From positions 34,616,109 to 34,680,108 of the forward strand of contig CAIIXF020000002.1 of NCBI GenBank assembly GCA_903813345.2: a stretch of 64,000 nucleotides of DNA, written 5' to 3'. Below are positions 1 to 64,000 of this stretch, one piece after another (the stretch's first letter is position 1; every line of letters starts with the position of its first letter). Made by a program: the position numbers and the translations under genes. Origin of the DNA: Owenia fusiformis. Lineage: Eukaryota; Annelida; Polychaeta; Sabellida; Oweniidae. The notes below the pieces were generated by a model. The model saw only the letters and a program-made list of their open reading frames with translations, was not told the DNA's origin and did no database searches.

Positions 1-67
1 TATGATTTTATGTTTTGTGCTACTTGGATGTGTTTACCACCAGCTGGCCTCCAATTGAATCTGTGAA
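1..67 (-). CDS. Alternative terminal exon, 5' part only (linker), cut by window edge
   Basis: The minus strand has a polypyrimidine tract ending in tttccag directly before position 67. Reading on in phase 1 gives the linker V-H-R-F-N-W-R-P-A-G-G-K-H-I-Q-V, which matches the linker style of the finger exons at 4698 and 2292. The reading frame stays open to the window edge, so the zinc fingers must lie outside. It is inferred to be one more alternative C-terminus of the multi-exon zinc-finger locus and shows that the array continues past position 1. Confidence 0.65.
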
Positions 68-2029
68 CTGGAAACAGAAAAAATACTTTAAAAAATTGAA
101 TTGATAAAGTAAAACACCATGGTTTATAACTGGATAATACATTTAACTGTCAATAGACAGTTAGTAGAGTAAAATTGTGAAGTGGAACATCCCTGTAAGT
201 CAAACACCTCTGTAAGTGGAACATTTCTCAAGTGGAACACAATCCTAGAGGTACCACATATGTTCCACTTGCACAGCAGGTTTCACTGTACCCAAATCTT
301 GAAAAGCATTAATTATAGGTATTAATGTAATTGGTTAGAGTGACACATGCTTTAGGGATGGTGACATATACAGGGTGGCCCAAAAGTATATTCACAGCTT
401 ATAATTGGTCAGAGTGACACATGTTTTAGGGATGGTGAAATATACAGGGTGGCCCAAAAGTATATTCACAGTTTATAATTGGTCAGAGTGACACATGCTT
501 TGGGGATGGTAAAATATACAGGGTGGCCCAAAAGTATATTCACAGTTTATAATTGGTCAGAGTGACACATGTTTTAGGGATGGTGAAATATACAGGGTGG
601 CCCAAAAGTATATTCACAGTTTATAATTGGTCAGAGTGACACATGCTTTGGGGATGGTGAAATATACAGGGTGGCCCAAAAGTATATTCACAGTTTATAG
701 ATTGTAGAATAGCTGTAAACCTATTTTTGGCCAAGTCAGTGTTGTTTTTCTTAAAACTGTGATTCTATGAATTCAGGTATTTGAACCTTGATATGGTAGA
801 AAGTGTTTTTCTTCCTTGCATGCTGCAATACTTAATTGGATTGTTAAAGACTGATTGATATTAAAGATAGGATGTTTTTTTCATTTTTGAATGCTGGAAT
901 AGTTTTTAAATATTGGAACAGTTGAAATAGTTTTTCTTGTGCTTCATTGTTGAATGTAATGATGATAAAAGTTGAATAACTGAAAATGTATCTCTTCCAA
1001 CATAGAATGACCCCAGGCTAATATACCAATTGAACAGCTTTTATGTCATTCCTAAGCACATTTTCTTTATTTCTATTTTTAAAAGATTACAGGAGTATTT
1101 TATTTAATTACAAAGATATACTAAAGCATACAACATAGTTAAAAATCAATTAATTTCAATCAAAATCAAAAAGTGTTTTTCATATTTTTGCTTTATTTGC
1201 AATTCTTAAAACCTCTTATATTAAAAATAAAATACACAGCGATAGATCACACTTTTATTGCAAAATTCAAAAAAAAAACTTATCAGTTCTTGACATGAGT
1301 CTGCTCTTAGGTCTGTAAAAATATCTCAAGTTGAACAGATCAGTTGATTTCTTGGAATTTTAATGACGACATTTATGTGGCAAATACCTGCTCACCTAGC
1401 AGTACAAAACAACAGTAAGACGAAAATATACAAAATTTCACCACCTGCCATTTGTTACAGACACTGAACTCCAACTGCAAAACACTGTCCACAAAAATGT
1501 TGGAGACCTATGGTGGTTATATAACAACTATTGCACAGTATTTACAATTACTATATAATGCAGTCCCAACACTACCATTATCTGATTTAGTAAGCAGCAT
1601 TGGGCCCATGCATGGTATTATATTAATGAAATAATTATAACAATATAATAAATCAACTATATACAGTATAAAGTCCTTATAGACTATAACAGGGTACTGA
1701 GCTCCCAAAATAAAGTTTGATCTCTATCGAGTTTTTGTAAAAATAAAAACTGTCAAAATGAACACCTCTTTAAGTGGAATACTTCCCTTATTGGTACACC
1801 TCTTTAAGCGGAACACCTTCCTAAGACTTCACAGCCTCCTGAACAAAGGCTCTATGTTAAATGAAAGAACATCTCTCGAGTAAATAAGGTGTTCTACCTA
1901 TACAGGTTTTACTGTTCTTTTAAACATAAAATTGTTTACTTGTAAGAGTTTTAATATATAACTGAGTAACATTTGTAAACAATTTAATTATGTAATTACA
2001 ATACACTTTCATATTTTCTTAGTACATCC
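68..2029. other. Inter-exon region, AT-rich, no coding exon seen
   Basis: Apart from the 74-bp tandem array at 327-699, this stretch holds short fragments of a dispersed motif resembling aagtggaacacctc (about 170-290 and 1750-1920), also seen near 22820-22890. No finger motif or splice-competent exon was recognised. The short open frames here look like chance. Confidence 0.5.
327..699. repeat. Tandem repeat, 74-bp unit, five copies
   Basis: The word tgacacatg recurs at 341, 415, 489, 563 and 637, exactly 74 bp apart. Each unit contains cagggtggcccaaaagta, which resembles the end of a mariner-type DNA transposon. The copies differ by only a few bases (ttagggatgg versus ttggggatgg), which suggests recent expansion. 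Confidence 0.9.
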
Positions 2030-2292
2030 TCAATAATCAAATTTCTTATGAACTGATTTTATATGCCTGTCCATGTGATCTTTACGTCCAAATTTCTTTA
2101 AACAGATATCACATTTAAAACGTTTTTCCCCAGTATGTACAACTCTATGTTTTTGAAGATCTTGTAATCTTTTGAATGTTTTTAGACAAATGTTACATTC
2201 ATATTTCCTTTCCTTATGGAACTTGTATGCTTCAATGTTTTTCGTCACTTGTAAGTGTTCACCACTTGCCAGAATCAAACTGAATCTACCAT
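2030..2292 (-). CDS. Alternative C-terminal exon: 2 C2H2 zinc fingers
   Basis: The exon starts after the acceptor tttttgctttcag and enters in phase 1. The linker begins D-G-R-F-S-L-I-L-A and is followed by two classical C-x2-C-x12-H-x3/4-H fingers joined by a TGEKRFKC linker, then the stop at 2032-2030. Length 263; with the one base from the shared exon it gives 88 codons including the stop. No start codon precedes the fingers in the exon. It is a close paralogue of the exon at 3297. Fingers of this type normally bind DNA in the nucleus; the target is unknown. Confidence 0.85.
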
Positions 2293-2851
2293 CTGAAAGC
2301 AAAAACAATACTTGAAAAAGGATTTAAAACATTATACTATTGTTTTTAACTTATTGGTTTGTGAGGAGACAACAAACAAACAGGAAGAAAGCCAAGACCA
2401 AAAACATGCAAGGAAATAATGAAAGGTCTATTCAATCTGACCATAACATATTCAAGGGCAATAAAAAGAATGAGTCTCAAGTGATTATGCTTTGCAAAAA
2501 TCAATTGTATATTTGTTCAGTGAAAGTTTCATTTTGAGAGAGAAGGTGAATCATGGCATATCCTATGTCAAATTTACCTTACTATGCCAATAATACGCCC
2601 ACTATATAAAATACCATATTCTCTTTAAAGAGTGCACTCCTAAAATTTTAAAACATGGGAATAGATAAATATTAGAAAATTCAAACGACCAAAGGAGTAA
2701 AATTCTCTGTTGCTCAGGTCAGTGTATTTTCAGTTTTCCTGAGACTTTACTCATCATAGGAAGTGGCCTGTGCACTCTTTTGGGAGAATATGCTAAGTTA
2801 ATCCAGGATGCCCATATTACCTTTCTAGTTTAACCTTGAAATCTTCACAAT
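2293..2851. other. Intronic spacer, nothing recognised
   Basis: AT-rich sequence between two paralogous finger exons. The stretch next to the exon at 2292 resembles the stretch next to the exon at 3297, which fits a local tandem duplication that carried flanking intron. No gene, RNA or clear repeat was recognised. Confidence 0.4.
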
Positions 2852-3297
2852 TTAGGATTTCTTATCAGGATCCTTATGCTTTGATTTTTTATGCTGATCA
2901 ACATGATGCTTCCGTGAGAATGTTCTTAAACAGATTTCACATTTGAATGGTTTCTCTCCAGTATGTGTCCTTCTATGGTTTTCAAGATGTTCAGATCTTT
3001 TAAATGATTTCAGACAAGTGTTACATTTGTAATTCCTTTTCTCAGTTTTTTTATGAAATGATTTTATGTGTCTATCCATGTGATCTTTATGTCCAAATTT
3101 CTTGAAACAAATATCACATTTAAAATGTTTTTCTCCTGTATGTACAACTCCATGTTTTTGAACTTCTTGTAATCTTTTGAATTTTTTAAGACAAACATTA
3201 CATTCATATTTCCTTTTCTTATATTTCTTTTTCGTTTCAATGTTTTTCGTAACTTGGATGCATTCACCTGTTGCCAAGATCAAGCTGAATCTGCCAT
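2852..3297 (-). CDS. Alternative C-terminal exon: 4 C2H2 zinc fingers
   Basis: The acceptor is tttttgctttcag; phase-1 entry; length 446 (149 codons with the donated base). The linker D-G-R-F-S-L-I-L-A-T-G-E is nearly that of the 2292 exon. Four fingers follow in two pairs, each pair joined by a TGEK linker, and the two pairs are separated by a longer K-K-T-E-K-R-N linker. The first pair is the paralogue of the two fingers in the 2292 exon; the second pair has the F-S-R-K-H-H style also found in the exon at 4698. It ends in a lysine-rich tail. An independent gene is unlikely because no start codon or promoter-proximal exon lies between it and its neighbour. Confidence 0.86.
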
Positions 3298-3664
3298 CTG
3301 AAAGCAAAAAAACATACTTGAAAAGGATTTAAAACATTTTAAAATAATGTTTTTTAACTTGAGACAACAAACAAATGAAAATGTTGAACAATCTTAACAG
3401 GATACAGGTGGGCAATGCCACCTTTTGGTGGTGACGTAATAATAAATACAATACCTATTTGCTTAAACATAACACACACTATACTCCTGAAGTTTACATG
3501 CAAGATACTTCAGAAAACTCCAATGACCAAAGGAGTAAAACCATCATATGATATGAAGTCAATTGTGAGCTCTTTGGGGGATGTGCAATCATAATATGAT
3601 CAGAATATGGTATATGTTTTTATTTCATAATACTACTGTTTTCCCAGGGAAATATGAAGGAATA

Positions 3665-3840
3665 AAAATCGTATTGAATTGAATTACCAGAAAAAAACTT
3701 ATTGTCCCCAGGAAAAAAATCGTATTGGAGTGTATTACATGAAAAAATCGTATTGTTCCCAGGAAAAAATCGTTGTAGCGTATAACATGAAAAAATCATA
3801 TTGTCCCTTGGAAAAAATCGTATTGGAACGTATTAACCTA
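3665..3840. repeat. Short tandem repeat built on ccaggaaaaaatcgtattg
   Basis: About four diverged copies of a 45-60 bp unit containing gaaaaaatcgtattg with gtattacatgaaaa spacers lie in the intron between the exons at 3297 and 4698. The open frame across it is a by-product of the repeat. Confidence 0.6.
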
Positions 3841-4107
3841 TTTTTGGTTTCCCGGTTATTCTTAACCTTGGCTAATTGATAAAAGCATTATCCAAATGTA
3901 ACATTTTAGAGGAATGTATTATGGAATAAATAGGTTATTTCTGGTTGAGATTGAATATGGGTTTTATTCCGAGGGACAATATGATATTGACCGAAGGGTA
4001 ATATGAATGATATTGACCGAGGGAGCGCACCCAGTAAATAACCTATATTTATCGTATGATCTTTAAAACGAAGCCCTCTGATTAGCCAGTTCTTGTGCTG
4101 TACCAAT

Positions 4108-4192
4108 CTGTATTGCTACTGAGATTGTCCCCATTGATCATCTCTGCAGCAATACAGAAAACTACGGAGGGACAATCTCAGTAGCAATACAG
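4108..4192. repeat. Perfect 24-bp inverted repeat with 37-bp loop
   Basis: The arm at 4108-4131 (starting ctgtattgctactgag) is the exact reverse complement of 4169-4192. It can form a hairpin or cruciform. It sits beside a second perfect inverted repeat at 4258-4368. Confidence 0.9.
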
Positions 4193-4257
4193 AGAATACA
4201 GGGATTATCTTCTAAGTAAAATATATTGGCCTAAGATCACACGATAAAAACGTTATA

Positions 4258-4368
4258 GAATGATTTGAAGTGCAATACAGGATAGTTGTGCTCACAATAT
4301 TCTGTAATTAGCAGAATACTGAACATTTCTTGAGCACAATATATTCTGTATTGCACTTCAAATCATTC
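4258..4368. repeat. Perfect 23-bp inverted repeat with 65-bp loop
   Basis: The arm at 4258-4280 (gaatgatttgaagtgcaata...) is the exact reverse complement of 4346-4368. Both this hairpin and the one at 4108 contain the word tgcaatacag or a near form of it, so they are probably parts of one foldback element. Confidence 0.9.
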
Positions 4369-4438
4369 AATGACTTATAATATACTTCGGGATGCTCATT
4401 TTACTTTCCTATTCTAACCTTGAAATCTCCCAAGATCT

Positions 4439-4698
4439 TTAATCAAAATCCCTATGTACTGTTCTTTTATGCTGGTCTCGGTGATGCTTTCTCGAGAATG
4501 TTTTTAAGCAGATTTCACAACTAAAAGGTCTCTCCCCAGTATGTGTCCTTTTATGGTTTTGAAGATGATCAGATTTTTTAAATGATTTCAGGCAAATGTT
4601 ACACTCATGCTTCCTCTCAGCGTTTTTCTTATATGATTTTAATTGATTTGTGACTCCAATTTGTTGACCATCGGCAAGCCTCCAGTGGAATCCAAAAA
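4439..4698 (-). CDS. Alternative C-terminal exon: 2 C2H2 zinc fingers (no internal Met)
   Basis: A conventional ATG-based ORF search misses this exon because it has no methionine. The acceptor gttttttgttttccag precedes 4698; phase-1 entry gives the linker V-F-G-F-H-W-R-L-A-D-G-Q-Q-I-G-V. Two fingers follow (C-N-I-C-L-K-S-F...H-K-R-T-H and C-E-I-C-L-K-T-F...H-K-R-T-V-H) joined by T-G-E-R-P-F, with a stop at 4441-4439. Length 260, which stays in frame. The lack of any Met is strong evidence that it is expressed only by splicing to upstream exons. Confidence 0.85.
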
Positions 4699-5002
4699 CT
4701 GGAAAACAAAAAACAAATTTGAAAAATTATTTAATTAAATCACCTTTTGTATAATATCCTAAAGGGATGGGTCAGAAGACTAAATTACATACAAAAATAA
4801 ATGTATCATTGATAACACAGATTGTATTTTATTGTATATATTATCGATTAATCAGGGAATCTTATGAGTATGTGATTTCATTCAAGTATAATAATGTATC
4901 TACATAAAGATGGGTTAATAAAAATGATATCAAGAAATCATTGGAAATAACGTTTCTCTAAAGATTCTCCTTTAAGTGGTGCAAAGATTTATGGGATTTT
5001 TC

Positions 5003-6173
5003 AACCAGAACAACGGCAACGCCAAAGCGTAGCGAATCCCATCGAACAGAAATGGCTGGCATTTTTACAAACGAAATATATAGCAAATATCAAAAAAACA
5101 TACCAGAAAGGCCACCATTTTCAAAATGGTTGCTCACTAGCCAAGTTGTCATCAGAAGAAATAATATGCTTTTAAGTAGCCACCTATAAAGTTTTTGAAA
5201 AATCGCACACATGTACTTGTAAAATAACACACATAAAAATGGTGGCCATTTTTCAAAATGGCCGACTACTCCCCAAAGTTTTATTAGACAATGTGCCATG
5301 CTTAGAGTATTCACATATCAAATATGAACAAAATCGCTCCACTACTTTTCGAGTACTAGTAAAAAATGTAAAAATGGTGGCCATTTTTCAAAATGGCCGC
5401 CTACTACCTAAGGTGTCAATAGACAGTGTGCCATGCTTTTAGTATTCACATACCAAATATAAACAAAATCGCTCCACTACTTTTCGAGTTATAGTAAAAT
5501 ACGTTAAAAAGGTGGCCATTTTTCAAAAGAATTTTCAAAATGGCCACCTTCTACCAAAAGTGTCACAGGACAGTGTGCCATGCTTATAGTATTCACATAC
5601 CAAATATGAACAAAATCGCTCCACTACTTTTCGAGTTATAGTAAATATGTTGAAATGGCGGCCATTTTGAAAAATGGCCGCCTTCTACCAAAAGTGTCTT
5701 TAGACAGTGTGCAATGTTTATAGTATTCACATACCAAATATGAACAAAATCGCTCCACTACTTTTCGAGTTACAGCAAAAATCGTAAAATAATGAGTAAA
5801 GGCCGCCATTTTTCAAGATGGCTGCCATGTGTTTTTTTAATATCTACATTTGTAGCTTTATTAATGTCCTTTATAATTTTTTTACACTAAAAACATATTG
5901 CTATTACAGTTTTACATATTGCACCTAAATTACTGTGAAATCGGCACTAAAATGGCCGCCATCTTGAAATGAGTGGCCATTTTGAAAATCGGCTTTCGAG
6001 CAGAACTTCTTCCCCCATAGGGTATATGTGTACAAAATATGAACAAAATCGGGCCAACGGTATTTGAGTTATTGCCCGGACGGACGGACGTACGGACGGA
6101 TGGACGTACGTACGGACGGACGGACGGACGGAGGCGTTCCCTATATCCCTCCGAACTTCGTTCGATGGGATAA
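5003..6173. mobile_element. ~1.1-kb non-coding repeat, copy 1 (internal ~145-bp repeats and ACGG-type microsatellite)
   Basis: It begins aaccagaacaacggcaacgc and ends ccctccgaacttcgttcgat, and the same order recurs at 46979-47992. The ends share the inverted word atcccatcgaac. The interior has four or five copies of a ~145-bp unit around catttttcaaaatggccgcc, agtgtgccatgctta and aatcgctccactacttttcg. An acggacgg/tacg microsatellite precedes the 3' end. There is no coding capacity; the small open frames here are by-products. I interpret it as a non-autonomous transposon of unknown superfamily. It lies in the intron between the exons at 6987 and 4698. Confidence 0.75.
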
Positions 6174-6730
6174 TAAATGGCATTAACATTGTAATACCGA
6201 GCCTATACTGATGGCAGAGGAACACTCATACACAATGTTTTCAATAACTGGTGCAAAAATGGAGATAACAAATTAACCAAACAAGACACTAGCATTTTGG
6301 CCCAAAAACATTTCAATTCAATGAGCATTATATAAGGGACTATGAAAATGCAGTAATAACTTTTGGACCCATCAGCAAACGAGACATTGGATCAGTAATA
6401 ACTAATTCAAAAAATTATGGGGCTCCCCTTAGCATGGTGTCCTATACTGACTACTGTACTGCTATAGTATAAAGCTTCAGAAGAAAGTTCCCAGTGGGAA
6501 CAAATTGTGGCTCAATTGCAGTTATAGATATAGTTAATCCTCTCTTCAATGAATGCATTCACTAATGATTCTTTATTAAGATTAATGCTGTTCGCTCACT
6601 TTCAAGATATTGATTACCGCATTGATCATTGCATCTACAATAGAAAAACATTTGAAGCCCCTTTTATACATTGTTCAGACAATTTCTTACTAAGTCATTT
6701 ATAAGTTTTTCAATTTTCAATGGGCAGTCA
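6174..6730. other. Intronic spacer, nothing recognised
   Basis: AT-rich sequence between the ~1.1-kb repeat and the finger exon at 6731. No gene or clear repeat was seen. Confidence 0.4.
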
Positions 6731-6987
6731 TCAGAGTTTCCTGGTCTTATGAATGACTTCTTTGTGTTTATTCAAGTGCTGTCTTTGTCTAAATGTCCTG
6801 TGGCAGATTCCACATCTAAATGGTCTCTCGCCAGTATGGATCCTTCTATGATCTCCAAGATGTTGGGATGTTTTGAATGATTTTAGGCAAAGATCACATT
6901 CATAACGCCTCGCTGCACTTTTCTTAAATGATTTGAAATCTTCGTGAGAATCCTGGGTCTTATGCAGTGTCCAGTTTAATCGATCAA
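6731..6987 (-). CDS. Alternative C-terminal exon: 2 C2H2 zinc fingers
   Basis: The acceptor ctttttattttcag precedes 6987; phase 1. The linker V-D-R-L-N-W-T-L-H-K-T is a member of the VDxxNWxLPQT family that dominates 2-22 kb, and is followed by a lysine-rich K-S-F-K-K-S-A-A-R-R stretch. Two fingers joined by T-G-E-R-P-F end in H-K-T-R-K-L and a stop. Length 257 (86 codons with the donated base). The methionine upstream in the same frame lies before the acceptor and is intronic. Confidence 0.87.
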
Positions 6988-7209
6988 CTGAAAATAAAAA
7001 GTATATTTGAAAACTGTTGTAATAATAATACACCTTGATTAACATCTTTAACCATGTAGAAAGAAGTCAATTTTCTTTCTCGATCATTAAGATGAGTCAA
7101 TGAACAACACAAAAGGGTTGTTGCAATAGAATAACAAAATCACACAATGTGTAAAGGTTTGCTATGTTCTTGCAAGATATCAATTTTATCTACTATTGAG
7201 TGTACTAAT

Positions 7210-7365
7210 ATTTATAGGATATCCTATGATTTTGAGGAATATCATTTTTATCTTCGAGGTGATATTGATATCTGCTTGAGAGAACAAAGCAAACGAGTGC
7301 ATATACTGTATCAATATCACTGAGTAGATTAAAATGATATTCTGAAAAAAATCATAGGGTGTTCT
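7210..7365. repeat. Imperfect foldback (~150 bp)
   Basis: Sequence starting cctatgattttgaggaatatc at the left is inversely repeated on the right as gatattctgaaaaaaatcatagg, with matching inner words gtgatattgatat and tatcaatatcac. It looks like a small palindromic MITE. No gene was seen in the rest of 6988-8501. Confidence 0.6.
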
Positions 7366-8501
7366 TATTATCCTACACTTACAAGGAGTGTTCTAAATGC
7401 ATAATATCATTGCAAAGCCAAATAGAGTCAATTTGGCAGGAAATCAAGAAGCAGAGTATATCGTCACAATATCCTCCGCATATTGGGTTTTCCGGAGTAT
7501 ATGGTCACGATATCCTCCGCCCGGAGTATATCAATACAATATCCTCCGGTTATTCATTTTTCCAATAAATATCAAATTTATTTTTTCATGTTATTATACA
7601 TTTAGTACACGGAGTGTAGGATAATAACAATTACAGTTAACAATACACTAGACTTAACTACAAATCCTTATCTAAATTCTATATAAATGTTAAACACAAG
7701 TCAATTGTTATAAAAGAAATTGAATATTGTCAAATCTTTGGGGTACATTTTTAATGATCAACTTTTTCTGAACAAATATTTGGTGTTGATACGAAGTGAT
7801 TTTAAGTTAAAATGTCTTTGAGTGATATTTAAACAATAATAAAACCTTGAAAATAATAAAAAATATGTGGATGGGATTCTTATTTATTTCTGCCCATTAG
7901 GATGGGCTGGTTCATAACAAACAACTCATCTTTCTCCAAACATTTCCAATTGCTCTTTTGGATTCTGAGGTTTGCCAATTGATATAATATTTGTGAACCA
8001 TTACAATTTCTGTCCCTGTTTAAAGGTCAGGTTTTACTGCACATATATTCCTTTCATAAGAATCAAAGAAGGTTGTGAAAAGATTATAGAGGCAGTTCAA
8101 AGAAGTTACTGTAGTTATAGATATATTTATTCCTCACTTCAATTAATGTATTTACCAATAATTCATTATAAAAGAATAAAGAATTCTGTATCATTCTTTA
8201 CTGGAAATTTTAAAATATGAGTACTTGTACACACAAAATGCACAGGGGTGAAGCCCAGGTATATATTCAGGATGGGTAGGTTCATAAATGAATGCTTTTA
8301 AATCCAATAAAGAATGAAACAGGGTTCTTTATTACAATTCAAATATGCTATCACTCCTTTATAATAAAAAGGTATTTTCCAGTTCTTAATGAAACCATAA
8401 TGCACTTTAAAATAAATTTTCTCAGTTGGGATCTTCTGTAAACATATGTTGAAGCCTATGACCCCTTTATCTTGCCCATACAATTTCTCTTCTCTGTGAT
8501 G

Positions 8502-8800
8502 TCATTGATAACCATATTTGGGCATTGTCAATTGGGAGCCAGCAGAAGTTATCCAAATCTTATGAATGTTTTCTTTATGTTTATACAGGTGATGCCTTAG
8601 TCTAAATGTCTTTTGGCAAATTTCACATCCATACGGCTTCTCCCCAGTATGAATCATGCTATGACTTTTAAGGTGGCTGGACTTTTTGAATGATTTCAGG
8701 CAAATATTACATTCATAACGCCTTTCTGCACTTTTCCTATATGATTTCAACCAACTTTCTTGAGAATATGTCTGAGGAAGCGTCCAATTTGAAACATCAA
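8502..8800 (-). CDS. Alternative C-terminal exon: 2 C2H2 zinc fingers
   Basis: The acceptor cactttttattttcag precedes 8800; phase 1; length 299 (100 codons with the donated base). The linker V-D-V-S-N-W-T-L-P-Q-T leads through K-S-Y-R-K-S-A-E-R-R into two fingers joined by TGEKPYGC. The tail after the last histidine is longer than in its neighbours (N-I-H-K-I-W-I-T-S-A-G-S-Q-L). The second finger is close to those at 9730 and 11224 (C-E-I-C-Q/K-K-T-F-R-L/Q-R/K-H-H-L), so these three exons form a recent local subfamily. Confidence 0.87.
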
Positions 8801-9729
8801 CTGAAAATAAAAAGTGTATTTGAAATTGTTGTAACAGATAATAAAAGACTTACATTGGTGGTATATCAGAATCAGTATTTAGACATCTTTCCAATAAATA
8901 TCAAATATGAAGAAAATCTATTGACAAGTATTCCAGTTATCTTTCAGACTGGATGAATGGATGGACAGATGGATGGACGGATGACTTAACTTTATCTCTA
9001 CCAAATTTCAATCAGAGGAATAAGATACATATAGGCATATTCGTTTTGACCATTAGATTAGTGGGCAGTAAACAATAAACAAACACAGGAGCGTATAACC
9101 CCTGTGTGCAAGCTCAAAAGGATTCTGAGGTTTGCCAGTTGATCTCATGTTTGTTAACAGATTTCTGTACTTGTTAAAACATCAGGCTTTACTGTTAGAG
9201 ATCACTGTATCTACTTATGAGAATCAAAAAGGGTTACAAAGAAAATTATGACAAGTTATTTGAAACTGACTCTCAGCTTTTCCCTATCTCTTCGAATTCT
9301 TTTTGGCACTTGAGTAAAATGCTAGACAAGATGCAATGCCTTCAATGGTATTTCAGTGGTCATTTAAGAACAAATTGTGATTTCAAAGCAGGTATATTTA
9401 TTTCTTACTTCAATGAATGCATTTACCAATAACTCATTATAAAGGTATAAAGAACCCTGAATCATTCATCATTGGAAATTCAAAAGCATGAGTACATGTA
9501 CTAACCCACATATATGATGCATCAGCGTGGAGCCAGAGTACATATTCAGGATGGGTAGGTACATAAATAAATGCTTTAAAATGCAATAAAGAAATAGAAT
9601 AATACAGGATTCTTCATTGCAGATCAAACATGCTAACAATCCTTTATAAAAATTATCTTGGCCATACAATTTCTCTATGATGTCACCGATAACAATAATA
9701 GTCCATTTTTCAATTGGCAGTCAGCAGAG
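8801..9729. other. Intronic spacer with remnant of the ~1.1-kb repeat
   Basis: A short atggatggacagatggatgg microsatellite at about 8953-8985 resembles the end of the 5003/46979 repeat. Otherwise AT-rich with no gene seen. Parts around 9380-9660 resemble 8100-8480, as expected for tandem duplication of an exon with its flanking intron. Confidence 0.45.
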
Positions 9730-9986
9730 TTATAGTTTTCCAATGTTATGATGAACGAGTACTTTGTGTCTATTCAGATGATGTTTAAGTCTAAATGTCT
9801 TTTTGCAGATTTCACATCCATGGGGTTTCTCTCCAGTATGGATCATGCTATGATCACTAAGGTATCGGGACTTCTGGAATGTTTTCAGGCAAACATTACA
9901 TTCAAAAGGTCTCTCTGCGCTTTTCTTCAACTGTTTCAAAACTGGAGGATCTTGGCTCCCTTGCAGCATCAAATTTGATCTGCCAA
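9730..9986 (-). CDS. Alternative C-terminal exon: 2 C2H2 zinc fingers
   Basis: The acceptor cttttttgttttcag precedes 9986; phase 1; length 257. The linker V-G-R-S-N-L-M-L-Q-G-S-Q departs from the VDxSNWxLPQT consensus at the tryptophan. Two fingers (C-N-V-C-L-K-T-F-Q...H-S-M-I-H and C-E-I-C-K-K-T-F-R...H-K-V-L-V-H) joined by TGEKPHGC end in H-H-N-I-G-K-L and a stop. Confidence 0.87.
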
Positions 9987-11129
9987 CTGAAAACAAAAAA
10001 GTGGATTTGAAACTGTTGTAATACTGTAGATAATAACACCTTGGATAATATCCTTAACTATATGGAAGGGAGTCATTGTAATGACATATCAGACAGTCAA
10101 CTAGAAATCTGGAACTCCACCAAAGCAGCAAATCTCAACTAACAAAATATTCATATGAATCTGTACATGTCAAGTATAATATTTATCATTTACTCATTGT
10201 ATGGACTGACTGATGGATGAAAGGCTTAACTATCTCCCTATTGAACTTCGTTCATTTGGGATAATAAAAGGTATACAAGTATCCATCAGGCTAATTGACA
10301 GTTAACAACAAAAGAGCAGAAAACAATTCTGAGGCTTGCCAATTGAACTAATATTTTGTGAAGTTTTCTGTACCTGTATTCCTTTCAAGAGAATCAAAGT
10401 AAGTTTTGAACATATTGTAAAGGTTACACCCCCCCCCCCCCGCCTTAAAAAACAATTACAAAGAATTATGAAGAAGATTGTGACAATTTATTTGAAAGTC
10501 ACCCTCAACTTGTATTTATTCTTTTATATATCTTTTACTTGACAATCATTTTCAAAGCAGTGGCACTCAGTACATCAATATTTACATTAAGGGAAGGTAA
10601 ACATTTGTATCACTAAAAGCAATAAGACATATTAATTCAGTAAAATCATTAAAAAATGGTGCTATGTTTCATTTAGACATTGTTTAAAAATCTGTTTGTA
10701 CACGCATATCCTAATTCCAACCATTGCCGCACCCACATCATCCTCAGAAACCACTTTGATTTTATTTATAGAGGAAGATTTAGGTTCTGGTACTGCATTA
10801 AGCTGTTAAGCACATATAAATGTATCATGTTCAATTTTTTCTGTAAATGGAGGCAGAGTAGAGGATTAATTCTAGTTTGTATAAGCGATTGAGTTTAATT
10901 CATTTGAGAACTAATCATGGCTCTGAATCACTCAGAATTCTAGTGATTCCTCACTTCAATAAATCCATTCATCATCGATTTATTATTAATATTAATGCAA
11001 TTCTCTCAATATTAATCCTCACATCTTGGATAAAAATAATTTGAAGCGTATATCCCCCTTATGCTGGCATGTACAGTTCCTCTATGTTGTCTTTGATTGG
11101 CATTTGTCGACAGTAAGCAGATTTAAAGT
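9987..11129. other. Intronic spacer, AT-rich, poly-C run
   Basis: Contains a run of C at about 10430-10441 and a faint remnant of the ~1.1-kb repeat end near 10200-10265 (ttgaacttcgttcatttggg). No coding exon was recognised. Confidence 0.45.
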
Positions 11130-11216
11130 TTGCCGATCTTATGAATGAGCACTTTGTGTCTATGTAGGTGATCTAAATGTCTTTTTGCAGATTTCACATC
11201 CATATGGTTTCATGGC
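11130..11216 (-). pseudogene. Partial duplicate of a terminal zinc finger (relic)
   Basis: Immediately 3' (minus sense) of the complete exon at 11483-11224 lies a second partial copy of its last finger: the words ccatatggtttcatggccagg, tctttttgcagatttcaca and cactttgtgtctat match the exon, but part of the finger is deleted. It lies after the stop codon and looks like a decayed tandem duplicate that would sit in the 3' UTR. Confidence 0.7.
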
Positions 11217-11223
11217 CAGGCGA

Positions 11224-11483
11224 CTAAAGTTTCCCAATCTTGTGAATGAGTACTTTGTGTCTATACAGGTGGTGTCTTTGTCTAAATGTCTTTTTGCAGA
11301 TTTCACATCCATATGGTTTTTCTCCAGTGTGAATCATTTTATGATCTGCAAGGTGATGGGACTTTTTGAATGATCTCAGGCATATGTCACATTCAAAAGG
11401 CCTTTTTGCACTTTTCTTATATAATTTCACTGAATCTTCTTCAAAATCCTGGGTCTGAGGTAGCATCCAATTTGATTGATTAT
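11224..11483 (-). CDS. Alternative C-terminal exon: 2 C2H2 zinc fingers
   Basis: The acceptor atattttatattttcag precedes 11483; phase-1 entry gives D-N-Q-S-N-W-M-L-P-Q-T-Q-D, shared with the eight-finger exon at 21061. Two fingers joined by TGEKPYGC end in H-K-I-G-K-L. Length 260, in frame with the shared exons. Confidence 0.87.
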
Positions 11484-12139
11484 CTGAAAATATAAAATAT
11501 ATTTGAAAATTGTTATTGTAACAACACTAAAATCACCATTGGTATATCCAGCTACCAATAATGGGCTATACATGCCCCCTCCCTCCCAGTCATGCCTTCC
11601 ACCCATTCCCTAGCAAATAGAAAGCGTGTTAGATAATATCTTAAATAAACTATGGGGATTTGGGGGAGTTATATTCATCTTTGACCACATGGTGGGCCAG
11701 GAAACAACAAACAGCACAAAAGGCAAAAGATTAGATTATATGTGGAGTGTGCCGGAAGGCAGGTTTCACTAAAACATATTGCACTATTTTAAATGTCACA
11801 TGCATACATTAAACAATATCAATAAACTCTGTTGTTGATGTCAACAATGATGTATTTTATTTACTCTATGATATCTTACAAACAACCACAGTACATATTA
11901 GTCATTACAGTATGCAATATACAAAACTAAACTACAACTATTCTATCTAACTGCAGCAAAAATCAGAAATACAAGTCAATTGTTGTAAAATACAATTCAT
12001 CAATAAGACAAAGATATCAATGTATGAATAGTACTGCTCTCTGACTTAACTACAATATCACTTCTAACTGATAAGTGTCATTTTTTCAAGTTTGATATTC
12101 AGCCTTTCTATTATTACCAAATATTATACAAATAATTAT

Positions 12140-12255
12140 TAATTTTCAGTGAATACCTGTGTATCTTTCACAAGTGATATTTTATGAAGCCCCAAGGGCT
12201 AGTGGAATATCATCTAGTGAAAGTGTCACAGGTATTGACTGAAAATAGAATTAAG
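12140..12255. repeat. Imperfect foldback around ttttcagtgaatacctgtg
   Basis: The left sequence ttttcagtgaatacctgtg is mirrored by cacaggtattgactgaaaat on the right, with inner arms holding ctttcac and gtgaaag. It is a small palindromic element, possibly of the same family as 7210-7365. Confidence 0.6.
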
Positions 12256-12467
12256 TATTTTATTATTCACTATTGATGTCTAATTAATCATAACAATGTA
12301 CTCCCAGATATATAAAAATCAAAATTACAATGCACAGAGTTGGACTGGTGAGTATCATTTGATATTCTTCGGAAGTCACATGACTTCTGTTGAATATCAC
12401 TTGTTATTTTTTAGTAGTTGAGTGTAAGACATGGATCAATCAGAGAGTGGGGAATATGACAGTGATA

Positions 12468-12938
12468 CTGTAAAACGGGTAATTTTGACACAGGGAAATT
12501 TTAGCGATTTTTCAATTTTAGGGGGTTTTAGCGCGGGAAATTTTAGCGAAATGAAGATTAATCTTTAAAAAATCAAATTAACGAAATGCATTAGAAATTT
12601 TATCAAGCAATATCATTGGTTGTTGAACCGTGTTCAATTAACACCTTTTATCTTTATATTTACTACTAATACTATTTCACTGATGGATGGCTATTTATCC
12701 TTCAGATATTGAAAGAAACATACGATTTAAAAATATTTACCTTTTTCAAATTACAAACCGGAAGTCGAGCACTGAACGAAAAGCTCCTTAAATACTAGTA
12801 TTCATGTAGTTTCCCGGGAATTTGAAAATTTTAGCGACCGATTTATTTTAACCCCGGTTTATTTTAGCGAATTGAATTTTTAGCGAAACTATAGCGCTCG
12901 CTAACAATTACCCCTCGCTAACAATACCCGTTTTACAG
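12468..12938. mobile_element. MITE with TIR ctgtaaaacgggta and putative TA target duplication
   Basis: The left end 12468-12481 (ctgtaaaacgggta) is the reverse complement of 12925-12938 (tacccgttttacag), and both ends are flanked by TA. The 470-bp interior is non-coding and repeats the word attttagcgaa. The TA flank and size fit a Tc1/mariner-type MITE; this assignment is inference. Confidence 0.7.
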
Positions 12939-12949
12939 TATATCAAAAC

Positions 12950-13400
12950 TGTGGGGCCTTTCTCCAGTATGCATCGATTGATAATTAAGAAAAATATAGA
13001 CCGAAGAGCAGGGTTACTATTTTCGAATACACCCCGCAGGGCTTGGCACAAACGTTTTCTGTACGCCGAACGACCGAAGGGAATGAGGTGTTTCAACGTT
13101 TTTGTGCCTAGCCCTAAGGGGTGTATTCGAAAATAGTAGCCCTGCTCTGAGGTCTATATTACGATTCAAACATAAAACCTCACCAGAATATTGCAAAATC
13201 GTCAATTTCGATGTTCATTTCCACTTCCGGTTGAGGTTTTGCACTGAAAGAAACACTTAGTTCAGAGTCAGGGCATTGATCTTGAATATGCCCCGGGTGA
13301 AACATTGACTTTTTTCACAGTTTATAGAAGGCGTGAATTAAGATTAAATGATTTTTAGAATGATTGAGGCAATTGTTACACTTGTATTTCTTCTTCTCTT
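12950..13400 (-). pseudogene. Zinc-finger relics broken by a foldback insertion
   Basis: At 12955-12990 the minus strand reads as an H-T-G-E-R-P-like finger linker, and near 13330-13400 a finger start (E-C-N-N-C-L) can be made out. Between them lies the inverted repeat at 12993-13160. I see no intact finger, acceptor or continuous frame, so this looks like a dead exon copy. Confidence 0.45.
12993..13160. repeat. Long-arm inverted repeat (~60-bp arms)
   Basis: The left arm from aatatagaccgaagagcagg and the right arm ending ctgctctgaggtctatatt are reverse complements with a few mismatches, including the word ctattttcgaatacacccc. It is a foldback or cruciform candidate inside a zinc-finger relic. 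Confidence 0.8.
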
Positions 13401-13779
13401 TCTTTCTTTGCTTAATTCTTACTTCCTTCATCAAAATTCCAACTTTATACTCTCATTATTTCATTTTAAAGCTTATTTGACAATAATTGTGAAAAGGGAT
13501 ACACTCAATAACTTTGATATAGGATCAGATATCTTAAATAACTTCAATACAATTGTAAAATGTTTTAAATCCTTTTTCAATTATTGTATTTGATTGTATG
13601 TGACATGTTATAAAATTGGAATAACCTTAAACTTAGATATCTTCATTAACTTTGATATTTGATCAGATATCTTCAATATCTTTTATCTGATATCTCTACT
13701 TTTTCACAAATAGGTTGTAAAGTGAAGAAAACTACACTTCTTTCTAAAGGTTGCTAAAACTTCTTTTTAATTGTTTTGC

Positions 13780-14300
13780 ATGTATCTCATTTTAAGACAT
13801 TTTTGGAATTGTAAAGTGAACAAACTAAGTTTTTTTGTAAACATTGGTTCAAACTTTAGGTATTTTTTTCTATTTTCTGTCATCTTAAATATTGACCTGT
13901 CTATAATAAGTTCCCTTGTCAACTGCCTTAGAATAGTTCCTTGGTCAATAAATGACTAGTCAACTGGCTTATGAACTGATCGTTTGTGTCTATCTAAGTT
14001 ATGTTTCAATCGGAATGTCTTAAAGCAAATAGGGCAGATGAATGACTTCTCTCCAGTATGGATCCCTCGATGATATTCTAAGTGGTGTGGCTTTTTGAAT
14101 GATTTCAGACAAATGTTACATTTGTGTTTTCTTGCTGCATCCTGGTCAAATGGGGATGATTTGTTTTTAAACTGAATATTTCCACCACCAGTTGGAATCC
14201 AATTGAAAGTGTTAACTGGAAATAGAAAATATATTTGAAAATGTTACAAATGCATAAAATATAGTAAAATGGATTAACAGCATTTTTTGGTGAACTGACA
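13780..14300. repeat. Segmental duplication, copy 1 (partner 18745-19260)
   Basis: The non-coding tail from tgtatctcattttaagacat through gactagtcaactg, the finger exon and part of its upstream intron match 18745-19260 with few differences. Both copies keep identical exon length. It is a recent intralocus duplication of a terminal exon with its 3' UTR and acceptor. Confidence 0.88.
13956..14215 (-). CDS. Alternative C-terminal exon: 2 C2H2 zinc fingers (twin of 19181)
   Basis: The acceptor atattttctatttccag precedes 14215; phase-1 entry gives V-N-T-F-N-W-I-P-T-G-G-G-N-I-Q-F. Two fingers (C-N-I-C-L-K-S-F-K-K-P-H-H-L and C-P-I-C-F-K-T-F-R-L-K-H-N-L) are joined by TGEKSFIC and end H-K-P-V-D-stop at 13958-13956. 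It lacks an internal Met. It is 260 nt, the same as its twin at 19181-18922; the proteins differ at a handful of positions (for example H versus Q in the first finger helix), so the two could differ in DNA preference. Confidence 0.86.
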
Positions 14301-15099
14301 ACTGGGATAACAGCCCATTATAATTGAACCATAATTTTCTCCAATTTCATTACAGGAAATTCTGATATCCCTCACTTGCAAGATCATTTAAATATTTAAC
14401 ATGTACAATTCTAATATGGAAACTCATAAATTACAGAATTTCCCATTTTTGTGGAACAACTAACATAAAAAGTATTTTTTGCTTGCACATTATATAAGTG
14501 TGAATTATCTCTTATTATATTATTACACATCTTGACAATGTTTCATGTAGATGGCCTATCAACATTTTTTTCTTTGATGCTTTCATTTGTATTTATTAGG
14601 TAAATGCAATCGGTGTTACCACATTTAAAATGAAGTAGATAGATTGGATAATATTTTTATGTGAGCTGAGACACGCCTAACCATGGACAATGTTATGTTC
14701 AGTGCCAAAATATACCGTCATATACTTTAGTTGTACAGTTTCACTATAAACTGATTTGAAGCAAAAACTATGTGTATCTCCAAATGGATAAACCAAACCA
14801 AACCAAACCGACTGCACATAATTGCTTTTTCCTATTCTCAGTAGAGTTCGACATTTTTTTAAATTTATTGTTTCAAATTTTTTTCTCTTTTTTCAAAACA
14901 TTTTTCATTCAAAATTGTTTTCATTTTTTATTTTCAATTACCTGAAGTGGGAAGACATGCCAAGGAGCGGGAGATATGGCAGGAGATATGGAGGCTCTGG
15001 ATATGGAATTCTTCAACTTTTCTGCCAAATAGAGATAATATTTTTAATGATCTTCAATGATATGGAGAATGGAGTAAAATCCCCCTCAATGTTAATCAG
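14216..15099. other. Intronic spacer, nothing recognised
   Basis: AT-rich sequence with a short aaccaaaccaaaccaaacc run near 14790. No finger motif or other gene was seen. Confidence 0.4.
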
Positions 15100-15389
15100 A
15101 GTTTCTAATGAGACACATTGCCATGTATTGCCTTCAGATGTTGTTTCAGATGTAGTTTCAATGCAATCATTTCCCCGCATTGTCTACACTGGTGGTTTTC
15201 TCTCTAGTATGGATCTTCGAATGTCTCTATATATTGTGGTAAACTGAACCGTTTGTGGCAATAATTACACATATTTGATTGCATTGATAATAAATGATTT
15301 TCAAGTTGCTTTTTGCAGTATGGAGCATTCTATGTTCTGCAAGGTGACTGGAATTTTTGATTGATTCCAGGCAAATATTACATTCAAAA
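15100..15389 (-). pseudogene. Decayed C2H2 finger array, downstream half
   Basis: The minus strand contains one recognisable finger (R-F-E-C-N-I-C-L-E-S-I-K-N-S-S-H-L-A-E-H-R-M-L-H) followed by fragments of the six-finger exon pattern interrupted by stops and frameshifts. Together with 16349-16917 it forms one old multi-finger exon cut in two by the MITE at 15399-16339. Confidence 0.75.
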
Positions 15390-15398
15390 CGCACATTG

Positions 15399-16339
15399 CC
15401 GGTAGACTGTAAATCTAGTAAATCTAGTAAAACTAGTAAAATCTTGTAAAAACTTGAATATTCAATGTCTAGGATATAAGTGCAAATGTCGAAAAAGCAC
15501 CGAAAATGCCTTTGTATGAATGAAATGAACATGTAGAAAAAATTCTACCTTTTATTTCATTATATTTAGTTACAAAACAACTATATGTTAGTACTGGATA
15601 ACAAAATGGTTATCAAATGGTACACCCATTTTATCATCATACACAACCCACCCAAGAAGCATGCTCTATTAACAAATTAAGCCACACATTTAAGGACTGG
15701 GGGGACAATGCGTACCATCTAAATGACACAGGCTTGTTTTTCCCTCACAAAATGTTATAATGCTTAGTCTATCAGATAATTTAGTTATTGCTTATTTTTT
15801 GGCGATGCTGTTCAATTGACAATATTTGTAGAAGTTCCAATGTTAGAGGAATGGATAAATGGCAATTTCAAAATTGATTTTTGCCAACCCCCCAAAATAA
15901 TAAAAACAATCAAATGCTGTAGTAAGGGGAAGAGTGAGACAACTTACTGATTGATCTATTTGCTTTACCTATACATAAAGTATAGTATGACATTTCTATA
16001 ATGCTTTCCATTTACGTTTTGATGATGATATGTTCCTTGTATTCCTTGTAATTAATAGTTAAAAGCCATATCATATCAGCCCCTTAAACATTCTTTTTTA
16101 TTATAATATTTCACAATTTTGTTAAAAAAATTGTTTACTGATTATTTGGTGAAAGGAATGACTCTGAATTTTAATGCAGAGAAGGTATTTTTCTAATGCT
16201 GTAAAAGGAATCATAATCACCAGTACTCTTCATAGAGACTGACATTGACATCAAATGAATGGTCCCTAAAAAGTTTACAAGATTTTACTAGATTTTACTA
16301 GATTTACTAGATTTAGATTTACTAGATTTACAGTCTACC
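15399..16339. mobile_element. Non-autonomous TIR transposon with 9-bp target duplication
   Basis: The ends are ggtagactgtaaatctagta and its complement tactagatttacagtctacc. The flanks carry an exact 9-bp direct repeat cacattgcc (15390-15398 and 16340-16348). Length 941 bp, no coding capacity. Subterminal repeats of ctagtaaa lie inside both ends. A 9-bp duplication is typical of Mutator-like (MULE) elements and also found with Merlin; the superfamily is inferred. It is inserted in a zinc finger of a decayed exon. Confidence 0.85.
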
Positions 16340-16348
16340 CACATTGCC

Positions 16349-16917
16349 TGGTGGTTTTTTCTCCAGTATGGATCATCGCATGTCTCTCATATATTGTGGC
16401 AAATTGAACCGTTTGTGGCAGTTATCACACTATTGATCGTTTATATTTGAATGCATTGATAATCTTTAAGACCTTCATGATTTGGGACATTGAGCACAAT
16501 GATATGGTCTCTCACCAGGATGGATCATTCTATGTTCTGCAAGGTGACTGGAGTTTTTGAATGATTTCAGGCCAACAATACATTCAAAACACAAACTGCT
16601 ATGCACTATTTTTGAATGATTTTTCAGCTGGTGATTCAATGCAAACGTTTCCCCACATTATCCAAATGGATGGTTTTGCTCTCCAGTATGAATCAATGAG
16701 TGTCTCTAAATGTTGTGGCAAACTGAACTGTTTGTGGCAATAATCACACATATGATCCTTTATATTTGAATGCACAATTTTCAAATGTTTTTTAGCTGGT
16801 GATTTAATGCAAATATTTCCCTGCATTGTCCACACTGGTGGTATTCTCTCTAGTATGGATCTTCAAATGTCTCCCTGAATATTGAGGCAAACTGAACTGT
16901 TTGGGGCAGTAATCACA
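16349..16917 (-). pseudogene. Decayed C2H2 finger array, upstream half
   Basis: Continuous with the 3' end of the exon 17519-16918. The minus strand holds several degraded copies of the finger unit HTGE, CGQCGETF, K-D-H-M-C-D-Y-C-H-K-Q-F with stops and deletions. It is probably former coding sequence that fell outside the frame once the stop at 16918 arose. Confidence 0.7.
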
Positions 16918-17519
16918 CTATTGATCCTTTATATTTGAATGGACTGATAATACATGCTTTTTCAAGTTGCTTTTTGACCTACATGATTTGGGACAATGAG
17001 CACAATGATATGGTCTCTCGCCAGTATGGATCATTCTATGTTCTGCAAGGTGACTGGAGCTTTTGAATGATTTCGGGCAAACATTACATTCAAAACGCGC
17101 ACTGCTATGCACTATTTTCAAATGATTTTTCAGCTGGTGATTCAATGCAAATGTTTCCCCACATTGTCCACACAGATGGTTTTTCTCTCCAGTATGAATC
17201 TTTGAGTGTCTCTCTAAATCTTGTGGCGAACTGAACTGTTTGTGGCAAAAATCACACATATGATCCTTTATATTTGAATGCACTGCTAATACATGCTTTT
17301 TCAAGTTGCTTTTTGACCTGCATGATTTGGGACATTGAGCACAATGATATGGTCTCTCCCCAGTATGGATCATTCTATGTTCTGCAAGGTGACTGGAGAC
17401 TTTGAATGATTTCAGGCAAACGTTACATTCAAAAGGCCTTTCTGCACTTTTCTTAAATGATTTCAGCAAATCTTCATGAGAATTCTTAGTCTGAGGAAGC
17501 AGCCAATATGAACCATCAA
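16918..17519 (-). CDS. Alternative C-terminal exon: 6 C2H2 zinc fingers, truncated
   Basis: The acceptor tatactttttttttgttttcag precedes 17519; phase-1 entry gives V-D-G-S-Y-W-L-L-P-Q-T-K-N. Six fingers follow: C-N-V-C-L-K-S-F, C-A-Q-C-P-K-S-C, C-D-F-C-H-K-Q-F, C-G-Q-C-G-E-T-F, C-N-V-C-P-K-S-F, C-A-H-C-P-K-S-C. Fingers 5-6 repeat fingers 1-2, so the exon grew by duplicating a four-finger module. It ends S-N-I-K-D-Q-stop exactly where the paralogous exon at 21061 continues into another finger. Length 602, in frame. Confidence 0.86.
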
Positions 17520-17795
17520 CTGAAAACAAAAAAAAAGTATACTTGAAAATTGTTAAAAATAACACCTAAATTTATATATGGGAGAAGGGAGTAATAATCA
17601 TTTTCAGACATTGAATTTGAAATTATGGAGTGAACAAACCATGCTTTTTGTAAACATTGCTTCAAACTTTATTTATTTTTTATTTTGTCTCCACAAATAC
17701 AATATACATGGGTATAGCTAAAATCTACATTATAAAATGATAATACTATGAAACTACTATAATATAAAAATAAGTATATCTATAATAAATGAAAT

Positions 17796-17910
17796 AAACA
17801 CGAGCACACGCGTCTCGAATTCGCAACCTCGTGGTTACGCCGCCCAATCGCCTAGCCTGAATGTGCCGGTGCTCGAGCCCTCTCGGCCAATTCGACAACT
17901 GTCTTATGGA
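17796..17910 (-). mobile_element. tRNA-derived SINE head (Leu/Ser-like), candidate
   Basis: The minus strand reads gttgtcgaattggccgagag, with a Pol III A-box-like tggccgagagg, and further on ggttgcgaattcgagac, which resembles a B box with one inserted base. GC content is far higher than the surroundings. The pattern fits a tRNA-Leu/Ser-derived SINE inserted in zinc-finger relic sequence. The cloverleaf was not folded. Confidence 0.5.
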
Positions 17911-17930
17911 ACAGTTTCTCACCAGCATGG

Positions 17931-18125
17931 ATCATTCTGTTCTTCAAGGTAACTGGGGTTTCTGAATGATTTCAACCAAATATTACATTCAAAATGCTCA
18001 CTGCTATGTACTTTTTTCAGATGGTCACTTAGTTTGTCCAGACTGGTGTTTTTCTCTCTATTATGGATCTTCAAATGTCTCTACAAAGATCGTGGCAAAT
18101 TAAACTGTTTGTGGCAGTAATGACA
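17931..18125 (-). pseudogene. Decayed fingers downstream of exon 18388-18126
   Basis: The minus strand has recognisable fragments of the four-finger module (finger start with C-N-I, HTGE-like linker, C-H-K-Q-F-N-L-P) with frameshifts, directly following the stop at 18126. It is the lost part of a once longer finger exon, now 3' UTR or intron. Confidence 0.7.
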
Positions 18126-18388
18126 CTAATGATCCTTTGTATTTGAATGTGTTGATATCAAATGCTTTTTCAAATTGCTCTTTGTCCTAAATGATTTGGG
18201 ACAATGACCACAATTATATGGTTTCTCGCCAGTGTGAATCATTCTATGATCACCAAGATGACAGGACTTTTTGAAAGATCTCAGGCAAATGTTACATTGA
18301 AAACGCCTTTCTGCACTTTTCTTAAATGATTTCAGCATATCTTCTTGAGAATTCTTTGTCTGAGGAAACGTCTGATTTGATCCATCAA
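18126..18388 (-). CDS. Alternative C-terminal exon: 2 C2H2 zinc fingers, truncated
   Basis: The acceptor cactttttgttttcag precedes 18388; phase-1 entry gives V-D-G-S-N-Q-T-F-P-Q-T-K-N. Two fingers (C-N-I-C-L-R-S-F-K-K-S-C-H-L and C-G-H-C-P-K-S-F-R-T-K-S-N-L) are joined by TGEKPYNC and end in S-N-T-K-D-H-stop. The stop falls at the same linker position as in the exon at 17519. Length 263, in frame. Confidence 0.86.
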
Positions 18389-18744
18389 CTGAAAACAAAA
18401 AGTGTATTTGAAAATGTGTTATAAAATAACACCTTGAATTTAATATGGGACAAGGGAGTAATGTTCATTTTTTCCATTGGGATGGGCCAGTAAGAATCAA
18501 ACAACATAAACGTGTTATTGCAAACGATAATAAAAATTCTAATAAATTGATGAAAATTAAATCATGAACTCATATGATATGTATAGGTTAGATTGGATTT
18601 TGCAAGCATTGAATCATAATCTGCTTATGTATGCAGATTATATGTGCTGTGTGTGAGCCAGATTCACTCGATTTTATTGGCTTTTTGGCCTATTGGAAGT
18701 TTCTGTATCCTTTATATTCATTCATTTCCTTATTTAATCAGATA

Positions 18745-19260
18745 CATGTATCTCATTTTAAGACATTTTTGGAATTGTAAAGTGAACAAACTAAGTTTTT
18801 TTGTAAACATTGGTTCAAACTTTAGGTATTTTTTTCTATTTTCTGTCATCTTAAATATTGACCTGTCTATAATAAGTTCCCTTGTCAACTGCCTTAGAAT
18901 AGTTCCTTGGTCAAAAAATGACTAGTCAACTGTCTTATGAACTGATCTTTTGTGTCTATCTAAGTTATGTTTCAATCGGAATGTCTTAAAGCAAATAGGG
19001 CAGATGAATGACTTCTCTCCAGTATGGATCCCTCTATGGTATTCCAAGTGTTGTGGCTTTTTGAATGATTTTAGACAAATGTTACATTTGTGTTTCCTTG
19101 CTGCATCCATGTCAAATGGGGATGATTTGTTTTTAAACTGAATTTTTCCACCACCAGTTGGAATCCAATTGAATGTGTTAACTGGAAATAAAAATAAATA
19201 TTTGAAATATTTGAAAATATAACAGATGCATGAAACACAATAAAATGGATTCTCAACTTT
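18745..19260. repeat. Segmental duplication, copy 2 (partner 13780-14300)
   Basis: Near-identical to 13780-14300 across the 3' flank, the finger exon and the start of the upstream intron. The two copies are about 5 kb apart in direct orientation. Confidence 0.88.
18922..19181 (-). CDS. Alternative C-terminal exon: 2 C2H2 zinc fingers (twin of 14215)
   Basis: The acceptor tttatttttatttccag precedes 19181; phase-1 entry gives V-N-T-F-N-W-I-P-T-G-G-G-K-I-Q-F. Two fingers joined by TGEKSFIC end H-K-T-V-D-stop (18924-18922). Length 260. It is the duplicate of the exon at 14215. Both copies keep open frames and a strong acceptor, so both are probably functional. Confidence 0.87.
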
Positions 19261-19579
19261 TTGTGACTGACTTATTACTGATTCATGTAGCAACATCTTG
19301 TTAACAACACTGCTATAACTGGGCCAACATACCAGCATGATAGATTTTAATATAATTTCAATTAAAAGAATTTCTTACAAAACAGACAAAATGTCAAAAA
19401 CAACCAGTAAATTTGGGAGATTTTACATATAATATCTAAATGATGATTCTGTGAACTACATGCTTGTAATCTACCGTATTGAAACCCCAGAATTATTAAA
19501 TATAAATAGAATAACAAAACAGGTTCTTCTGGCTTGGTCATACTCAAATGTAATAAATATAATTTTATATGTACTATTA

Positions 19580-19640
19580 TTACATTACGCACATCTTCAA
19601 TGATTTCAGACAACATAACATTTGTATTTCTTATAAACAT
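19580..19640 (-). pseudogene. Single-finger relic
   Basis: The minus strand carries a degraded finger start in which the expected cysteine pair is damaged (N-T-N-V-M-L-S-E-I-I-E-D-V in place of a C-N-I-C-L-K-S-F-like motif). It was probably the start of an old terminal exon. Confidence 0.35.
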
Positions 19641-19660
19641 TTTTCTAATTGTATGGTAAT

Positions 19661-20115
19661 GGTATTTCAAGACTGAGAAGAAATGAATGTTTATATACAG
19701 GGAATCTAACATAATATATATTATCATGATATTTCAAGACTGAGAAGAAATGAATGTTTATATACAGTGAATGTAACATAATATATATTATCATATTTCA
19801 AGACTGAGAAGAAATGAATGTTTATATACAGGGAATCTAACATAATATATATTATCATGGTATTTCAAGACTGAGAAGAAATGAATGTTTATATACAGTG
19901 AATGTAACATAATATATATTATCATATTTCAAGACTGAGAAGAAATGAATGTTTATATACAGGGAATCTAACATAATATATATTATCATGGTATTTCAAG
20001 ACTGAGAAGAAATGAATGTTTATATACAGTGAATGTAACATAATATATATTATCATATTTCAAGACTGAGAAGAAATGAAAGTTTTTATACAGTGAATCT
20101 TATATTATCATGGTA
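19661..20115. repeat. Dimeric tandem repeat (67 + 64 bp, 131-bp higher-order unit)
   Basis: The word tttcaagactgag recurs at about 19665, 19732, 19796, 19863 and 19927, giving alternating spacings of 67 and 64 bp. Alternate copies carry cagggaatct or cagtgaatgt, so the array expanded as a two-unit block. It sits in the intron between the exons at 21061 and 19181. Confidence 0.9.
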
Positions 20116-20249
20116 TTTTAAGACTGAGAAGAAATGGAATGTTAATACACAGGGAATCTAACATAATATATGAATCTTTATATACACTTTTAAGTTTAAA
20201 TGATCTCCATTGTCAATGTTTTAATGGGGACATCAGAGTGGAATGTTTC

Positions 20250-21061
20250 TTACATCAATGTTTCATTCTCATAGTTAACATTTTCATGTGCTTTCAAATG
20301 TTTTTTCAGCTGGTGATTTAAAGTAAACATTTTCCCACATTGTCCACACTTTAGGTTCTTCTCTTTATTATGAACCTTTAAATGTCTTTCCAAAGACTGT
20401 GCAAGACTGAATTGTTTATAGCAGAATTCACAAATATGTTCCTTTATATTTGAATGTGCTGATATTAAGTGCACTTTCAATGTGTTCTTTGCCCTAAACG
20501 ACCTGGGACATTGATCACAATTAAATGGTTTTTCTCCAGTGTGTATCATTTTATGATCCTTGAGGTGACAAGACTTTTTGAATAATTTCTGACAAATATT
20601 ACATTCAAAACGCACACAGCCGTGCACTACTTTCAAATGTTGTTTCAGCTGGTGACTAAATGCAAAACTTTCCCCACATTCCTCACACTCGTGGTTTTTG
20701 TCTCCAGTATGGAACTCGTTATCTTTCTCTTTAATATGTTTCTCCAAATGTCTCTCTAAAGCCTGTGGGAGGTTAAACTTTTTGTTGCAAAAATCACATA
20801 CATGCTCCTTTGTATTTTGATGTACTGATATAATATGCACTTTCACATTGTTTTTTGTCCTAAAGGATCTGGGACAATAATCACAATTGAATGGTTTCTC
20901 TCCAGTATGGATCATTCTATGGCCGCTAAGGTGACTGGGTTTTTTGAATGATTTCAGGCAAATATTACATTCAAATGGCCTTTCTGCACTTTTTTTAAAT
21001 GATTTTTTCAAATTTTCTTGAGAATCCTGAGTCTGAGGCAGCGTCCAATTTGATTGATTAT
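20250..21061 (-). CDS. Alternative C-terminal exon: 8 C2H2 zinc fingers
   Basis: The acceptor tatactttttattatttattttcag precedes 21061; phase-1 entry gives D-N-Q-S-N-W-T-L-P-Q-T. Eight fingers form two copies of a four-finger module: C-N-I-C, C-D-Y-C, C-D-F-C, C-E-E-C, then C-N-I-C, C-D-Q-C, C-E-F-C, C-G-Q-C. A charged linker (H-I-K-E-K-D-N-E-F) separates fingers 3 and 4. Length 812 (271 codons with the donated base). It is the intact form of the module that is truncated in the exons at 17519 and 18388. Confidence 0.9.
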
Positions 21062-22007
21062 CTGAAAATAAATAATAAAAAGTATATTTGAAAAGTATTA
21101 TAATTATAAAAAACACCTTGAATTACATATGGGTAATGGGTGTCATCTTCATTTTTACCATTAGGGAGAGTCAGAAACAAACAAACAAACAAACAAACAA
21201 CACAAAAGGTTCTTGTAATAAAGTTGATTTAATAATTATCAATGATTTGATAATCACATGATATGTGTTGGTTAGCTCGGCTTTTATCACTGAATCAATA
21301 TCTGCACAAATAAAATGCAGATTATTCGTGGAATATGTGTGCCAGTTTCACTATCACACATGCCACATAAATAAATTACATGATATCAAGATATAACTAG
21401 CTTGAAACAATATAAAAATCACAAGCCTGTTTCAGATGTGAACAAGAATGTATTTCATTAAATCTGCTGTTCATATCAGTCCTTATACTGTAAAAACCAT
21501 AAAACTAAACAACATATATAAGCAAAAAGAAGTAAATTGTTGAGATAAAATATATGAATGTGATATACAATATTTCTTGTATAATAATTGTGCTCTCTAT
21601 CTTTCTTATTGAATTTTTCATGTGCTCTCAATCTTTCTCATTGAATTTTTCGATCTTTCTAGAAATTGAATTTATCAATGTTCCTATGTGAATTTTTCAA
21701 TTTTTCTAATTGAATTCAGTATGCTGTTCAATTTTCTAACTTTGAAAGCTATTCAAAGTTTTTTTCAAATATTCCCAACTGTACGTGCCAATTCAAAGGT
21801 TTGCTGATTGATGTTATATTTGCGAACAGTCTATAGATCAGACCTTGTAAATAAAGCAAGTTAGGTTCTTTGTTATTTAGATTATTATAATACAGATACA
21901 AGTCTTCATACCCCCGTCCCCCCAAAGGAGTACAAGGTGTCACATAATGGTATTTCTTTCTCCCTTCACTAAATCTAATAATTCAGATTTACCATCAATC
22001 ATCAAGC
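21062..22007. other. Intronic spacer, nothing recognised
   Basis: AT-rich, with an (acaa)n run near 21180-21200. A short repetitive stretch around ttgaatttttcaatctttct lies at 21600-21740. No exon was seen. Confidence 0.4.
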
Positions 22008-22273
22008 CTAATTTTGTTTCTTGCTCATTCTATGGGTTTTGTAGTGTCTATCCCGATGATGTTTCCGTGAAAATCTTTTAGAGCAAATATCACAGCTGTA
22101 TGGTCTCTCTCCAGTATGCATCCTTCGGTGATAATTAAGATGAGATGATTTTTTGAATGATTTCAGACAAATGTTACATTCATATTTCCTCTCCACATTT
22201 TTCTTGAATGATTTACTGTTTTGAGTAACTAGAATTTGCTCCCCATTGGCCAGCTTCACATGATAAATTGGAT
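22008..22273 (-). CDS. Alternative C-terminal exon: 2 C2H2 zinc fingers
   Basis: The acceptor gttcatttttgttttcag precedes 22273; phase-1 entry gives D-P-I-Y-H-V-K-L-A-N-G-E-Q-I-L-V-T. Two fingers (C-N-I-C-L-K-S-F-K-K-S-S-H-L and C-D-I-C-S-K-R-F-S-R-K-H-H-R) are joined by TGERPYSC; the tail is basic. The linker is of the LANGEQ/LADGQQ type seen at 4698 and 3297, although those lie more than 17 kb away, so this subfamily is dispersed. Confidence 0.87.
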
Positions 22274-22994
22274 CTGAAAACAAAAATGAACAAGATATTA
22301 GCATGCAAAATGTCACCACCTACCATTTGTTGCAGACACAGATCAATGAATGAACCTCGAAGTTACGATTTTTCTTTTTTCCTTATTTCACAAGAAGTAG
22401 GAAGAATCTCTATGACATTTTAACCCAGTTCCGTTTCTGTATCATAGTGATAATTCTGTTTTCTGGACTTTTTTTCGCAAATGTATAGATTTTCTTAAAA
22501 CATAGAGTGCAGTACCAATGTTTCTTGAAGAGGGCCTTAAATTATTTTCAATTGGAGATATGTTTTTTCGGAAGATATGTAACCTACTTTAATCAGAATC
22601 AAAAATTCTGTTCTGCCGAATCAAAAATAGCAAATATTAAGAAAATAGGCGAAATGCGAAATCCAGAATAAAATTAACGTATACAAGGAAAGATATTGTG
22701 ACACCCTATTGTAAATTGCACTCAAATGTTGATTCAATACATTTTTACCTTTTCACCTTCTCACATAGAAAAGAATTACAATAATTACATAGATTTTTTT
22801 AATATTTGTAAACTAGAATACCTCTAGTAGTGGAACAAGTCTGTTAGTGGAACACAATTCACCTCCCAAGTAGAACACTTTATAGAGGTATTTAAAGCGT
22901 CACTACTTAAATCGAAGTTTTAGCAAAAAAATGAGTTTCATTTAATATTTACAGTACAGAAGCCAATTTCACACGACATGTATATTGTTCAAGT
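22274..22994. other. Intronic spacer, nothing clear
   Basis: Contains a diverged copy of the aagtggaacac dispersed motif (22820-22890). No gene was seen. Confidence 0.4.
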
Positions 22995-24328
22995 TTACTT
23001 ATTGTCTACATTTGTGTGATTTGCCTTCAAATGTTTTTTCAAATTGTTATCTAATGTGAACATTTTTCCACAATGTACACACTGGTGGTTTTTATCTCCA
23101 GTATGGATCTTCAAATGTCTTTCTAAAGTTTGTGGCAAGTTGAACCGTCTGTCACAGAAATCACACATATACTCCTTCATATTTGAATGTGTTGATTTTA
23201 AATGCACTTTCAATATGCTCTTGGACCTAAAGGATTTGGGGCATTGATTGCATTTGATTGGTTTCTCGCCAGTATGAATCAGAGAATGTTGTACCAATTG
23301 ATGTGACCTCACAAAGGCCTTTGGGCAATGTGCACATTTAAAAGGCCTTTCTCCTAGATGGACTTGTTGTTGGTGCTTTGTTAAGTAATAATTCTGGGCA
23401 AAACTTTTGGGGCACAAAGTACATTTAAATGGTCTTTCTCCAGTATGTGTGCGTAAATGGACTACCAACAAGCGCTCTCGATTAAATTGCTTTGGACAAT
23501 AATCACATATGAACTCTTTTTTCCTTTTTTGGTTTTTTAATCGATTCACCATTGCTGTGTATTTTGAATGCTCATCTCCATCAATAGTTTGTTCTCCATC
23601 AAGTTCTAATTCTGCTTCTAAATTGTCTGCTTCAATATTAGCTACAGCAATGTCTGTCTCATCGCCAGAATCCTTTGTCTCAATGATTTGAGTAGGTTGG
23701 AGTTTTTTTTCTCTAGTATGGATCTTCAAATGTTTTGTTAAAGATGAACGCAAGCTGAACTGCTTGTCACAGAAATCACACATATGCTCCTTTACATTTG
23801 AATGAGTTGATAATAAATGCACTTTCAAGGTGCTCTTTGACCTAAATGATTTGGGACATTGATCACAAATAAACGGTTTCTCGCCAGTATGAATCATAGA
23901 ATGTTGTACCAATTGATGGGACCTCACAAAGGCTTTTGGGCAATCTACACACTTGAATGGTTTTTTTCCTAGATGGACTTGTTGTTGGTGCTTTGTTAAG
24001 TAATAATTCTGAGCAAAACTTTTCGGACACAGAGCACATTTAAATGGTTTTTCTCCAGTATGTGTACGTAAATGGATTACCAACAAGCACTCATGATGAA
24101 ATTGCTTTTCACAATATTCACATATTAATTCCTTCTGCTCCTTTGGATTTTTCAATCGTTTCACCATAGCCATGTATTTTAAATGCTCATCCCCATCATT
24201 GGTTTGTTCCTCAAGTTCTGCTCCTCCATTGTCTGCTTCAACTTCTGTCTCCTCATCAGAATCCCCTGCATCTATGTAACGTGTTGGTATAGCTTTCTTG
24301 CTTCTGTTGGATCTACGAACCTGTTTCA
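22995..24328 (-). CDS. Alternative C-terminal exon: 11 C2H2 zinc fingers in two duplicated blocks
   Basis: The acceptor cgatatttttcag precedes 24328; phase-1 entry gives V-K-Q-V-R-R-S-N-R-S-K-K. An acidic segment (D-S-D-E-E-T-E-V-E-A-D) and five fingers are followed by a second acidic segment (D-S-G-D-E-T-D-I-A-V) and six fingers. The blocks align finger for finger: C-E-Y-C/C-D-Y-C, C-A-L-C/C-T-L-C with identical N-Y-Y-L-T-K-H helices, C-V-D-C/C-A-H-C, C-D-Q-C/C-N-Q-C, C-D-F-C/C-D-F-C, plus a final C-V-H-C. Length 1334, in frame. It is the longest exon of the array. Confidence 0.9.
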
Positions 24329-25230
24329 CTGAAAAATATCGAGAGAATTTTATCTGATAAGTTTTTAGTGGCATTAATCAATGTACATGTAATGATTTGA
24401 ATAAGCTCTGTACTTGGATAAACAAATGAGGAAATGTATAGAACTTAACCAAATGATATTGACTATGTTTATATCGAATCAAAATTACAAAGAGCTACCA
24501 ACTATTGCCACTCTAATATTAAATAGTATTCGATATATCAAAACATCACCATTGAACAAGTAATATAACAATTTTACAGCTTCAGAGACATACAAATATA
24601 TATTTTGTTTTCAACTGTTCAGGGTTAAGGGATAATTGAATCATATATCACTCAGGAGTTTCATTAGCACTATGCAACAGACGATTTTCACTGGTTGTTT
24701 TCACAAAAATAGCCTGTTGTTTTGTAGATTTCAACTTTTCCATTTTAAATTTATGATTTCCATTAATTCTGCTTGTTGTTTTCATTTATTTAGCCTGTTG
24801 TGAGAAATTCTAGTAAAACCCTTGTATGAACTTTTTCATGAAGCTATCATTTTTGGCCTAAACTGTACAAATGAAAATAAACAGAATCAATAAAATAAAG
24901 TAGAACCATATTATACATGTAAGTAATATATATTTATTTAAAATTTACTAACTTCATATTTATATTCTTTTGCCTTTCTTAATGTTAATTCAAATATAAT
25001 TGCAACAACAAATGTTAAAAGCTAAACTCTAAGTTCTATATTCTTCGTAAAAGTGTTTGTTTCAATATGTACCACTTATGTAGTCCATAAGGATGTTTCA
25101 CAACTGTACTCTGGTATATATAAAATGCTCCTTCTCAAAAAGAGAGAGAAACACATGCACATTTTAATATTCTGTTACCCTACAAACATAAAATCCAATT
25201 ATTTTAAACAATCTATTTAGTTAATTGCTT
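24329..25230. other. Intronic spacer with one MITE-like repeat
   Basis: Apart from the element at 24653-24823, AT-rich sequence with no exon recognised. Confidence 0.4.
24653..24823. mobile_element. Small dispersed repeat, copy 1 (partner 52592-52708)
   Basis: It begins caggagtttcattagca and ends ttctagtaaaaccctt; the partner begins caggggtttcattagca and ends ctctagcgaaacccct. The ends are imperfect inverted repeats and the interiors share tttatgatttccattaatt and tttatttagcc. It is a MITE-like element about 120-170 bp long. Confidence 0.65.
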
Positions 25231-26321
25231 TTATGTTTGAGAGGTGGCTAATATTTCTTTGTGGATATCCTCATCCCCATGGAATTTCTTTAAGTGGTTT
25301 TGTAGTGAAGAGTTTCTTGTGAATTTTATCAAGCAAAATTGACATTTAAATGGTTTCTCTCCAGTGTGAGTCATTAAATGCCTTGTTAGTCCACCTTTCC
25401 ACCCAAAGCTTTGTTCACAGACTTCACATTGAAAAGGCCTCTCCAGTGTATGAGCTGACCTTATATGTCTATTCAGATGTTTTATTCCTACAAATTTTTC
25501 AGAGCAATAATCACACATGTAATTCTTCTCTTCAACATGAATAATCCTATGTGACCCTAATGAACCCCTACTGGCAAAGACCTTTGAACATACTTCACAT
25601 TTATGTGGCTTCTCCCCAGTATGGATTCTAATATGAACAATCATATCTCTTTGTGTTCGAAATTCTTTAGAGCAATATTCACATTGAAATGGGCGGATAT
25701 CAGAATGTGTTTTCACATGTGAATTATAATTACCCAATTGTGCAAATGCCTTTGGGCAAAGTTCACATTTATACAGTTTCTCGCCAGTATGGACTAGCAT
25801 ATGGGATTTCAAATGATGCAAAAGTTTGAACCGTTTTGAACATTCTTCACACTGAAACTTCCTTTCAGCTTTAGCACACTGCAACTTCCTATCAGGTCTA
25901 TGAGTTACCATATGTTTAGTAAGATGGCCCTTTTCAATAAATGTTTTGGGACACTGTTCACATTTAAAAGAACGTTCTCCAGTATGAATCCTCATATGCC
26001 TTGTCAAACCTTTTTTTTCACAGAAAGTTTTATTACATACTGAGCACCTAAGTAACCCAATCTTTGTATGTAATTTGATATGTACTTTCATTTCGTATTT
26101 CCTATTAAAACATTTAGAGCAGTGTTTACACACATATGGCTTTTGTCCCGGGTGCATTTTGATAAGATGAATATTCAGTTTGTTTTCACGTCTGAAAACA
26201 TCACCACATATTTTACAAGGGTATTCAACATCATCATCGCCGTATGACTCAATCATTTGTCTCCCTTTAGTGTGCTTCCTTTCGACTCTGTTCCTCTTAG
26301 TGTGGGGCATTCCTTGCTCAA
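25231..26321 (-). CDS. Alternative C-terminal exon: 11 C2H2 zinc fingers
   Basis: The acceptor ccattctgttttcag precedes 26321; phase-1 entry gives V-E-Q-G-M-P-H-T-K-R-N-R-V-E-R-K-H. Eleven fingers follow in one run: C-K-I-C, C-K-H-C, C-S-V-C, C-E-Q-C, C-E-E-C, C-E-L-C, C-E-Y-C, C-E-V-C, C-D-Y-C, C-E-V-C, C-Q-F-C; most are joined by TGE(K/R) linkers, with a longer linker between fingers 4 and 5. Length 1091 (364 codons with the donated base). The first five or six fingers match the exon at 27508. Confidence 0.9.
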
Positions 26322-26990
26322 CTGAAAACAGAATGGAATAATCAAGAACTGCAATGATGTATAATAGATCAAAACTCAAAATACTTCACATGCCAGTCTA
26401 AATAAAAGGATTGAAAGTGATTAGAAGCCCTATAACAAATATACGATGTGAAAAAACATGAAAAATAAAGAGAGCCTTTCTCTGCATCAAAGTGTCTTCC
26501 AACATGTGTAGGCAAAACTTGACAGTGGCTTATTTTAAGCAATTATGAGAATCACAATTATAACAGTGAACAGTTATTATTTATTTATTAAATAGTAATC
26601 ATTTATTATAGTGATAAGATAGATAGTGAGAGTGAAAAATACATCAAAAATGTATTTGGAACAGATGGACTGTATTATGTTGTGTTATTTCTGATTATGT
26701 GATGTAACAAGCTGTTCAATGAGAACAGATACCTTTTAATGAAAATTCATGAAACCTTTTGACGAAATGTATTGCAACTTCTATGGTTATAACAGCCATG
26801 GTAAATATAATTCTATAATGTTTCTTAATATGCAGTGTTTCTTAATAACTCGAACTGCGTATTTATTGTTTTTCTCTCCCTGCACCATACTCATTCAATG
26901 TACATGTATTAGAGGAAATCTTATGTAGTCCTTTAGAATATTTTTTCAATGTCTGAGATTGATTGAATAACTTTAAGAAGAGATGACATA
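26322..26990. other. Intronic spacer, nothing recognised
   Basis: AT-rich. The region around 26470-26900 resembles 28020-28330 in order of words (for example aatgtttcttaatatgcagtgttt versus tttctcaacatgcagtgttt), another sign of duplicated exon-plus-flank units. Confidence 0.45.
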
Positions 26991-27508
26991 CTACTTGTTC
27001 ATAACTACCATCTCATTGTGTGTTTTCATATGTACATTATAATTGCCCAATAGTGCAAATGCCTTTGGGCAATGTTCACATTTGTGTGGTTTCTCGCCAG
27101 TATGGACTAGCATATGGGCATTCAAATGATGCAAATCTTTGAACTGTTTTGGACATTCTGCACACTGAAACACTCCGTCATCAGTTCTATGAAATACCAT
27201 ATGTTTAGTTAGATTGCCCTTTTCATTGAATGTTTTTGGGCACTGTTCACATTTAAAAGGATCTCTGGTATGTATCCTCTCATGGCGTGCCATGTTGTAT
27301 TTCCTATTAAAACATTTAGAGCAGTGTTTACACATATATGGCGTTTGTCCTTGGTGCATTTTGATAATATGCATATTCAGTTTGTTTTCACGGATGAAAA
27401 CCTCACCACATATTTTACAAGGGTAGTCAGCATCATCATCACCATATGACTCAAAAGATTGTCTCCCTTTAGTGTGTTTTCTTTTAGCTCTACTCCTTCC
27501 ATGATCAA
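26991..27508 (-). CDS. Alternative C-terminal exon: 5 C2H2 zinc fingers
   Basis: The acceptor agtttatttttttcag precedes 27508; phase-1 entry gives V-D-H-G-R-S-R-A-K-R-K-H-T-K-G-R-Q. Five fingers: C-K-I-C, C-K-H-C, C-E-Q-C, C-A-E-C, C-E-H-C. It parallels the exon at 26321 but lacks the counterpart of that exon's third finger and everything after the sixth. The tail is N-E-M-V-V-M-N-K. Length 518, in frame. Confidence 0.89.
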
Positions 27509-28333
27509 CTGAAAAAAATAAACTGAAAAGATACATATGTATAACAGATCAAAATTCAAAAAGACGGGGGGGGGGGAGGGGCTACGAGGGGGGGGGGGCT
27601 ACAAATGAGATACACTTGCCCCTACCCTCCATCATGAATTATTAGAGGCTTTAAAACATAAGATTAATTGTTTGAACTGTGACAACTCCAAACAAGGTAT
27701 TTTAAAACATGCAGAATATCACAACCTGCTATGTGTTACAGAAGCTGACTGCTGTACACCAAGCACCAAACACATAAAAGTTGGAGATTATAACAATATG
27801 TCACTTGTGGTGGTGACATGAAAACATTTGTCACTTGTGGTGGTGACATAAAGACCAAAGAACCTCTCGGCATCAAATTCAACAGGTGAAAACAGGCAAA
27901 ATGTGAAAATAGGCAAAATGTGAAAACAGGTAAAATGTGAAAATAGGCAAAATGTGACAAAAGGCAATATGTGACAATTAGCAACATGTGGCAAAAGGCA
28001 AAACTTGACAGTGGTAATCTTGAGCACAAGGACAATATCATAATAGTAATTGTTTAGTAACTCACTTATAAACCGTGATTATTTTTTGGAATTGACAGTA
28101 AATAACACGGAGTGAAATAAGACATTAAAATCTTTAGGAAAACACTTGAACTGTATTATGTTGTTTTATTTCTTCTGAAACTTCCTCGAACTTTCATATT
28201 TTGCACACATGTATTTTAACTCCTATCATATGGTTAAAACAACATCCATGGTCGTTATTTTAAAGACCTATAATGTTTCTCAACATGCAGTGTTTATTGA
28301 TAACTCATAGACTAGCTATTTATTGTTTTTCTC
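27509..28333. other. Intronic spacer with poly-G tract and short tandem repeat
   Basis: A G-rich tract (ggggggggga and similar) lies at 27566-27598. From about 27880 to 28010 an ~18-20 bp repeat around caggcaaaatgtgaaaa is present. No exon was seen. Confidence 0.6.
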
Positions 28334-28623
28334 TCAAGCATTCTTATTCAATGTACTGGGAGAAATCTTGTGAACTCCTTTACAATGTTTTCTCAAAGTC
28401 TGAGATTGATTGAATGACTTCAAGCAGAGATGACATTTGAATGGTTTTTCTCCAGTATGGATCCTCATATGATTTTTATAGTTTGTTGAGACTTTGAATC
28501 TCTTTTGGCAGATCTCACAATGGAACTTGTAGTGTTGATTCATCTGTTGATTGTCTTGTGGATTGTAATATGGACTAGGTAAATACTCATTGTTAATATC
28601 CACGATCTTATTGTGGGACACTT
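28334..28623 (-). CDS. Alternative C-terminal exon: 2 C2H2 zinc fingers
   Basis: The acceptor atgttttgtcattttcag precedes 28623; phase-1 entry gives E-V-S-H-N-K-I-V-D-I-N-N-E-Y-L. Two fingers ([14 protein letters not shown] and C-H-L-C-L-K-S-F-N-Q-S-Q-T-L) are joined by TGEKPFKC. This opens the DINNxYL linker family (28-33 kb). Length 290, in frame. Confidence 0.87.
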
Positions 28624-28795
28624 CTGAAAATGACAAAACATATTACTGTATTAATATGACCAAATTTGCAATTTCAGATCAAATAATTAAGACTTGCAGT
28701 TGAATACATATTCAATTTCTCAATGTCCATAACTTCCTATCTTGAAGTAAGTTATGTATCTTTACAATTTCAAGTAATACTTCATAAGTGTTAAA

Positions 28796-28959
28796 AACAA
28801 AACAAAATGTTGAGATTTACGAATTTTTGATGTATTCATACATCTTCATACAGATACCTGTATATTGTGATGTCATAATTGTATGAAAATCAGTTTACCT
28901 GATGAAGAAGTATGAATACGTCCAAAATTCATAAATCTCAACATTTTGTTTTGTTTACA
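28796..28959. repeat. Foldback element with ~60-bp arms
   Basis: The left arm aaacaaaacaaaatgttgag is matched by ctcaacattttgttttgttt on the right, and the match continues inward with few mismatches (ttcatac..tgatgaag). It is a palindromic MITE-like element of about 164 bp. Confidence 0.85.
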
Positions 28960-29624
28960 ATTTCAAATATGTCTTCCATTATAAACTGTACCAAACACAC
29001 ACAAAACCTGCAGAGTGACCAAGGGGTCTACTGACATAATTAGGAGTCAATAAAAGTATTGAATAGCATTGATGTTTCATAGTGTTGTATCTGGCATTAA
29101 AATGCAAACAGCATTTAGGTGAAAATCCACAAATTGTACATTTTTACATTGTAAACTCAACTTCCAAAGAATGAGAGTTTCCAATTAAATACAACAATAA
29201 AACAACTATGCTTAAACAGCAAATCTAACACATTATCTGCAATATGAATATAGGGGAGAAAGGGGAGATATTTGATTCTGGATATAGGTAGAGGTAGTGG
29301 CTTCACTGGTCTGGTTCGGGGAAGTTCCAGATGAGAGAAGGCAACCCCTCTAATCAGCACTGAGGATGATACTCATATTTGTTCGATAAATTGAACTCAC
29401 TCAAAAAACAACAAAAAATTAACATTAATTGTGATGGCTTTTTATTCATACTACATCAAACTAAGGTTTACCCAACAACAAAAGCGACAAACGAATATAC
29501 CAAAATCATCTCCTAAATCTCATACTCCTAACCTATAAGTAAGTTTAAAGTTCAATTTGTGCCTATATATAACCCTGATAAATAAAGGCCCCATAAGAGC
29601 TACATAAACAGATTAGAAATTGTC
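28960..29624. other. Intronic spacer, nothing recognised
   Basis: AT-rich; no exon or clear repeat was recognised. Confidence 0.4.
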
Positions 29625-29917
29625 TTATCTATTTATTTTATGAACACTTTTACAATGAGTTCTTAACCCCTGAGGTTGGCGAAATGCTTTAAGACACATT
29701 TCACATTTAAATGGCTTTTCTCCAGTATGGATCCTCATATGATTTTTATAGTTTGTTGAAACTTTGAATCTTTTGTTGCATATTTCACAATGGAACTTGT
29801 AACTGGGATCAACTGCTGTATTGTCAAATCCAGGTGGTATGAAGTCCTGGGGGTTGTAATGATATGGAGTTGTCATATATTTGTTGTTGATGTCCATCAC
29901 CTTGTTGTGGATCATTT
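29625..29917 (-). CDS. Alternative C-terminal exon: 2 C2H2 zinc fingers
   Basis: The acceptor cttttcatttccag precedes 29917; phase-1 entry gives [15 protein letters not shown]. Two fingers ([14 protein letters not shown] and [14 protein letters not shown]) are joined by TGEKPFKC. The first methionine of the open frame is inside the linker, just after the acceptor. Length 293, in frame. Confidence 0.87.
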
Positions 29918-30790
29918 CTGGAAATGAAAAGACAGAATCTGTATTGTAATTGAATGTATTGTATTATGAAAAGACAGAATCTGTATTGTATTTTATTGTA
30001 CTGTATTATATAGTTTTTTAGTTACTGCCATATTTTGGTGAGGTGGTGTGTTCCATATTTTAAATATAGTTTTACACTGAAAGACAGAGCCAGAAACTCC
30101 TCCTTAGAGGAACTCTGTGCACTCAATACTCAGACATAAAAGTACACACCAAAGTCTTTATAACAGGTTGTGAACCACTCAGTCAAACACTCAGCCTAAA
30201 CCATATAATGCACTAATCAATGGTGTCTGTATTAAGAAATGTAGAATGTCAATCCAAGTTTTAGGTGATTCTGAAGTCATGTCTGCACTTCCAGTTCAAA
30301 ATCAACTTCTGTAGTAATTTGCTACCTTCTAATTTGCCTCACTGACCTTTTATTGTTTCTCAAACATGTTCTCTCAAAATCAGGAAATTAGTGTAGTGAG
30401 CATGAAATTCTGTAGGGAATTTCTGTCACAAAAAACAAGGCGTGACAACTAACACTTTCTCCGAGTGTAATAAAATAAAACAACTGTTACCATACTAAAT
30501 ATCTTTATTAGAATGCCAGTTTCATCGATTTTTTCTTAGGTGATTTCAACTGGTTTTGTACAAAATCACTCCCCCATGATGTTTTTTTCATGTATGAGAT
30601 GAGACTGACACGGTCATTTCGGTAAAAAAATGAAACTACATCTATTCATCTATAAGCAATTATGTGCTCTCATCAAAGTTGCCTTATGCTTGTAATAATT
30701 TTAAGCTTTTTGTTAATTAAGTCACTACTATGGTTACTTTCCTCAATGTTAATCTAACATGTTTTGATTAAATGCTGACAACTTCATCAA
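29918..30790. other. Intronic spacer with tgtattgtat-type simple repeat
   Basis: At 29930-30010 the words gaaaagacagaatctgtattg and tgtattatga occur twice; the same repeat is expanded at 31170-31350 beside the paralogous exon. No exon was seen. Confidence 0.5.
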
Positions 30791-30892
30791 TAGCTATTAC
30801 TGTATAATCCACGCTGGATTGTTTAAAAATGTGTATTTTCCTGTGATTCCCCAGTGTTGATCAGTGCCTAATGTTTTGAGACACATCTTAAA
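30791..30892 (-). pseudogene. Partial copy of a terminal finger (relic)
   Basis: The sequence tgtgtattttcctgtgattc..cagtgttgatca repeats the end of the neighbouring exon (30893-31167) with changes, and lies just after its stop in transcript sense. It lacks the cysteine pair and looks like a decayed tandem duplicate. Confidence 0.6.
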
Positions 30893-31167
30893 TTATGAAA
30901 TGTGTATTTTCTTGTGATGGGTCAGTGTTGATCGCTGCGTAAATGATTTATGACAAATTTCACACTGGAAAGGTTTTTCACCAGTGTGGATCCTAACATG
31001 ATCTTTATAGTGCGATGACTTTTTGAATCTTTTCTGGCACATTTCACATTGGAACTTATAGGTGAGTCTTGTCTTGTCAAATCTAGATGAAAGGGTGTCC
31101 AGGGGCTCGTCATATTGGGTGGTCAAATATCTGTTGTTGATATCCATCACGCTGTATTGCATCATTT
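30893..31167 (-). CDS. Alternative C-terminal exon: 2 C2H2 zinc fingers
   Basis: The acceptor cttctgatttccag precedes 31167; phase-1 entry gives E-M-M-Q-Y-S-V-M-D-I-N-N-R-Y-L. Two fingers (C-E-M-C-Q-K-R-F-K-K-S-S-H-Y and C-E-I-C-H-K-S-F-T-Q-R-S-T-L) are joined by TGEKPFQC; the frame stops four residues after the last zinc histidine region. Length 275, in frame. Confidence 0.87.
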
Positions 31168-31169
31168 CT

Positions 31170-31355
31170 GGAAATCAGAAGATAGAATCTGTATTGTATT
31201 GTATATTTTATTGTATTATGAAAAGACAGAATCTGTATTGTATTGTATTGTATATTGTATTATGAAAAGACAGAATCTGTATTGTATTGTATTGTATTGT
31301 ATATTGTATTATGAAAAGACAGAATCTGAATTGTATTGTATAGTATAGTTCATTG
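31170..31355. repeat. Tandem repeat around gaaaagacagaatctgtattg
   Basis: Three or four copies at 43-50 bp spacing, each with an internal (gtatt)n microsatellite of variable length. It lies directly upstream (transcript sense) of the splice acceptor at 31167 and may affect acceptor use; that effect is speculative. Confidence 0.8.
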
Positions 31356-31849
31356 TATTTTGATTACCTCAATATTCTGGAAAGCAATACTTAATCGATA
31401 TATTTAACATATATTATACTTTAAGACCCCTCAGAAACCCCTTACTAGATCAGCCTTGCTGTTTCTGTGCAACGATACATAGTCATTCAACTACATGTAC
31501 AAACCACAGCTTAGGACCAAACTTTGGACCATGTACTTAGTCAAATACCCTGAATTACACAATTAATGAACATACATATTTTGTAGATGTATTAGTAAGT
31601 AAAACTGCTCTTAACATTTCTTTTATGTTTCAGCCATGTTGTTGAGATAAGGCTGATGTCATTTTTCTACACCCATAAATATTATATGCTCCCCTAAACA
31701 TGCCTTATGCTCATTATAATTCTAAGCTTGTAATCAATCGCTATGCTACTTTATCTTGTTACCTGGGATTTCAATGCAAATCTAAGTTGTTCTGATGAAA
31801 GTTGTCATTTCATCTATAGCATTACTCTATTGTCTGGGATAATTATGAA

Positions 31850-31990
31850 ATGCATATTTTCCATTAAATATTGTTAACTGTCTGAATGTTTTAAGACACA
31901 TTGAACATTAAAATGGCCTTTTCCAGCGTGGATTATCATATAGTTAATATTTTACAATAGAACGAACTGGGATCAGATCAGCCCATGGCT
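31850..31990 (-). pseudogene. Decayed zinc-finger exon
   Basis: The minus strand retains an acceptor-distal finger pattern in which the H-T-G-E-K linker reads H-A-G-K-G, and the first cysteine of the second finger is lost (F-N-V-Q-C-V-L-K). No matching acceptor with open phase-1 frame was found, so it is treated as dead. Confidence 0.6.
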
Positions 31991-32441
31991 TGTCTAATTC
32001 AGCTGGATTGATAAAGTGGAAAAAGACAATAAAATGTTTTTGGAACAGCTTAACTGTCATATCTCATTTTATTTCCTTATGACATAGCATTTAATTAAGA
32101 GATATGTATTAAATGTACAATGAAAATTGAAACTTGCTTTACAAAATGTTTTGCACGAATGTATTGTAATTGCCATGGTTACAACAGCCAGAGTCTGTGA
32201 CATTCCTCAATTTGCAGCATCATGATAAACCATGACATCTCAAATCTTCTCAGCCCTGAGATGTTTCAGGTGAAACAGAAAGATGCTATGAGTATCAGAA
32301 TGAATTTGCAGCATTTCTAAGTGACTCAAAATGTATCACATCATTGTTTTTTCTCAAATGAATATTTATGCTACTAATTCAACATCATGATCCATCAAGG
32401 TATTTCATATGACTGAAGGAATACATTGGTTGAACAGTATG
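31991..32441. other. Intronic spacer, nothing recognised
   Basis: AT-rich; no exon, RNA gene or clear repeat was seen. Confidence 0.4.
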
Positions 32442-32743
32442 CTAATTCAAAGTACTGGGGGATATTTTATGTACATCTTTACAATGCCTTCTCATTGTCT
32501 GAGATTGTTTGAATAACTTCAGACAAATGTTACATTGGAAAGGCTTTTCACCAGTATGGATCCTAATATGGTCTTTAAGGTGTGATGCTCTTTTAAATCT
32601 CTTGTTGCATGATTCACAGTAGAACTTGTAACTGCAATCAGCTGTTGTCTTGTCAAATCCATGTAGTATGTTGTTCTGAGTTTTGTAATATGAAGAATTC
32701 AAATACTTGTTATCACTATGCCTCACACCAGTGTGCATCATTT
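32442..32743 (-). CDS. Alternative C-terminal exon: 2 C2H2 zinc fingers
   Basis: The acceptor cttttcattttcag precedes 32743; phase-1 entry gives [15 protein letters not shown]. Two fingers ([14 protein letters not shown] and [14 protein letters not shown]) are joined by TGEKPFQC and end H-K-I-S-P-S-T-L-N, the same tail as the exon at 28623. Length 302, in frame. Confidence 0.87.
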
Positions 32744-33514
32744 CTGAAAATGAAAAGAATCTATTTTATTAAACAGCTGCTGTAAACTCATTGATTCTTT
32801 TCTATTTTATTTTATCACTGCAGATGTTCAGATGATTCTGACAATTCAATCTCTTTTAAGAAAAATGGTGGAATAAGTATTGAGTATAATAATTATTATT
32901 TATTGCTCATACTTTACTGCTGTATTTTTGTATTTTTATGAATTGCATAATAATTTAATAATTAATTAAAAGAATGCTGTACGCCAGGTATTGTTCATGT
33001 CAAAATTTACCAGGAGTACAGTAAGTCCTGCAGTGCTCATTACATGCTCATTGTTTTCAACAAAAAATGTTCATTCAAGTGCATTTACACTCACATAATT
33101 ATTTTGAAAAACATCACAGTTTATTGCAATCGAGTTCCTGTAGTGCATCAGCGACATGTTGGCATGGTTGGCACACACTGTTAGCCAAAAAAATTGACAC
33201 ATCATAATAATTAGCGGTGTAAGTGCGCTTTGATGAACGTTTTTGTTGAAAACGGGTGACCATTTAATTTCCACATTGGGGGCTTATTATTCTTTTTGAT
33301 ACCTAGGGAAAATCTTATTAAATATTACGCAATTCACTTGCGGCGCGGGTAATTAAAAATAAAAAAAATGCACCCTACATCCTTTCTCATTGTTAATTGA
33401 GTCAATTTAAGCTATATGATAGGTACTCATACTAGTCAATGTTAATCTGAATATTTTATTATATTAATTTTATCAATAGCGAGCAATCAACTACACTCAA
33501 ACCACTGTAATAAA
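32744..33514. other. Intronic spacer, nothing recognised
   Basis: AT-rich; no exon, RNA gene or clear repeat was recognised. Confidence 0.4.
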
Positions 33515-33775
33515 GTATGGATTCTCATATAGTTCTTGTTGTTTGTTGAAAATATGGGTTCTTTGCTGTTGTAAATATGAGTTCCTTGCTGTAGCCTTCT
33601 TGTATTACAATTATTCAGTCAGTGTTTTTCATGTGATTTCCTATGACGCTGTAGATGACCTGATTGTTTAAATCTCTTCAGGCAAAGTTCACATTGGAAT
33701 GGTTTCTCGCCAGTATGGACTCTCATATAGTTCTTGTTTGTTGTAAATATGAGTTCCTTGCTGTAGCCTTCTTGG
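33515..33775 (-). pseudogene. Two nested partial copies of the 34020 exon
   Basis: From 33619 to 33775 the minus strand repeats the end of the next exon (same second finger [14 protein letters not shown] and H-E-K-H-stop), but the first finger is broken: its C-x2-C is missing and N-K-N-Y-M-R-V-H follows K-E-L-I-F. A shorter fragment at 33515-33600 repeats the same block again. No usable acceptor was found. Confidence 0.75.
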
Positions 33776-33790
33776 ATTACAATTATTCAA

Positions 33791-34020
33791 TTAGTGTTTT
33801 TCATGTGATTTCCTATGACGCTGTAGATGACCTGATTGTTTAAATCTCTTCAGGCAAAGTTCACATTGGAACGGTTTCTCCCCAGTATGGACTCTCATAT
33901 GGTTCCTGTAGTTTATTGTAACTGTGAACTCTTTGCTGCATATAGTACAATATAGATAACTGGCTGTAGCCTTCTTGTGGACTGGCTGAAATATTTTCTG
34001 CATTTTGTGTGTCATCTCAT
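33791..34020 (-). CDS. Alternative C-terminal exon: 2 C2H2 zinc fingers
   Basis: The acceptor ttcctcattggttccag precedes 34020 and is weaker in pyrimidines than most in the array. Phase-1 entry gives [17 protein letters not shown]. Two fingers ([14 protein letters not shown] and [14 protein letters not shown]) are joined by TGEKPFQC; the stop follows H-E-K-H. Length 230, in frame. Confidence 0.82.
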
Positions 34021-34823
34021 CTGGAACCAATGAGGAAAATCTTGTTTTAGGTGGGATGAAAATGATCAAGTATCAATCGGGGGTATATTTTGCAAAATAT
34101 CTTTCCTCTATTATTATCATCTTATCATGCATGATGGTATCATGGTTTCCATGGGAATTTCCCCTCAGTAATTTAACTTGACATATGTATCTTCAATGGT
34201 TCTAAAAGTCACTATATTAGTGCTATCTTAGGCTTCTGTAAAACTTTGTGGACTTTTTATAATGAAAGCAATGTTTTATTCTAATGATATTTTAAAATCG
34301 AGATCTAACAAAAGCTAAGTCTACCTTATTTAAAGATAATAAGTAATTTATTCCCAAGTTCATCCTATTAGCACAATATAATGTAAAATAATCTATTCGA
34401 TCATTTTTGGGTATATCATATCAATATTCTCTTGAGTCCTCTATGTTCTTATTCATCAGGCCATTAATATGTCCAAGCAGCGATAAAGTGATGACATATA
34501 ACGTAAGCACTATTATATATGTAGTTGTCAATGTCTCAGTTATGGATCCATCTGTAAGTGAACTTGATAAACTACACACATCTAAAAGATTCAGTTGAAC
34601 ATTTCTCATTTAATTTAATCTGTGTCTAAGATGTTATAACTATTCAAATTATTCAAATGTGAATCCAAAGGTAGACAGCTTAATCATTTAGTGAGTGCAA
34701 GTTGTAAGGAGTCCTAGTTGTTTTAAGTTGTCATTCTATATATCACAAGGTATTTCGGAACAACCCACAATTTGCCTTTAACTGAAGGTCCTTATTAAAG
34801 CTCTCCATGAATATTATGTTCAA
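34021..34823. other. Intronic spacer, nothing recognised
   Basis: AT-rich; the 62-63 residue open frames on both strands near 34410-34610 show no known motif and no splice context. Confidence 0.4.
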
Positions 34824-35044
34824 TCAAGAGTATTTCTCGTGTGTTTTGGCATGAGTTGTAAGGTGTCCAAGCTGTTTAAACTTCTTCAGACAAAGTTTAC
34901 ATTGAAAAGGTTTCTCGCCAGTATGGATCCTCATGTGATTGTTTAGATTTGTTGTTTTGGTGAATGCTTTATTACATTCAGTACACCTGAACACTCTCAC
35001 TGGACGAACATCCATTCTTGTGTTTTCCATGTTTGGATACCTCA
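34824..35044 (-). CDS. Alternative C-terminal exon: 2 C2H2 zinc fingers (paralogue of recombinase exon 1)
   Basis: The acceptor gttttattttgtgattccag precedes 35044; phase-1 entry gives V-R-Y-P-N-M-E-N-T-R-M-D-V-R-P-V-R-V. Two fingers (C-T-E-C-N-K-A-F-T-K-T-T-N-L and C-K-L-C-L-K-K-F-K-Q-L-G-H-L) are joined by TGEKPFQC; stop after H-E-K-Y-S. Length 221, in frame. The linker and at least 150 bp of upstream intron match those of the exon at 38237, which leads to a recombinase domain instead of fingers. Confidence 0.88.
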
Positions 35045-35491
35045 CTGGAATCACAAAATAAAACATCATATAAGTTCTTAAACAAGAACATTGTTTGTGT
35101 TTCCTCAAGACTAACTGCCTAATTTTATCAATGTTAGTACTTTGATTGGTAGTGTTTTAAATATAACTTATTTAAGATTATCAAATAAGTGTTATTTCAT
35201 GCAGTACCAATGAGGGCAGCCTAATTTGTCCAATGTACTTAGCCCACACAGGCCTGATTTCACGCTGAATTGTTGTAGTGTATCGGTTTAGATAGAAGTC
35301 AAAACAGGGTTTTCATTTAAGGTGATTTTAATCCAAAATTGGACTGTTATACCAAAATCACCAATTTACAAGTGTCCCTTGCTAAAATTTTATTTCAATA
35401 ATTTTGCCTGTTTTTTCATTGTTTTGTTTTACAGCATGCTTCGAACACATATATCTCAACATTTGTGATCCCCATTTACACGAGAAATCAG
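35045..35491. other. Intronic spacer; first ~150 bp duplicated at 38238-38400
   Basis: From 35045 to about 35205 the words aacatcatataa, agaacattgttt, tgtttcctcaa and aagtgttatt occur in the same order as at 38238-38410. The rest shows nothing recognisable. Confidence 0.6.
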
Positions 35492-35646
35492 TCGCAAAAA
35501 AACAATGCATCTGAATGCTGCACATTGACGTGTGTCTGTATTATTGTCTTTGTCTTAAATGTCTTATTACAAACTAAACACTTCATTCTAGTCTTTGCAA
35601 GATGGACGTCAAAAACTGCCTTCCTCTGACTCACATGCTACTTCCC
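35492..35646 (-). pseudogene. Finger exon with early in-frame stop
   Basis: The acceptor gtttccaattttcag precedes 35646. Phase-1 entry reads G-K then TAG, and the same frame then continues open into one well-formed finger (C-L-V-C-N-K-T-F-K-T-K-T-I-I-Q-T-H-V-N-V-Q-H) and a later stop. Acceptor, phase and finger are kept, so a single nonsense change seems to have silenced it. Confidence 0.65.
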
Positions 35647-36526
35647 TGAAAATTGGAAACATTCACAATAACTTTACTTCATCTCAGAAGTTATTCTTTA
35701 GTTCGATGTAATTCTTGGGTACTAACAAAGCCTTTATTCAATAAGAATGTGTAGTCACTATATTCCTGCCTATAAGTAGCATACTTTTATTTCACATTCA
35801 ATCTTCCACAAAATATTGGCCATGAAAGGTCTTAGGGTCGTAAAATTTCAATGAGTGTTCTGATTCCCAAAAGTTGAAAGGGCAATAAGTTGCCCAATGT
35901 CTACTGAAAGCCAAAATGTTATTTGTATTCGTCTCCAATCTTGAATGAGCCTCTTTTTGCCCACAACCAATTGTTTGCCTTTCCATGCACTATCCTGTAT
36001 TTGTCTCTTATCTTAAATGAGTGTAATATACCCCTTTCTTATGTACATACATATGTTATGTATATACCCCTTCCTTATCACCCTTTTCATGTGATTTCGG
36101 TGGCCATACAATAGTCTCAGTCTGCATGCTTACCAAATACATTTAGACATTCTAACAGTCTACTCTTTCAAATCGAACTTAGTCTGTATACTTAGAGAAT
36201 AAACTTATCTTAGAAATGGTGGTGGAATTCAAAGCTTAATGCATGCATATGATTGCTTTGTTGTGATAGAAGAATACTGAATAGTCTATTGAGAAATCTA
36301 AAATGCAAAATGTAAACAAAACTTTAGTTTCTCAACATGGATCTATGTTTATTGGCCAAAAGGTCACAAATACAAAATAGTCAATAAAGTTATTAACATA
36401 TAAACATCTCTGAGTCTTTATCATGGTTCATCAGATCATACTCTCATCGTATATTATGCATGTAATAAAATATGGCAACTTTGAGAATTGTTATGGTAGC
36501 ACTATTTGTAGCACTGTTGTTTGCTA
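35647..36526. other. Downstream flank of the recombinase exons, nothing recognised
   Basis: AT-rich; would contain the 3' UTR and polyadenylation site of the recombinase isoform near 36526. Short open frames here have no known motif. Confidence 0.4.
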
Positions 36527-36785
36527 CTAGAGTTCCTCCTTTCTACCATGAAGCACATTTGAAATGTCTGTCTTCTTCTCTATAGTAGGTGCCTGTGCAT
36601 AGTGCTTAAGGCTGCTTGGGTTTCTATGACCAGTTACCAACATTATGTCACGGTCTTTGACGCCCGCACGATCCAGAAGAGTGACACATGTCACTCGAAT
36701 ACAATGGTTTGTATATTTACGGGACAGACCAGCAGCCTCTGATATAGTTGACATCATTGCGCTTAGCGTGTTGTGACCAATGGGT
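36527..36785 (-). CDS. Recombinase-type alternative C-terminus, exon 3 (catalytic half)
   Basis: The acceptor gtatattattttcag precedes 36785. The preceding exon ends in AG, so the split codon is AGA and the protein reads T-N-R-P-I-G-H-N-T. The exon holds the tyrosine-recombinase signature: H-C-I-R (HxxR box), V-T-G-H-R-N (box H) and S-S-L-K-H-Y-A-Q with the candidate nucleophile tyrosine, ending E-E-L-stop. It matches the C-terminal part of the Crypton/KIAA1958/ZMYM (DUF3504) family. All expected catalytic residues are present, which is unusual because many domesticated members have lost some. Whether it is catalytic is not known. Confidence 0.85.
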
Positions 36786-36925
36786 CTGAAAATAATATAC
36801 AAATGTCTATTGAGAGTATTGACTTTTTCTATCAATACAATTTACATATGAATTTCAGGATAAACTACTGCGAAATGGCTGTAGTCATGATTAAATGCGG
36901 TGCACGGGCCTACCATACCTTTGTT

Positions 36926-37125
36926 CAGTGATCTCCCCAGTACTAAAGCAAGTGGGCGCAGCACCCAGCTAAGATTTTTTAAAAAACGGCTTGCACCCAC
37001 CTGAAAATCCATTTACACCCACTTGAAAATGAGAAAAATCATGAAAAATGGGCAAATTTTGACCAGTTTGAATTTTGAAAATGAAATTTGCAACCACTCA
37101 AGAAAAAATCCTGTGGAGATCACTG
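36926..37125. mobile_element. 200-bp MITE in the recombinase intron
   Basis: Ends cagtgatctcc and ggagatcactg are perfect 11-bp inverted repeats. Both flanks read ttgtt, a probable 5-bp target duplication. The interior is non-coding. It lies between recombinase exons 2 and 3 and is removed with the intron. Confidence 0.75.
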
Positions 37126-37195
37126 TTGTTCAGTTATTGCACAAATTTGAACATTGCCAAAATTAATCCATTAATAATATAATACATGTACATAC

Positions 37196-37880
37196 CTGTT
37201 CGTGTACCATGTTCCATAAGGGCTATTTTTGGTCATAGTATCAGGGGTCTGGAAAAAGCTGCTGCATCTCTTGTTAACTTTAGATAGGTAGAACTCAAAT
37301 GACTCCACACACTCACTTGCTGCCATGATAGGATTTTTATTTGTTTCTCTAGGATCCACTCCTTTATGAGTTTCGTCATATTCACTAAATGTCTGTTCAA
37401 CATATTTATGTCCACTTTCATCAACTTTTACTTCAAATGAATTCACATCCAGTTTTCGTAAACCTTCTCTTCCCCTTCTTCCGAAATGTAAACAGACATC
37501 AAAGAATACTTTTCTAACCAATACTGTTGCGTTTACTTTCCAATCAGCAAAATAATTGTTCAGTTTCATCATATCCGAATCAACAATTGCAGGTTTTTGC
37601 ACAGTTTTGTAATTACCATCGCGCCTTAATTTCTTAAATATTCCTTTCAATACGTTATTGGCAGACTGAAAGTCCCTGTCGACAATTATGTTAATTCTTT
37701 TATCGTGGTTAATCAGGTGTCGCTGCAGTCCTGCACGTATCGCGATTAATCCTGACTTACTGTACACTTCGCCTTTGGATGTTCTAACAGATGCATAGAA
37801 ACGCTTTAATATAATGTTCAATTCCTCAGGTGTCATTTCCTCAAAAGCTTCTGCTTCCTCATAATTTTCAGCCAACCAAC
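37196..37880 (-). CDS. Recombinase-type alternative C-terminus, exon 2 (core-binding and first catalytic part)
   Basis: The acceptor gttatatttccag precedes 37880, the donor after 37196 is AACAG|gtatgta. It enters in phase 1 (G-W-L-A-E-N-Y-E-E) and leaves in phase 2; 685 nt. The protein has the Crypton-family pattern: M-T-P-E-E-L-N-I-I-L-K-R-F-Y, then G-L-Q-R-H-L, then V-F-F-D-V-C-L-H-F-G-R-R-G-R-E-G-L with the box-I arginine, then P-Y-G-T-W-Y-T-N-R. No zinc finger is present. The apparent ATG in this frame lies inside the domain, so it is an internal exon, joined upstream to 38237-38055, which supplies the missing A-T-K-W-S-L-N-I-F start of the domain. Confidence 0.86.
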
Positions 37881-38054
37881 CTGGAAATATAACAAAAATC
37901 TGTAAGCTAAAACAAAAATCTTGAAAAAATAAACAATAATAAAAATATAAACAAAAATAATGAAGAAGAAAACATCAGACTGCATCTGGATCATCAACCC
38001 CAATGTGTATGATATATAAGGTAATCTTAGGAATTATTTGGCAGGTGAACTTAC

Positions 38055-38237
38055 CATTAAAAATATTTAAACTCCATTTTGTGGCTGCTTTTGTGGAAGG
38101 CTCCTCTCTAGAGTCTTCTAATTGGTCGATTTCTGCCTCTTTTACTTGACTGTGGCGTTTCAATTTCATTTTCGGAGAAGTATGACTTAACACTCGCCTA
38201 GTTTCCATTCTAGAGTTTTCTAAGTTTGGATACCACA
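38055..38237 (-). CDS. Recombinase-type alternative C-terminus, exon 1 (locus linker plus domain start)
   Basis: The acceptor gttttttgtgattccag precedes 38237; phase-1 entry gives V-W-Y-P-N-L-E-N-S-R-M-E-T-R-R-V-L, clearly the VRYPNMENTRM linker of the zinc-finger exon at 35044. Instead of fingers it continues S-P-K-M-K-L-K-R-H (basic), an acidic Q-L-E-D-S-R-E-E-P stretch and A-T-K-W-S-L-N-I-F-N-G, then the donor aatg|gtaagttc. 183 nt keep the phase. Linker, phase and intron homology tie the recombinase to the shared N-terminus rather than to a separate transposon. Confidence 0.86.
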
Positions 38238-38925
38238 CTGGAATCACAAAAAACAACATCATATAATTTCTAAAAACTAGAACATTGTTTTTGTTTCCTC
38301 AAAATATACTGCCTTATCTTATCTATGCAAAGAACTTTACATGGATTGGTATTGTTTTAATTACAACTTATCTAAGATTATTAATTAATTAAGTGTTATT
38401 CCAAGCAGTTCATTATCAAACATGATCAAAATGAAAGTAGATAACTAAACTTCATGTAATTCCAAAGAAATGTTCTTGTCTTAATCAACAAAAAACTGAA
38501 TGTTTTAATTGAAAATAACAATCATTTTCTTGTCAGTAACATTCTATGCATAGTATCAATTGTAAAAAGGAGTTATAATCAATAAAGCACAAGAACATTT
38601 ATTTCACTTATATCAACTTATATTATATACAGGCATTATCTGCCCGATTATCTGACCTACTTTTTAATTGGTCAAGAGGAGAAATTTTTCCGTGGCAAAT
38701 CTAGTTTCATTTCGTTCAGTATGCATACTTATATAAGCCCAGGGTATTAAACAAATCCTTGTTTTGAAGCGAACAATCTTTTCTCAAAAAGATATCTCAC
38801 TGATTCATAATTATTAAACTTGGTTTAAAGTAAACATGACTGTTCACTTCAGAATGTATGAAATAAATTCAACAATTGATAAGACAGAGAAATTTGCAAG
38901 TTGTGTATTGATGGTGCAATGGAAC
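38238..38925. other. Intron upstream of the recombinase exons
   Basis: The first ~170 bp are homologous to 35045-35205. The remainder is AT-rich and leads into the 30-bp satellite. No exon was recognised. Confidence 0.5.
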
Positions 38926-41815
38926 AATCATTATGATGGTTGGACAAGTTAAACCAATCATTATGATGATTGGACAAGTGAGAACAATCATTATGATGAT
39001 TGGACAAGTTAGAACAATCATTATGATGATTGGACAAGTTGGAACAATCATTATGATGGTTGGACAAGTTAAACCAATCATTATGATGATTGGACAAGTG
39101 AGAACAATCATTATGATGATTGGACAAGTTAGAACAATCATTATGATGATTGGACAAGTGAGAACAATCATTATGATGGTTGGACAAGTTAGAACAATCA
39201 TTATGATGATTGGACAAGTTGGAACAATCATTATGATGATTGGACAAGTGAGAACAATCATTATGATGATTGGACAAGTTAGGACAATCATTATGATGGT
39301 TGGACAAGTTAGAACAATCATTATGATGATTGGACAAGTTGGAACAATCATGATGATGGTTGGACAAGTTGGAACAATCATTATGATGGTTGGACAAGTT
39401 GGAACAATCATTATGATGGTTGGACAAGTTAGAACAATCATTATGATGGTTGGACAAGTTGGAACAATCATGATGATGGTTGGACAAGTTGGAACAATCA
39501 TGATGATGGTTGGACAAGTTGGAACAATCATGATGATGGTTGGACAAGTTGGAACAATCATGATGATGGTTGGACAAGTTGGAACAATCAACATGATGTT
39601 TGGACAAGTTAGAACAATCATTATGATGGTTGGACAAGTTGGAACAATCATGATGATGGTTGGACAAGTTGGAACAATCATGATGATGGTTGGACAAGTT
39701 GGAACAATCATGATGATGGTTGGACAAGTTGGAACAATCATGATGATGGTTGGACAAGTTGGAACAATCATGATGATGGTTGGACAAGTTGGAACAATCA
39801 TAATGATGGTTGGACAAGTTGGAACAATCAACATGATGATTGGACAAGTGAGAACAATCATTATGATGATTGGACAAGTTAGGACAATCATTATGATGGT
39901 TGGACAAGTTAGAACAATCATTATGATGATTGGACAAGTTGGAACAATCATGATGATGGTTGGACAAGTTGGAACAATCGTTATGATGGTTGGACAAGTT
40001 GGAACAATCATTATGATGGTTGGACAAGTTAGAACAATCATTATGATGGTTGGACAAGTTGGAACAATCATGATGATGGTTGGACAAGTTGGAACAATCA
40101 TGATGATGGTTGGACAAGTTGGAACAATCATTATGATGGTTGGACAAGTTGGAACAATCATGATGATGGTTGGACAAGTTGGAACAATCAACATGATGTT
40201 TGGACAAGTTGGAACAATCATTATGATGGGTGGACAAGTTGGAACAATCATTATGATGGTTGGACAAGTTAGAACAATCATTATGATGGTTGGACAAGTT
40301 GGAACAATCATTATGATGGTTGGACAAGTTAGGACAATCATTATGATGGTTGGACAAGTTAGAACAATCATGATGATGGTTGGACAAGTTGGAACAATCA
40401 TGATGATGGTTGGACAAGTTGGAACAATCAGCATGATGGTTGGACAAGTTGGAACAATCATTATGATGGTTGGACAAGTGAGAACAATCATTATGATGGT
40501 TGGACAAGTTGGAACAATCATGATGATGGTTGGACAAGTTGGAACAATCATGATGATGGTTGGACAAGTTGGAACAATCAACATGATGTTTGGACAAGTT
40601 AGAACAATCATTATGATGGTTGGACAAGTTAGAACAATCAGCGTGATGGTTGGACAAGTTAGAACAATCATGATGATGGTTGGACAAGTTGGAACAATCA
40701 TGATGATGGTTGGACAAGTTGGAACAATCAGCATGATGGTTGGACAAGTTGGAACAATCATTATGATGGTTGGACAAGTGAGAACAATCATTATGATGGT
40801 TGGACAAGTTGGAACAATCATGATGATGGTTGGACAAGTTGGAACAATCATGATGATGGTTGGACAAGTTGGAACAATCAACATGATGTTTGGACAAGTT
40901 AGAACAATCATTATGATGGTTGGACAAGTTAGAACAATCAGCGTGATGGTTGGACAAGTTAGAACAATCAGCATGATGGTTGGACAAGTGAGAACAATCA
41001 TTATGATGGTTGGACAAGTTGGAACAATCATTATGATGGTTGGACAAGTTAGAACAATCATTATGATGGTTGGACAAGTTGGAACAATCATTATGATGGT
41101 TGGACAAGTTGGAACAATCATGATGATGGTTGGACAAGTTGGAACAATCATGATGATGGTTGGACAAGTGAGAACAATCATTATGATGGTTGGACAAGTT
41201 GGAACAATCATTATGATGGTTGGACAAGTTGGAACAATCATGATGATGGTTGGACAAGTTGGAACAATCATGATGATGGTTGGACAAGTTGGAACAATCA
41301 ACATGATGTTTGGACAAGTTAGAACAATCATTATGATGGTTGGACAAGTTAGAACAATCAGCGTGATGGTTGGACAAGTTAGAACAATCAGCATGATGGT
41401 TGGACAAGTGAGAACAATCATTATGATGGTTGGACAAGTTGGAACAATCATTATGATGGTTGGACAAGTTAGAACAATCATTATGATGGTTGGACAAGTT
41501 GGAACAATCATTATGATGGTTGGACAAGTTGGAACAATCATGATGATGGTTGGACAAGTTGGAACAATCATGATGATGGTTGGACAAGTGAGAACAATCA
41601 TTATGATGGTTGGACAAGTTGGAACAATCATTATGATGGTTGGACAAGTTGGAACAATCATGATGATGGTTGGACAAGTTGGAACAATCATGATGATGGT
41701 TGGACAAGTTGGAACAATCAACATGATGTTTGGACAAGTTAGAACAATCATTATGATGGTTGGACAAGTTGGAACAATCATGATGATGGTTGGACAAGTT
41801 AGAACAATCATGATT
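38926..41815. repeat. Minisatellite, 30-bp unit, about 96 copies, with 300- and 420-bp higher-order units
   Basis: The unit is a 30-mer whose core is gatggttggacaagt followed by a variable ggaacaatcattat half. The marker variant acatgatgtt recurs at 39591, 40191, 40581, 40881, 41301 and 41721; the last intervals are 300, 420 and 420 bp. Lines 40921-41340 and 41341-41760 differ only near the end. Because 30 is a multiple of three, several frames stay open for 960-995 codons on both strands (for example a repeating N-H-H-x-D-C-S-N-L-S peptide on the minus strand). I treat these frames as by-products. The array lies in an intron of the zinc-finger locus. Confidence 0.95.
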
Positions 41816-42885
41816 AGGTTCTAGGAACTGATTCATATGAAATTCTTTACAATCACAATATAAACTTAGAAACTGAGGTTCTTACAAAAGTGACTGTCGA
41901 CTTTTTAGGAGAGTGAGATAAAACAATTAGATTATGGTTGCAATTTGGAATAGGATGCGATTTTAAGTGAAAAATATCATACTTTACTGCTCAAATGTGC
42001 AAATTGGCTACATTTACCTGTTTTTCAGCCTTCAAAATGCTGCCTTCCATCAACAAATCCTGGTTCACTAAATTGGGTCTATGCATAAAAGGAATGTACA
42101 GAAAATGTATGAGCAAATCTGGATGTGTAAAATAACACTAAAATTAAAGGACCACTGATGATTTGGCCTAAAAAGGAAATTGAAACAGAATTTACTCTGT
42201 GATGCCAGATTGGAATCTGATGATCATGTGACAAATTGACGGTCATTTGAATCTCAATTTTTACATGCAAGTTTGGTTGTGCAGGTTCAAAATTTTTAAT
42301 TGAGGGCAGCAGAGTGAGTCAAGTCTAACTAGAAATCAGCAACTCCATGGAAGAGCGAATCCCAATGAACACTATGTTCATTAATCTGTATGTCACAATT
42401 TACCATCTACATGTATTCTACTCTTGATCTAATCTTGAAGGGCCTCTTTTTGTTTACAATCCATTGTTTGTGTCATGCACTATCCTGTAATCGTCTCTAA
42501 TCTTGAATAAGTTTGTTCACAACATTATGATAAGCAAAACTTAGACATCAAATACTGTCACCACCTGGTGTCAAACTTGCCCAAAATCTGATTCCGAAGA
42601 CTTGTAGCATTTTAAGGTTTTATAGGCAGTCATCAGTCAATTGAAAGTAGAACTCGTGTAATTTCATTACCTAATCAGAGAATAAATTGTTAATATACTG
42701 ACGAAAAAATAAACCTTCATACAGAAAAAAAGATAAAGAGACTTTATTTTGAATGTTGAATAAAAAGTTTATTTAGTTATAGTACATTATTATTTGGCTA
42801 ATCATAGGTAGAAGTTATGATATACAAAATGGCAGTGTCACCACTTGAAATTGCCAGTCCAAAAATATATTGGCAATAACATACG
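41816..42885. other. Intronic spacer, nothing recognised
   Basis: AT-rich sequence between the satellite and the finger exon at 42886. The stretch 42410-42530 resembles 35920-36080 (cttttgcccacaaccaattgtttg versus tttttgtttacaatccattgtttg), so an old duplication is possible. Confidence 0.45.
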
Positions 42886-43589
42886 CTAGTATTTATCAAA
42901 ACTATTGTCATGCATATTTGTTTTATGTTTTCTTAAATTAGACAAATTACTGAAATTTTTGTCACACATGTCGCAATTAAACTTTGGTTTGTTGCTGTTA
43001 TGAATCATAACATGTTCTTTTAGGTATCTTTTTTGCTTGAATTGTTTATCGCAGAATAAACACCCATACATTTTCTTTTGTTTATTCTCAGGGCATATTT
43101 TCTGGTGGTTACACCGAGATGCTTGCCAAGCAAACGGTTTATCGCAATATTTACATCTGTAATGTTGGGCGGAGTCATGTGTGATCATATGAGCTTTGTA
43201 GTGTGATTTAATTTGGAACTTTTTTGGCGTTTCACATATCGTACATACAAATTCAGATTCAGAGTCTGCCGCATTATGCCGTATCTTTATATGCGTTCGT
43301 AATCCACTCACACTTCCAAATTTCTTTCCGCATTGTTCACAAACTGATTTTACATTGCTATGTTTAAATCTTTGATGCTGTTTCAGGTTGTATTTATTAC
43401 AATAAGATTTCCCACACAATTGACAATTGTATTTTTCCGTTTGTTGATGAAGTTTCATGTGGCGAGCCAGATTGAATCCGAGTTCTGTTTCATATGAACA
43501 TAATTGGCACTTTTTAATACTAGGAGCAGATTGTTTCTTTTGGGTACTTCTGCTTGAGATGGTGTGTGCTTGTTGTAAAGTGTTATCCT
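42886..43589 (-). CDS. Alternative C-terminal exon: 7 zinc fingers of a second type
   Basis: The acceptor attatcttttcaatttcag precedes 43589; phase-1 entry gives E-D-N-T-L-Q-Q-A-H-T-I-S-S. Seven finger units follow, not joined by TGEKP linkers: C-Q-L-C-S-Y, C-Q-L-C-G-K, C-E-Q-C-G-K, C-T-I-C-E-T-P-K-K (longer loop), C-K-Y-C-D-K-P-F-A-W (ends H-x3-C), C-L-F-C-D-K, C-D-M-C-D-K. The frame is 704 nt with 235 codons after joining. The fifth unit is C2HC and the fourth has an expanded loop, both shared with the exon at 45507, so this is a distinct subfamily, closest to the shared exons. Confidence 0.88.
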
Positions 43590-43984
43590 CTGAAATTGAA
43601 AAGATAATATTATAAAACAGGAATAGCCAAGATCATTCACAAAGAAGTCTGATCGTCAAAAAACTCTACAACTCGGTTCTTCATCACTTAGGGAAGTTCA
43701 TTTATTATCAAAAGGTCTTCAGTATGACAAGTTTCAACTCATGCAAATAATAATAAAACAGATAATACAGATATGATAAAGCTTTGGAAGGACAACTTTA
43801 CATGCTTTTTTATACAAATATTTCAGATACCTAGAAACATTACCAGATCTTTGGTAACATCCAGAGCGAACAAAAAGCATAAAGTGAGTCACTGATTGAT
43901 GAAACATTGGGTGGTAGCAGTCAAAAAGTCATCTTACTATATTTCAGTAACTTTGCAAAAAACACAACTTTTTCATGCTATGAA

Positions 43985-44880
43985 TTTAACAAATAAAGAT
44001 TGTTCTTATCCTTATGCACTTATTTGTTATTATCCTTATGCACTCCTTCATATTATGCTTATGGACTCGTTCCTTATTATCCTTATGCACTTGTCCCTTT
44101 ATTCTTAATGCACTTGTTCCTTCTGTCTTTTTAAATCAGAATTGCTGCTGGTCTTCGGTATAACAGTTTTGGAGTTTAATAACGAAACAGAAAATAGAGA
44201 AGTGATGAATATTTATTACATTTCTCTCTTTTTAAGTCAGTTTATTCGGACTAAAGCAACCCCAGAACCCTACTATGAAGCATGAAGGGATTTTATAAAT
44301 ATTTAAGAATCTAGAAACATCACGCTTCACCAGATCTTTGGTAACATCTTACATCAATGTACATAAAATATATGGAATGTGTCTCCTTAATTGATGAATC
44401 TTAGGTGGTAGCCATTTTGAATCACAATATGCTACAGTTGTTCTAACTTGTATTATAACCACATTCAGAGTTTAAGATGGGTGGTAGCAGTCAGAAAGTC
44501 ATCTAACTGTATCATTATCCCTATCCTTATGCACTCATCATTTTATTCCTTATGCATGTGTCCCTTTTATCCTTATACACTTGTTCATTTATTCCTTATG
44601 TACACTGTACTTGTCCTATCCTTATGTAAGCACTTGTCCCTTGGTAAAATCTTCCCTTTATTCATTAGGCACTTGTTCCTTTTATTCTCATGCACTCATC
44701 CTTTATTCCATATATACAGTGTACTTGTCCTATTCTTATGTATGCACTTGTTACCCTTTATTCCTAATACATTTGTTCCTCATTCCTTATGCACTTGTTC
44801 TTTATTATCCTTATGCACTTGTTCCTTATTATCCTTATGCACTTTTTTATGTCTTCTTAAATTAGAATTGTTGCTGAAGC
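43985..44880. repeat. 24-bp minisatellite and duplicated flank between two paralogous exons
   Basis: Units around ttatccttatgcacttgttcc recur near 44000-44110 and 44510-44850, with flanking words gggtggtagcagtca and aagtcatct repeated in both blocks. The right block runs into the coding end of the exon at 44780. Both blocks lie 3' (transcript sense) of a finger exon, so they were duplicated with the exon. Confidence 0.8.
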
Positions 44881-45507
44881 TTTTGCCACATACGCTACAG
44901 ATAATTTTTGTTTTATTTCCATTATGAAACTCTGCATGTTCCATCAGGTATTTCCTACAAGTGAATTGTTTGTCGCAGAAAAAACATCCAAATATCTTCG
45001 TTTGTTTGTTCTCTTTGCATATTTTTTCATGATGACTCCGCGTTCCAGCCCATGAAAATGTTTTCTCACAATATTTACACTTGTGGTGTTTAGTGGTGTC
45101 GTGCATTACCATATGTGCATCATAAGTTGTCTTGAATACAAATTTTTTTGGCACGTCACATATCGTGCACACATATTTAGCTTCTCTCTGTTCATGTTTC
45201 AACGCAACATGTCTCTGTAACCCACTCGCACTTGTGAATTCTTTCTCACATTGGTCACACTTAACTTTTCCTCCACAATGCTTAAATTTGTGATGTTCAC
45301 TCAGTCTATATTTATCGGCATAACTTTTTCCACATATGTGGCAATTATATCTTCTCGTCTGCTGGTGCAGCTGCATATGACGAGTCAAATTATATGTGAT
45401 ATTTGTCGTATAAGAACAATGATGGCACTTTTTCATACTTGTGTCACATGGTTTCTTTGGTGTGCTATCATCTGTGATGGTGTTTGAGTGTTCCAAAGAT
45501 TTTGGTT
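44780..45507 (-). CDS. Alternative C-terminal exon: 7 zinc fingers with repeat-encoded tail
   Basis: The acceptor tcttttctatttcag precedes 45507; phase-1 entry gives E-P-K-S-L-E-H-S-N-T-I-T-D-D. Seven units parallel the 43589 exon: C-H-H-C-S-Y, C-H-I-C-G-K, C-D-Q-C-E-K, C-T-I-C-D-V-P-K-K, C-K-Y-C-E-K-T-F-S-W (C2HC), C-F-F-C-D-K, C-S-V-C-G-K. After the last finger the frame runs into a 24-bp minisatellite, giving the repeated tail V-H-K-D-N-K-E-Q, then stops. Length 728, in frame. The nearest alternative exon to the shared N-terminus. Confidence 0.89.
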
Positions 45508-46054
45508 CTGAAATAGAAAAGAAAATAATTTAATCATTCCTGTTTCTCTGTCTTAACTAGTAGCCGAGGAGTTCCTTCTCCAAAATACACCTCCTGTCAT
45601 ATCAAGATTTCAGGTGCAGTTTGCCTCTGTCGGGAGTCAGGCATAAACTAGCTAAAAAAGAATTATTACCTTATTAACATAGTGCTACTATTTTCACGTA
45701 AGCCATCAAATTCAGCTTCATCAACAAGTGATTTCAAGTTTCAAGCAATCTTTATATTCTATCTCGAGTTAATTTTGACGTGAAATATAAAATTTTGAGT
45801 TGAACTTCCATCTGGATGTAGGCTTGTGTCTTAGATGTAATTTGCTTAAGTTCTTAGAAAATATTGTGTCCCTTTTATATGAACTACTCTTCTACTAAAA
45901 GAGCGGTCTAGAGCGCTGGACAAGCCAAGCTAGGTGCTGTGCCATAACCATGGGGGTGTGCGTTCGAGACTTGTGAGATCCTTGTGTTAAGTCAATCATG
46001 TATATTTGCAAGTTTCTGGTTAAAGCCCTTTTTTGATTTGGTTGTTACATTCCT
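45508..46054. other. Intron, includes a SINE candidate
   Basis: Apart from the element at 45898-46000, AT-rich with no exon recognised. Confidence 0.4.
45898..46000 (+). mobile_element. tRNA-derived SINE candidate
   Basis: The plus strand reads gcggtctagagcgctggac, resembling a tRNA A-box region, and 50 bases on gtgcgttcgagacttgtgag with a B-box-like gttcgagac. The GC content is raised against the surroundings. It is suggestive of a SINE head; folding was not done. Confidence 0.5.
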
Positions 46055-46059
46055 TCTAA

Positions 46060-48262
46060 CAGTGGAGACGATAACCCCATTTAACGTGTAACACGGAGAT
46101 TGCCATTTTGCACGTCAATTGACGTGAATCACGCCAATAAGCAGAATGTCCATTGTAATTCATAATTTGAAACACCAGGTTAATTAGAAGACCCAGTATT
46201 TACTATATATACAATCTAAGTAATATTTCTTTTATAATACGTATATTTAGGTAAACATTAATGATATATTAAATCCAAGGGGAGTATTTCATTCCAAAAT
46301 TGTGGAGAAAATGCCGTTCAATCTTGTGAATTTTCTGTCAACCGAACTTGCATTCTTGGAAAGTCTAAATCGATCGATGGAACGCTTTTTATTGCATTTT
46401 CTTCAAGTATTTAATCTAATCTAGCACTTGTATGTAGGAATTCGCGATCCTATGTGGGAATTTTGCGCTAAAACTAATCAAAGTTACCTCTCACGAATCC
46501 TAGAAAAACGCCATATTGGAATTAGTAATACTTCTTCAATTGCCTAGATATCGTCTTTCCGACGGGTTTTAGGACAAAATTGGTACTGACCCGATGGTAT
46601 TTTAATCTTTTAACACAACGTGAGCCCCAATTCCGAGAAAAGACCACTGGAAATCACTAAAATGGGGTCTACTTTCCCTCTTCTTTTTGACCGGAAGTGT
46701 TTTCCTGACCTCGATGTGTTGCTGATTTTTTCGTTTTTTTCATGGCTGGATTTAGTTTTTAAACCTTCTTTGCAATGATCTAATGATTACCTTAAATGAA
46801 TTATAAAAAATTTAAATTCATTTCCTCATTAGATCAGAATTTATTAGTTTTCTTTCCATCGTTTGTTTACTTCCGGTTTGCTGTTGAATAAATATTTCTT
46901 GTAAACATTGACGTATGCACATCATAATAGTTGTTAGTTCAAAATGCAACCCGGACAATAGCAAGTGTTTATGATTATAACCAGAACAACGGCAACGCCA
47001 AAGCGTAGCGAATCCCATCGAACAGAAATGGCTGGCATTTTTACAAACGAAGCGCAAATATCATAAAACAACACACCAGAAAGGCCACCATTTTCAAAAT
47101 GGTTGCTCACTAGCCAAGTTGTCATCAGAAGAAATAATATGCTTTTAAGTAGCCACCTCTAAAATTTTTGAAAAATCGCACACATGCTTGTAAAATAACA
47201 CACATAAAAATGGTGGCCATTTTTCAAAATGGCCGACTACTCCCTAAAGTTTTATTAGACAATGTGCCATGCTTAAAGTATTCACATATCAATTATGAAC
47301 AAAATCGCTCCACTACTTTTCGAGTTATAGTAAAATACGTTAAAATGGCGGCCATTTTTGAAAATTGTTTTCAAAATGGCCGCCTTCTACCAAAAGTGTC
47401 ATAGGACAGTGTGCCATGCTTATAGTATTCACATACCAAATATGAACAAAATCGCTCCACTACTTTTCGAGTTATAGTAAAATACGTTAAAATGGCGGCC
47501 ATTTTGAAAAATGGCCACCTTCTACCAAAAGTGTCTTTAGACAGTGTGCAATGCTTATAGTATCCACATACCAAATATGAACAAAATCGCTCCACTACTT
47601 TTTGAGTTACAGCAAAAATCGTAAAATGACGAGTAAAGGCCGCCATTTTTCAAGATGGCTGCCATGTGCTTCTTTAATATCTACATTTGTAGCATTATTA
47701 ACGTCCTTTATAATTTTTTTACATTTAAAACATATTGCTATTACAGTGTACATATTGCACCTAAATTACTGTAAATCGGCTTTCGAGCAGAACTTCTAAC
47801 CCCATAGGGTATATGTGTACAAAATATGAACAAAATCTGGCCAACCGTATTTGAGTTATTGCCCGGACGGACGGACAGACGGACGGACGGACGGACGGAC
47901 GTACGTACAGACGTACGTACGTACGGACGGACGGACGGACGGACGGACGGAGGCGTTCCCTATATCCCTCCGAACTTCGTTCGATGGGATAACTATAACA
48001 TACGATGCAGATCATGATTTACCCACGTAGTTTCCCAGTTTATAACTGCCTGTCGTCCTGCCGATAATATGTGAAACTATTACAAGATAATAGTTTGCAC
48101 GTCAATTGTCGTGCAAAATATTGCACGTCACTTGACGGACATGACGGCAATTGTCGTTATTATCTATTGACATGCGCACTTATGCTTCATAATTTCACGT
48201 CAATTGTCGTGCAACATGGCAATTGCCGTACTTCACGTTAAATGGGGTCATCGTCTCCACTG
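46060..48262. mobile_element. 2.2-kb TIR element with a nested repeat
   Basis: The left end cagtggagacgataacccca and the right end tggggtcatcgtctccactg are inverted repeats that extend about 75 bp with mismatches (ttgcacgtcaattgacgtgaa in both). The flanks share the 5-bp direct repeat tctaa (46055-46059 and 48263-48267). The inner ends carry further palindromic words such as gcacgtcaattgtcgtgc. There is no transposase. The superfamily is not clear; CACTA-like or Transib-like are possibilities. Confidence 0.75.
46979..47992. mobile_element. ~1.1-kb non-coding repeat, copy 2, nested in 46060-48262
   Basis: Same start (aaccagaacaacggcaacgc) and end (ccctccgaacttcgttcgat) as 5003-6173, in direct orientation. 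It has about one internal ~145-bp unit fewer than copy 1 and a longer acgg/acgt microsatellite (47864-47950). Nested position shows it is younger than the outer element. Confidence 0.78.
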
Positions 48263-48267
48263 TCTAA

Positions 48268-49690
48268 AATGGTTCAATGAGGTCGTGTAATGCCGCAGTT
48301 ATTAAGTAGCCACGTCAATTATCTCCCATTCAGTCAGGTACTGTACTTAACCAAGTGTGGCATCTTAAGATTTAGACATCTCCCCCTCTCACTCTCTGTC
48401 TATCCATCCATCCATCTATCCATCCATCAATCCAACTTTCTCTTATTTTGAATTCACAAACTCCAAGTCCATTTCAGCTCATTGACTACTTGCTAGTACA
48501 ACAGCCAACATTTACAATCAATATATTTACTCATGAAGAAGCCCATTATTTAATCATTATTACAGCATGCTGCAAATATTATAATGGCTTCATTAGTAAT
48601 AGCACACAGTAAACCTCCATCTATATACATCCATACAGTTCTTTTATCCAATATTTAGCACATTTTCCATCCTATATGCATGTACCTAGTTCAGTGTTAA
48701 AATCTTGAAATGTGAATATCTGTCAATCCAAACAACTTCCCAATCCAATCAACTTGCCAGTTCAGTTTAATGTATAATCATTCTGCATCCAGTTAAAAGA
48801 ATGTGATCCGCCAGTTTTACTGTAGTACTGGTTTGTAGTTAAAGAGCCAAACTTCCATCGTCTTATGTACATATTTCTAAGTACCATGCAAGATTGCAAG
48901 GATAAGACAACTGCTATTTCATAATAAAAACATAAGCTATGTTTATGTCAGTATGGGCTGGACACATCATTGATAATTCAATTATCAAATGATCAAATTG
49001 AATAGTCATCGAAAATATAACTATTATAGATTTTAGTCTCCTTGCCATTTGTCCAGGGCTTTATCCAACACAGGGAGAAGTAGTATGTCTTCATAACATA
49101 ACCCAGAGAAGGCTTACTTTTGACTCCACCATGCATTGTAATTATCTAACTAATTAATTACTTTAATTGACTAAAGCACTTCTGTAGACCTTAATCATCA
49201 ACTAAATCATACTAGTGTAATATTAGGAACCTGGGCAAATATCAATATTTTTATAAAGAAAATTCTTTATTACAGAATCAGCGTATTCAGAAAAGCATAT
49301 AGACAGACATTTTTGTCTATTTGTCATTTAAATGGATGCATCACAAAAAACACATTGATGTTCAACCAGGTCCCTTGTATTACAATCCTTATAAAGTTAG
49401 TTAGTAGCCCTGTAAAGTTAGTTAGTAAACTAGTCCTTGTATTGGTCTCAAGAACCAATGTATTTATTTGAGAACCAGCGTTAAAATTATCCCTTTGTAG
49501 ATGTCTGTTCAAAACGCTTGCAACTCTCATGCTTTAATAGTTTCAGATATTAAAAAAAATTGAGGACGCTTTAAAATGCCCTCTAACATTCTAGTATACT
49601 TAAATTGTGAACTTTAAACTTACATTTTACATAAGAGAATTACATATTTGTTATAAAACAGTGATAGAATATATCGACATGTAAAGGAAC
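48268..49690. other. Intron, nothing recognised
   Basis: AT-rich, with a (ccat)n run at 48405-48435. No exon of the locus or independent gene was recognised. Confidence 0.4.
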
Positions 49691-50320
49691 AACAACCAGA
49701 GTTTATGACGAAGCATTCACAAAGAATGAATTTTCAACTGGGAACAAATAGATTTTCAACAACTGGGTAGAAATGGATTTTCAAGTGGTAACAAATGATT
49801 TTCAACTGGAAACAAATGGATTTTCAAATGTGAGCAAATGGATTTTCAACTGGGAGCAAACATATTTTCAACCCAGGGTACAAATAGATTTTCAAATGTG
49901 AACAAATGGATTTCAACTTAACTGGGAGCAAACAGATTTTCAACTGAGAGCAAATAGATTTTCAACTGAGGAAAATGGATTTTCAGCTGGAAGCAAATGG
50001 ATTTTCAACTGGGAGCAAATGGATTTTCAACTGGATACAAATAAATTTTTAACTGGGAGTGATTAGATTTTCAACTAGGAACAAATAGATTTTCAAATGG
50101 GAACAAGTAGATTTTCAAGCAAAAAGGGGATTTTCAACTGGGAGCAAATGGATTTTCACCTGGATACAAATAAATTTTCAACTGGGAGCAAATGAATTTT
50201 CAACTGGGTACAAGTAGATTTTCAAATGGGAACAAGTAGATTTTCAAGCAAAAATTGGATTTTCAACTGGGAGCAAATGAATTTCCAACTGGGTACAAAT
50301 AGATTTTTCTATTAACTGTG
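49690..50320. repeat. Degenerate ~22-bp minisatellite (gattttcaactgggagcaaatg)
   Basis: About 25 imperfect copies of a 20-23 bp unit around ggattttcaactgggagcaa. Unit length varies, so no open frame is maintained. It lies in the intron just downstream of the last shared exon. Confidence 0.85.
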
Positions 50321-51039
50321 TTGCTTCAATGCTTTAAAACTCCCGTACCAGTACTTTCCCATCTAATTTTCATGAAATATTAAATTTCTTTTTAATACTC
50401 TCTTAAAGAAAAGGTATGGACATGGCTCATATTGTGTGTTTGTGCCTCTTCACTTCTTTGTTACAAGACTTATTGCTTGTCATCAGTATCTGGAGCATCA
50501 TTCTTCATGTGCTATATTCTATCACTGGTCACCAACTCAAAATATCTATGAGTATACTACACAAGATTTACTGTATTGTTACATGTAGTGTATGTATAAA
50601 GATAATCTGTGATTGTGTGTTATATTGTACATTTATGTTTTGAAGTGTAGGAATCACATATTTTATGTTACAAAGTGTTGTTTTCACACTGTTAAGAGTT
50701 TGAAATGATGTTCTTATATATTTAGACAGTCTTACAGTTTACTCCCATTCCCGGAGAGAAGTCATTCCATCTTCAAATTTTCACTGACAAAATGATTTAA
50801 TATTCATAATAATATAAAAACCCTCAAGAGAATAGTAAATGAAGTTAGTAATCTGCATTAATTGTAACCCATAATAATAATTACATGTATGTCTGTTTTT
50901 CCATAAAAAGTTATTCAAGATGAGACCGTGGAGTAACATAGGGCAAATGAGTGTGATGTGGCTAGATGATTGTGAGTGTGTGAATGTCTATGTTTAAAAG
51001 ATATTTTGAGTTGGCCTGAGTAAATAAGATTATATTCAC
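50321..51039. other. Start of the first long intron
   Basis: AT-rich sequence downstream of the donor at 51040. All alternative acceptors lie beyond it. No finger motif was recognised. Confidence 0.4.
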
Positions 51040-51351
51040 CTGTATTCTGATCTGCTTGATTATTAGCTGAAGTATCTAATGTGTCGTCTCCCATCCAGCT
51101 CGCTCCCGCAGTTGAATCTTCATCATAACCCCCTCCCCCATCCTCTTCCTCATCATCATCATCCCCTAGTTCAATAGTTATAGGTTCTTCTTTTTCTTGT
51201 TTAATGTTTATATTGTCCATGTTTTGATTATCATTAGCACCGGGGGTTTGGTCAAGTTTGGGTTGTTTTTCTGTGGAATGTCCGGGAGTGTCTTGTTGCG
51301 TGTCTTCAGAGAGGGATCGTTTAATGCGTTTGGGGGAAGACGGAGGCTCTT
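51040..51351 (-). CDS. Shared exon B of the zinc-finger locus (NLS-like, SUMO-like, acidic)
   Basis: The acceptor gtatttaatgtccattttcag precedes 51351 and the donor AATACAG|gtgaata follows 51040. 312 nt carry phase 1 in and out. It encodes E-E-P-P-S-S-P-K-R-I-K-R (NLS-like), a polar stretch, I-K-Q-E-K-E-E-P (psi-K-x-E sumoylation-type motif) and an acidic run G-D-D-D-D-E-E-E-D followed by glycines. There is no finger. It ends ...Q-N-T plus one G, and every alternative acceptor supplies the two bases that complete that codon. Disordered regulatory segment between N-terminal block and DNA-binding tail; function is inferred. Confidence 0.87.
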
Positions 51352-51556
51352 CTGAAAATGGACATTAAATACACAGTTACTACAAGAATAAAGTAGAAGT
51401 GGAGACTTCATACTGACATTACTGTAAACACTGTATCAAATAAAATTCATATTATTATGATGCTTAAACTATTACATGTTGAATATAAAAAACTGATGAA
51501 CATATCTTTATTTATTTGTTTTAACATCTTAAAATTACGTATAATAAAAAAGTCAC

Positions 51557-52052
51557 CTTTTATTGTTAACCCTTCAGTTGCCACAACTACACCACCTGGG
51601 GTAACTTGAGTAGCAGTAGGCACAGGAGGGTTAATTTCAGTCCGTGAGTTGTACACATAAGGGCTGGCTGGATGAGTTGTAGTTGCAGATCTGTGAACAT
51701 TGTCTCTATTATTCATCTGTCTTTTCCTCTGTGTTGGAGTACTGTGAAGGGGTCTTTGGGGAAGTGTCTCGGGAAATGATTCGATTGCTTCATTACTTGG
51801 ATAATACGCAGATGATTGTTCATTTTCTGTTGACCAGTTTGTTGTTGTTTCGGGTGTTTCTTGTGAAATCATTGGTTTCATTATGGTCCTATGCATTTTT
51901 ACGACAATCTCTTTAGCTTCATCACCAGGAGATACACATATTATCCCATCGATCTCCAATGAACGATTGAACACAACATTTTGTGTGCATAGTTTCAACA
52001 CAGCATCTTGTATTAGTTGTGCGAGCATTGCATTTGTAGAACCCATTGTCAT
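51557..52052 (-). CDS. Shared exon A of the zinc-finger locus: start codon and N-terminal block
   Basis: The start codon at 52052-52050 follows an in-frame TAG at 52085-52083 and is followed by a second ATG two codons on; context gccATGaca is good. The donor is ATAAAAG|gtgact after 51557. 165 codons plus one base. Residues ~8-60 (L-A-Q-L-I-Q-D-A-V-L-K-L-C, F-N-R-S-L-E-I-D-G-I-I-C-V) look like a short helical then strand-like block; the rest is Ser/Thr/Pro/Asn-rich and probably disordered. I do not recognise it as BTB, KRAB or SCAN. It may be an oligomerisation or cofactor-binding domain, by analogy with other multi-terminus loci. Confidence 0.83.
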
Positions 52053-52141
52053 GGCAGTGGCCTTAAGGGGACTCTTCTTATTCTAAGTCACCTTTGATTT
52101 AGCAGGGCGAGCAAAGCAACAAGACTGCTGTGAGTTCTCAC
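52053..52141 (-). promoter_or_regulatory. 5' UTR part of shared exon A with upstream splice acceptor
   Basis: A polypyrimidine acceptor tttatgatttttag ends at 52142 (minus sense), so the exon probably starts at 52141 and is preceded by a non-coding 5' exon. In-frame TAG at 52085-52083 closes the frame upstream of the start codon. Confidence 0.6.
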
Positions 52142-52591
52142 CTAAAAATCATAAAAAATAAAACAAATGAGTGGAAAATAACTGCACAATATGTCTTATA
52201 AAAATACTTTACAGTTTGGACCATATATAAATGAATACATGTAATTGAATTTCTTTCACCATTTCCAAACCATGGTGGTTTGAAAGCCCACAGTATCCAA
52301 CTTTAATTATTGAAGAAACTCCCGGAAAAATGTTCACTCTTCTTCATTTTCATTCAGTGTACTTTTCAAAATGAGGCTCTGACCGTTTACACAGAAAATC
52401 ATGTTTCATTTCTCTGCAAATTAAACTGGTTTTAATCAAAATACAAGGAAAATTCAACTCTTTAGTGCAAGAAAGGTAAGTACAGACATTTCTTTATATA
52501 CATGGGGCATTTTGAATCATTTTTAAGCAAAAGGGCTGAGATTTTAGTACAATTAAAGCTTTGTTTTTTTTAATTTCCATTTTCCTTTGGC

Positions 52592-52708
52592 AGGGGTTTC
52601 ATTAGCAGCAGTTTTAAATTAACTCTTCCATGTTTAATTTATGATTTCCATTAATTTTGCCTGTTTTTATTTATTTAGCCCATTGTGAGAAACTCTAGCG
52701 AAACCCCT
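52592..52708. mobile_element. Small dispersed repeat, copy 2 (partner 24653-24823)
   Basis: Begins caggggtttcattagca and ends ctctagcgaaacccct with near-inverted ends. Shares the interior with 24653-24823. Confidence 0.65.
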
Positions 52709-52889
52709 ATTTAGCCCTATTTGGGGTGATCAAATTTTTCTGTCAAAAAGTCTTATGTGTGGCGCTCTTAATTTATGTGTGGCGTAAAATAAATCATAAT
52801 ATGTGGAGCAGGCGCCAGGTAGAACACGGATAAATGTTATTTGCATAGAGGGCAAATATGCCTGTTGCATCTTAAATAAATAGAAATAG

Positions 52890-53015
52890 TCTCCCTATTT
52901 CCCCAGGACAATAGCTAAATGGAACACTCTACCTGGTGACACCTTAGACTGTGACAGTCTAAGTAGTTTTAACACATCATACTATGCCTATGTCAATAAC
53001 TACAATTAAATAGGT
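52890..53015 (+). mobile_element. LINE 3' end fragment (degraded RT C-terminus)
   Basis: The plus strand reads P-R-T-I-A-K-W-N-T-L-P-G-D, D-S-L-S-S-F-N-T-S-Y-Y-A-Y-V-N-N then stop. This is the standard C-terminal end of CR1/L2-like LINE reverse transcriptases. One frameshift lies before it. A second copy follows at 53150-53362. Confidence 0.75.
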
Positions 53016-53149
53016 GTGTTTTTAATATAAATCTATGTTTTAATGTAAAAGGTCCCCAGTGCACAGCAACAAGCTTGCACTACTAGTAAAGAGGGGAGAT
53101 GTCAATGCGGAAGCAGAAAAGGAAAGCAGAACCTAGCAGCCATCGACAT

Positions 53150-53465
53150 GCCTCCATACTTCCGCCAACAGATCAATAACAACACTAGGTTCTAAGTTCA
53201 TACAACCATCAACTAGAACGGATGCATACAAATTAAGCTATTTCCCTAGGACAATAGCTAAATGGAACACTCTACCTGGTGACATATTAGACTGTGACAG
53301 TCTAAGTAGTTTTAAATCATCATACTATGCCTATGTCAATAACTGCAATTAAATAGGTGTGTTTTTAATATAGATCTATGTTTTAATGTAAAGGGTCCCA
53401 AGTGCACAGCAACAAGCCTGCACTACTGGTAAAGAGGGGTAATGTCAATGCGGTAGCCTGACAGT
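53150..53465 (+). mobile_element. LINE 3' end fragment, second copy
   Basis: The plus strand carries F-P-R-T-I-A-K-W-N-T-L-P-G-D-I-L-D-C-D-S and the same Y-Y-A-Y-V-N-N-C-N-stop end, preceded by Q-I-N-N-N-T-R-F and stop-broken sequence. The 3' UTR (gtcccaagtgcacagcaacaa) matches the first copy. Either two insertions or a tandem duplication of one. Confidence 0.75.
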
Positions 53466-53606
53466 CGCCCCAGGGTATTTCAACATAAAGGGACTTCCTA
53501 GGGGGGTACAGGGGCCAACCCCAATTTTAATGAGTTACAAACCATAGATCTATTTTTAAATGTTAAGGTTTTAAATTATATTCTATTCAAATTCTATCAC
53601 TGTTAA

Positions 53607-54359
53607 GGTGATATAGAAGTTAACAGGAAATGACAAAACAGGAAGCGACAAAAATTGTTGCATTTTTAGACATTTTTTGAACAAAGATAACAGAGTTCTG
53701 TTTTGACCTCCAGTCAATTCAACTAGTTCCAAAAACCATTTACAGGTCCAGGATCACAATGTTCATGGTCAGAATGACCCTAAACATGATGAAATAAAGT
53801 TTTCAGCCCTCTGAAAATGTGACTGAAAAATAGCTAAAAGAAGGAGGTAGGAAAGGTCACTGAACAGAATCTTTCGAATTTTTCAGAAAATGTGCCCAAT
53901 ATCTTGCTCTAAATGATACAATCTTTGAAAATTTGATATCATTCATAGAAAAAGAAAAAAATGAAAAAACTGATTTGAAAAGCGATCTATTTTCCTTTTT
54001 ATGCCTGCCATTTTGTTTCAGACAATTTTCTAAAATTTCAAAGATTGTATCAGTTAGAGCATTATATTGGGCACATTTTCTGAAAAATTCAAAAGATTTT
54101 GTTCAGTGACCTTCCCTTGCTCCTACTTTTAGCGTTTTTTCAGTCACACTTTCAAAGGGCTAAAAAGGTTATTGCATCATGTTTAGGATCATTCTGACCA
54201 AGCACATTGTGATCCTGGTCATGTAAATGATATATGGAAATAGTTAAATTGACTGGAGGTCAAAACAGAACTCTGTTATCTTTGTTCAAAAAATGTCTAA
54301 AAATTCAAATTTTTTGTCACTTCCTGTTTCGTCATTTCCTGTTAACTTCCATGGCACCT
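53607..54359. mobile_element. Foldback element, ~750 bp, flanked by TTAA
   Basis: Two long inverted arms (left from ggtgatatagaagttaacag, right ending ctgttaacttccatggcacc) surround a short centre near 53960-54010; the arms contain aacagagttctgttttgacc and its complement. TTAA flanks both ends (53603-53606 and 54360-54363). TTAA duplication suggests piggyBac-type or Kolobok mobilisation; no transposase is present. Confidence 0.85.
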
Positions 54360-54417
54360 TAAATTATATATCTGCTTTATATGGGCTTATTAGCCTTTTG
54401 CAGATTATCGACATAGA

Positions 54418-54846
54418 CAAAGATAAGATAAGATAAGATAAGAAAAACACCGGCTTGTAGGCTTATGTAGCCTTTTGCCTGTATGGGTGTGTGTATTTGG
54501 TATACACATCAAGTCAATTTTTGGCGTATTTTCAATTAAGGCTTATGCTCCCAGTCTAATTTCAGTGGGTGGCTGTACCAATGGTCATCCAACCTGTTCT
54601 TGAACTGGTCAACACTTTTTGCTTGGATAACATATTCAGGCAGTTTGTTCCAGGGTGATATGACTCTGTTGGAAAAGAAATGCTGCCTCGTGTTAAGTCT
54701 ACAGTGTTGTCGTTTTAGGTACATTGTGTGTCCTCTTGCTGGTTGTCTTGTTATATTGTTCAATTGAGGAAAGATAGTCTTGGGGTTGATGTCGTAGAAG
54801 TTGTTCATGATCTTGTACATCTCAATCATGTCTCCTCGTAACCTTC
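54418..54846 (-). mobile_element. 5'-truncated LINE 3' end with AGATA microsatellite tail
   Basis: The minus strand from about 54846 reads L-R-G-D-M-I-E-M-Y-K-I-M-N-N, then R-Q-H-F-F-S-N-R-V-I-S-P-W-N-K-L-P-E-Y-V-I-Q-A, S-V-D-Q-F-K-N-R-L-D-D-H-W, a normal LINE RT C-terminus with a stop at 54536. An (agata)n tract at 54418-54445 forms the 3' end, as in CR1/L2-type elements. 5' truncated. Confidence 0.85.
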
Positions 54847-54899
54847 TAAATGCTAAAGGGAAACTTATTGAAAAAAAAATTGCTCAAAAAAGGGGACAC

Positions 54900-55330
54900 C
54901 CATCCCCCACATTCGAACGTCCATGGCTAGAGCCAATGTAAATAGCTTTCAGTGCCTTGATCAAGCAGTGTCGCATGATCGACAAACAACATCAAACAAA
55001 AGATTTGAAAAACGCCAACGGTGACCTACTTTTAGAAATCGCATAATGCACGGGAAATAAGCAACATCTGCCCGTCACATTTTACATATTTGATACTGAT
55101 ATTATAGAGATTGTTTATGCATTGAGTTTCATTTGTGAAGATTCATACTTACGATGAAATAAACAAATGTTCGAAAGCACTTTTTACCAGTGCGATCTTT
55201 CTAAGTTGGGGCGTGTCATGAAATTACAATTAGATCCAGAACGAGGCTATTCCGCTAGAAATATGAACGCGCCATTATGCCAGCGTTCGTACTTTTTAGA
55301 GTACATGATGTACAAGATAACTTTTTTATT
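54900..55330 (-). promoter_or_regulatory. Possible 5' non-coding exon and promoter of the zinc-finger locus
   Basis: On the minus strand a strong donor, tttcatc|gtaagtatg, follows 55153. No open frame leads into it, so it could end a 5' UTR exon that joins the acceptor at 52142. The region has more C and G than its surroundings (gaacgcgccattatgccagcgttcgt). No TATA or Inr could be assigned. Confidence 0.3.
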
Positions 55331-57086
55331 TATTTTATAGATACACCTAGAGGAACGTGATAAGTAAGAGTCAACTTAAGGACAAGGTCTTGAAATCAAA
55401 TTTGCATTATTTTTACTTTGAGGTTATGCCTCTTAAGGCTACAGAGGTCACACTGGCAGGTCCAGAAGCAAACAAGTGGGAGGACACATATCAAGACAGG
55501 AAAAAATGTCCAGTTGCGAATAAATTTTTTTGGGCCCATCGAACCCAGATTTTGAATCAAAGGCCAATTTATTAATAATTTGGCCTAAAAAAGGCCAGAA
55601 AATTATGCCCAAAAGGTTTAGATGATCTACCAGTGGGTCAATAGTGCTGGGTCTAGTCATAGAAACATTAATTAATTTCATACCAGAAAATAACATGTGC
55701 AGGTATAGCAATTTTTACCAAAATGTTTTCCAGCTGTACCTTAACCTGTTAACTGGGCTAATTAGTCTTTTGCAGATTATTAAATGCAGATGTTGAGAAA
55801 AATTTTGTATTCATCAACTTTTGTGTGCTTTGATTTAAACAAATAGATGTCACAATGCATGAAACCTTGTGGATGATTACTATGTATGTATACTAGAAGC
55901 CAAGAAACATTCACAAATACAATATCAAAGTTTGTTCAACCGGAGCCTGATCTTGCTTGGCCCCTAAGAAAGATTTTTTGAGGAGAAAATCAAGCTCCAA
56001 TTGGACAAACTTCAATTTTGTACTAATCATTCATACATGTTCCTGGGCCTGTGGTATATTTACAGTGTATAATGTGACCAGGTTTTATGGGAGAGTCTAG
56101 AAATAAAATAAATTGAGTACTGTCTTGTGTTTTTGATGGTAATGGCAGTATGGTCCCCTCATTCTTTGTGTGAGTAGTTATTTAAAAATTCATCAGCTAT
56201 CATTAAACCCATACTGTTTTTGAATAGTATCAACTAATGAACAAATAAAAAGTTTGGTGTAAGCCTGAGGAAAGTCTATAATATACAGATTCCAATAAAC
56301 AGTTAAGTTTGACAAAGTTATATCTGATAAAGTTTATTTGATAAGTTTATTTAGCATTAAAGGAATTTCACTCACGAATACATGTTTATTCAAACACCTA
56401 TATCTCTTAGATTTTCACAATTAATCCAACATCCCTTTGTCTTTATCATCTTTTCTGTTACATTAAACTATTTTCAAATTTGCTTTGGACTAAATGTTCT
56501 ATGGATTTTCCTATTTGTTAACAGATTCGGAGAAATGTTACTCAAAAGATAAGTGACCTATAATTTGCAGTTCAGTGCCACCTATAGCAATAAACAATAA
56601 ACAATACTTCACATAAATCTTTGATAGATGAGTTTATTCTAAAAAAAAACAAATGGTTGTTTTGAATCACAGGGTGAATTTTGAAGGCTCCAATTGGTTC
56701 CATAAATAATCCTGATGAATTTTAAATTTCTAGTAAATTGTGTCCCTGGAGGAAGAAGAATCTCTAAACATCCATGTTCATTCTATTTACTTAATTTGTC
56801 GCCAGGAATTGTTTGTAATCATTATGTCGGTACATATACATATTTAGCTTGAATTCAGATTCCAATGATTATGTATAAGTTGGCTGCATTTGTCACTAGT
56901 ATGTCAATTATTCAAATCAGGGTGGACTCCAGGTGTTGTGGCAATGTACTTCCATTCACACATGTTGTTTATGTACACAATTTTCTTTACACTATGTACA
57001 ATATTCACTAGAGTATATCAATTGTCATTCTGTCCTGTTCTATTCTTTGAATGTGTAGTTGGTCATGCTGCGGTTCTCTGTAGCTT
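55331..57086. other. Intergenic region, nothing recognised
   Basis: AT-rich; short open frames at 55357-55575 (plus) and 56890-57090 (plus) have no known motif. No RNA gene or clear repeat was seen. Confidence 0.4.
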
Positions 57087-57118
57087 TTAGCCAAAGACTT
57101 GTTGTATTACATATGGAG
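57087..57118 (-). CDS. TOM5-like protein, exon 2
   Basis: The acceptor gtatcttttatttccag precedes 57118. Joined to exon 1 (one donated G) it reads A-P-Y-V-I-Q-Q-V-F-G-stop, completing T-L-I-R-A-A-P-Y-V. Total protein 49 residues. The hydrophobic segment followed by a proline and a short polar end matches the tail-anchor layout of TOM5. Too short to find without the exon 1 link, so confidence rests on the join. Confidence 0.6.
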
Positions 57119-57621
57119 CTGGAAATAAAAGATACATTGTTACCTAGAATAAAGTACATTGCATTATTATAAGAGCTATGGTGACGAGTGTTTTGGGTAG
57201 GCGTGGCACCCTTTTGTAAGTGGCATTTGAAGATAATTTGTAGAGTTTTTCTTTTATACAAAAGTTAGGATAAATATAAATGTTTCTATTTTTACATAAA
57301 CTGTTTCAATATGGTCATTTGATTGCTTAATTTTTAAATTTAAAGTCGTCACAAACATTTCTGTTTTGACTATAGGTACAGTACATGTATATATATATCT
57401 TTTAGTAGTCAGAAAAAAACTTCTGATTGTACCCTCACATTTATCGGTGATGAAGACATCCATGATAGGAAATCAAAGAATGACAACAACTTGAGACTTG
57501 TAATCTGAAGGTAAAATACAAACTAGGCCTACAAGTTATGAATCAGGGGAAAAGATAGACTGTACTGTAACTGCTGCGGGGTAAGAGCAAGTGAAGCTCA
57601 AGTGTTGAGCCTGGTGTTGAG

Positions 57622-58492
57622 TAACCAAACCCGTCTGGCCCAGTAATCTACTCCCGATTCTGAATTGTCGTAGATCTAGGGCCAGACTAGGTCCAATGCA
57701 AAAAAGGGGTATTTACTCCGGAAAAAACACACTGCTGAATCATCACTTATTATTCATTCCCTATTAGCCATCCAACCAAAACATCGGGTACCATGTAAAC
57801 CCAAGTATTTATTTGAAATAAAGAGAACATAACTTACGCGTAAATGTGGTGTTTTGTTTGTTATATTGATGTTGAAATGGGCACAACATTTCGTCAATAT
57901 TTCGTCAGTTCTCCGCACCGAATAAAGTCACGTGATGTGACGTAACACGAGTGTGACGCGATAATTTTTAAACTTTCATGGAACGAAAATACATTTCCCG
58001 GGAATCAATACATTCCAAATATTACGATCTGTTCAGCAGATTTGTTATCAAAATGTAGATTACTTTATAAAACAGACGTGTCTGTGTTGTATTTAAACTG
58101 GAAAGAAATATGGTGGACATTAAATACGATTTTTCAATTTGTTGAACTGACGGAATGTAGTACTGAACGAAATAAGCAGCCGAGACTTCTCGATATTCTA
58201 CGAGATCACGAACAGATTGCAGAAGAATTTTTCTTTTTGCTGCGTTTAGACGTTTCGTTCTTATTTATTAGCCGTCATCCAGCGATGGAAACCTAATATA
58301 AATACAAAGTTTGATACAAAGAACAAACACGTAAGTGATTTTTATGATGTTTATTCATTTATCAGCACGTATTATACATTGAAAAACCAGTGTGTGTTTT
58401 CCGGAGTAAATACCCCATTTTTTGCATTGGATCGAGTCTGGCCCAGATCTACGAGGTCGGGAGTAGATAACTGGGCCAGACGGGTTTGGTTA
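57622..58492. mobile_element. TIR transposon in the TOM5-like intron, 9-bp target duplication
   Basis: Ends taaccaaacccgtctggccc and gggccagacgggtttggtta are inverted repeats; similarity continues for ~110 bp with mismatches (for example gtatttactccggaaaa). The flanks carry the exact 9-bp repeat ggtgttgag (57613-57621 and 58493-58501). No transposase; the plus-strand frame 58042-58296 inside it has no known motif. The element carries cgtgatgtgacgtaac near its middle. MULE- or Merlin-like by duplication length. It lies 3' of the exon 1 donor, inside the intron. Confidence 0.85.
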
Positions 58493-58517
58493 GGTGTTGA
58501 GCTGAGAAAAAAATCAC

Positions 58518-58635
58518 CTGCACGAATCAGCGTAATTGTGGCAACAAACGTGGCTGCTGTTGTCAATGTCGCTTTCCTAGCCTCTTTATTTTCTTCAGTT
58601 GAGTCTGAAGGACCACTTGGTTGCATTCGAATCAT
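58518..58635 (-). CDS. TOM5-like mitochondrial import receptor subunit, exon 1
   Basis: Starts at ATG 58635-58633 and ends at the donor GTGCAG|gtgatt after 58518 (39 codons plus one base). It encodes M-I-R-M-Q-P-S-G-P-S, then D-S-T-E-E-N-K-E-A-R-K-A-T-L and a hydrophobic helix T-F-V-A-T-I-T-L-I-R-A. Layout (acidic/basic short head then one C-terminal transmembrane helix, ~50 residues) agrees with metazoan TOM5, which stabilises the outer-membrane TOM complex. Spliced to 57118-57087. Another tail-anchored micropeptide is possible. Confidence 0.6.
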
Positions 58636-59090
58636 GATGATGACCTGTTAAACTGAATAAACAGTGTGGAAATTTTCTCGTGATTTTTAAAATGCCGGAA
58701 GTTTTACTGCAAATTCACGAACAACAGAAATTTGAAAGTATATCCAGGATTTTTAAGATTCTGAGTGGAAAATGTTCCTTTTGAATGCTGTTTTTTTTGC
58801 AGTCTATAATTAAAAATAGTTATCAATTATATATATTATTGTTACTTCATCACAAAATTACCATTAAGTATGTAAATTTGAGCGAACATAGAAATAAAAT
58901 ATATTAGGAACGCTCGCTTTTTCATTGCAAAAAATCATTGATTCACTTCATTTTCTAAATCAGAGTGTGGATCATTGGCGTACAATTTGATTATTTTTCC
59001 TCACATATTTCAATTATACACCTTGATATTGCAATAGAATGATTTTTGAGCTTTGAAATCAAAAACAAATTTCTAGCATTTCTTCACTCC
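58636..59090. promoter_or_regulatory. Inferred shared promoter between two divergent genes
   Basis: The region separates the start codon of the minus-strand TOM5-like gene and the probable first exon of the plus-strand secreted-protein gene. Nothing more specific than AT-rich sequence can be seen; the promoter call rests on head-to-head layout. Confidence 0.35.
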
Positions 59091-59132
59091 GTAAAGCTAG
59101 GAAAGTTGGAAAAGTTAGGAAAAAGTTTTCAG
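59090..59132 (+). other. Probable 5' UTR exon end of the plus-strand gene
   Basis: gttttcag|gtgaga at 59125-59138 is a good donor with no open frame before it. It pairs with the acceptor ttttttcgactttacag ending at 59256, giving a ~124-bp intron. The exon start is unknown. Confidence 0.5.
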
Positions 59133-59276
59133 GTGAGAAAATTTAAATTAACTCCAAGTGTGACTTTAACTTTTAGTTTTCACACAATCGCATGAGAGCT
59201 ATACATAAACTCCTATTTGTTTACCAATATTGAACTACATTTTTTCGACTTTACAGGGGTGATTTAAGGGGTGGAT

Positions 59277-59322
59277 ATGCACAAAATCTCAGTGATTTGT
59301 CTCTTGCTGGTGGCAGTAGTTG
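59277..59322 (+). CDS. Signal-peptide exon of an unidentified secreted protein
   Basis: The exon begins at 59257 after an acceptor; ATG at 59277. It codes M-H-K-I-S-V-I-C-L-L-L-V-A-V-V plus one base and ends at a consensus donor G|gtaagtac. This is a canonical short N-terminal signal peptide with phase-1 exit, typical of first coding exons of secreted proteins. An in-frame TAA lies just upstream of the ATG. The following exons were not found; the LINE at 59862 lies downstream, so they may be outside the window. Confidence 0.6.
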
Positions 59323-59861
59323 GTAAGTACATGTACCCACGGATAGCGGGAAGTCCTCCATCTAGGAGGTATATATTATACACTAGGTAACGCATCTTCC
59401 ATCCAAAATAAAAAATATGTATTTTTAAAATAAATTATTTGTCTAGTTTTCGTTAAACAAATATCCTGAGACACATAATGCCTGTTGAAAACACTAAACA
59501 GAAAAATAAAAAAAATATTCATACCTCCAAATCTGCTTTATTGGTCAGATAATGCACCAAATCATAATGGTTGTTCAAAATTTAAGGGGACGCTCCGACT
59601 TATGTGCGCATGTGCAAAGCGGTACCCGGAAACATGCACATGGCGTGATTTGCTGTTTTCCCGCGAGATAAGGCGGAACGTCCCCATTTTTTCAAATTTT
59701 GCAATGGTCTTACGTTTGCAGTATTTTATGGCCAGAATAGCATGATTGAGGTATGAATTATTTTTTACTATATCATTTAGAGTGTTATATTTGGGTTTGT
59801 GTGACTGCCAAATGTGGTTAATCAATAAAGATGTGATTTATTTTTTTGAAAAATATCAATA
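59323..59861. other. Intron of the plus-strand gene, nothing recognised
   Basis: AT-rich with one GC-richer patch (59590-59700, cggtacccggaaacatgcac) that shows no known motif. Confidence 0.35.
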
Positions 59862-62800
59862 TTTTTTTTTCTATCTACATCTACATCTATCATTATACTA
59901 ATTAAAGCTCTTTAAAGAGCAACACAATTAGTTTTGGAAGTCATCCAAGCTAAAAGTCTAAAATGGCAGTATGTACAATTAAAATACTGTCTAAAAACAG
60001 GTCTCGTGTCATGAGCTAACCCTGCATACTAGATACCAGGGCATCACGGAAGGCAGTACTGTCTTCTATCATCCTGGTTGTGGAAGGGAGGTTGTTCCAA
60101 TCTGTTATTGTTCTGGGAAAGAAGCTATTCTTGTAGGTATCAGTTCTGGCAAAGGGAGGAATGAATTGTTGGGCTCTTCTGCCAGTTCTGTTGGATTTCT
60201 CGATGTAGGGGGGAATGGGTATTGCTATTTCATTATGAAGGGCTTTATGGAATAGGGTGAGTCTCTTGGTTTGTCTTCGGTTTTCAAGTGGTTTCCATTC
60301 CAGATCTTTGTAAATCTTGGTGATGGTTCCTGGCTCCCTAAAGTACTGTTTGGTTACAAACCTTGCTGCCTGACGCTGAACCATCTCTACCCGTGCTTTG
60401 TCCTTCTTCTGGTAAGGGTCCCAAACTGAAGAAGAGTATTCTAAGTGGGGCCTGACCAGAGAATTGTAAGCTGTGGCTTTGATGTTGCGTGGGCAGCTGT
60501 GGAGGTTTCGCCTCAGGAAGCCAAGGGAACGGTTGGCTTTATTTACTATGTTGTTGATGTGAGTGGTCCACTTCATGTTGGATTCTAGTTCCACACCAAG
60601 GTAGGGGTTATGGGGTACATCCTGTACTACTTGGCCTTTCATGATGTATGCGGCAGTTCTTGGCTCGCGTTTTCTGTGTACTCTCAATGTGTAGCATTTT
60701 TTGGCATTGAAGTCCATCTGCCACCGTTCAGCCCACTGTTGTAGTTTGGTGAGGTCATTCTGCAGCTCAGCTTCATCTGCCGCTGACTTGATGGTTCGGT
60801 AGAGTACACAGTCATCAGCAAACAGTCTCACAGATGATGTGAGTCCATCGCCAATGTCATTGATGTACAGGAGAAACATCAAAGGACCAAGCACAGTGCC
60901 TTGTGGGACTCCAGATGTTACCTTGGCTGGTTTAGATATTTCCCCATTCACAACTACCTTCTGTGTTCTGCTAGTTAGCCATTCCGTGATCCAGGTCTTG
61001 GTCCTGTCCCTGATGCCGTAATACTCTAACTTCACAAGCAACCGTTGATGGGCTACGGTATCAAAAGCCTTGCTAAAGTCGAGTATCAGGACATCAGATT
61101 GACAACCAAGATCCAGTGATCTCACAAGATCTTCTACAGTGAGGACCAGCTGGGATTCACAGGAGTGCTTACCTCTGAAGCCATGTTGGTAATGCTTCAG
61201 GATGTTGTTCTTGTCAAGATGGTTCATAATTTGGTGGAAGATAATGTGCTCCATTATCTTACAGGGTATAGATGTTAAAGATACCGGTCTGTAGTTGGCA
61301 GCACTAGTTGGATCACCCTTCTTGAAGATGGCTGTGACGTTGGCCAGAGTCCAGTCTTTGGGAACTACTCCATCTGACCAGGATGACTTAAAAATCATCT
61401 GGAGAAGAGGAGCAACTTCCACAGCGGCTTCTTTGAGTATCCTTGCTGGTATTTCATCAGGTCCTGAAGCTTTCTTTGGGTTGACATTCAAAAGGAGCTT
61501 CAGGATACCCTCTGTCTGGAATGTTATGACAGGCATGCCAGCATAGGGACTCTCATTCATGGTTGGTATCTTCGTCAGGTCTTCTTTGGTAAACACTGAT
61601 TGATATTGTCTGTTCAGTATCTCCGTTTGGTCTTTACTGGAGCTGGTTTCAGTGTTTCCTTCACGAAGTATGCTAATACCCACTGTGTCAGTTTTTCTGG
61701 ATTTGATGTAGGTCCAGAATTTCTTACCAATGGATGCTTTAGATGGGTCAGCATTGGCAGGGAGTTCTAGAAGACCAGCTATGTAGTTGTTGTGTGAGCT
61801 AGCTAGGGCTTTGGAGATCTTCTTCCTCAGTTGTCTGTAGAGGGCCCAGTCTTCCTTCTTGTTGGTACTCTTGGATTTCCTGAACTGCCGCTGCTTTTTG
61901 CGAATCATCTTCTTGATGGAACGGTTCATCCATGGTAGGTCCCATCTGGTACTAAGTTTTTTGGATGGAATATGCTTCTTGATGGATTCAGCAATGGTTG
62001 ACTTGAACAAGTTCCACTTTGCCTCAGTGGAGATGGAATCATCAGAGAGCTTAGGATGTAGGTTGCTCAGATCTTCTTTGATTCCATCCATGTTACCTTT
62101 GTTGTAAAGGAACACTGTTCTTGGGGCTCTCTTCACTGGCTTTGCCTTGATGTTGATGGTAGTGATCAGGATCTCATGATCGCTCATCCCTGGGGCTACG
62201 ATGGAGTTTGCCACTAAACCAGGTATGGTAGTAAAGAAGAGGTCGAGGATGTTCTTGCCTCGAGTTGGAACTTTGTTCACTTGGTGTAGAAAAGACTCCT
62301 TGATGGTATTAAGGAGGGCCTCGTTGGTATCATGGCCATATGCTGGAGAGGTCTTGATGGTATTGTCCTCCCAGTCTACATCTGGAAGATTGAAATCTCC
62401 AGAGACTAAGATGTGGGGTGTAGAGTTACTGTGGGGAATTTTAGTGAGAGATGCATTGAGTTCGTGAAGAGGCAGTGGGTCGTTGTCTGGTGGTCTGTAG
62501 AACGATCCCACATAAATTGGTTTATTTCCATATGTTGAAATCTTCGCCCATACGGATTCACTATTATTCTCGAGGGATGGAACTGGTGAAGACAGAATGT
62601 TGCGGTGAACAGAGAGGAATACTCCACCGCCTCCTTTCTTCCTGTCATTCCTGTATGTCACATAAGCTGGTGGAAAGGTTTCACTGTTAGAGAAGGTGCC
62701 ATCTAGGTGGGACTCACATCCAACAATGATGTCAGGTTGGTGGGTCTCAGAGAGAACAAGTAGTTGGTTACACTTCTCTTCAGACCTGAGGCTCCGACAG

Positions 62801-63420
62801 TTAACAGTGAGAAGCTTCAACTGTTTTTTCGCCGTTTTATGTTGACGGGTACGGGGACAGTGTGGCGATGAAGTTGCCTGAGGAGAGGGAATAGAGCCTA
62901 TTGATGATGATGACAAATTGCTGTAGGTATTGGAAGTTTCAAAATCTATTGTTGAATCAAAAAAGGAAGAATGGAAGTTGGGTAGTCCGCATGAGCAGCA
63001 TATCCATGAAGTGCTACTGTTTGCTAAGGTGTTGTAGCAGAGAGATGACATCTGTAGGCAGTTAATATGCAGCCAAGTGTCACACTGATCACACTGTATG
63101 GCACGCTGACCATATTTCACTGCCTTTGAGCAAAGCTGACACGGGAACTTAGGGGGCCTTGGACCTGGGTTTGTTTCTAGGTCGTCTCCTTGGAGGATGA
63201 TAAGCATCATGAAGACTGAGTTGAGTCGGCTGGGTTTGAAATTTTGGGTTTTGAGAAAGCTAGAAAAAGACCATGGTTGGGGAATTCTGGCCAGAGTAAG
63301 TTGAAGAACTGTTTGTGAATCAAAGGTAGGTTTTACTGTTATTGAGATACAGCAAATCAAGATCACCAGGAATAGTGTAAGTGGTTTTACACCCATATTA
63401 AAATTGTAGGAAAATACCGG
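59862..63420 (-). mobile_element. CR1/L2-like LINE, apparently full coding length
   Basis: Coding region 63396-60016 (minus), 3' UTR to about 59892 and a gtagat-type simple tail (atctacatctacatctatca on the plus strand, 59875-59893). The 5' end is not determined; sequence upstream to 64000 shows no second ORF of recognisable type. The open reading frame has no stop or frameshift. Confidence 0.85.
60016..63396 (-). CDS. LINE polyprotein: hydrophobic leader, 2A-like motif, PHD finger, endonuclease, reverse transcriptase (1126 aa)
   Basis: Residues 1-24 form a signal-like hydrophobic leader. At 72-79 the sequence D-L-E-T-N-P-G-P matches the 2A consensus D-x-E-x-N-P-G-P. Residues 86-136 form a C4HC3 PHD-type finger (C86, C89, C102, C105, H110, C113, then C133/C134 and C136). 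An APE-type endonuclease starts near 194 (L-T-V-N-C-R-S-L) and includes S-D-H-E near 404. The reverse transcriptase begins near 684 and has F-A-D-D-C-V-L-Y near 860, then the W-N-N-L-P end. The layout fits the CR1/L2/Rex1 group. The intact frame suggests a young, potentially mobile copy. Confidence 0.9.
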   Translation of the reverse strand: MGVKPLTLFLVILICCISITVKPTFDSQTVLQLTLARIPQPWSFSSFLKTQNFKPSRLNSVFMMLIILQGDDLETNPGPRPPKFPCQLCSKAVKYGQRAIQCDQCDTWLHINCLQMSSLCYNTLANSSTSWICCSCGLPNFHSSFFDSTIDFETSNTYSNLSSSSIGSIPSPQATSSPHCPRTRQHKTAKKQLKLLTVNCRSLRSEEKCNQLLVLSETHQPDIIVGCESHLDGTFSNSETFPPAYVTYRNDRKKGGGGVFLSVHRNILSSPVPSLENNSESVWAKISTYGNKPIYVGSFYRPPDNDPLPLHELNASLTKIPHSNSTPHILVSGDFNLPDVDWEDNTIKTSPAYGHDTNEALLNTIKESFLHQVNKVPTRGKNILDLFFTTIPGLVANSIVAPGMSDHEILITTINIKAKPVKRAPRTVFLYNKGNMDGIKEDLSNLHPKLSDDSISTEAKWNLFKSTIAESIKKHIPSKKLSTRWDLPWMNRSIKKMIRKKQRQFRKSKSTNKKEDWALYRQLRKKISKALASSHNNYIAGLLELPANADPSKASIGKKFWTYIKSRKTDTVGISILREGNTETSSSKDQTEILNRQYQSVFTKEDLTKIPTMNESPYAGMPVITFQTEGILKLLLNVNPKKASGPDEIPARILKEAAVEVAPLLQMIFKSSWSDGVVPKDWTLANVTAIFKKGDPTSAANYRPVSLTSIPCKIMEHIIFHQIMNHLDKNNILKHYQHGFRGKHSCESQLVLTVEDLVRSLDLGCQSDVLILDFSKAFDTVAHQRLLVKLEYYGIRDRTKTWITEWLTSRTQKVVVNGEISKPAKVTSGVPQGTVLGPLMFLLYINDIGDGLTSSVRLFADDCVLYRTIKSAADEAELQNDLTKLQQWAERWQMDFNAKKCYTLRVHRKREPRTAAYIMKGQVVQDVPHNPYLGVELESNMKWTTHINNIVNKANRSLGFLRRNLHSCPRNIKATAYNSLVRPHLEYSSSVWDPYQKKDKARVEMVQRQAARFVTKQYFREPGTITKIYKDLEWKPLENRRQTKRLTLFHKALHNEIAIPIPPYIEKSNRTGRRAQQFIPPFARTDTYKNSFFPRTITDWNNLPSTTRMIEDSTAFRDALVSSMQG

Positions 63421-64000
63421 TGGGCGATAATAGGGTGGTAAAATATCACCTGCAGTATGCTTCAGATTGTACTCTACCCGGTGGAATTAAGCGGAGAATC
63501 TTCGGTAAAACTACAAACTGGTATGTTCCCTTGATTAAGGACTTGGTAGCTCGTATGTGTGACGGTGAGACAACACAAATTTGACAAAATTAAGTGGGAG
63601 GAAAATTTGAAATTTTGGCGCAATGGATGACTTCCTAAAACGAAAGTGAAATTACCTTCATGACCTCTTGATCCTTGCATGTACCCCCATAAATGTGGGG
63701 TTGATTTAAAGCCTTGGACTCACTGCAATGTGGAATGACCATTCCTTGAAGGTATTTCTTCCGGAGATGCGGAACATCAAATGTAATTTTGGGAAACAAA
63801 GCCCTGAAAGGAATGGTCATTACACACTGAATTGAGTGTAAGGCTAAATTCTTATTACACATTGCAAAATATTTTCTATAAGATCATCTAAAAGATACAA
63901 AATCATTAAAGAACATATTTTGAATGAAACTTTTTGCAAGGGTCAAGCTGGCAAAGTATAAATTTTAATTTGTAGATTAACTGATTTGAGTTTGTTTGGA
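63421..64000. other. Upstream flank of the LINE, nothing recognised
   Basis: May contain the LINE 5' UTR; the small open frames at 63474-63680 and 63635-63862 (minus) have no known motif. Confidence 0.35.

Follow-up and report, generated by a model that had tools for sequence, protein, structure and literature searches.

Organization of the locus

We analysed a 64,000-nucleotide stretch of the genome of the annelid Owenia fusiformis (contig CAIIXF020000002.1, positions 34,616,109 to 34,680,108; hereafter 'the window'). Two minus-strand exons, 52052-51557 and 51351-51040, join into a stop-free common start of 269 residues, as the initial annotation of this DNA had proposed. Frame analysis places both of their donors in phase 1. 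Exon 2 has a length divisible by three, which permits in-frame skipping; in sequence comparisons the exon is kept in four sister loci (B, C, D and E, described below) and in L002.

A regular-expression search of the window, confined to C2H2 fingers (C-x2-4-C-x12-H-x3-5-H), returned 92 of them within 29 open reading frames, all on the minus strand, and 0 on the plus strand, in agreement with the earlier claim that the finger exons share one strand. Intact termini are present in 24 of the 29, each with an acceptor and a stop of its own, which matches the approximately 24 intact finger exons previously claimed. The features of the locus are as follows.

51557-52052, minus: common exon 1, 496 nt; ~58-aa N-terminal domain (MGSTNAML..MHRTIMKP) and linker; donor phase 1
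51040-51351, minus: common exon 2, 312 nt; NIKQE, EPITIEL, acidic run, GASWM; donor phase 1
44780-45507, minus: terminal exon, 5 regex fingers
42886-43589, minus: terminal exon, 5 regex fingers
36527-38237, minus: three-exon alternative ending (exons 38237-38055, 37880-37196, 36785-36527)
35637-35488, minus: relic or partial duplicate finger ORF, non-intact
34824-35044, minus: terminal exon, 2 fingers; a copy of its upstream intron, acceptor and initial codons covers at least 38409-38204
33791-34020, minus: terminal exon, 2 fingers
33786-33619, minus: relic or partial duplicate finger ORF, non-intact
32442-32743, minus: terminal exon, 2 fingers
30893-31167, minus: terminal exon, 2 fingers
29625-29917, minus: terminal exon, 2 fingers
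28334-28623, minus: terminal exon, 2 fingers
26991-27508, minus: terminal exon, 5 fingers
25231-26321, minus: terminal exon, 11 fingers
22995-24328, minus: terminal exon, 11 fingers
22008-22273, minus: terminal exon, 2 fingers
20250-21061, minus: terminal exon, 8 fingers
18922-19181, minus: terminal exon, 2 fingers
18126-18388, minus: terminal exon, 2 fingers
16918-17519, minus: terminal exon, 6 fingers
16917-16804, minus: relic or partial duplicate finger ORF, non-intact
15544-15227, minus: relic or partial duplicate finger ORF, non-intact
15203-15105, minus: relic or partial duplicate finger ORF, non-intact
13956-14215, minus: terminal exon, 2 fingers; best acceptor by score in another phase (3.8 vs 2.5)
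11224-11483, minus: terminal exon, 2 fingers
9730-9986, minus: terminal exon, 2 fingers
8502-8800, minus: terminal exon, 2 fingers
6731-6987, minus: terminal exon, 2 fingers
4439-4698, minus: terminal exon, 2 fingers
2852-3297, minus: terminal exon, 4 fingers
2030-2292, minus: terminal exon, 2 fingers
1-67, minus: 5' part of a 2-finger terminal exon that continues beyond the window; its stop is at 9748 of L005

The array had been taken to end at position 1, but it continues for ~14 kb beyond the window; the whole locus spans ~66 kb and comprises 29 finger endings and one recombinase-type ending. The equation of endings with finger exons holds for the 24 within the window but had missed a 25th, the non-finger ending at 38237-36527. 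A lone plus-strand match to the finger pattern past the window (L006) is without an acceptor and looks like chance.

Splice phase and the predicted connection to the common exons

With the phase preset, all 24 intact endings are preceded by a polypyrimidine tract and a CAG acceptor that leaves two leading bases, and in every case the frame that joins the common exons to the ending is open, with the ending's own stop as its single stop. One long protein assembled from all of the exons is ruled out, since every ending has a stop of its own. We also took the best-scoring acceptor of each finger ORF across five loci regardless of phase, with a cut-off score of 3. That score was reached by 59 of 86 finger ORFs, with two leading bases in 51 of the 59 (23 of 26 best acceptors in this locus) and another phase in the other 8; those of this locus are two finger ORFs past the window and exon 14215-13956. 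In a small control of finger-less ORFs, 6 of 37 reached the same score, two in each phase.

Start codons bear on the same question from both sides. In 8 of the 24 window endings, the stretch from the preceding in-frame stop to the first finger has no ATG in frame, and these endings therefore need an upstream exon. Counting against a multi-terminus reading, an in-frame ATG lies between acceptor and first finger in 13 of the 24, and anywhere back to the upstream stop in 16 of the 24. Nor is AATAAA commoner behind the endings than at random positions: it is found within 300 nt of 10 of the 24, as compared with 9.33 at random.

The endings might instead have promoters of their own and reach the common exons by trans-splicing, as part of insect mod(mdg4) does; such splicing is described for mod(mdg4) and reported for lola in the cited parts of two sources (PMC4667647, PMC11426971), and internal promoters would be compatible with the sequence of a locus of ~66 kb. 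Because the window's endings all lie on the strand of the common exons, however, splicing in cis suffices, and we regard trans-splicing as unlikely. A choice among endings by docking and selector pairing of the Dscam type, in which sequence behind the common donor would pair with a motif ahead of each ending, was not supported in a comparison of exact 10-12-mers: no complement occurred at over 2 of the 25 endings, and matches were in total fewer than at random positions.

A recombinase-type ending

The three-exon ending at 38237-36527 continues the reading frame of the common exons. In a Pfam scan it contains a QRICH1 domain (PF25561) and a Phage_integrase tyrosine recombinase domain (PF00589). 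Its acceptor and first codons are a copy from a finger ending (the region of 34824-35044). This pair of domains resembles QRICH1 and similar genes, which we take to be Crypton-derived; the ending differs from them in that its element-like part follows an acceptor copied from a finger ending and belongs to a locus with many termini.

Duplication and selection among the endings

Relationships and dN/dS were analysed for 69 of the 86 finger ORFs, namely the ORFs with two leading bases at the best-scoring acceptor. This set takes in two relic ORFs from this locus but not exon 14215-13956. The nearest relative of an ending lies in the same locus for 55 of the 69, and for 28 of 30 in this locus; shuffling gave a mean of 18.5, and 0 of 5000 shuffles reached 55. 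When one ending was compared with the genome, the first 13 matches listed, itself included, all fell within this locus.

The endings are under purifying selection, with a median dN/dS of 0.27 and none above 1 among 45 measurable pairs. This result bears on the possibility that few endings are used and the others are recent tandem duplicates in decay. Relics do make up 5 of the 29 window ORFs, and duplication looks recent in places (at 33567-33909 there are two copies of 172 bp with 95% matches). Frame, acceptor and stop are nonetheless intact in all 24 non-relic endings, and dN/dS is below 1 in 45 of 45 pairs, so that we consider widespread decay improbable.

The sets of DNA-contact residues differ in all 30 ORFs compared in this locus (two of them relics, with exon 14215-13956 not among them), from which we infer that the locus could encode tens of DNA specificities. 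A pooled count had suggested diversifying selection at the contacts (289/491 vs 709/2135), but its comparison positions included zinc ligands and its pairs overlapped. The excess vanished among 19 reciprocal-best pairs with zinc ligands and core positions set apart, in which 84 of 180 contact positions and 188 of 419 other non-structural finger positions had changed (p = 0.72). Contact positions thus change no faster than others, which leaves selection for new specificity unsupported.

The N-terminal domain and the sister loci

The initial annotation had treated the N-terminus as unique, but the ~58-aa domain has 45 clear copies in the genome, 40 of them on the same chromosome (C2). Many copies are arranged as divergent head-to-head pairs, in a comparison that covered 42 C2 copies (the 40 clear ones plus 11634406 and 33050882) and omitted the weaker C2 matches at 4535816, 8024872, 28637404, 33047026 and 33050630. 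The N-domain alignment had 35 rows, with L011, L012, L017, L022, L023 and L039 omitted from 41 sequences. When the 267-aa common part and the 35 N-domains were scanned against Pfam, no match to BTB, KRAB, ZAD or SCAN was listed, which upholds the earlier description of a non-BTB N-terminus and argues against a lola orthologue or other TTK-type BTB gene. The 35 N-domains had no convincing Pfam relative (best E 0.023, to scattered unrelated families), a PDB profile search gave one unconvincing match (E = 2), and among 92 pattern matches in viral contigs 0 were confirmed. The structure predicted for the window's N-domain alone comprises one helix and three strands, with a mean pLDDT of 61.6 and a pTM of 0.40, values too weak for it to serve as a fold-search query.

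Four close copies of the domain (B, C, D and E, ranking 5, 4, 7 and 3 in similarity to the window's copy at rank 1) all head same-strand, mostly same-phase finger arrays; these loci were chosen with finger matches nearby already seen. Five more distant copies (F to J), chosen to cover distant and off-chromosome copies, have 0-2 finger ORFs in 10-20 kb. Arrays are therefore present at 5 of the 10 N-domain loci examined, the window's own included, a non-random subset of the 45. The finger-ORF counts for B to E include some chance matches and fragments with one finger (for example C at 2746). Since the close copies also head arrays, the locus appears to belong to a family in which the lola-like plan is combined with an unrelated N-terminus.

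Long finger ORFs do cluster elsewhere in the genome (C2:24.1-24.26 Mb and C12:14.04 Mb, for example), but an ordinary cluster of zinc-finger genes, in which every gene has a promoter and an unseen 5' exon of its own and which lies behind an N-domain gene by chance, is very hard to reconcile with the phase shared across endings, the 8 of 24 without an in-frame ATG, the finger-free opposite strand of the window and the finding that four sister N-domain copies head arrays of similar plan.

A probable multi-terminus gene outside the insects

The lola-like plan put forward in the initial annotation is borne out by the common exons, same-strand last exons, single phase, intact stops and purifying selection. 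Taking this anatomy together with the within-locus similarity of the endings and the sister loci, we consider it probable (at roughly 0.86) that the locus is a single multi-terminus transcription-factor gene, in which one shared N-terminus would be joined to ~30 alternative endings. The pre-mRNA would begin upstream of 52052 and yield a common N-terminus made up of the unclassified ~58-aa domain, a linker and a region in which a psi-K-x-E motif is accompanied by a hydrophobic segment and an acidic tail. Splicing would then connect exon 2, or exon 1 where exon 2 is left out, by its phase-1 donor to one of the ~30 same-strand endings. Every ending brings an acceptor and a stop of its own and typically holds two C2H2 fingers within one exon. 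Such use of the predicted junctions would let the ending chosen set DNA specificity, and the shared N-terminus the partners and the effect. The N-domain may self-associate or recruit cofactors, and the exon-2 motifs, among them the SUMO-type psi-K-x-E, may be SUMO-linked and repressive.

We know of multi-terminus transcription-factor loci from insects only; these are built on a BTB type for which the cited part of PMC11426971 gives arthropods as the sole source. KRAB-, ZAD- and SCAN-zinc-finger families usually have one N-terminus per finger array; the family described here resembles them in combining a lineage-expanded N-domain with C2H2 fingers, with many copies on one chromosome, and differs in that one N-terminus faces many endings. 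According to the cited portions of the insect reports, lola has at least 20 isoforms, of which most carry two fingers (PMC5127561), and mod(mdg4), of Diptera and Lepidoptera, has at least 31, whose endings mostly carry FLYWCH domains and lie in some cases on the opposite strand (PMC4667647). As far as these portions describe them, lola shares with our locus a set of N-terminal exons used in common, a large choice of last exons and mostly two-finger endings, and mod(mdg4) shares the attachment of about 30 endings to one N-terminus. The earlier suggestion that the number of endings rivals mod(mdg4) holds against the same figures: 29 finger endings and 1 of recombinase type compare with at least 31, and exceed lola's at least 20.

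The differences are equally plain within what those sources cover. The N-terminus of lola is a TTK-type BTB domain, reported from arthropods only in the cited part of PMC11426971, whereas ours is a domain without a convincing Pfam match; moreover, sister loci here share the plan and some endings have 4-11 fingers. In place of the FLYWCH and partly opposite-strand endings of mod(mdg4), the window has C2H2 endings on a single strand. The opposite-strand endings expected of a mod(mdg4) orthologue did not appear in the C2H2 search, which gave 0 fingers on the window's plus strand; Pfam scans of five proteins listed no FLYWCH domain. Among the literature matches listed, we recognised no title or opening of an abstract that dealt with this locus, its domain or such a plan outside insects.

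We judge the chances evenly balanced that a non-arthropod lineage built the lola plan independently and then multiplied it, into at least five loci under the ~58-aa domain. If so, a few dozen promoters would provide hundreds of alternative DNA-binding endings, and tandem duplication, or even a recombinase gene, could add endings just by supplying an acceptor in phase 1. A second case, on an unrelated N-domain, would show that independent evolution of the plan is possible; the sister loci, copies with few endings and within-locus duplicates would offer stages from which growth of the array could be reconstructed, and the N-domain would be a candidate new zinc-finger-associated domain. Gene models that keep a single isoform for each gene would overlook most of such a DNA-binding repertoire, in which a few genes built on this plan could supply many different DNA-reading proteins.

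Common exons and finger endings

The window lies at G000:C2:34616109-34680108 of the genome assembly (498 Mb, 525 contigs). Matches in the assembly are spread over contigs C1 to C12 and a few high-numbered contigs, which suggests that C1-C12 represent twelve chromosomes; twelve is the number given for Owenia fusiformis in the available portion of PMC9539403. An annelid is also suggested by three above-cut-off matches, one of them interrupted by a stop, to the erythrocruorin-linker family PF16915, which is typical of annelids. All 92 C2H2 fingers that a regular-expression scan of the whole window identified, spread over 29 ORFs, are on its minus strand; the plus strand has none.

Common exons and non-finger ending of the locus (window coordinates)
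52052-51557, minus strand: common exon 1, donor phase 1
51351-51040, minus strand: common exon 2, 312 nt, donor phase 1
38237-36527, minus strand: non-finger ending of three predicted exons, extending the frame of the common exons into a protein of 644 residues

The two common exons together encode 269 residues, and exon 2, given its length of 312 nt, could be skipped without loss of frame. Five finger ORFs of the window were classed as relics. When the common exons were joined in silico to the other 24, one at a time, the frame stayed open to the exon's own stop in all 24, and every acceptor displayed a polypyrimidine tract and CAG. Sixteen of these endings encode two fingers and the others 4, 5, 6, 8 or 11. 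Methionine is absent between the acceptor and the first finger in 11 of the 24 and, in 8, over the whole distance from the preceding in-frame stop to the first finger, which would leave those 8 unable to start alone from an ATG.

The finger array runs on past the window into the genomic stretches L005 and L006, which contain one finger exon across the window edge, four further exons with phase-1 acceptors, two finger ORFs whose best acceptor is not in phase 1, and two short, relic-like ORFs with a single finger each. Stretches L056 and L057 gave no finger match, which places the end of the array near C2:34602.2 kb. The locus thus spans ∼66 kb and has one non-finger ending and 29 finger endings, of which 24 are inside the window and 5 cross its edge or lie beyond it.

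Two tandem repeats were also observed. One, at 38920-41811 amid the array of endings, consists of a 30-bp unit in 96 copies (93% matches) and is open almost throughout in one frame of the plus strand and two of the minus strand. The other, at 49720-50308 in the intron behind exon 2, is a diverged repeat of ∼22 bp in about 26 copies (ATTTTCAACTGGGAACAAATAG); the exact 10-mer AGTTGAAAAT, taken from it, is present 12 times in this repeat and absent from the rest of the window. A minus-strand ORF at 60016-63486 (1156 codons) is LINE-like: endonuclease and reverse-transcriptase parts are apparent in it by eye.

The N-domain family and its sister loci

A search of the genome with the exon-1 protein returned 57 matches at E values up to 10, and a search with a divergent family member returned 57 that form a nearly identical set. 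Forty-five are clear copies of the N-domain, the ∼58-residue domain at the start of exon 1 (E 4.8e-9 or better, none with an internal stop), and 40 of the 45 are on contig C2. The 40 other copies that were read (of the other 44) all have a methionine near the expected start and an open domain. In an alignment of 35 N-domains, three columns (M1, D33 and H52) do not vary and a further 14 are conserved at 90% or above. Pfam gave no convincing match for the whole common part (best SOG2, E 4.7) or among the 35 N-domains (best E 0.023), and a PDB search with the N-domain gave one chance match only (E = 2). A single-sequence AlphaFold2 model of the domain tentatively predicts one helix and three strands, at a low mean pLDDT of 61.6.

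Finger ORFs behind close (B-E) and more distant (F-J) relatives of the window's N-domain copy; the counts for B-E include a few fragments or chance matches
B, 1374642, minus strand: 9 in 20 kb
C, 34404625, plus strand: 9 in 20 kb
D, 32328756, minus strand: 19 in 30 kb
E, 19797933, minus strand: 11 in 20 kb
F, contig C7 (L058): 1, with 6 regular-expression fingers, in 20 kb
G, contig C1 (L060): 2, with 1 regular-expression finger each, in 10 kb
H, contig C2: 1 in 10 kb
I, contig C2: 2 in 20 kb
J, contig C6: 0 in 10 kb

The finger ORFs of B-E are on the strand of their N-domain, apart from one antisense regular-expression match in D (L052), apparently a chance hit. Conservation of exon 2 extends to B-E and L002 and covers NIKQE (NVKQE in D), EPITIEL, an acidic run and GASWM. 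As F-J show 0-2 finger ORFs, arrays are absent behind some N-domain copies within the stretch read; the best acceptor has two leading bases in all six finger ORFs of these distant copies.

The joining test described above used a preset phase. A second test, which took the highest-scoring acceptor whatever its phase, is therefore the fairer one. Across the window's own locus (A) and B-E, 59 of 86 finger ORFs reached an acceptor score of 3. Two leading bases were found in 51 of these 59 (own locus 23/26, B 5/6, C 5/6, D 10/12, E 8/9), counts that include non-independent tandem duplicates and on which the five loci nonetheless agree. Among finger-less control ORFs, 6 of 37 reached the same score, two per phase.

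The closest resemblance was to an ending of the same locus for 55 of 69 endings (A 28/30, B 2/7, C 6/7, D 12/15, E 7/10), with a shuffle mean of 18.5. A likely history starts from a gene with an N-domain, fingers and one or few last exons, and has some of the C2 copies then undergo tandem duplication of their last exon; the off-chromosome copies on C7 and C1 are candidates for the ancestral form with few endings.

A set of 42 N-domain copies on C2 (the 40 clear ones plus 11634406 and 33050882) includes seven neighboring pairs within 12 kb, all seven divergent; random placement gave a mean of 0.14 divergent pairs and reached seven in 0 of 20,000 trials, and shuffling strands with positions kept reached seven in 2 of 20,000. 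These observations suggest that head-to-head N-domain pairs share promoter regions; the window's copy is outside any such pair. The divergent copies are 4-11 kb apart (for example 34397820-/34404625+, 32328756-/32333169+ and 10742755-/10747208+).

In a further region, C8:12062849-12097620 (minus strand, 35 kb), at least 8 finger matches lie on a single strand in open frames of 218-237 codons; it could be one more array of alternative or tandem exons. None of the N-domain matches listed for the exon-1 protein in the genome was on C8.

Selection on the endings

Endings of the same locus were compared in 54 pairs with ≥55% identity, and dN/dS was finite for 45 of these, with a median of 0.27 and no value above 1. 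All 30 ORFs of the window locus (two of them relics) have distinct sets of contact residues, and the five loci have 68 distinct sets among 69. Judged from these comparisons of sequence, the endings are maintained as working, mutually different fingers. Directed diversification received no support: contact positions changed no faster than other non-structural finger positions (84/180 versus 188/419, p = 0.72).

A recombinase-type ending

The non-finger ending at 38237-36527 matched QRICH1 (PF25561, E 8.9e-9) and the tyrosine-recombinase family Phage_integrase (PF00589, E 8.7e-9), each over its cut-off, and contains the catalytic-looking motifs HCIR and GHRN...KHY. A stretch of at least 38409-38204, which takes in its intron, acceptor and first codons, duplicates the corresponding part of the finger ending 35044-34824, and the DNA from about 38180 on resembles three other genomic copies (C2:401893, C9:8378792 and C237:8334), at 81-88% over the main blocks and 69-72% further 3'. 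The simplest reading is that a Crypton-like element came to lie behind the duplicated acceptor of a finger ending, which would have added a type of tail that the locus had lacked. The copy at C2:401893 (plus strand) is ∼15 kb downstream of the N-domain copy 387161, which shares its strand; a distant relative at C2:761516 (plus strand, 34% identity) is ∼3 kb downstream of the N-domain copy 758602 (plus strand).

Proposed mechanism and comparison with insect loci

Most probably, a single promoter region would produce a precursor, and splicing would link its exon-2 donor to one ending or another. DNA specificity would then depend on the tail, and partners on the common part. The psi-K-x-E motif of exon 2, presumably a SUMO-acceptor motif, suggests that this exon could act as a SUMO acceptor, with a SUMO-binding-like stretch adjoining. 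No exact complementarity of the docking/selector kind was found for the endings, and poly(A) signals are not enriched behind them.

The architecture of the locus matches that of lola and mod(mdg4), the insect multi-terminus loci with a BTB N-terminus. The features tested, however, do not place it in their family: neither the common part nor the N-domains gave a BTB match in Pfam scans and, unlike mod(mdg4), the locus has no finger endings on the opposite strand within the window. We recognized no report of the locus, the N-domain or the plan outside insects among the matches listed in the open-licence literature. The TTK-type BTB domain, the type of lola and mod(mdg4), is described as confined to arthropods in the available portion of PMC11426971, from which an independent origin of the plan would follow if the host is an annelid.
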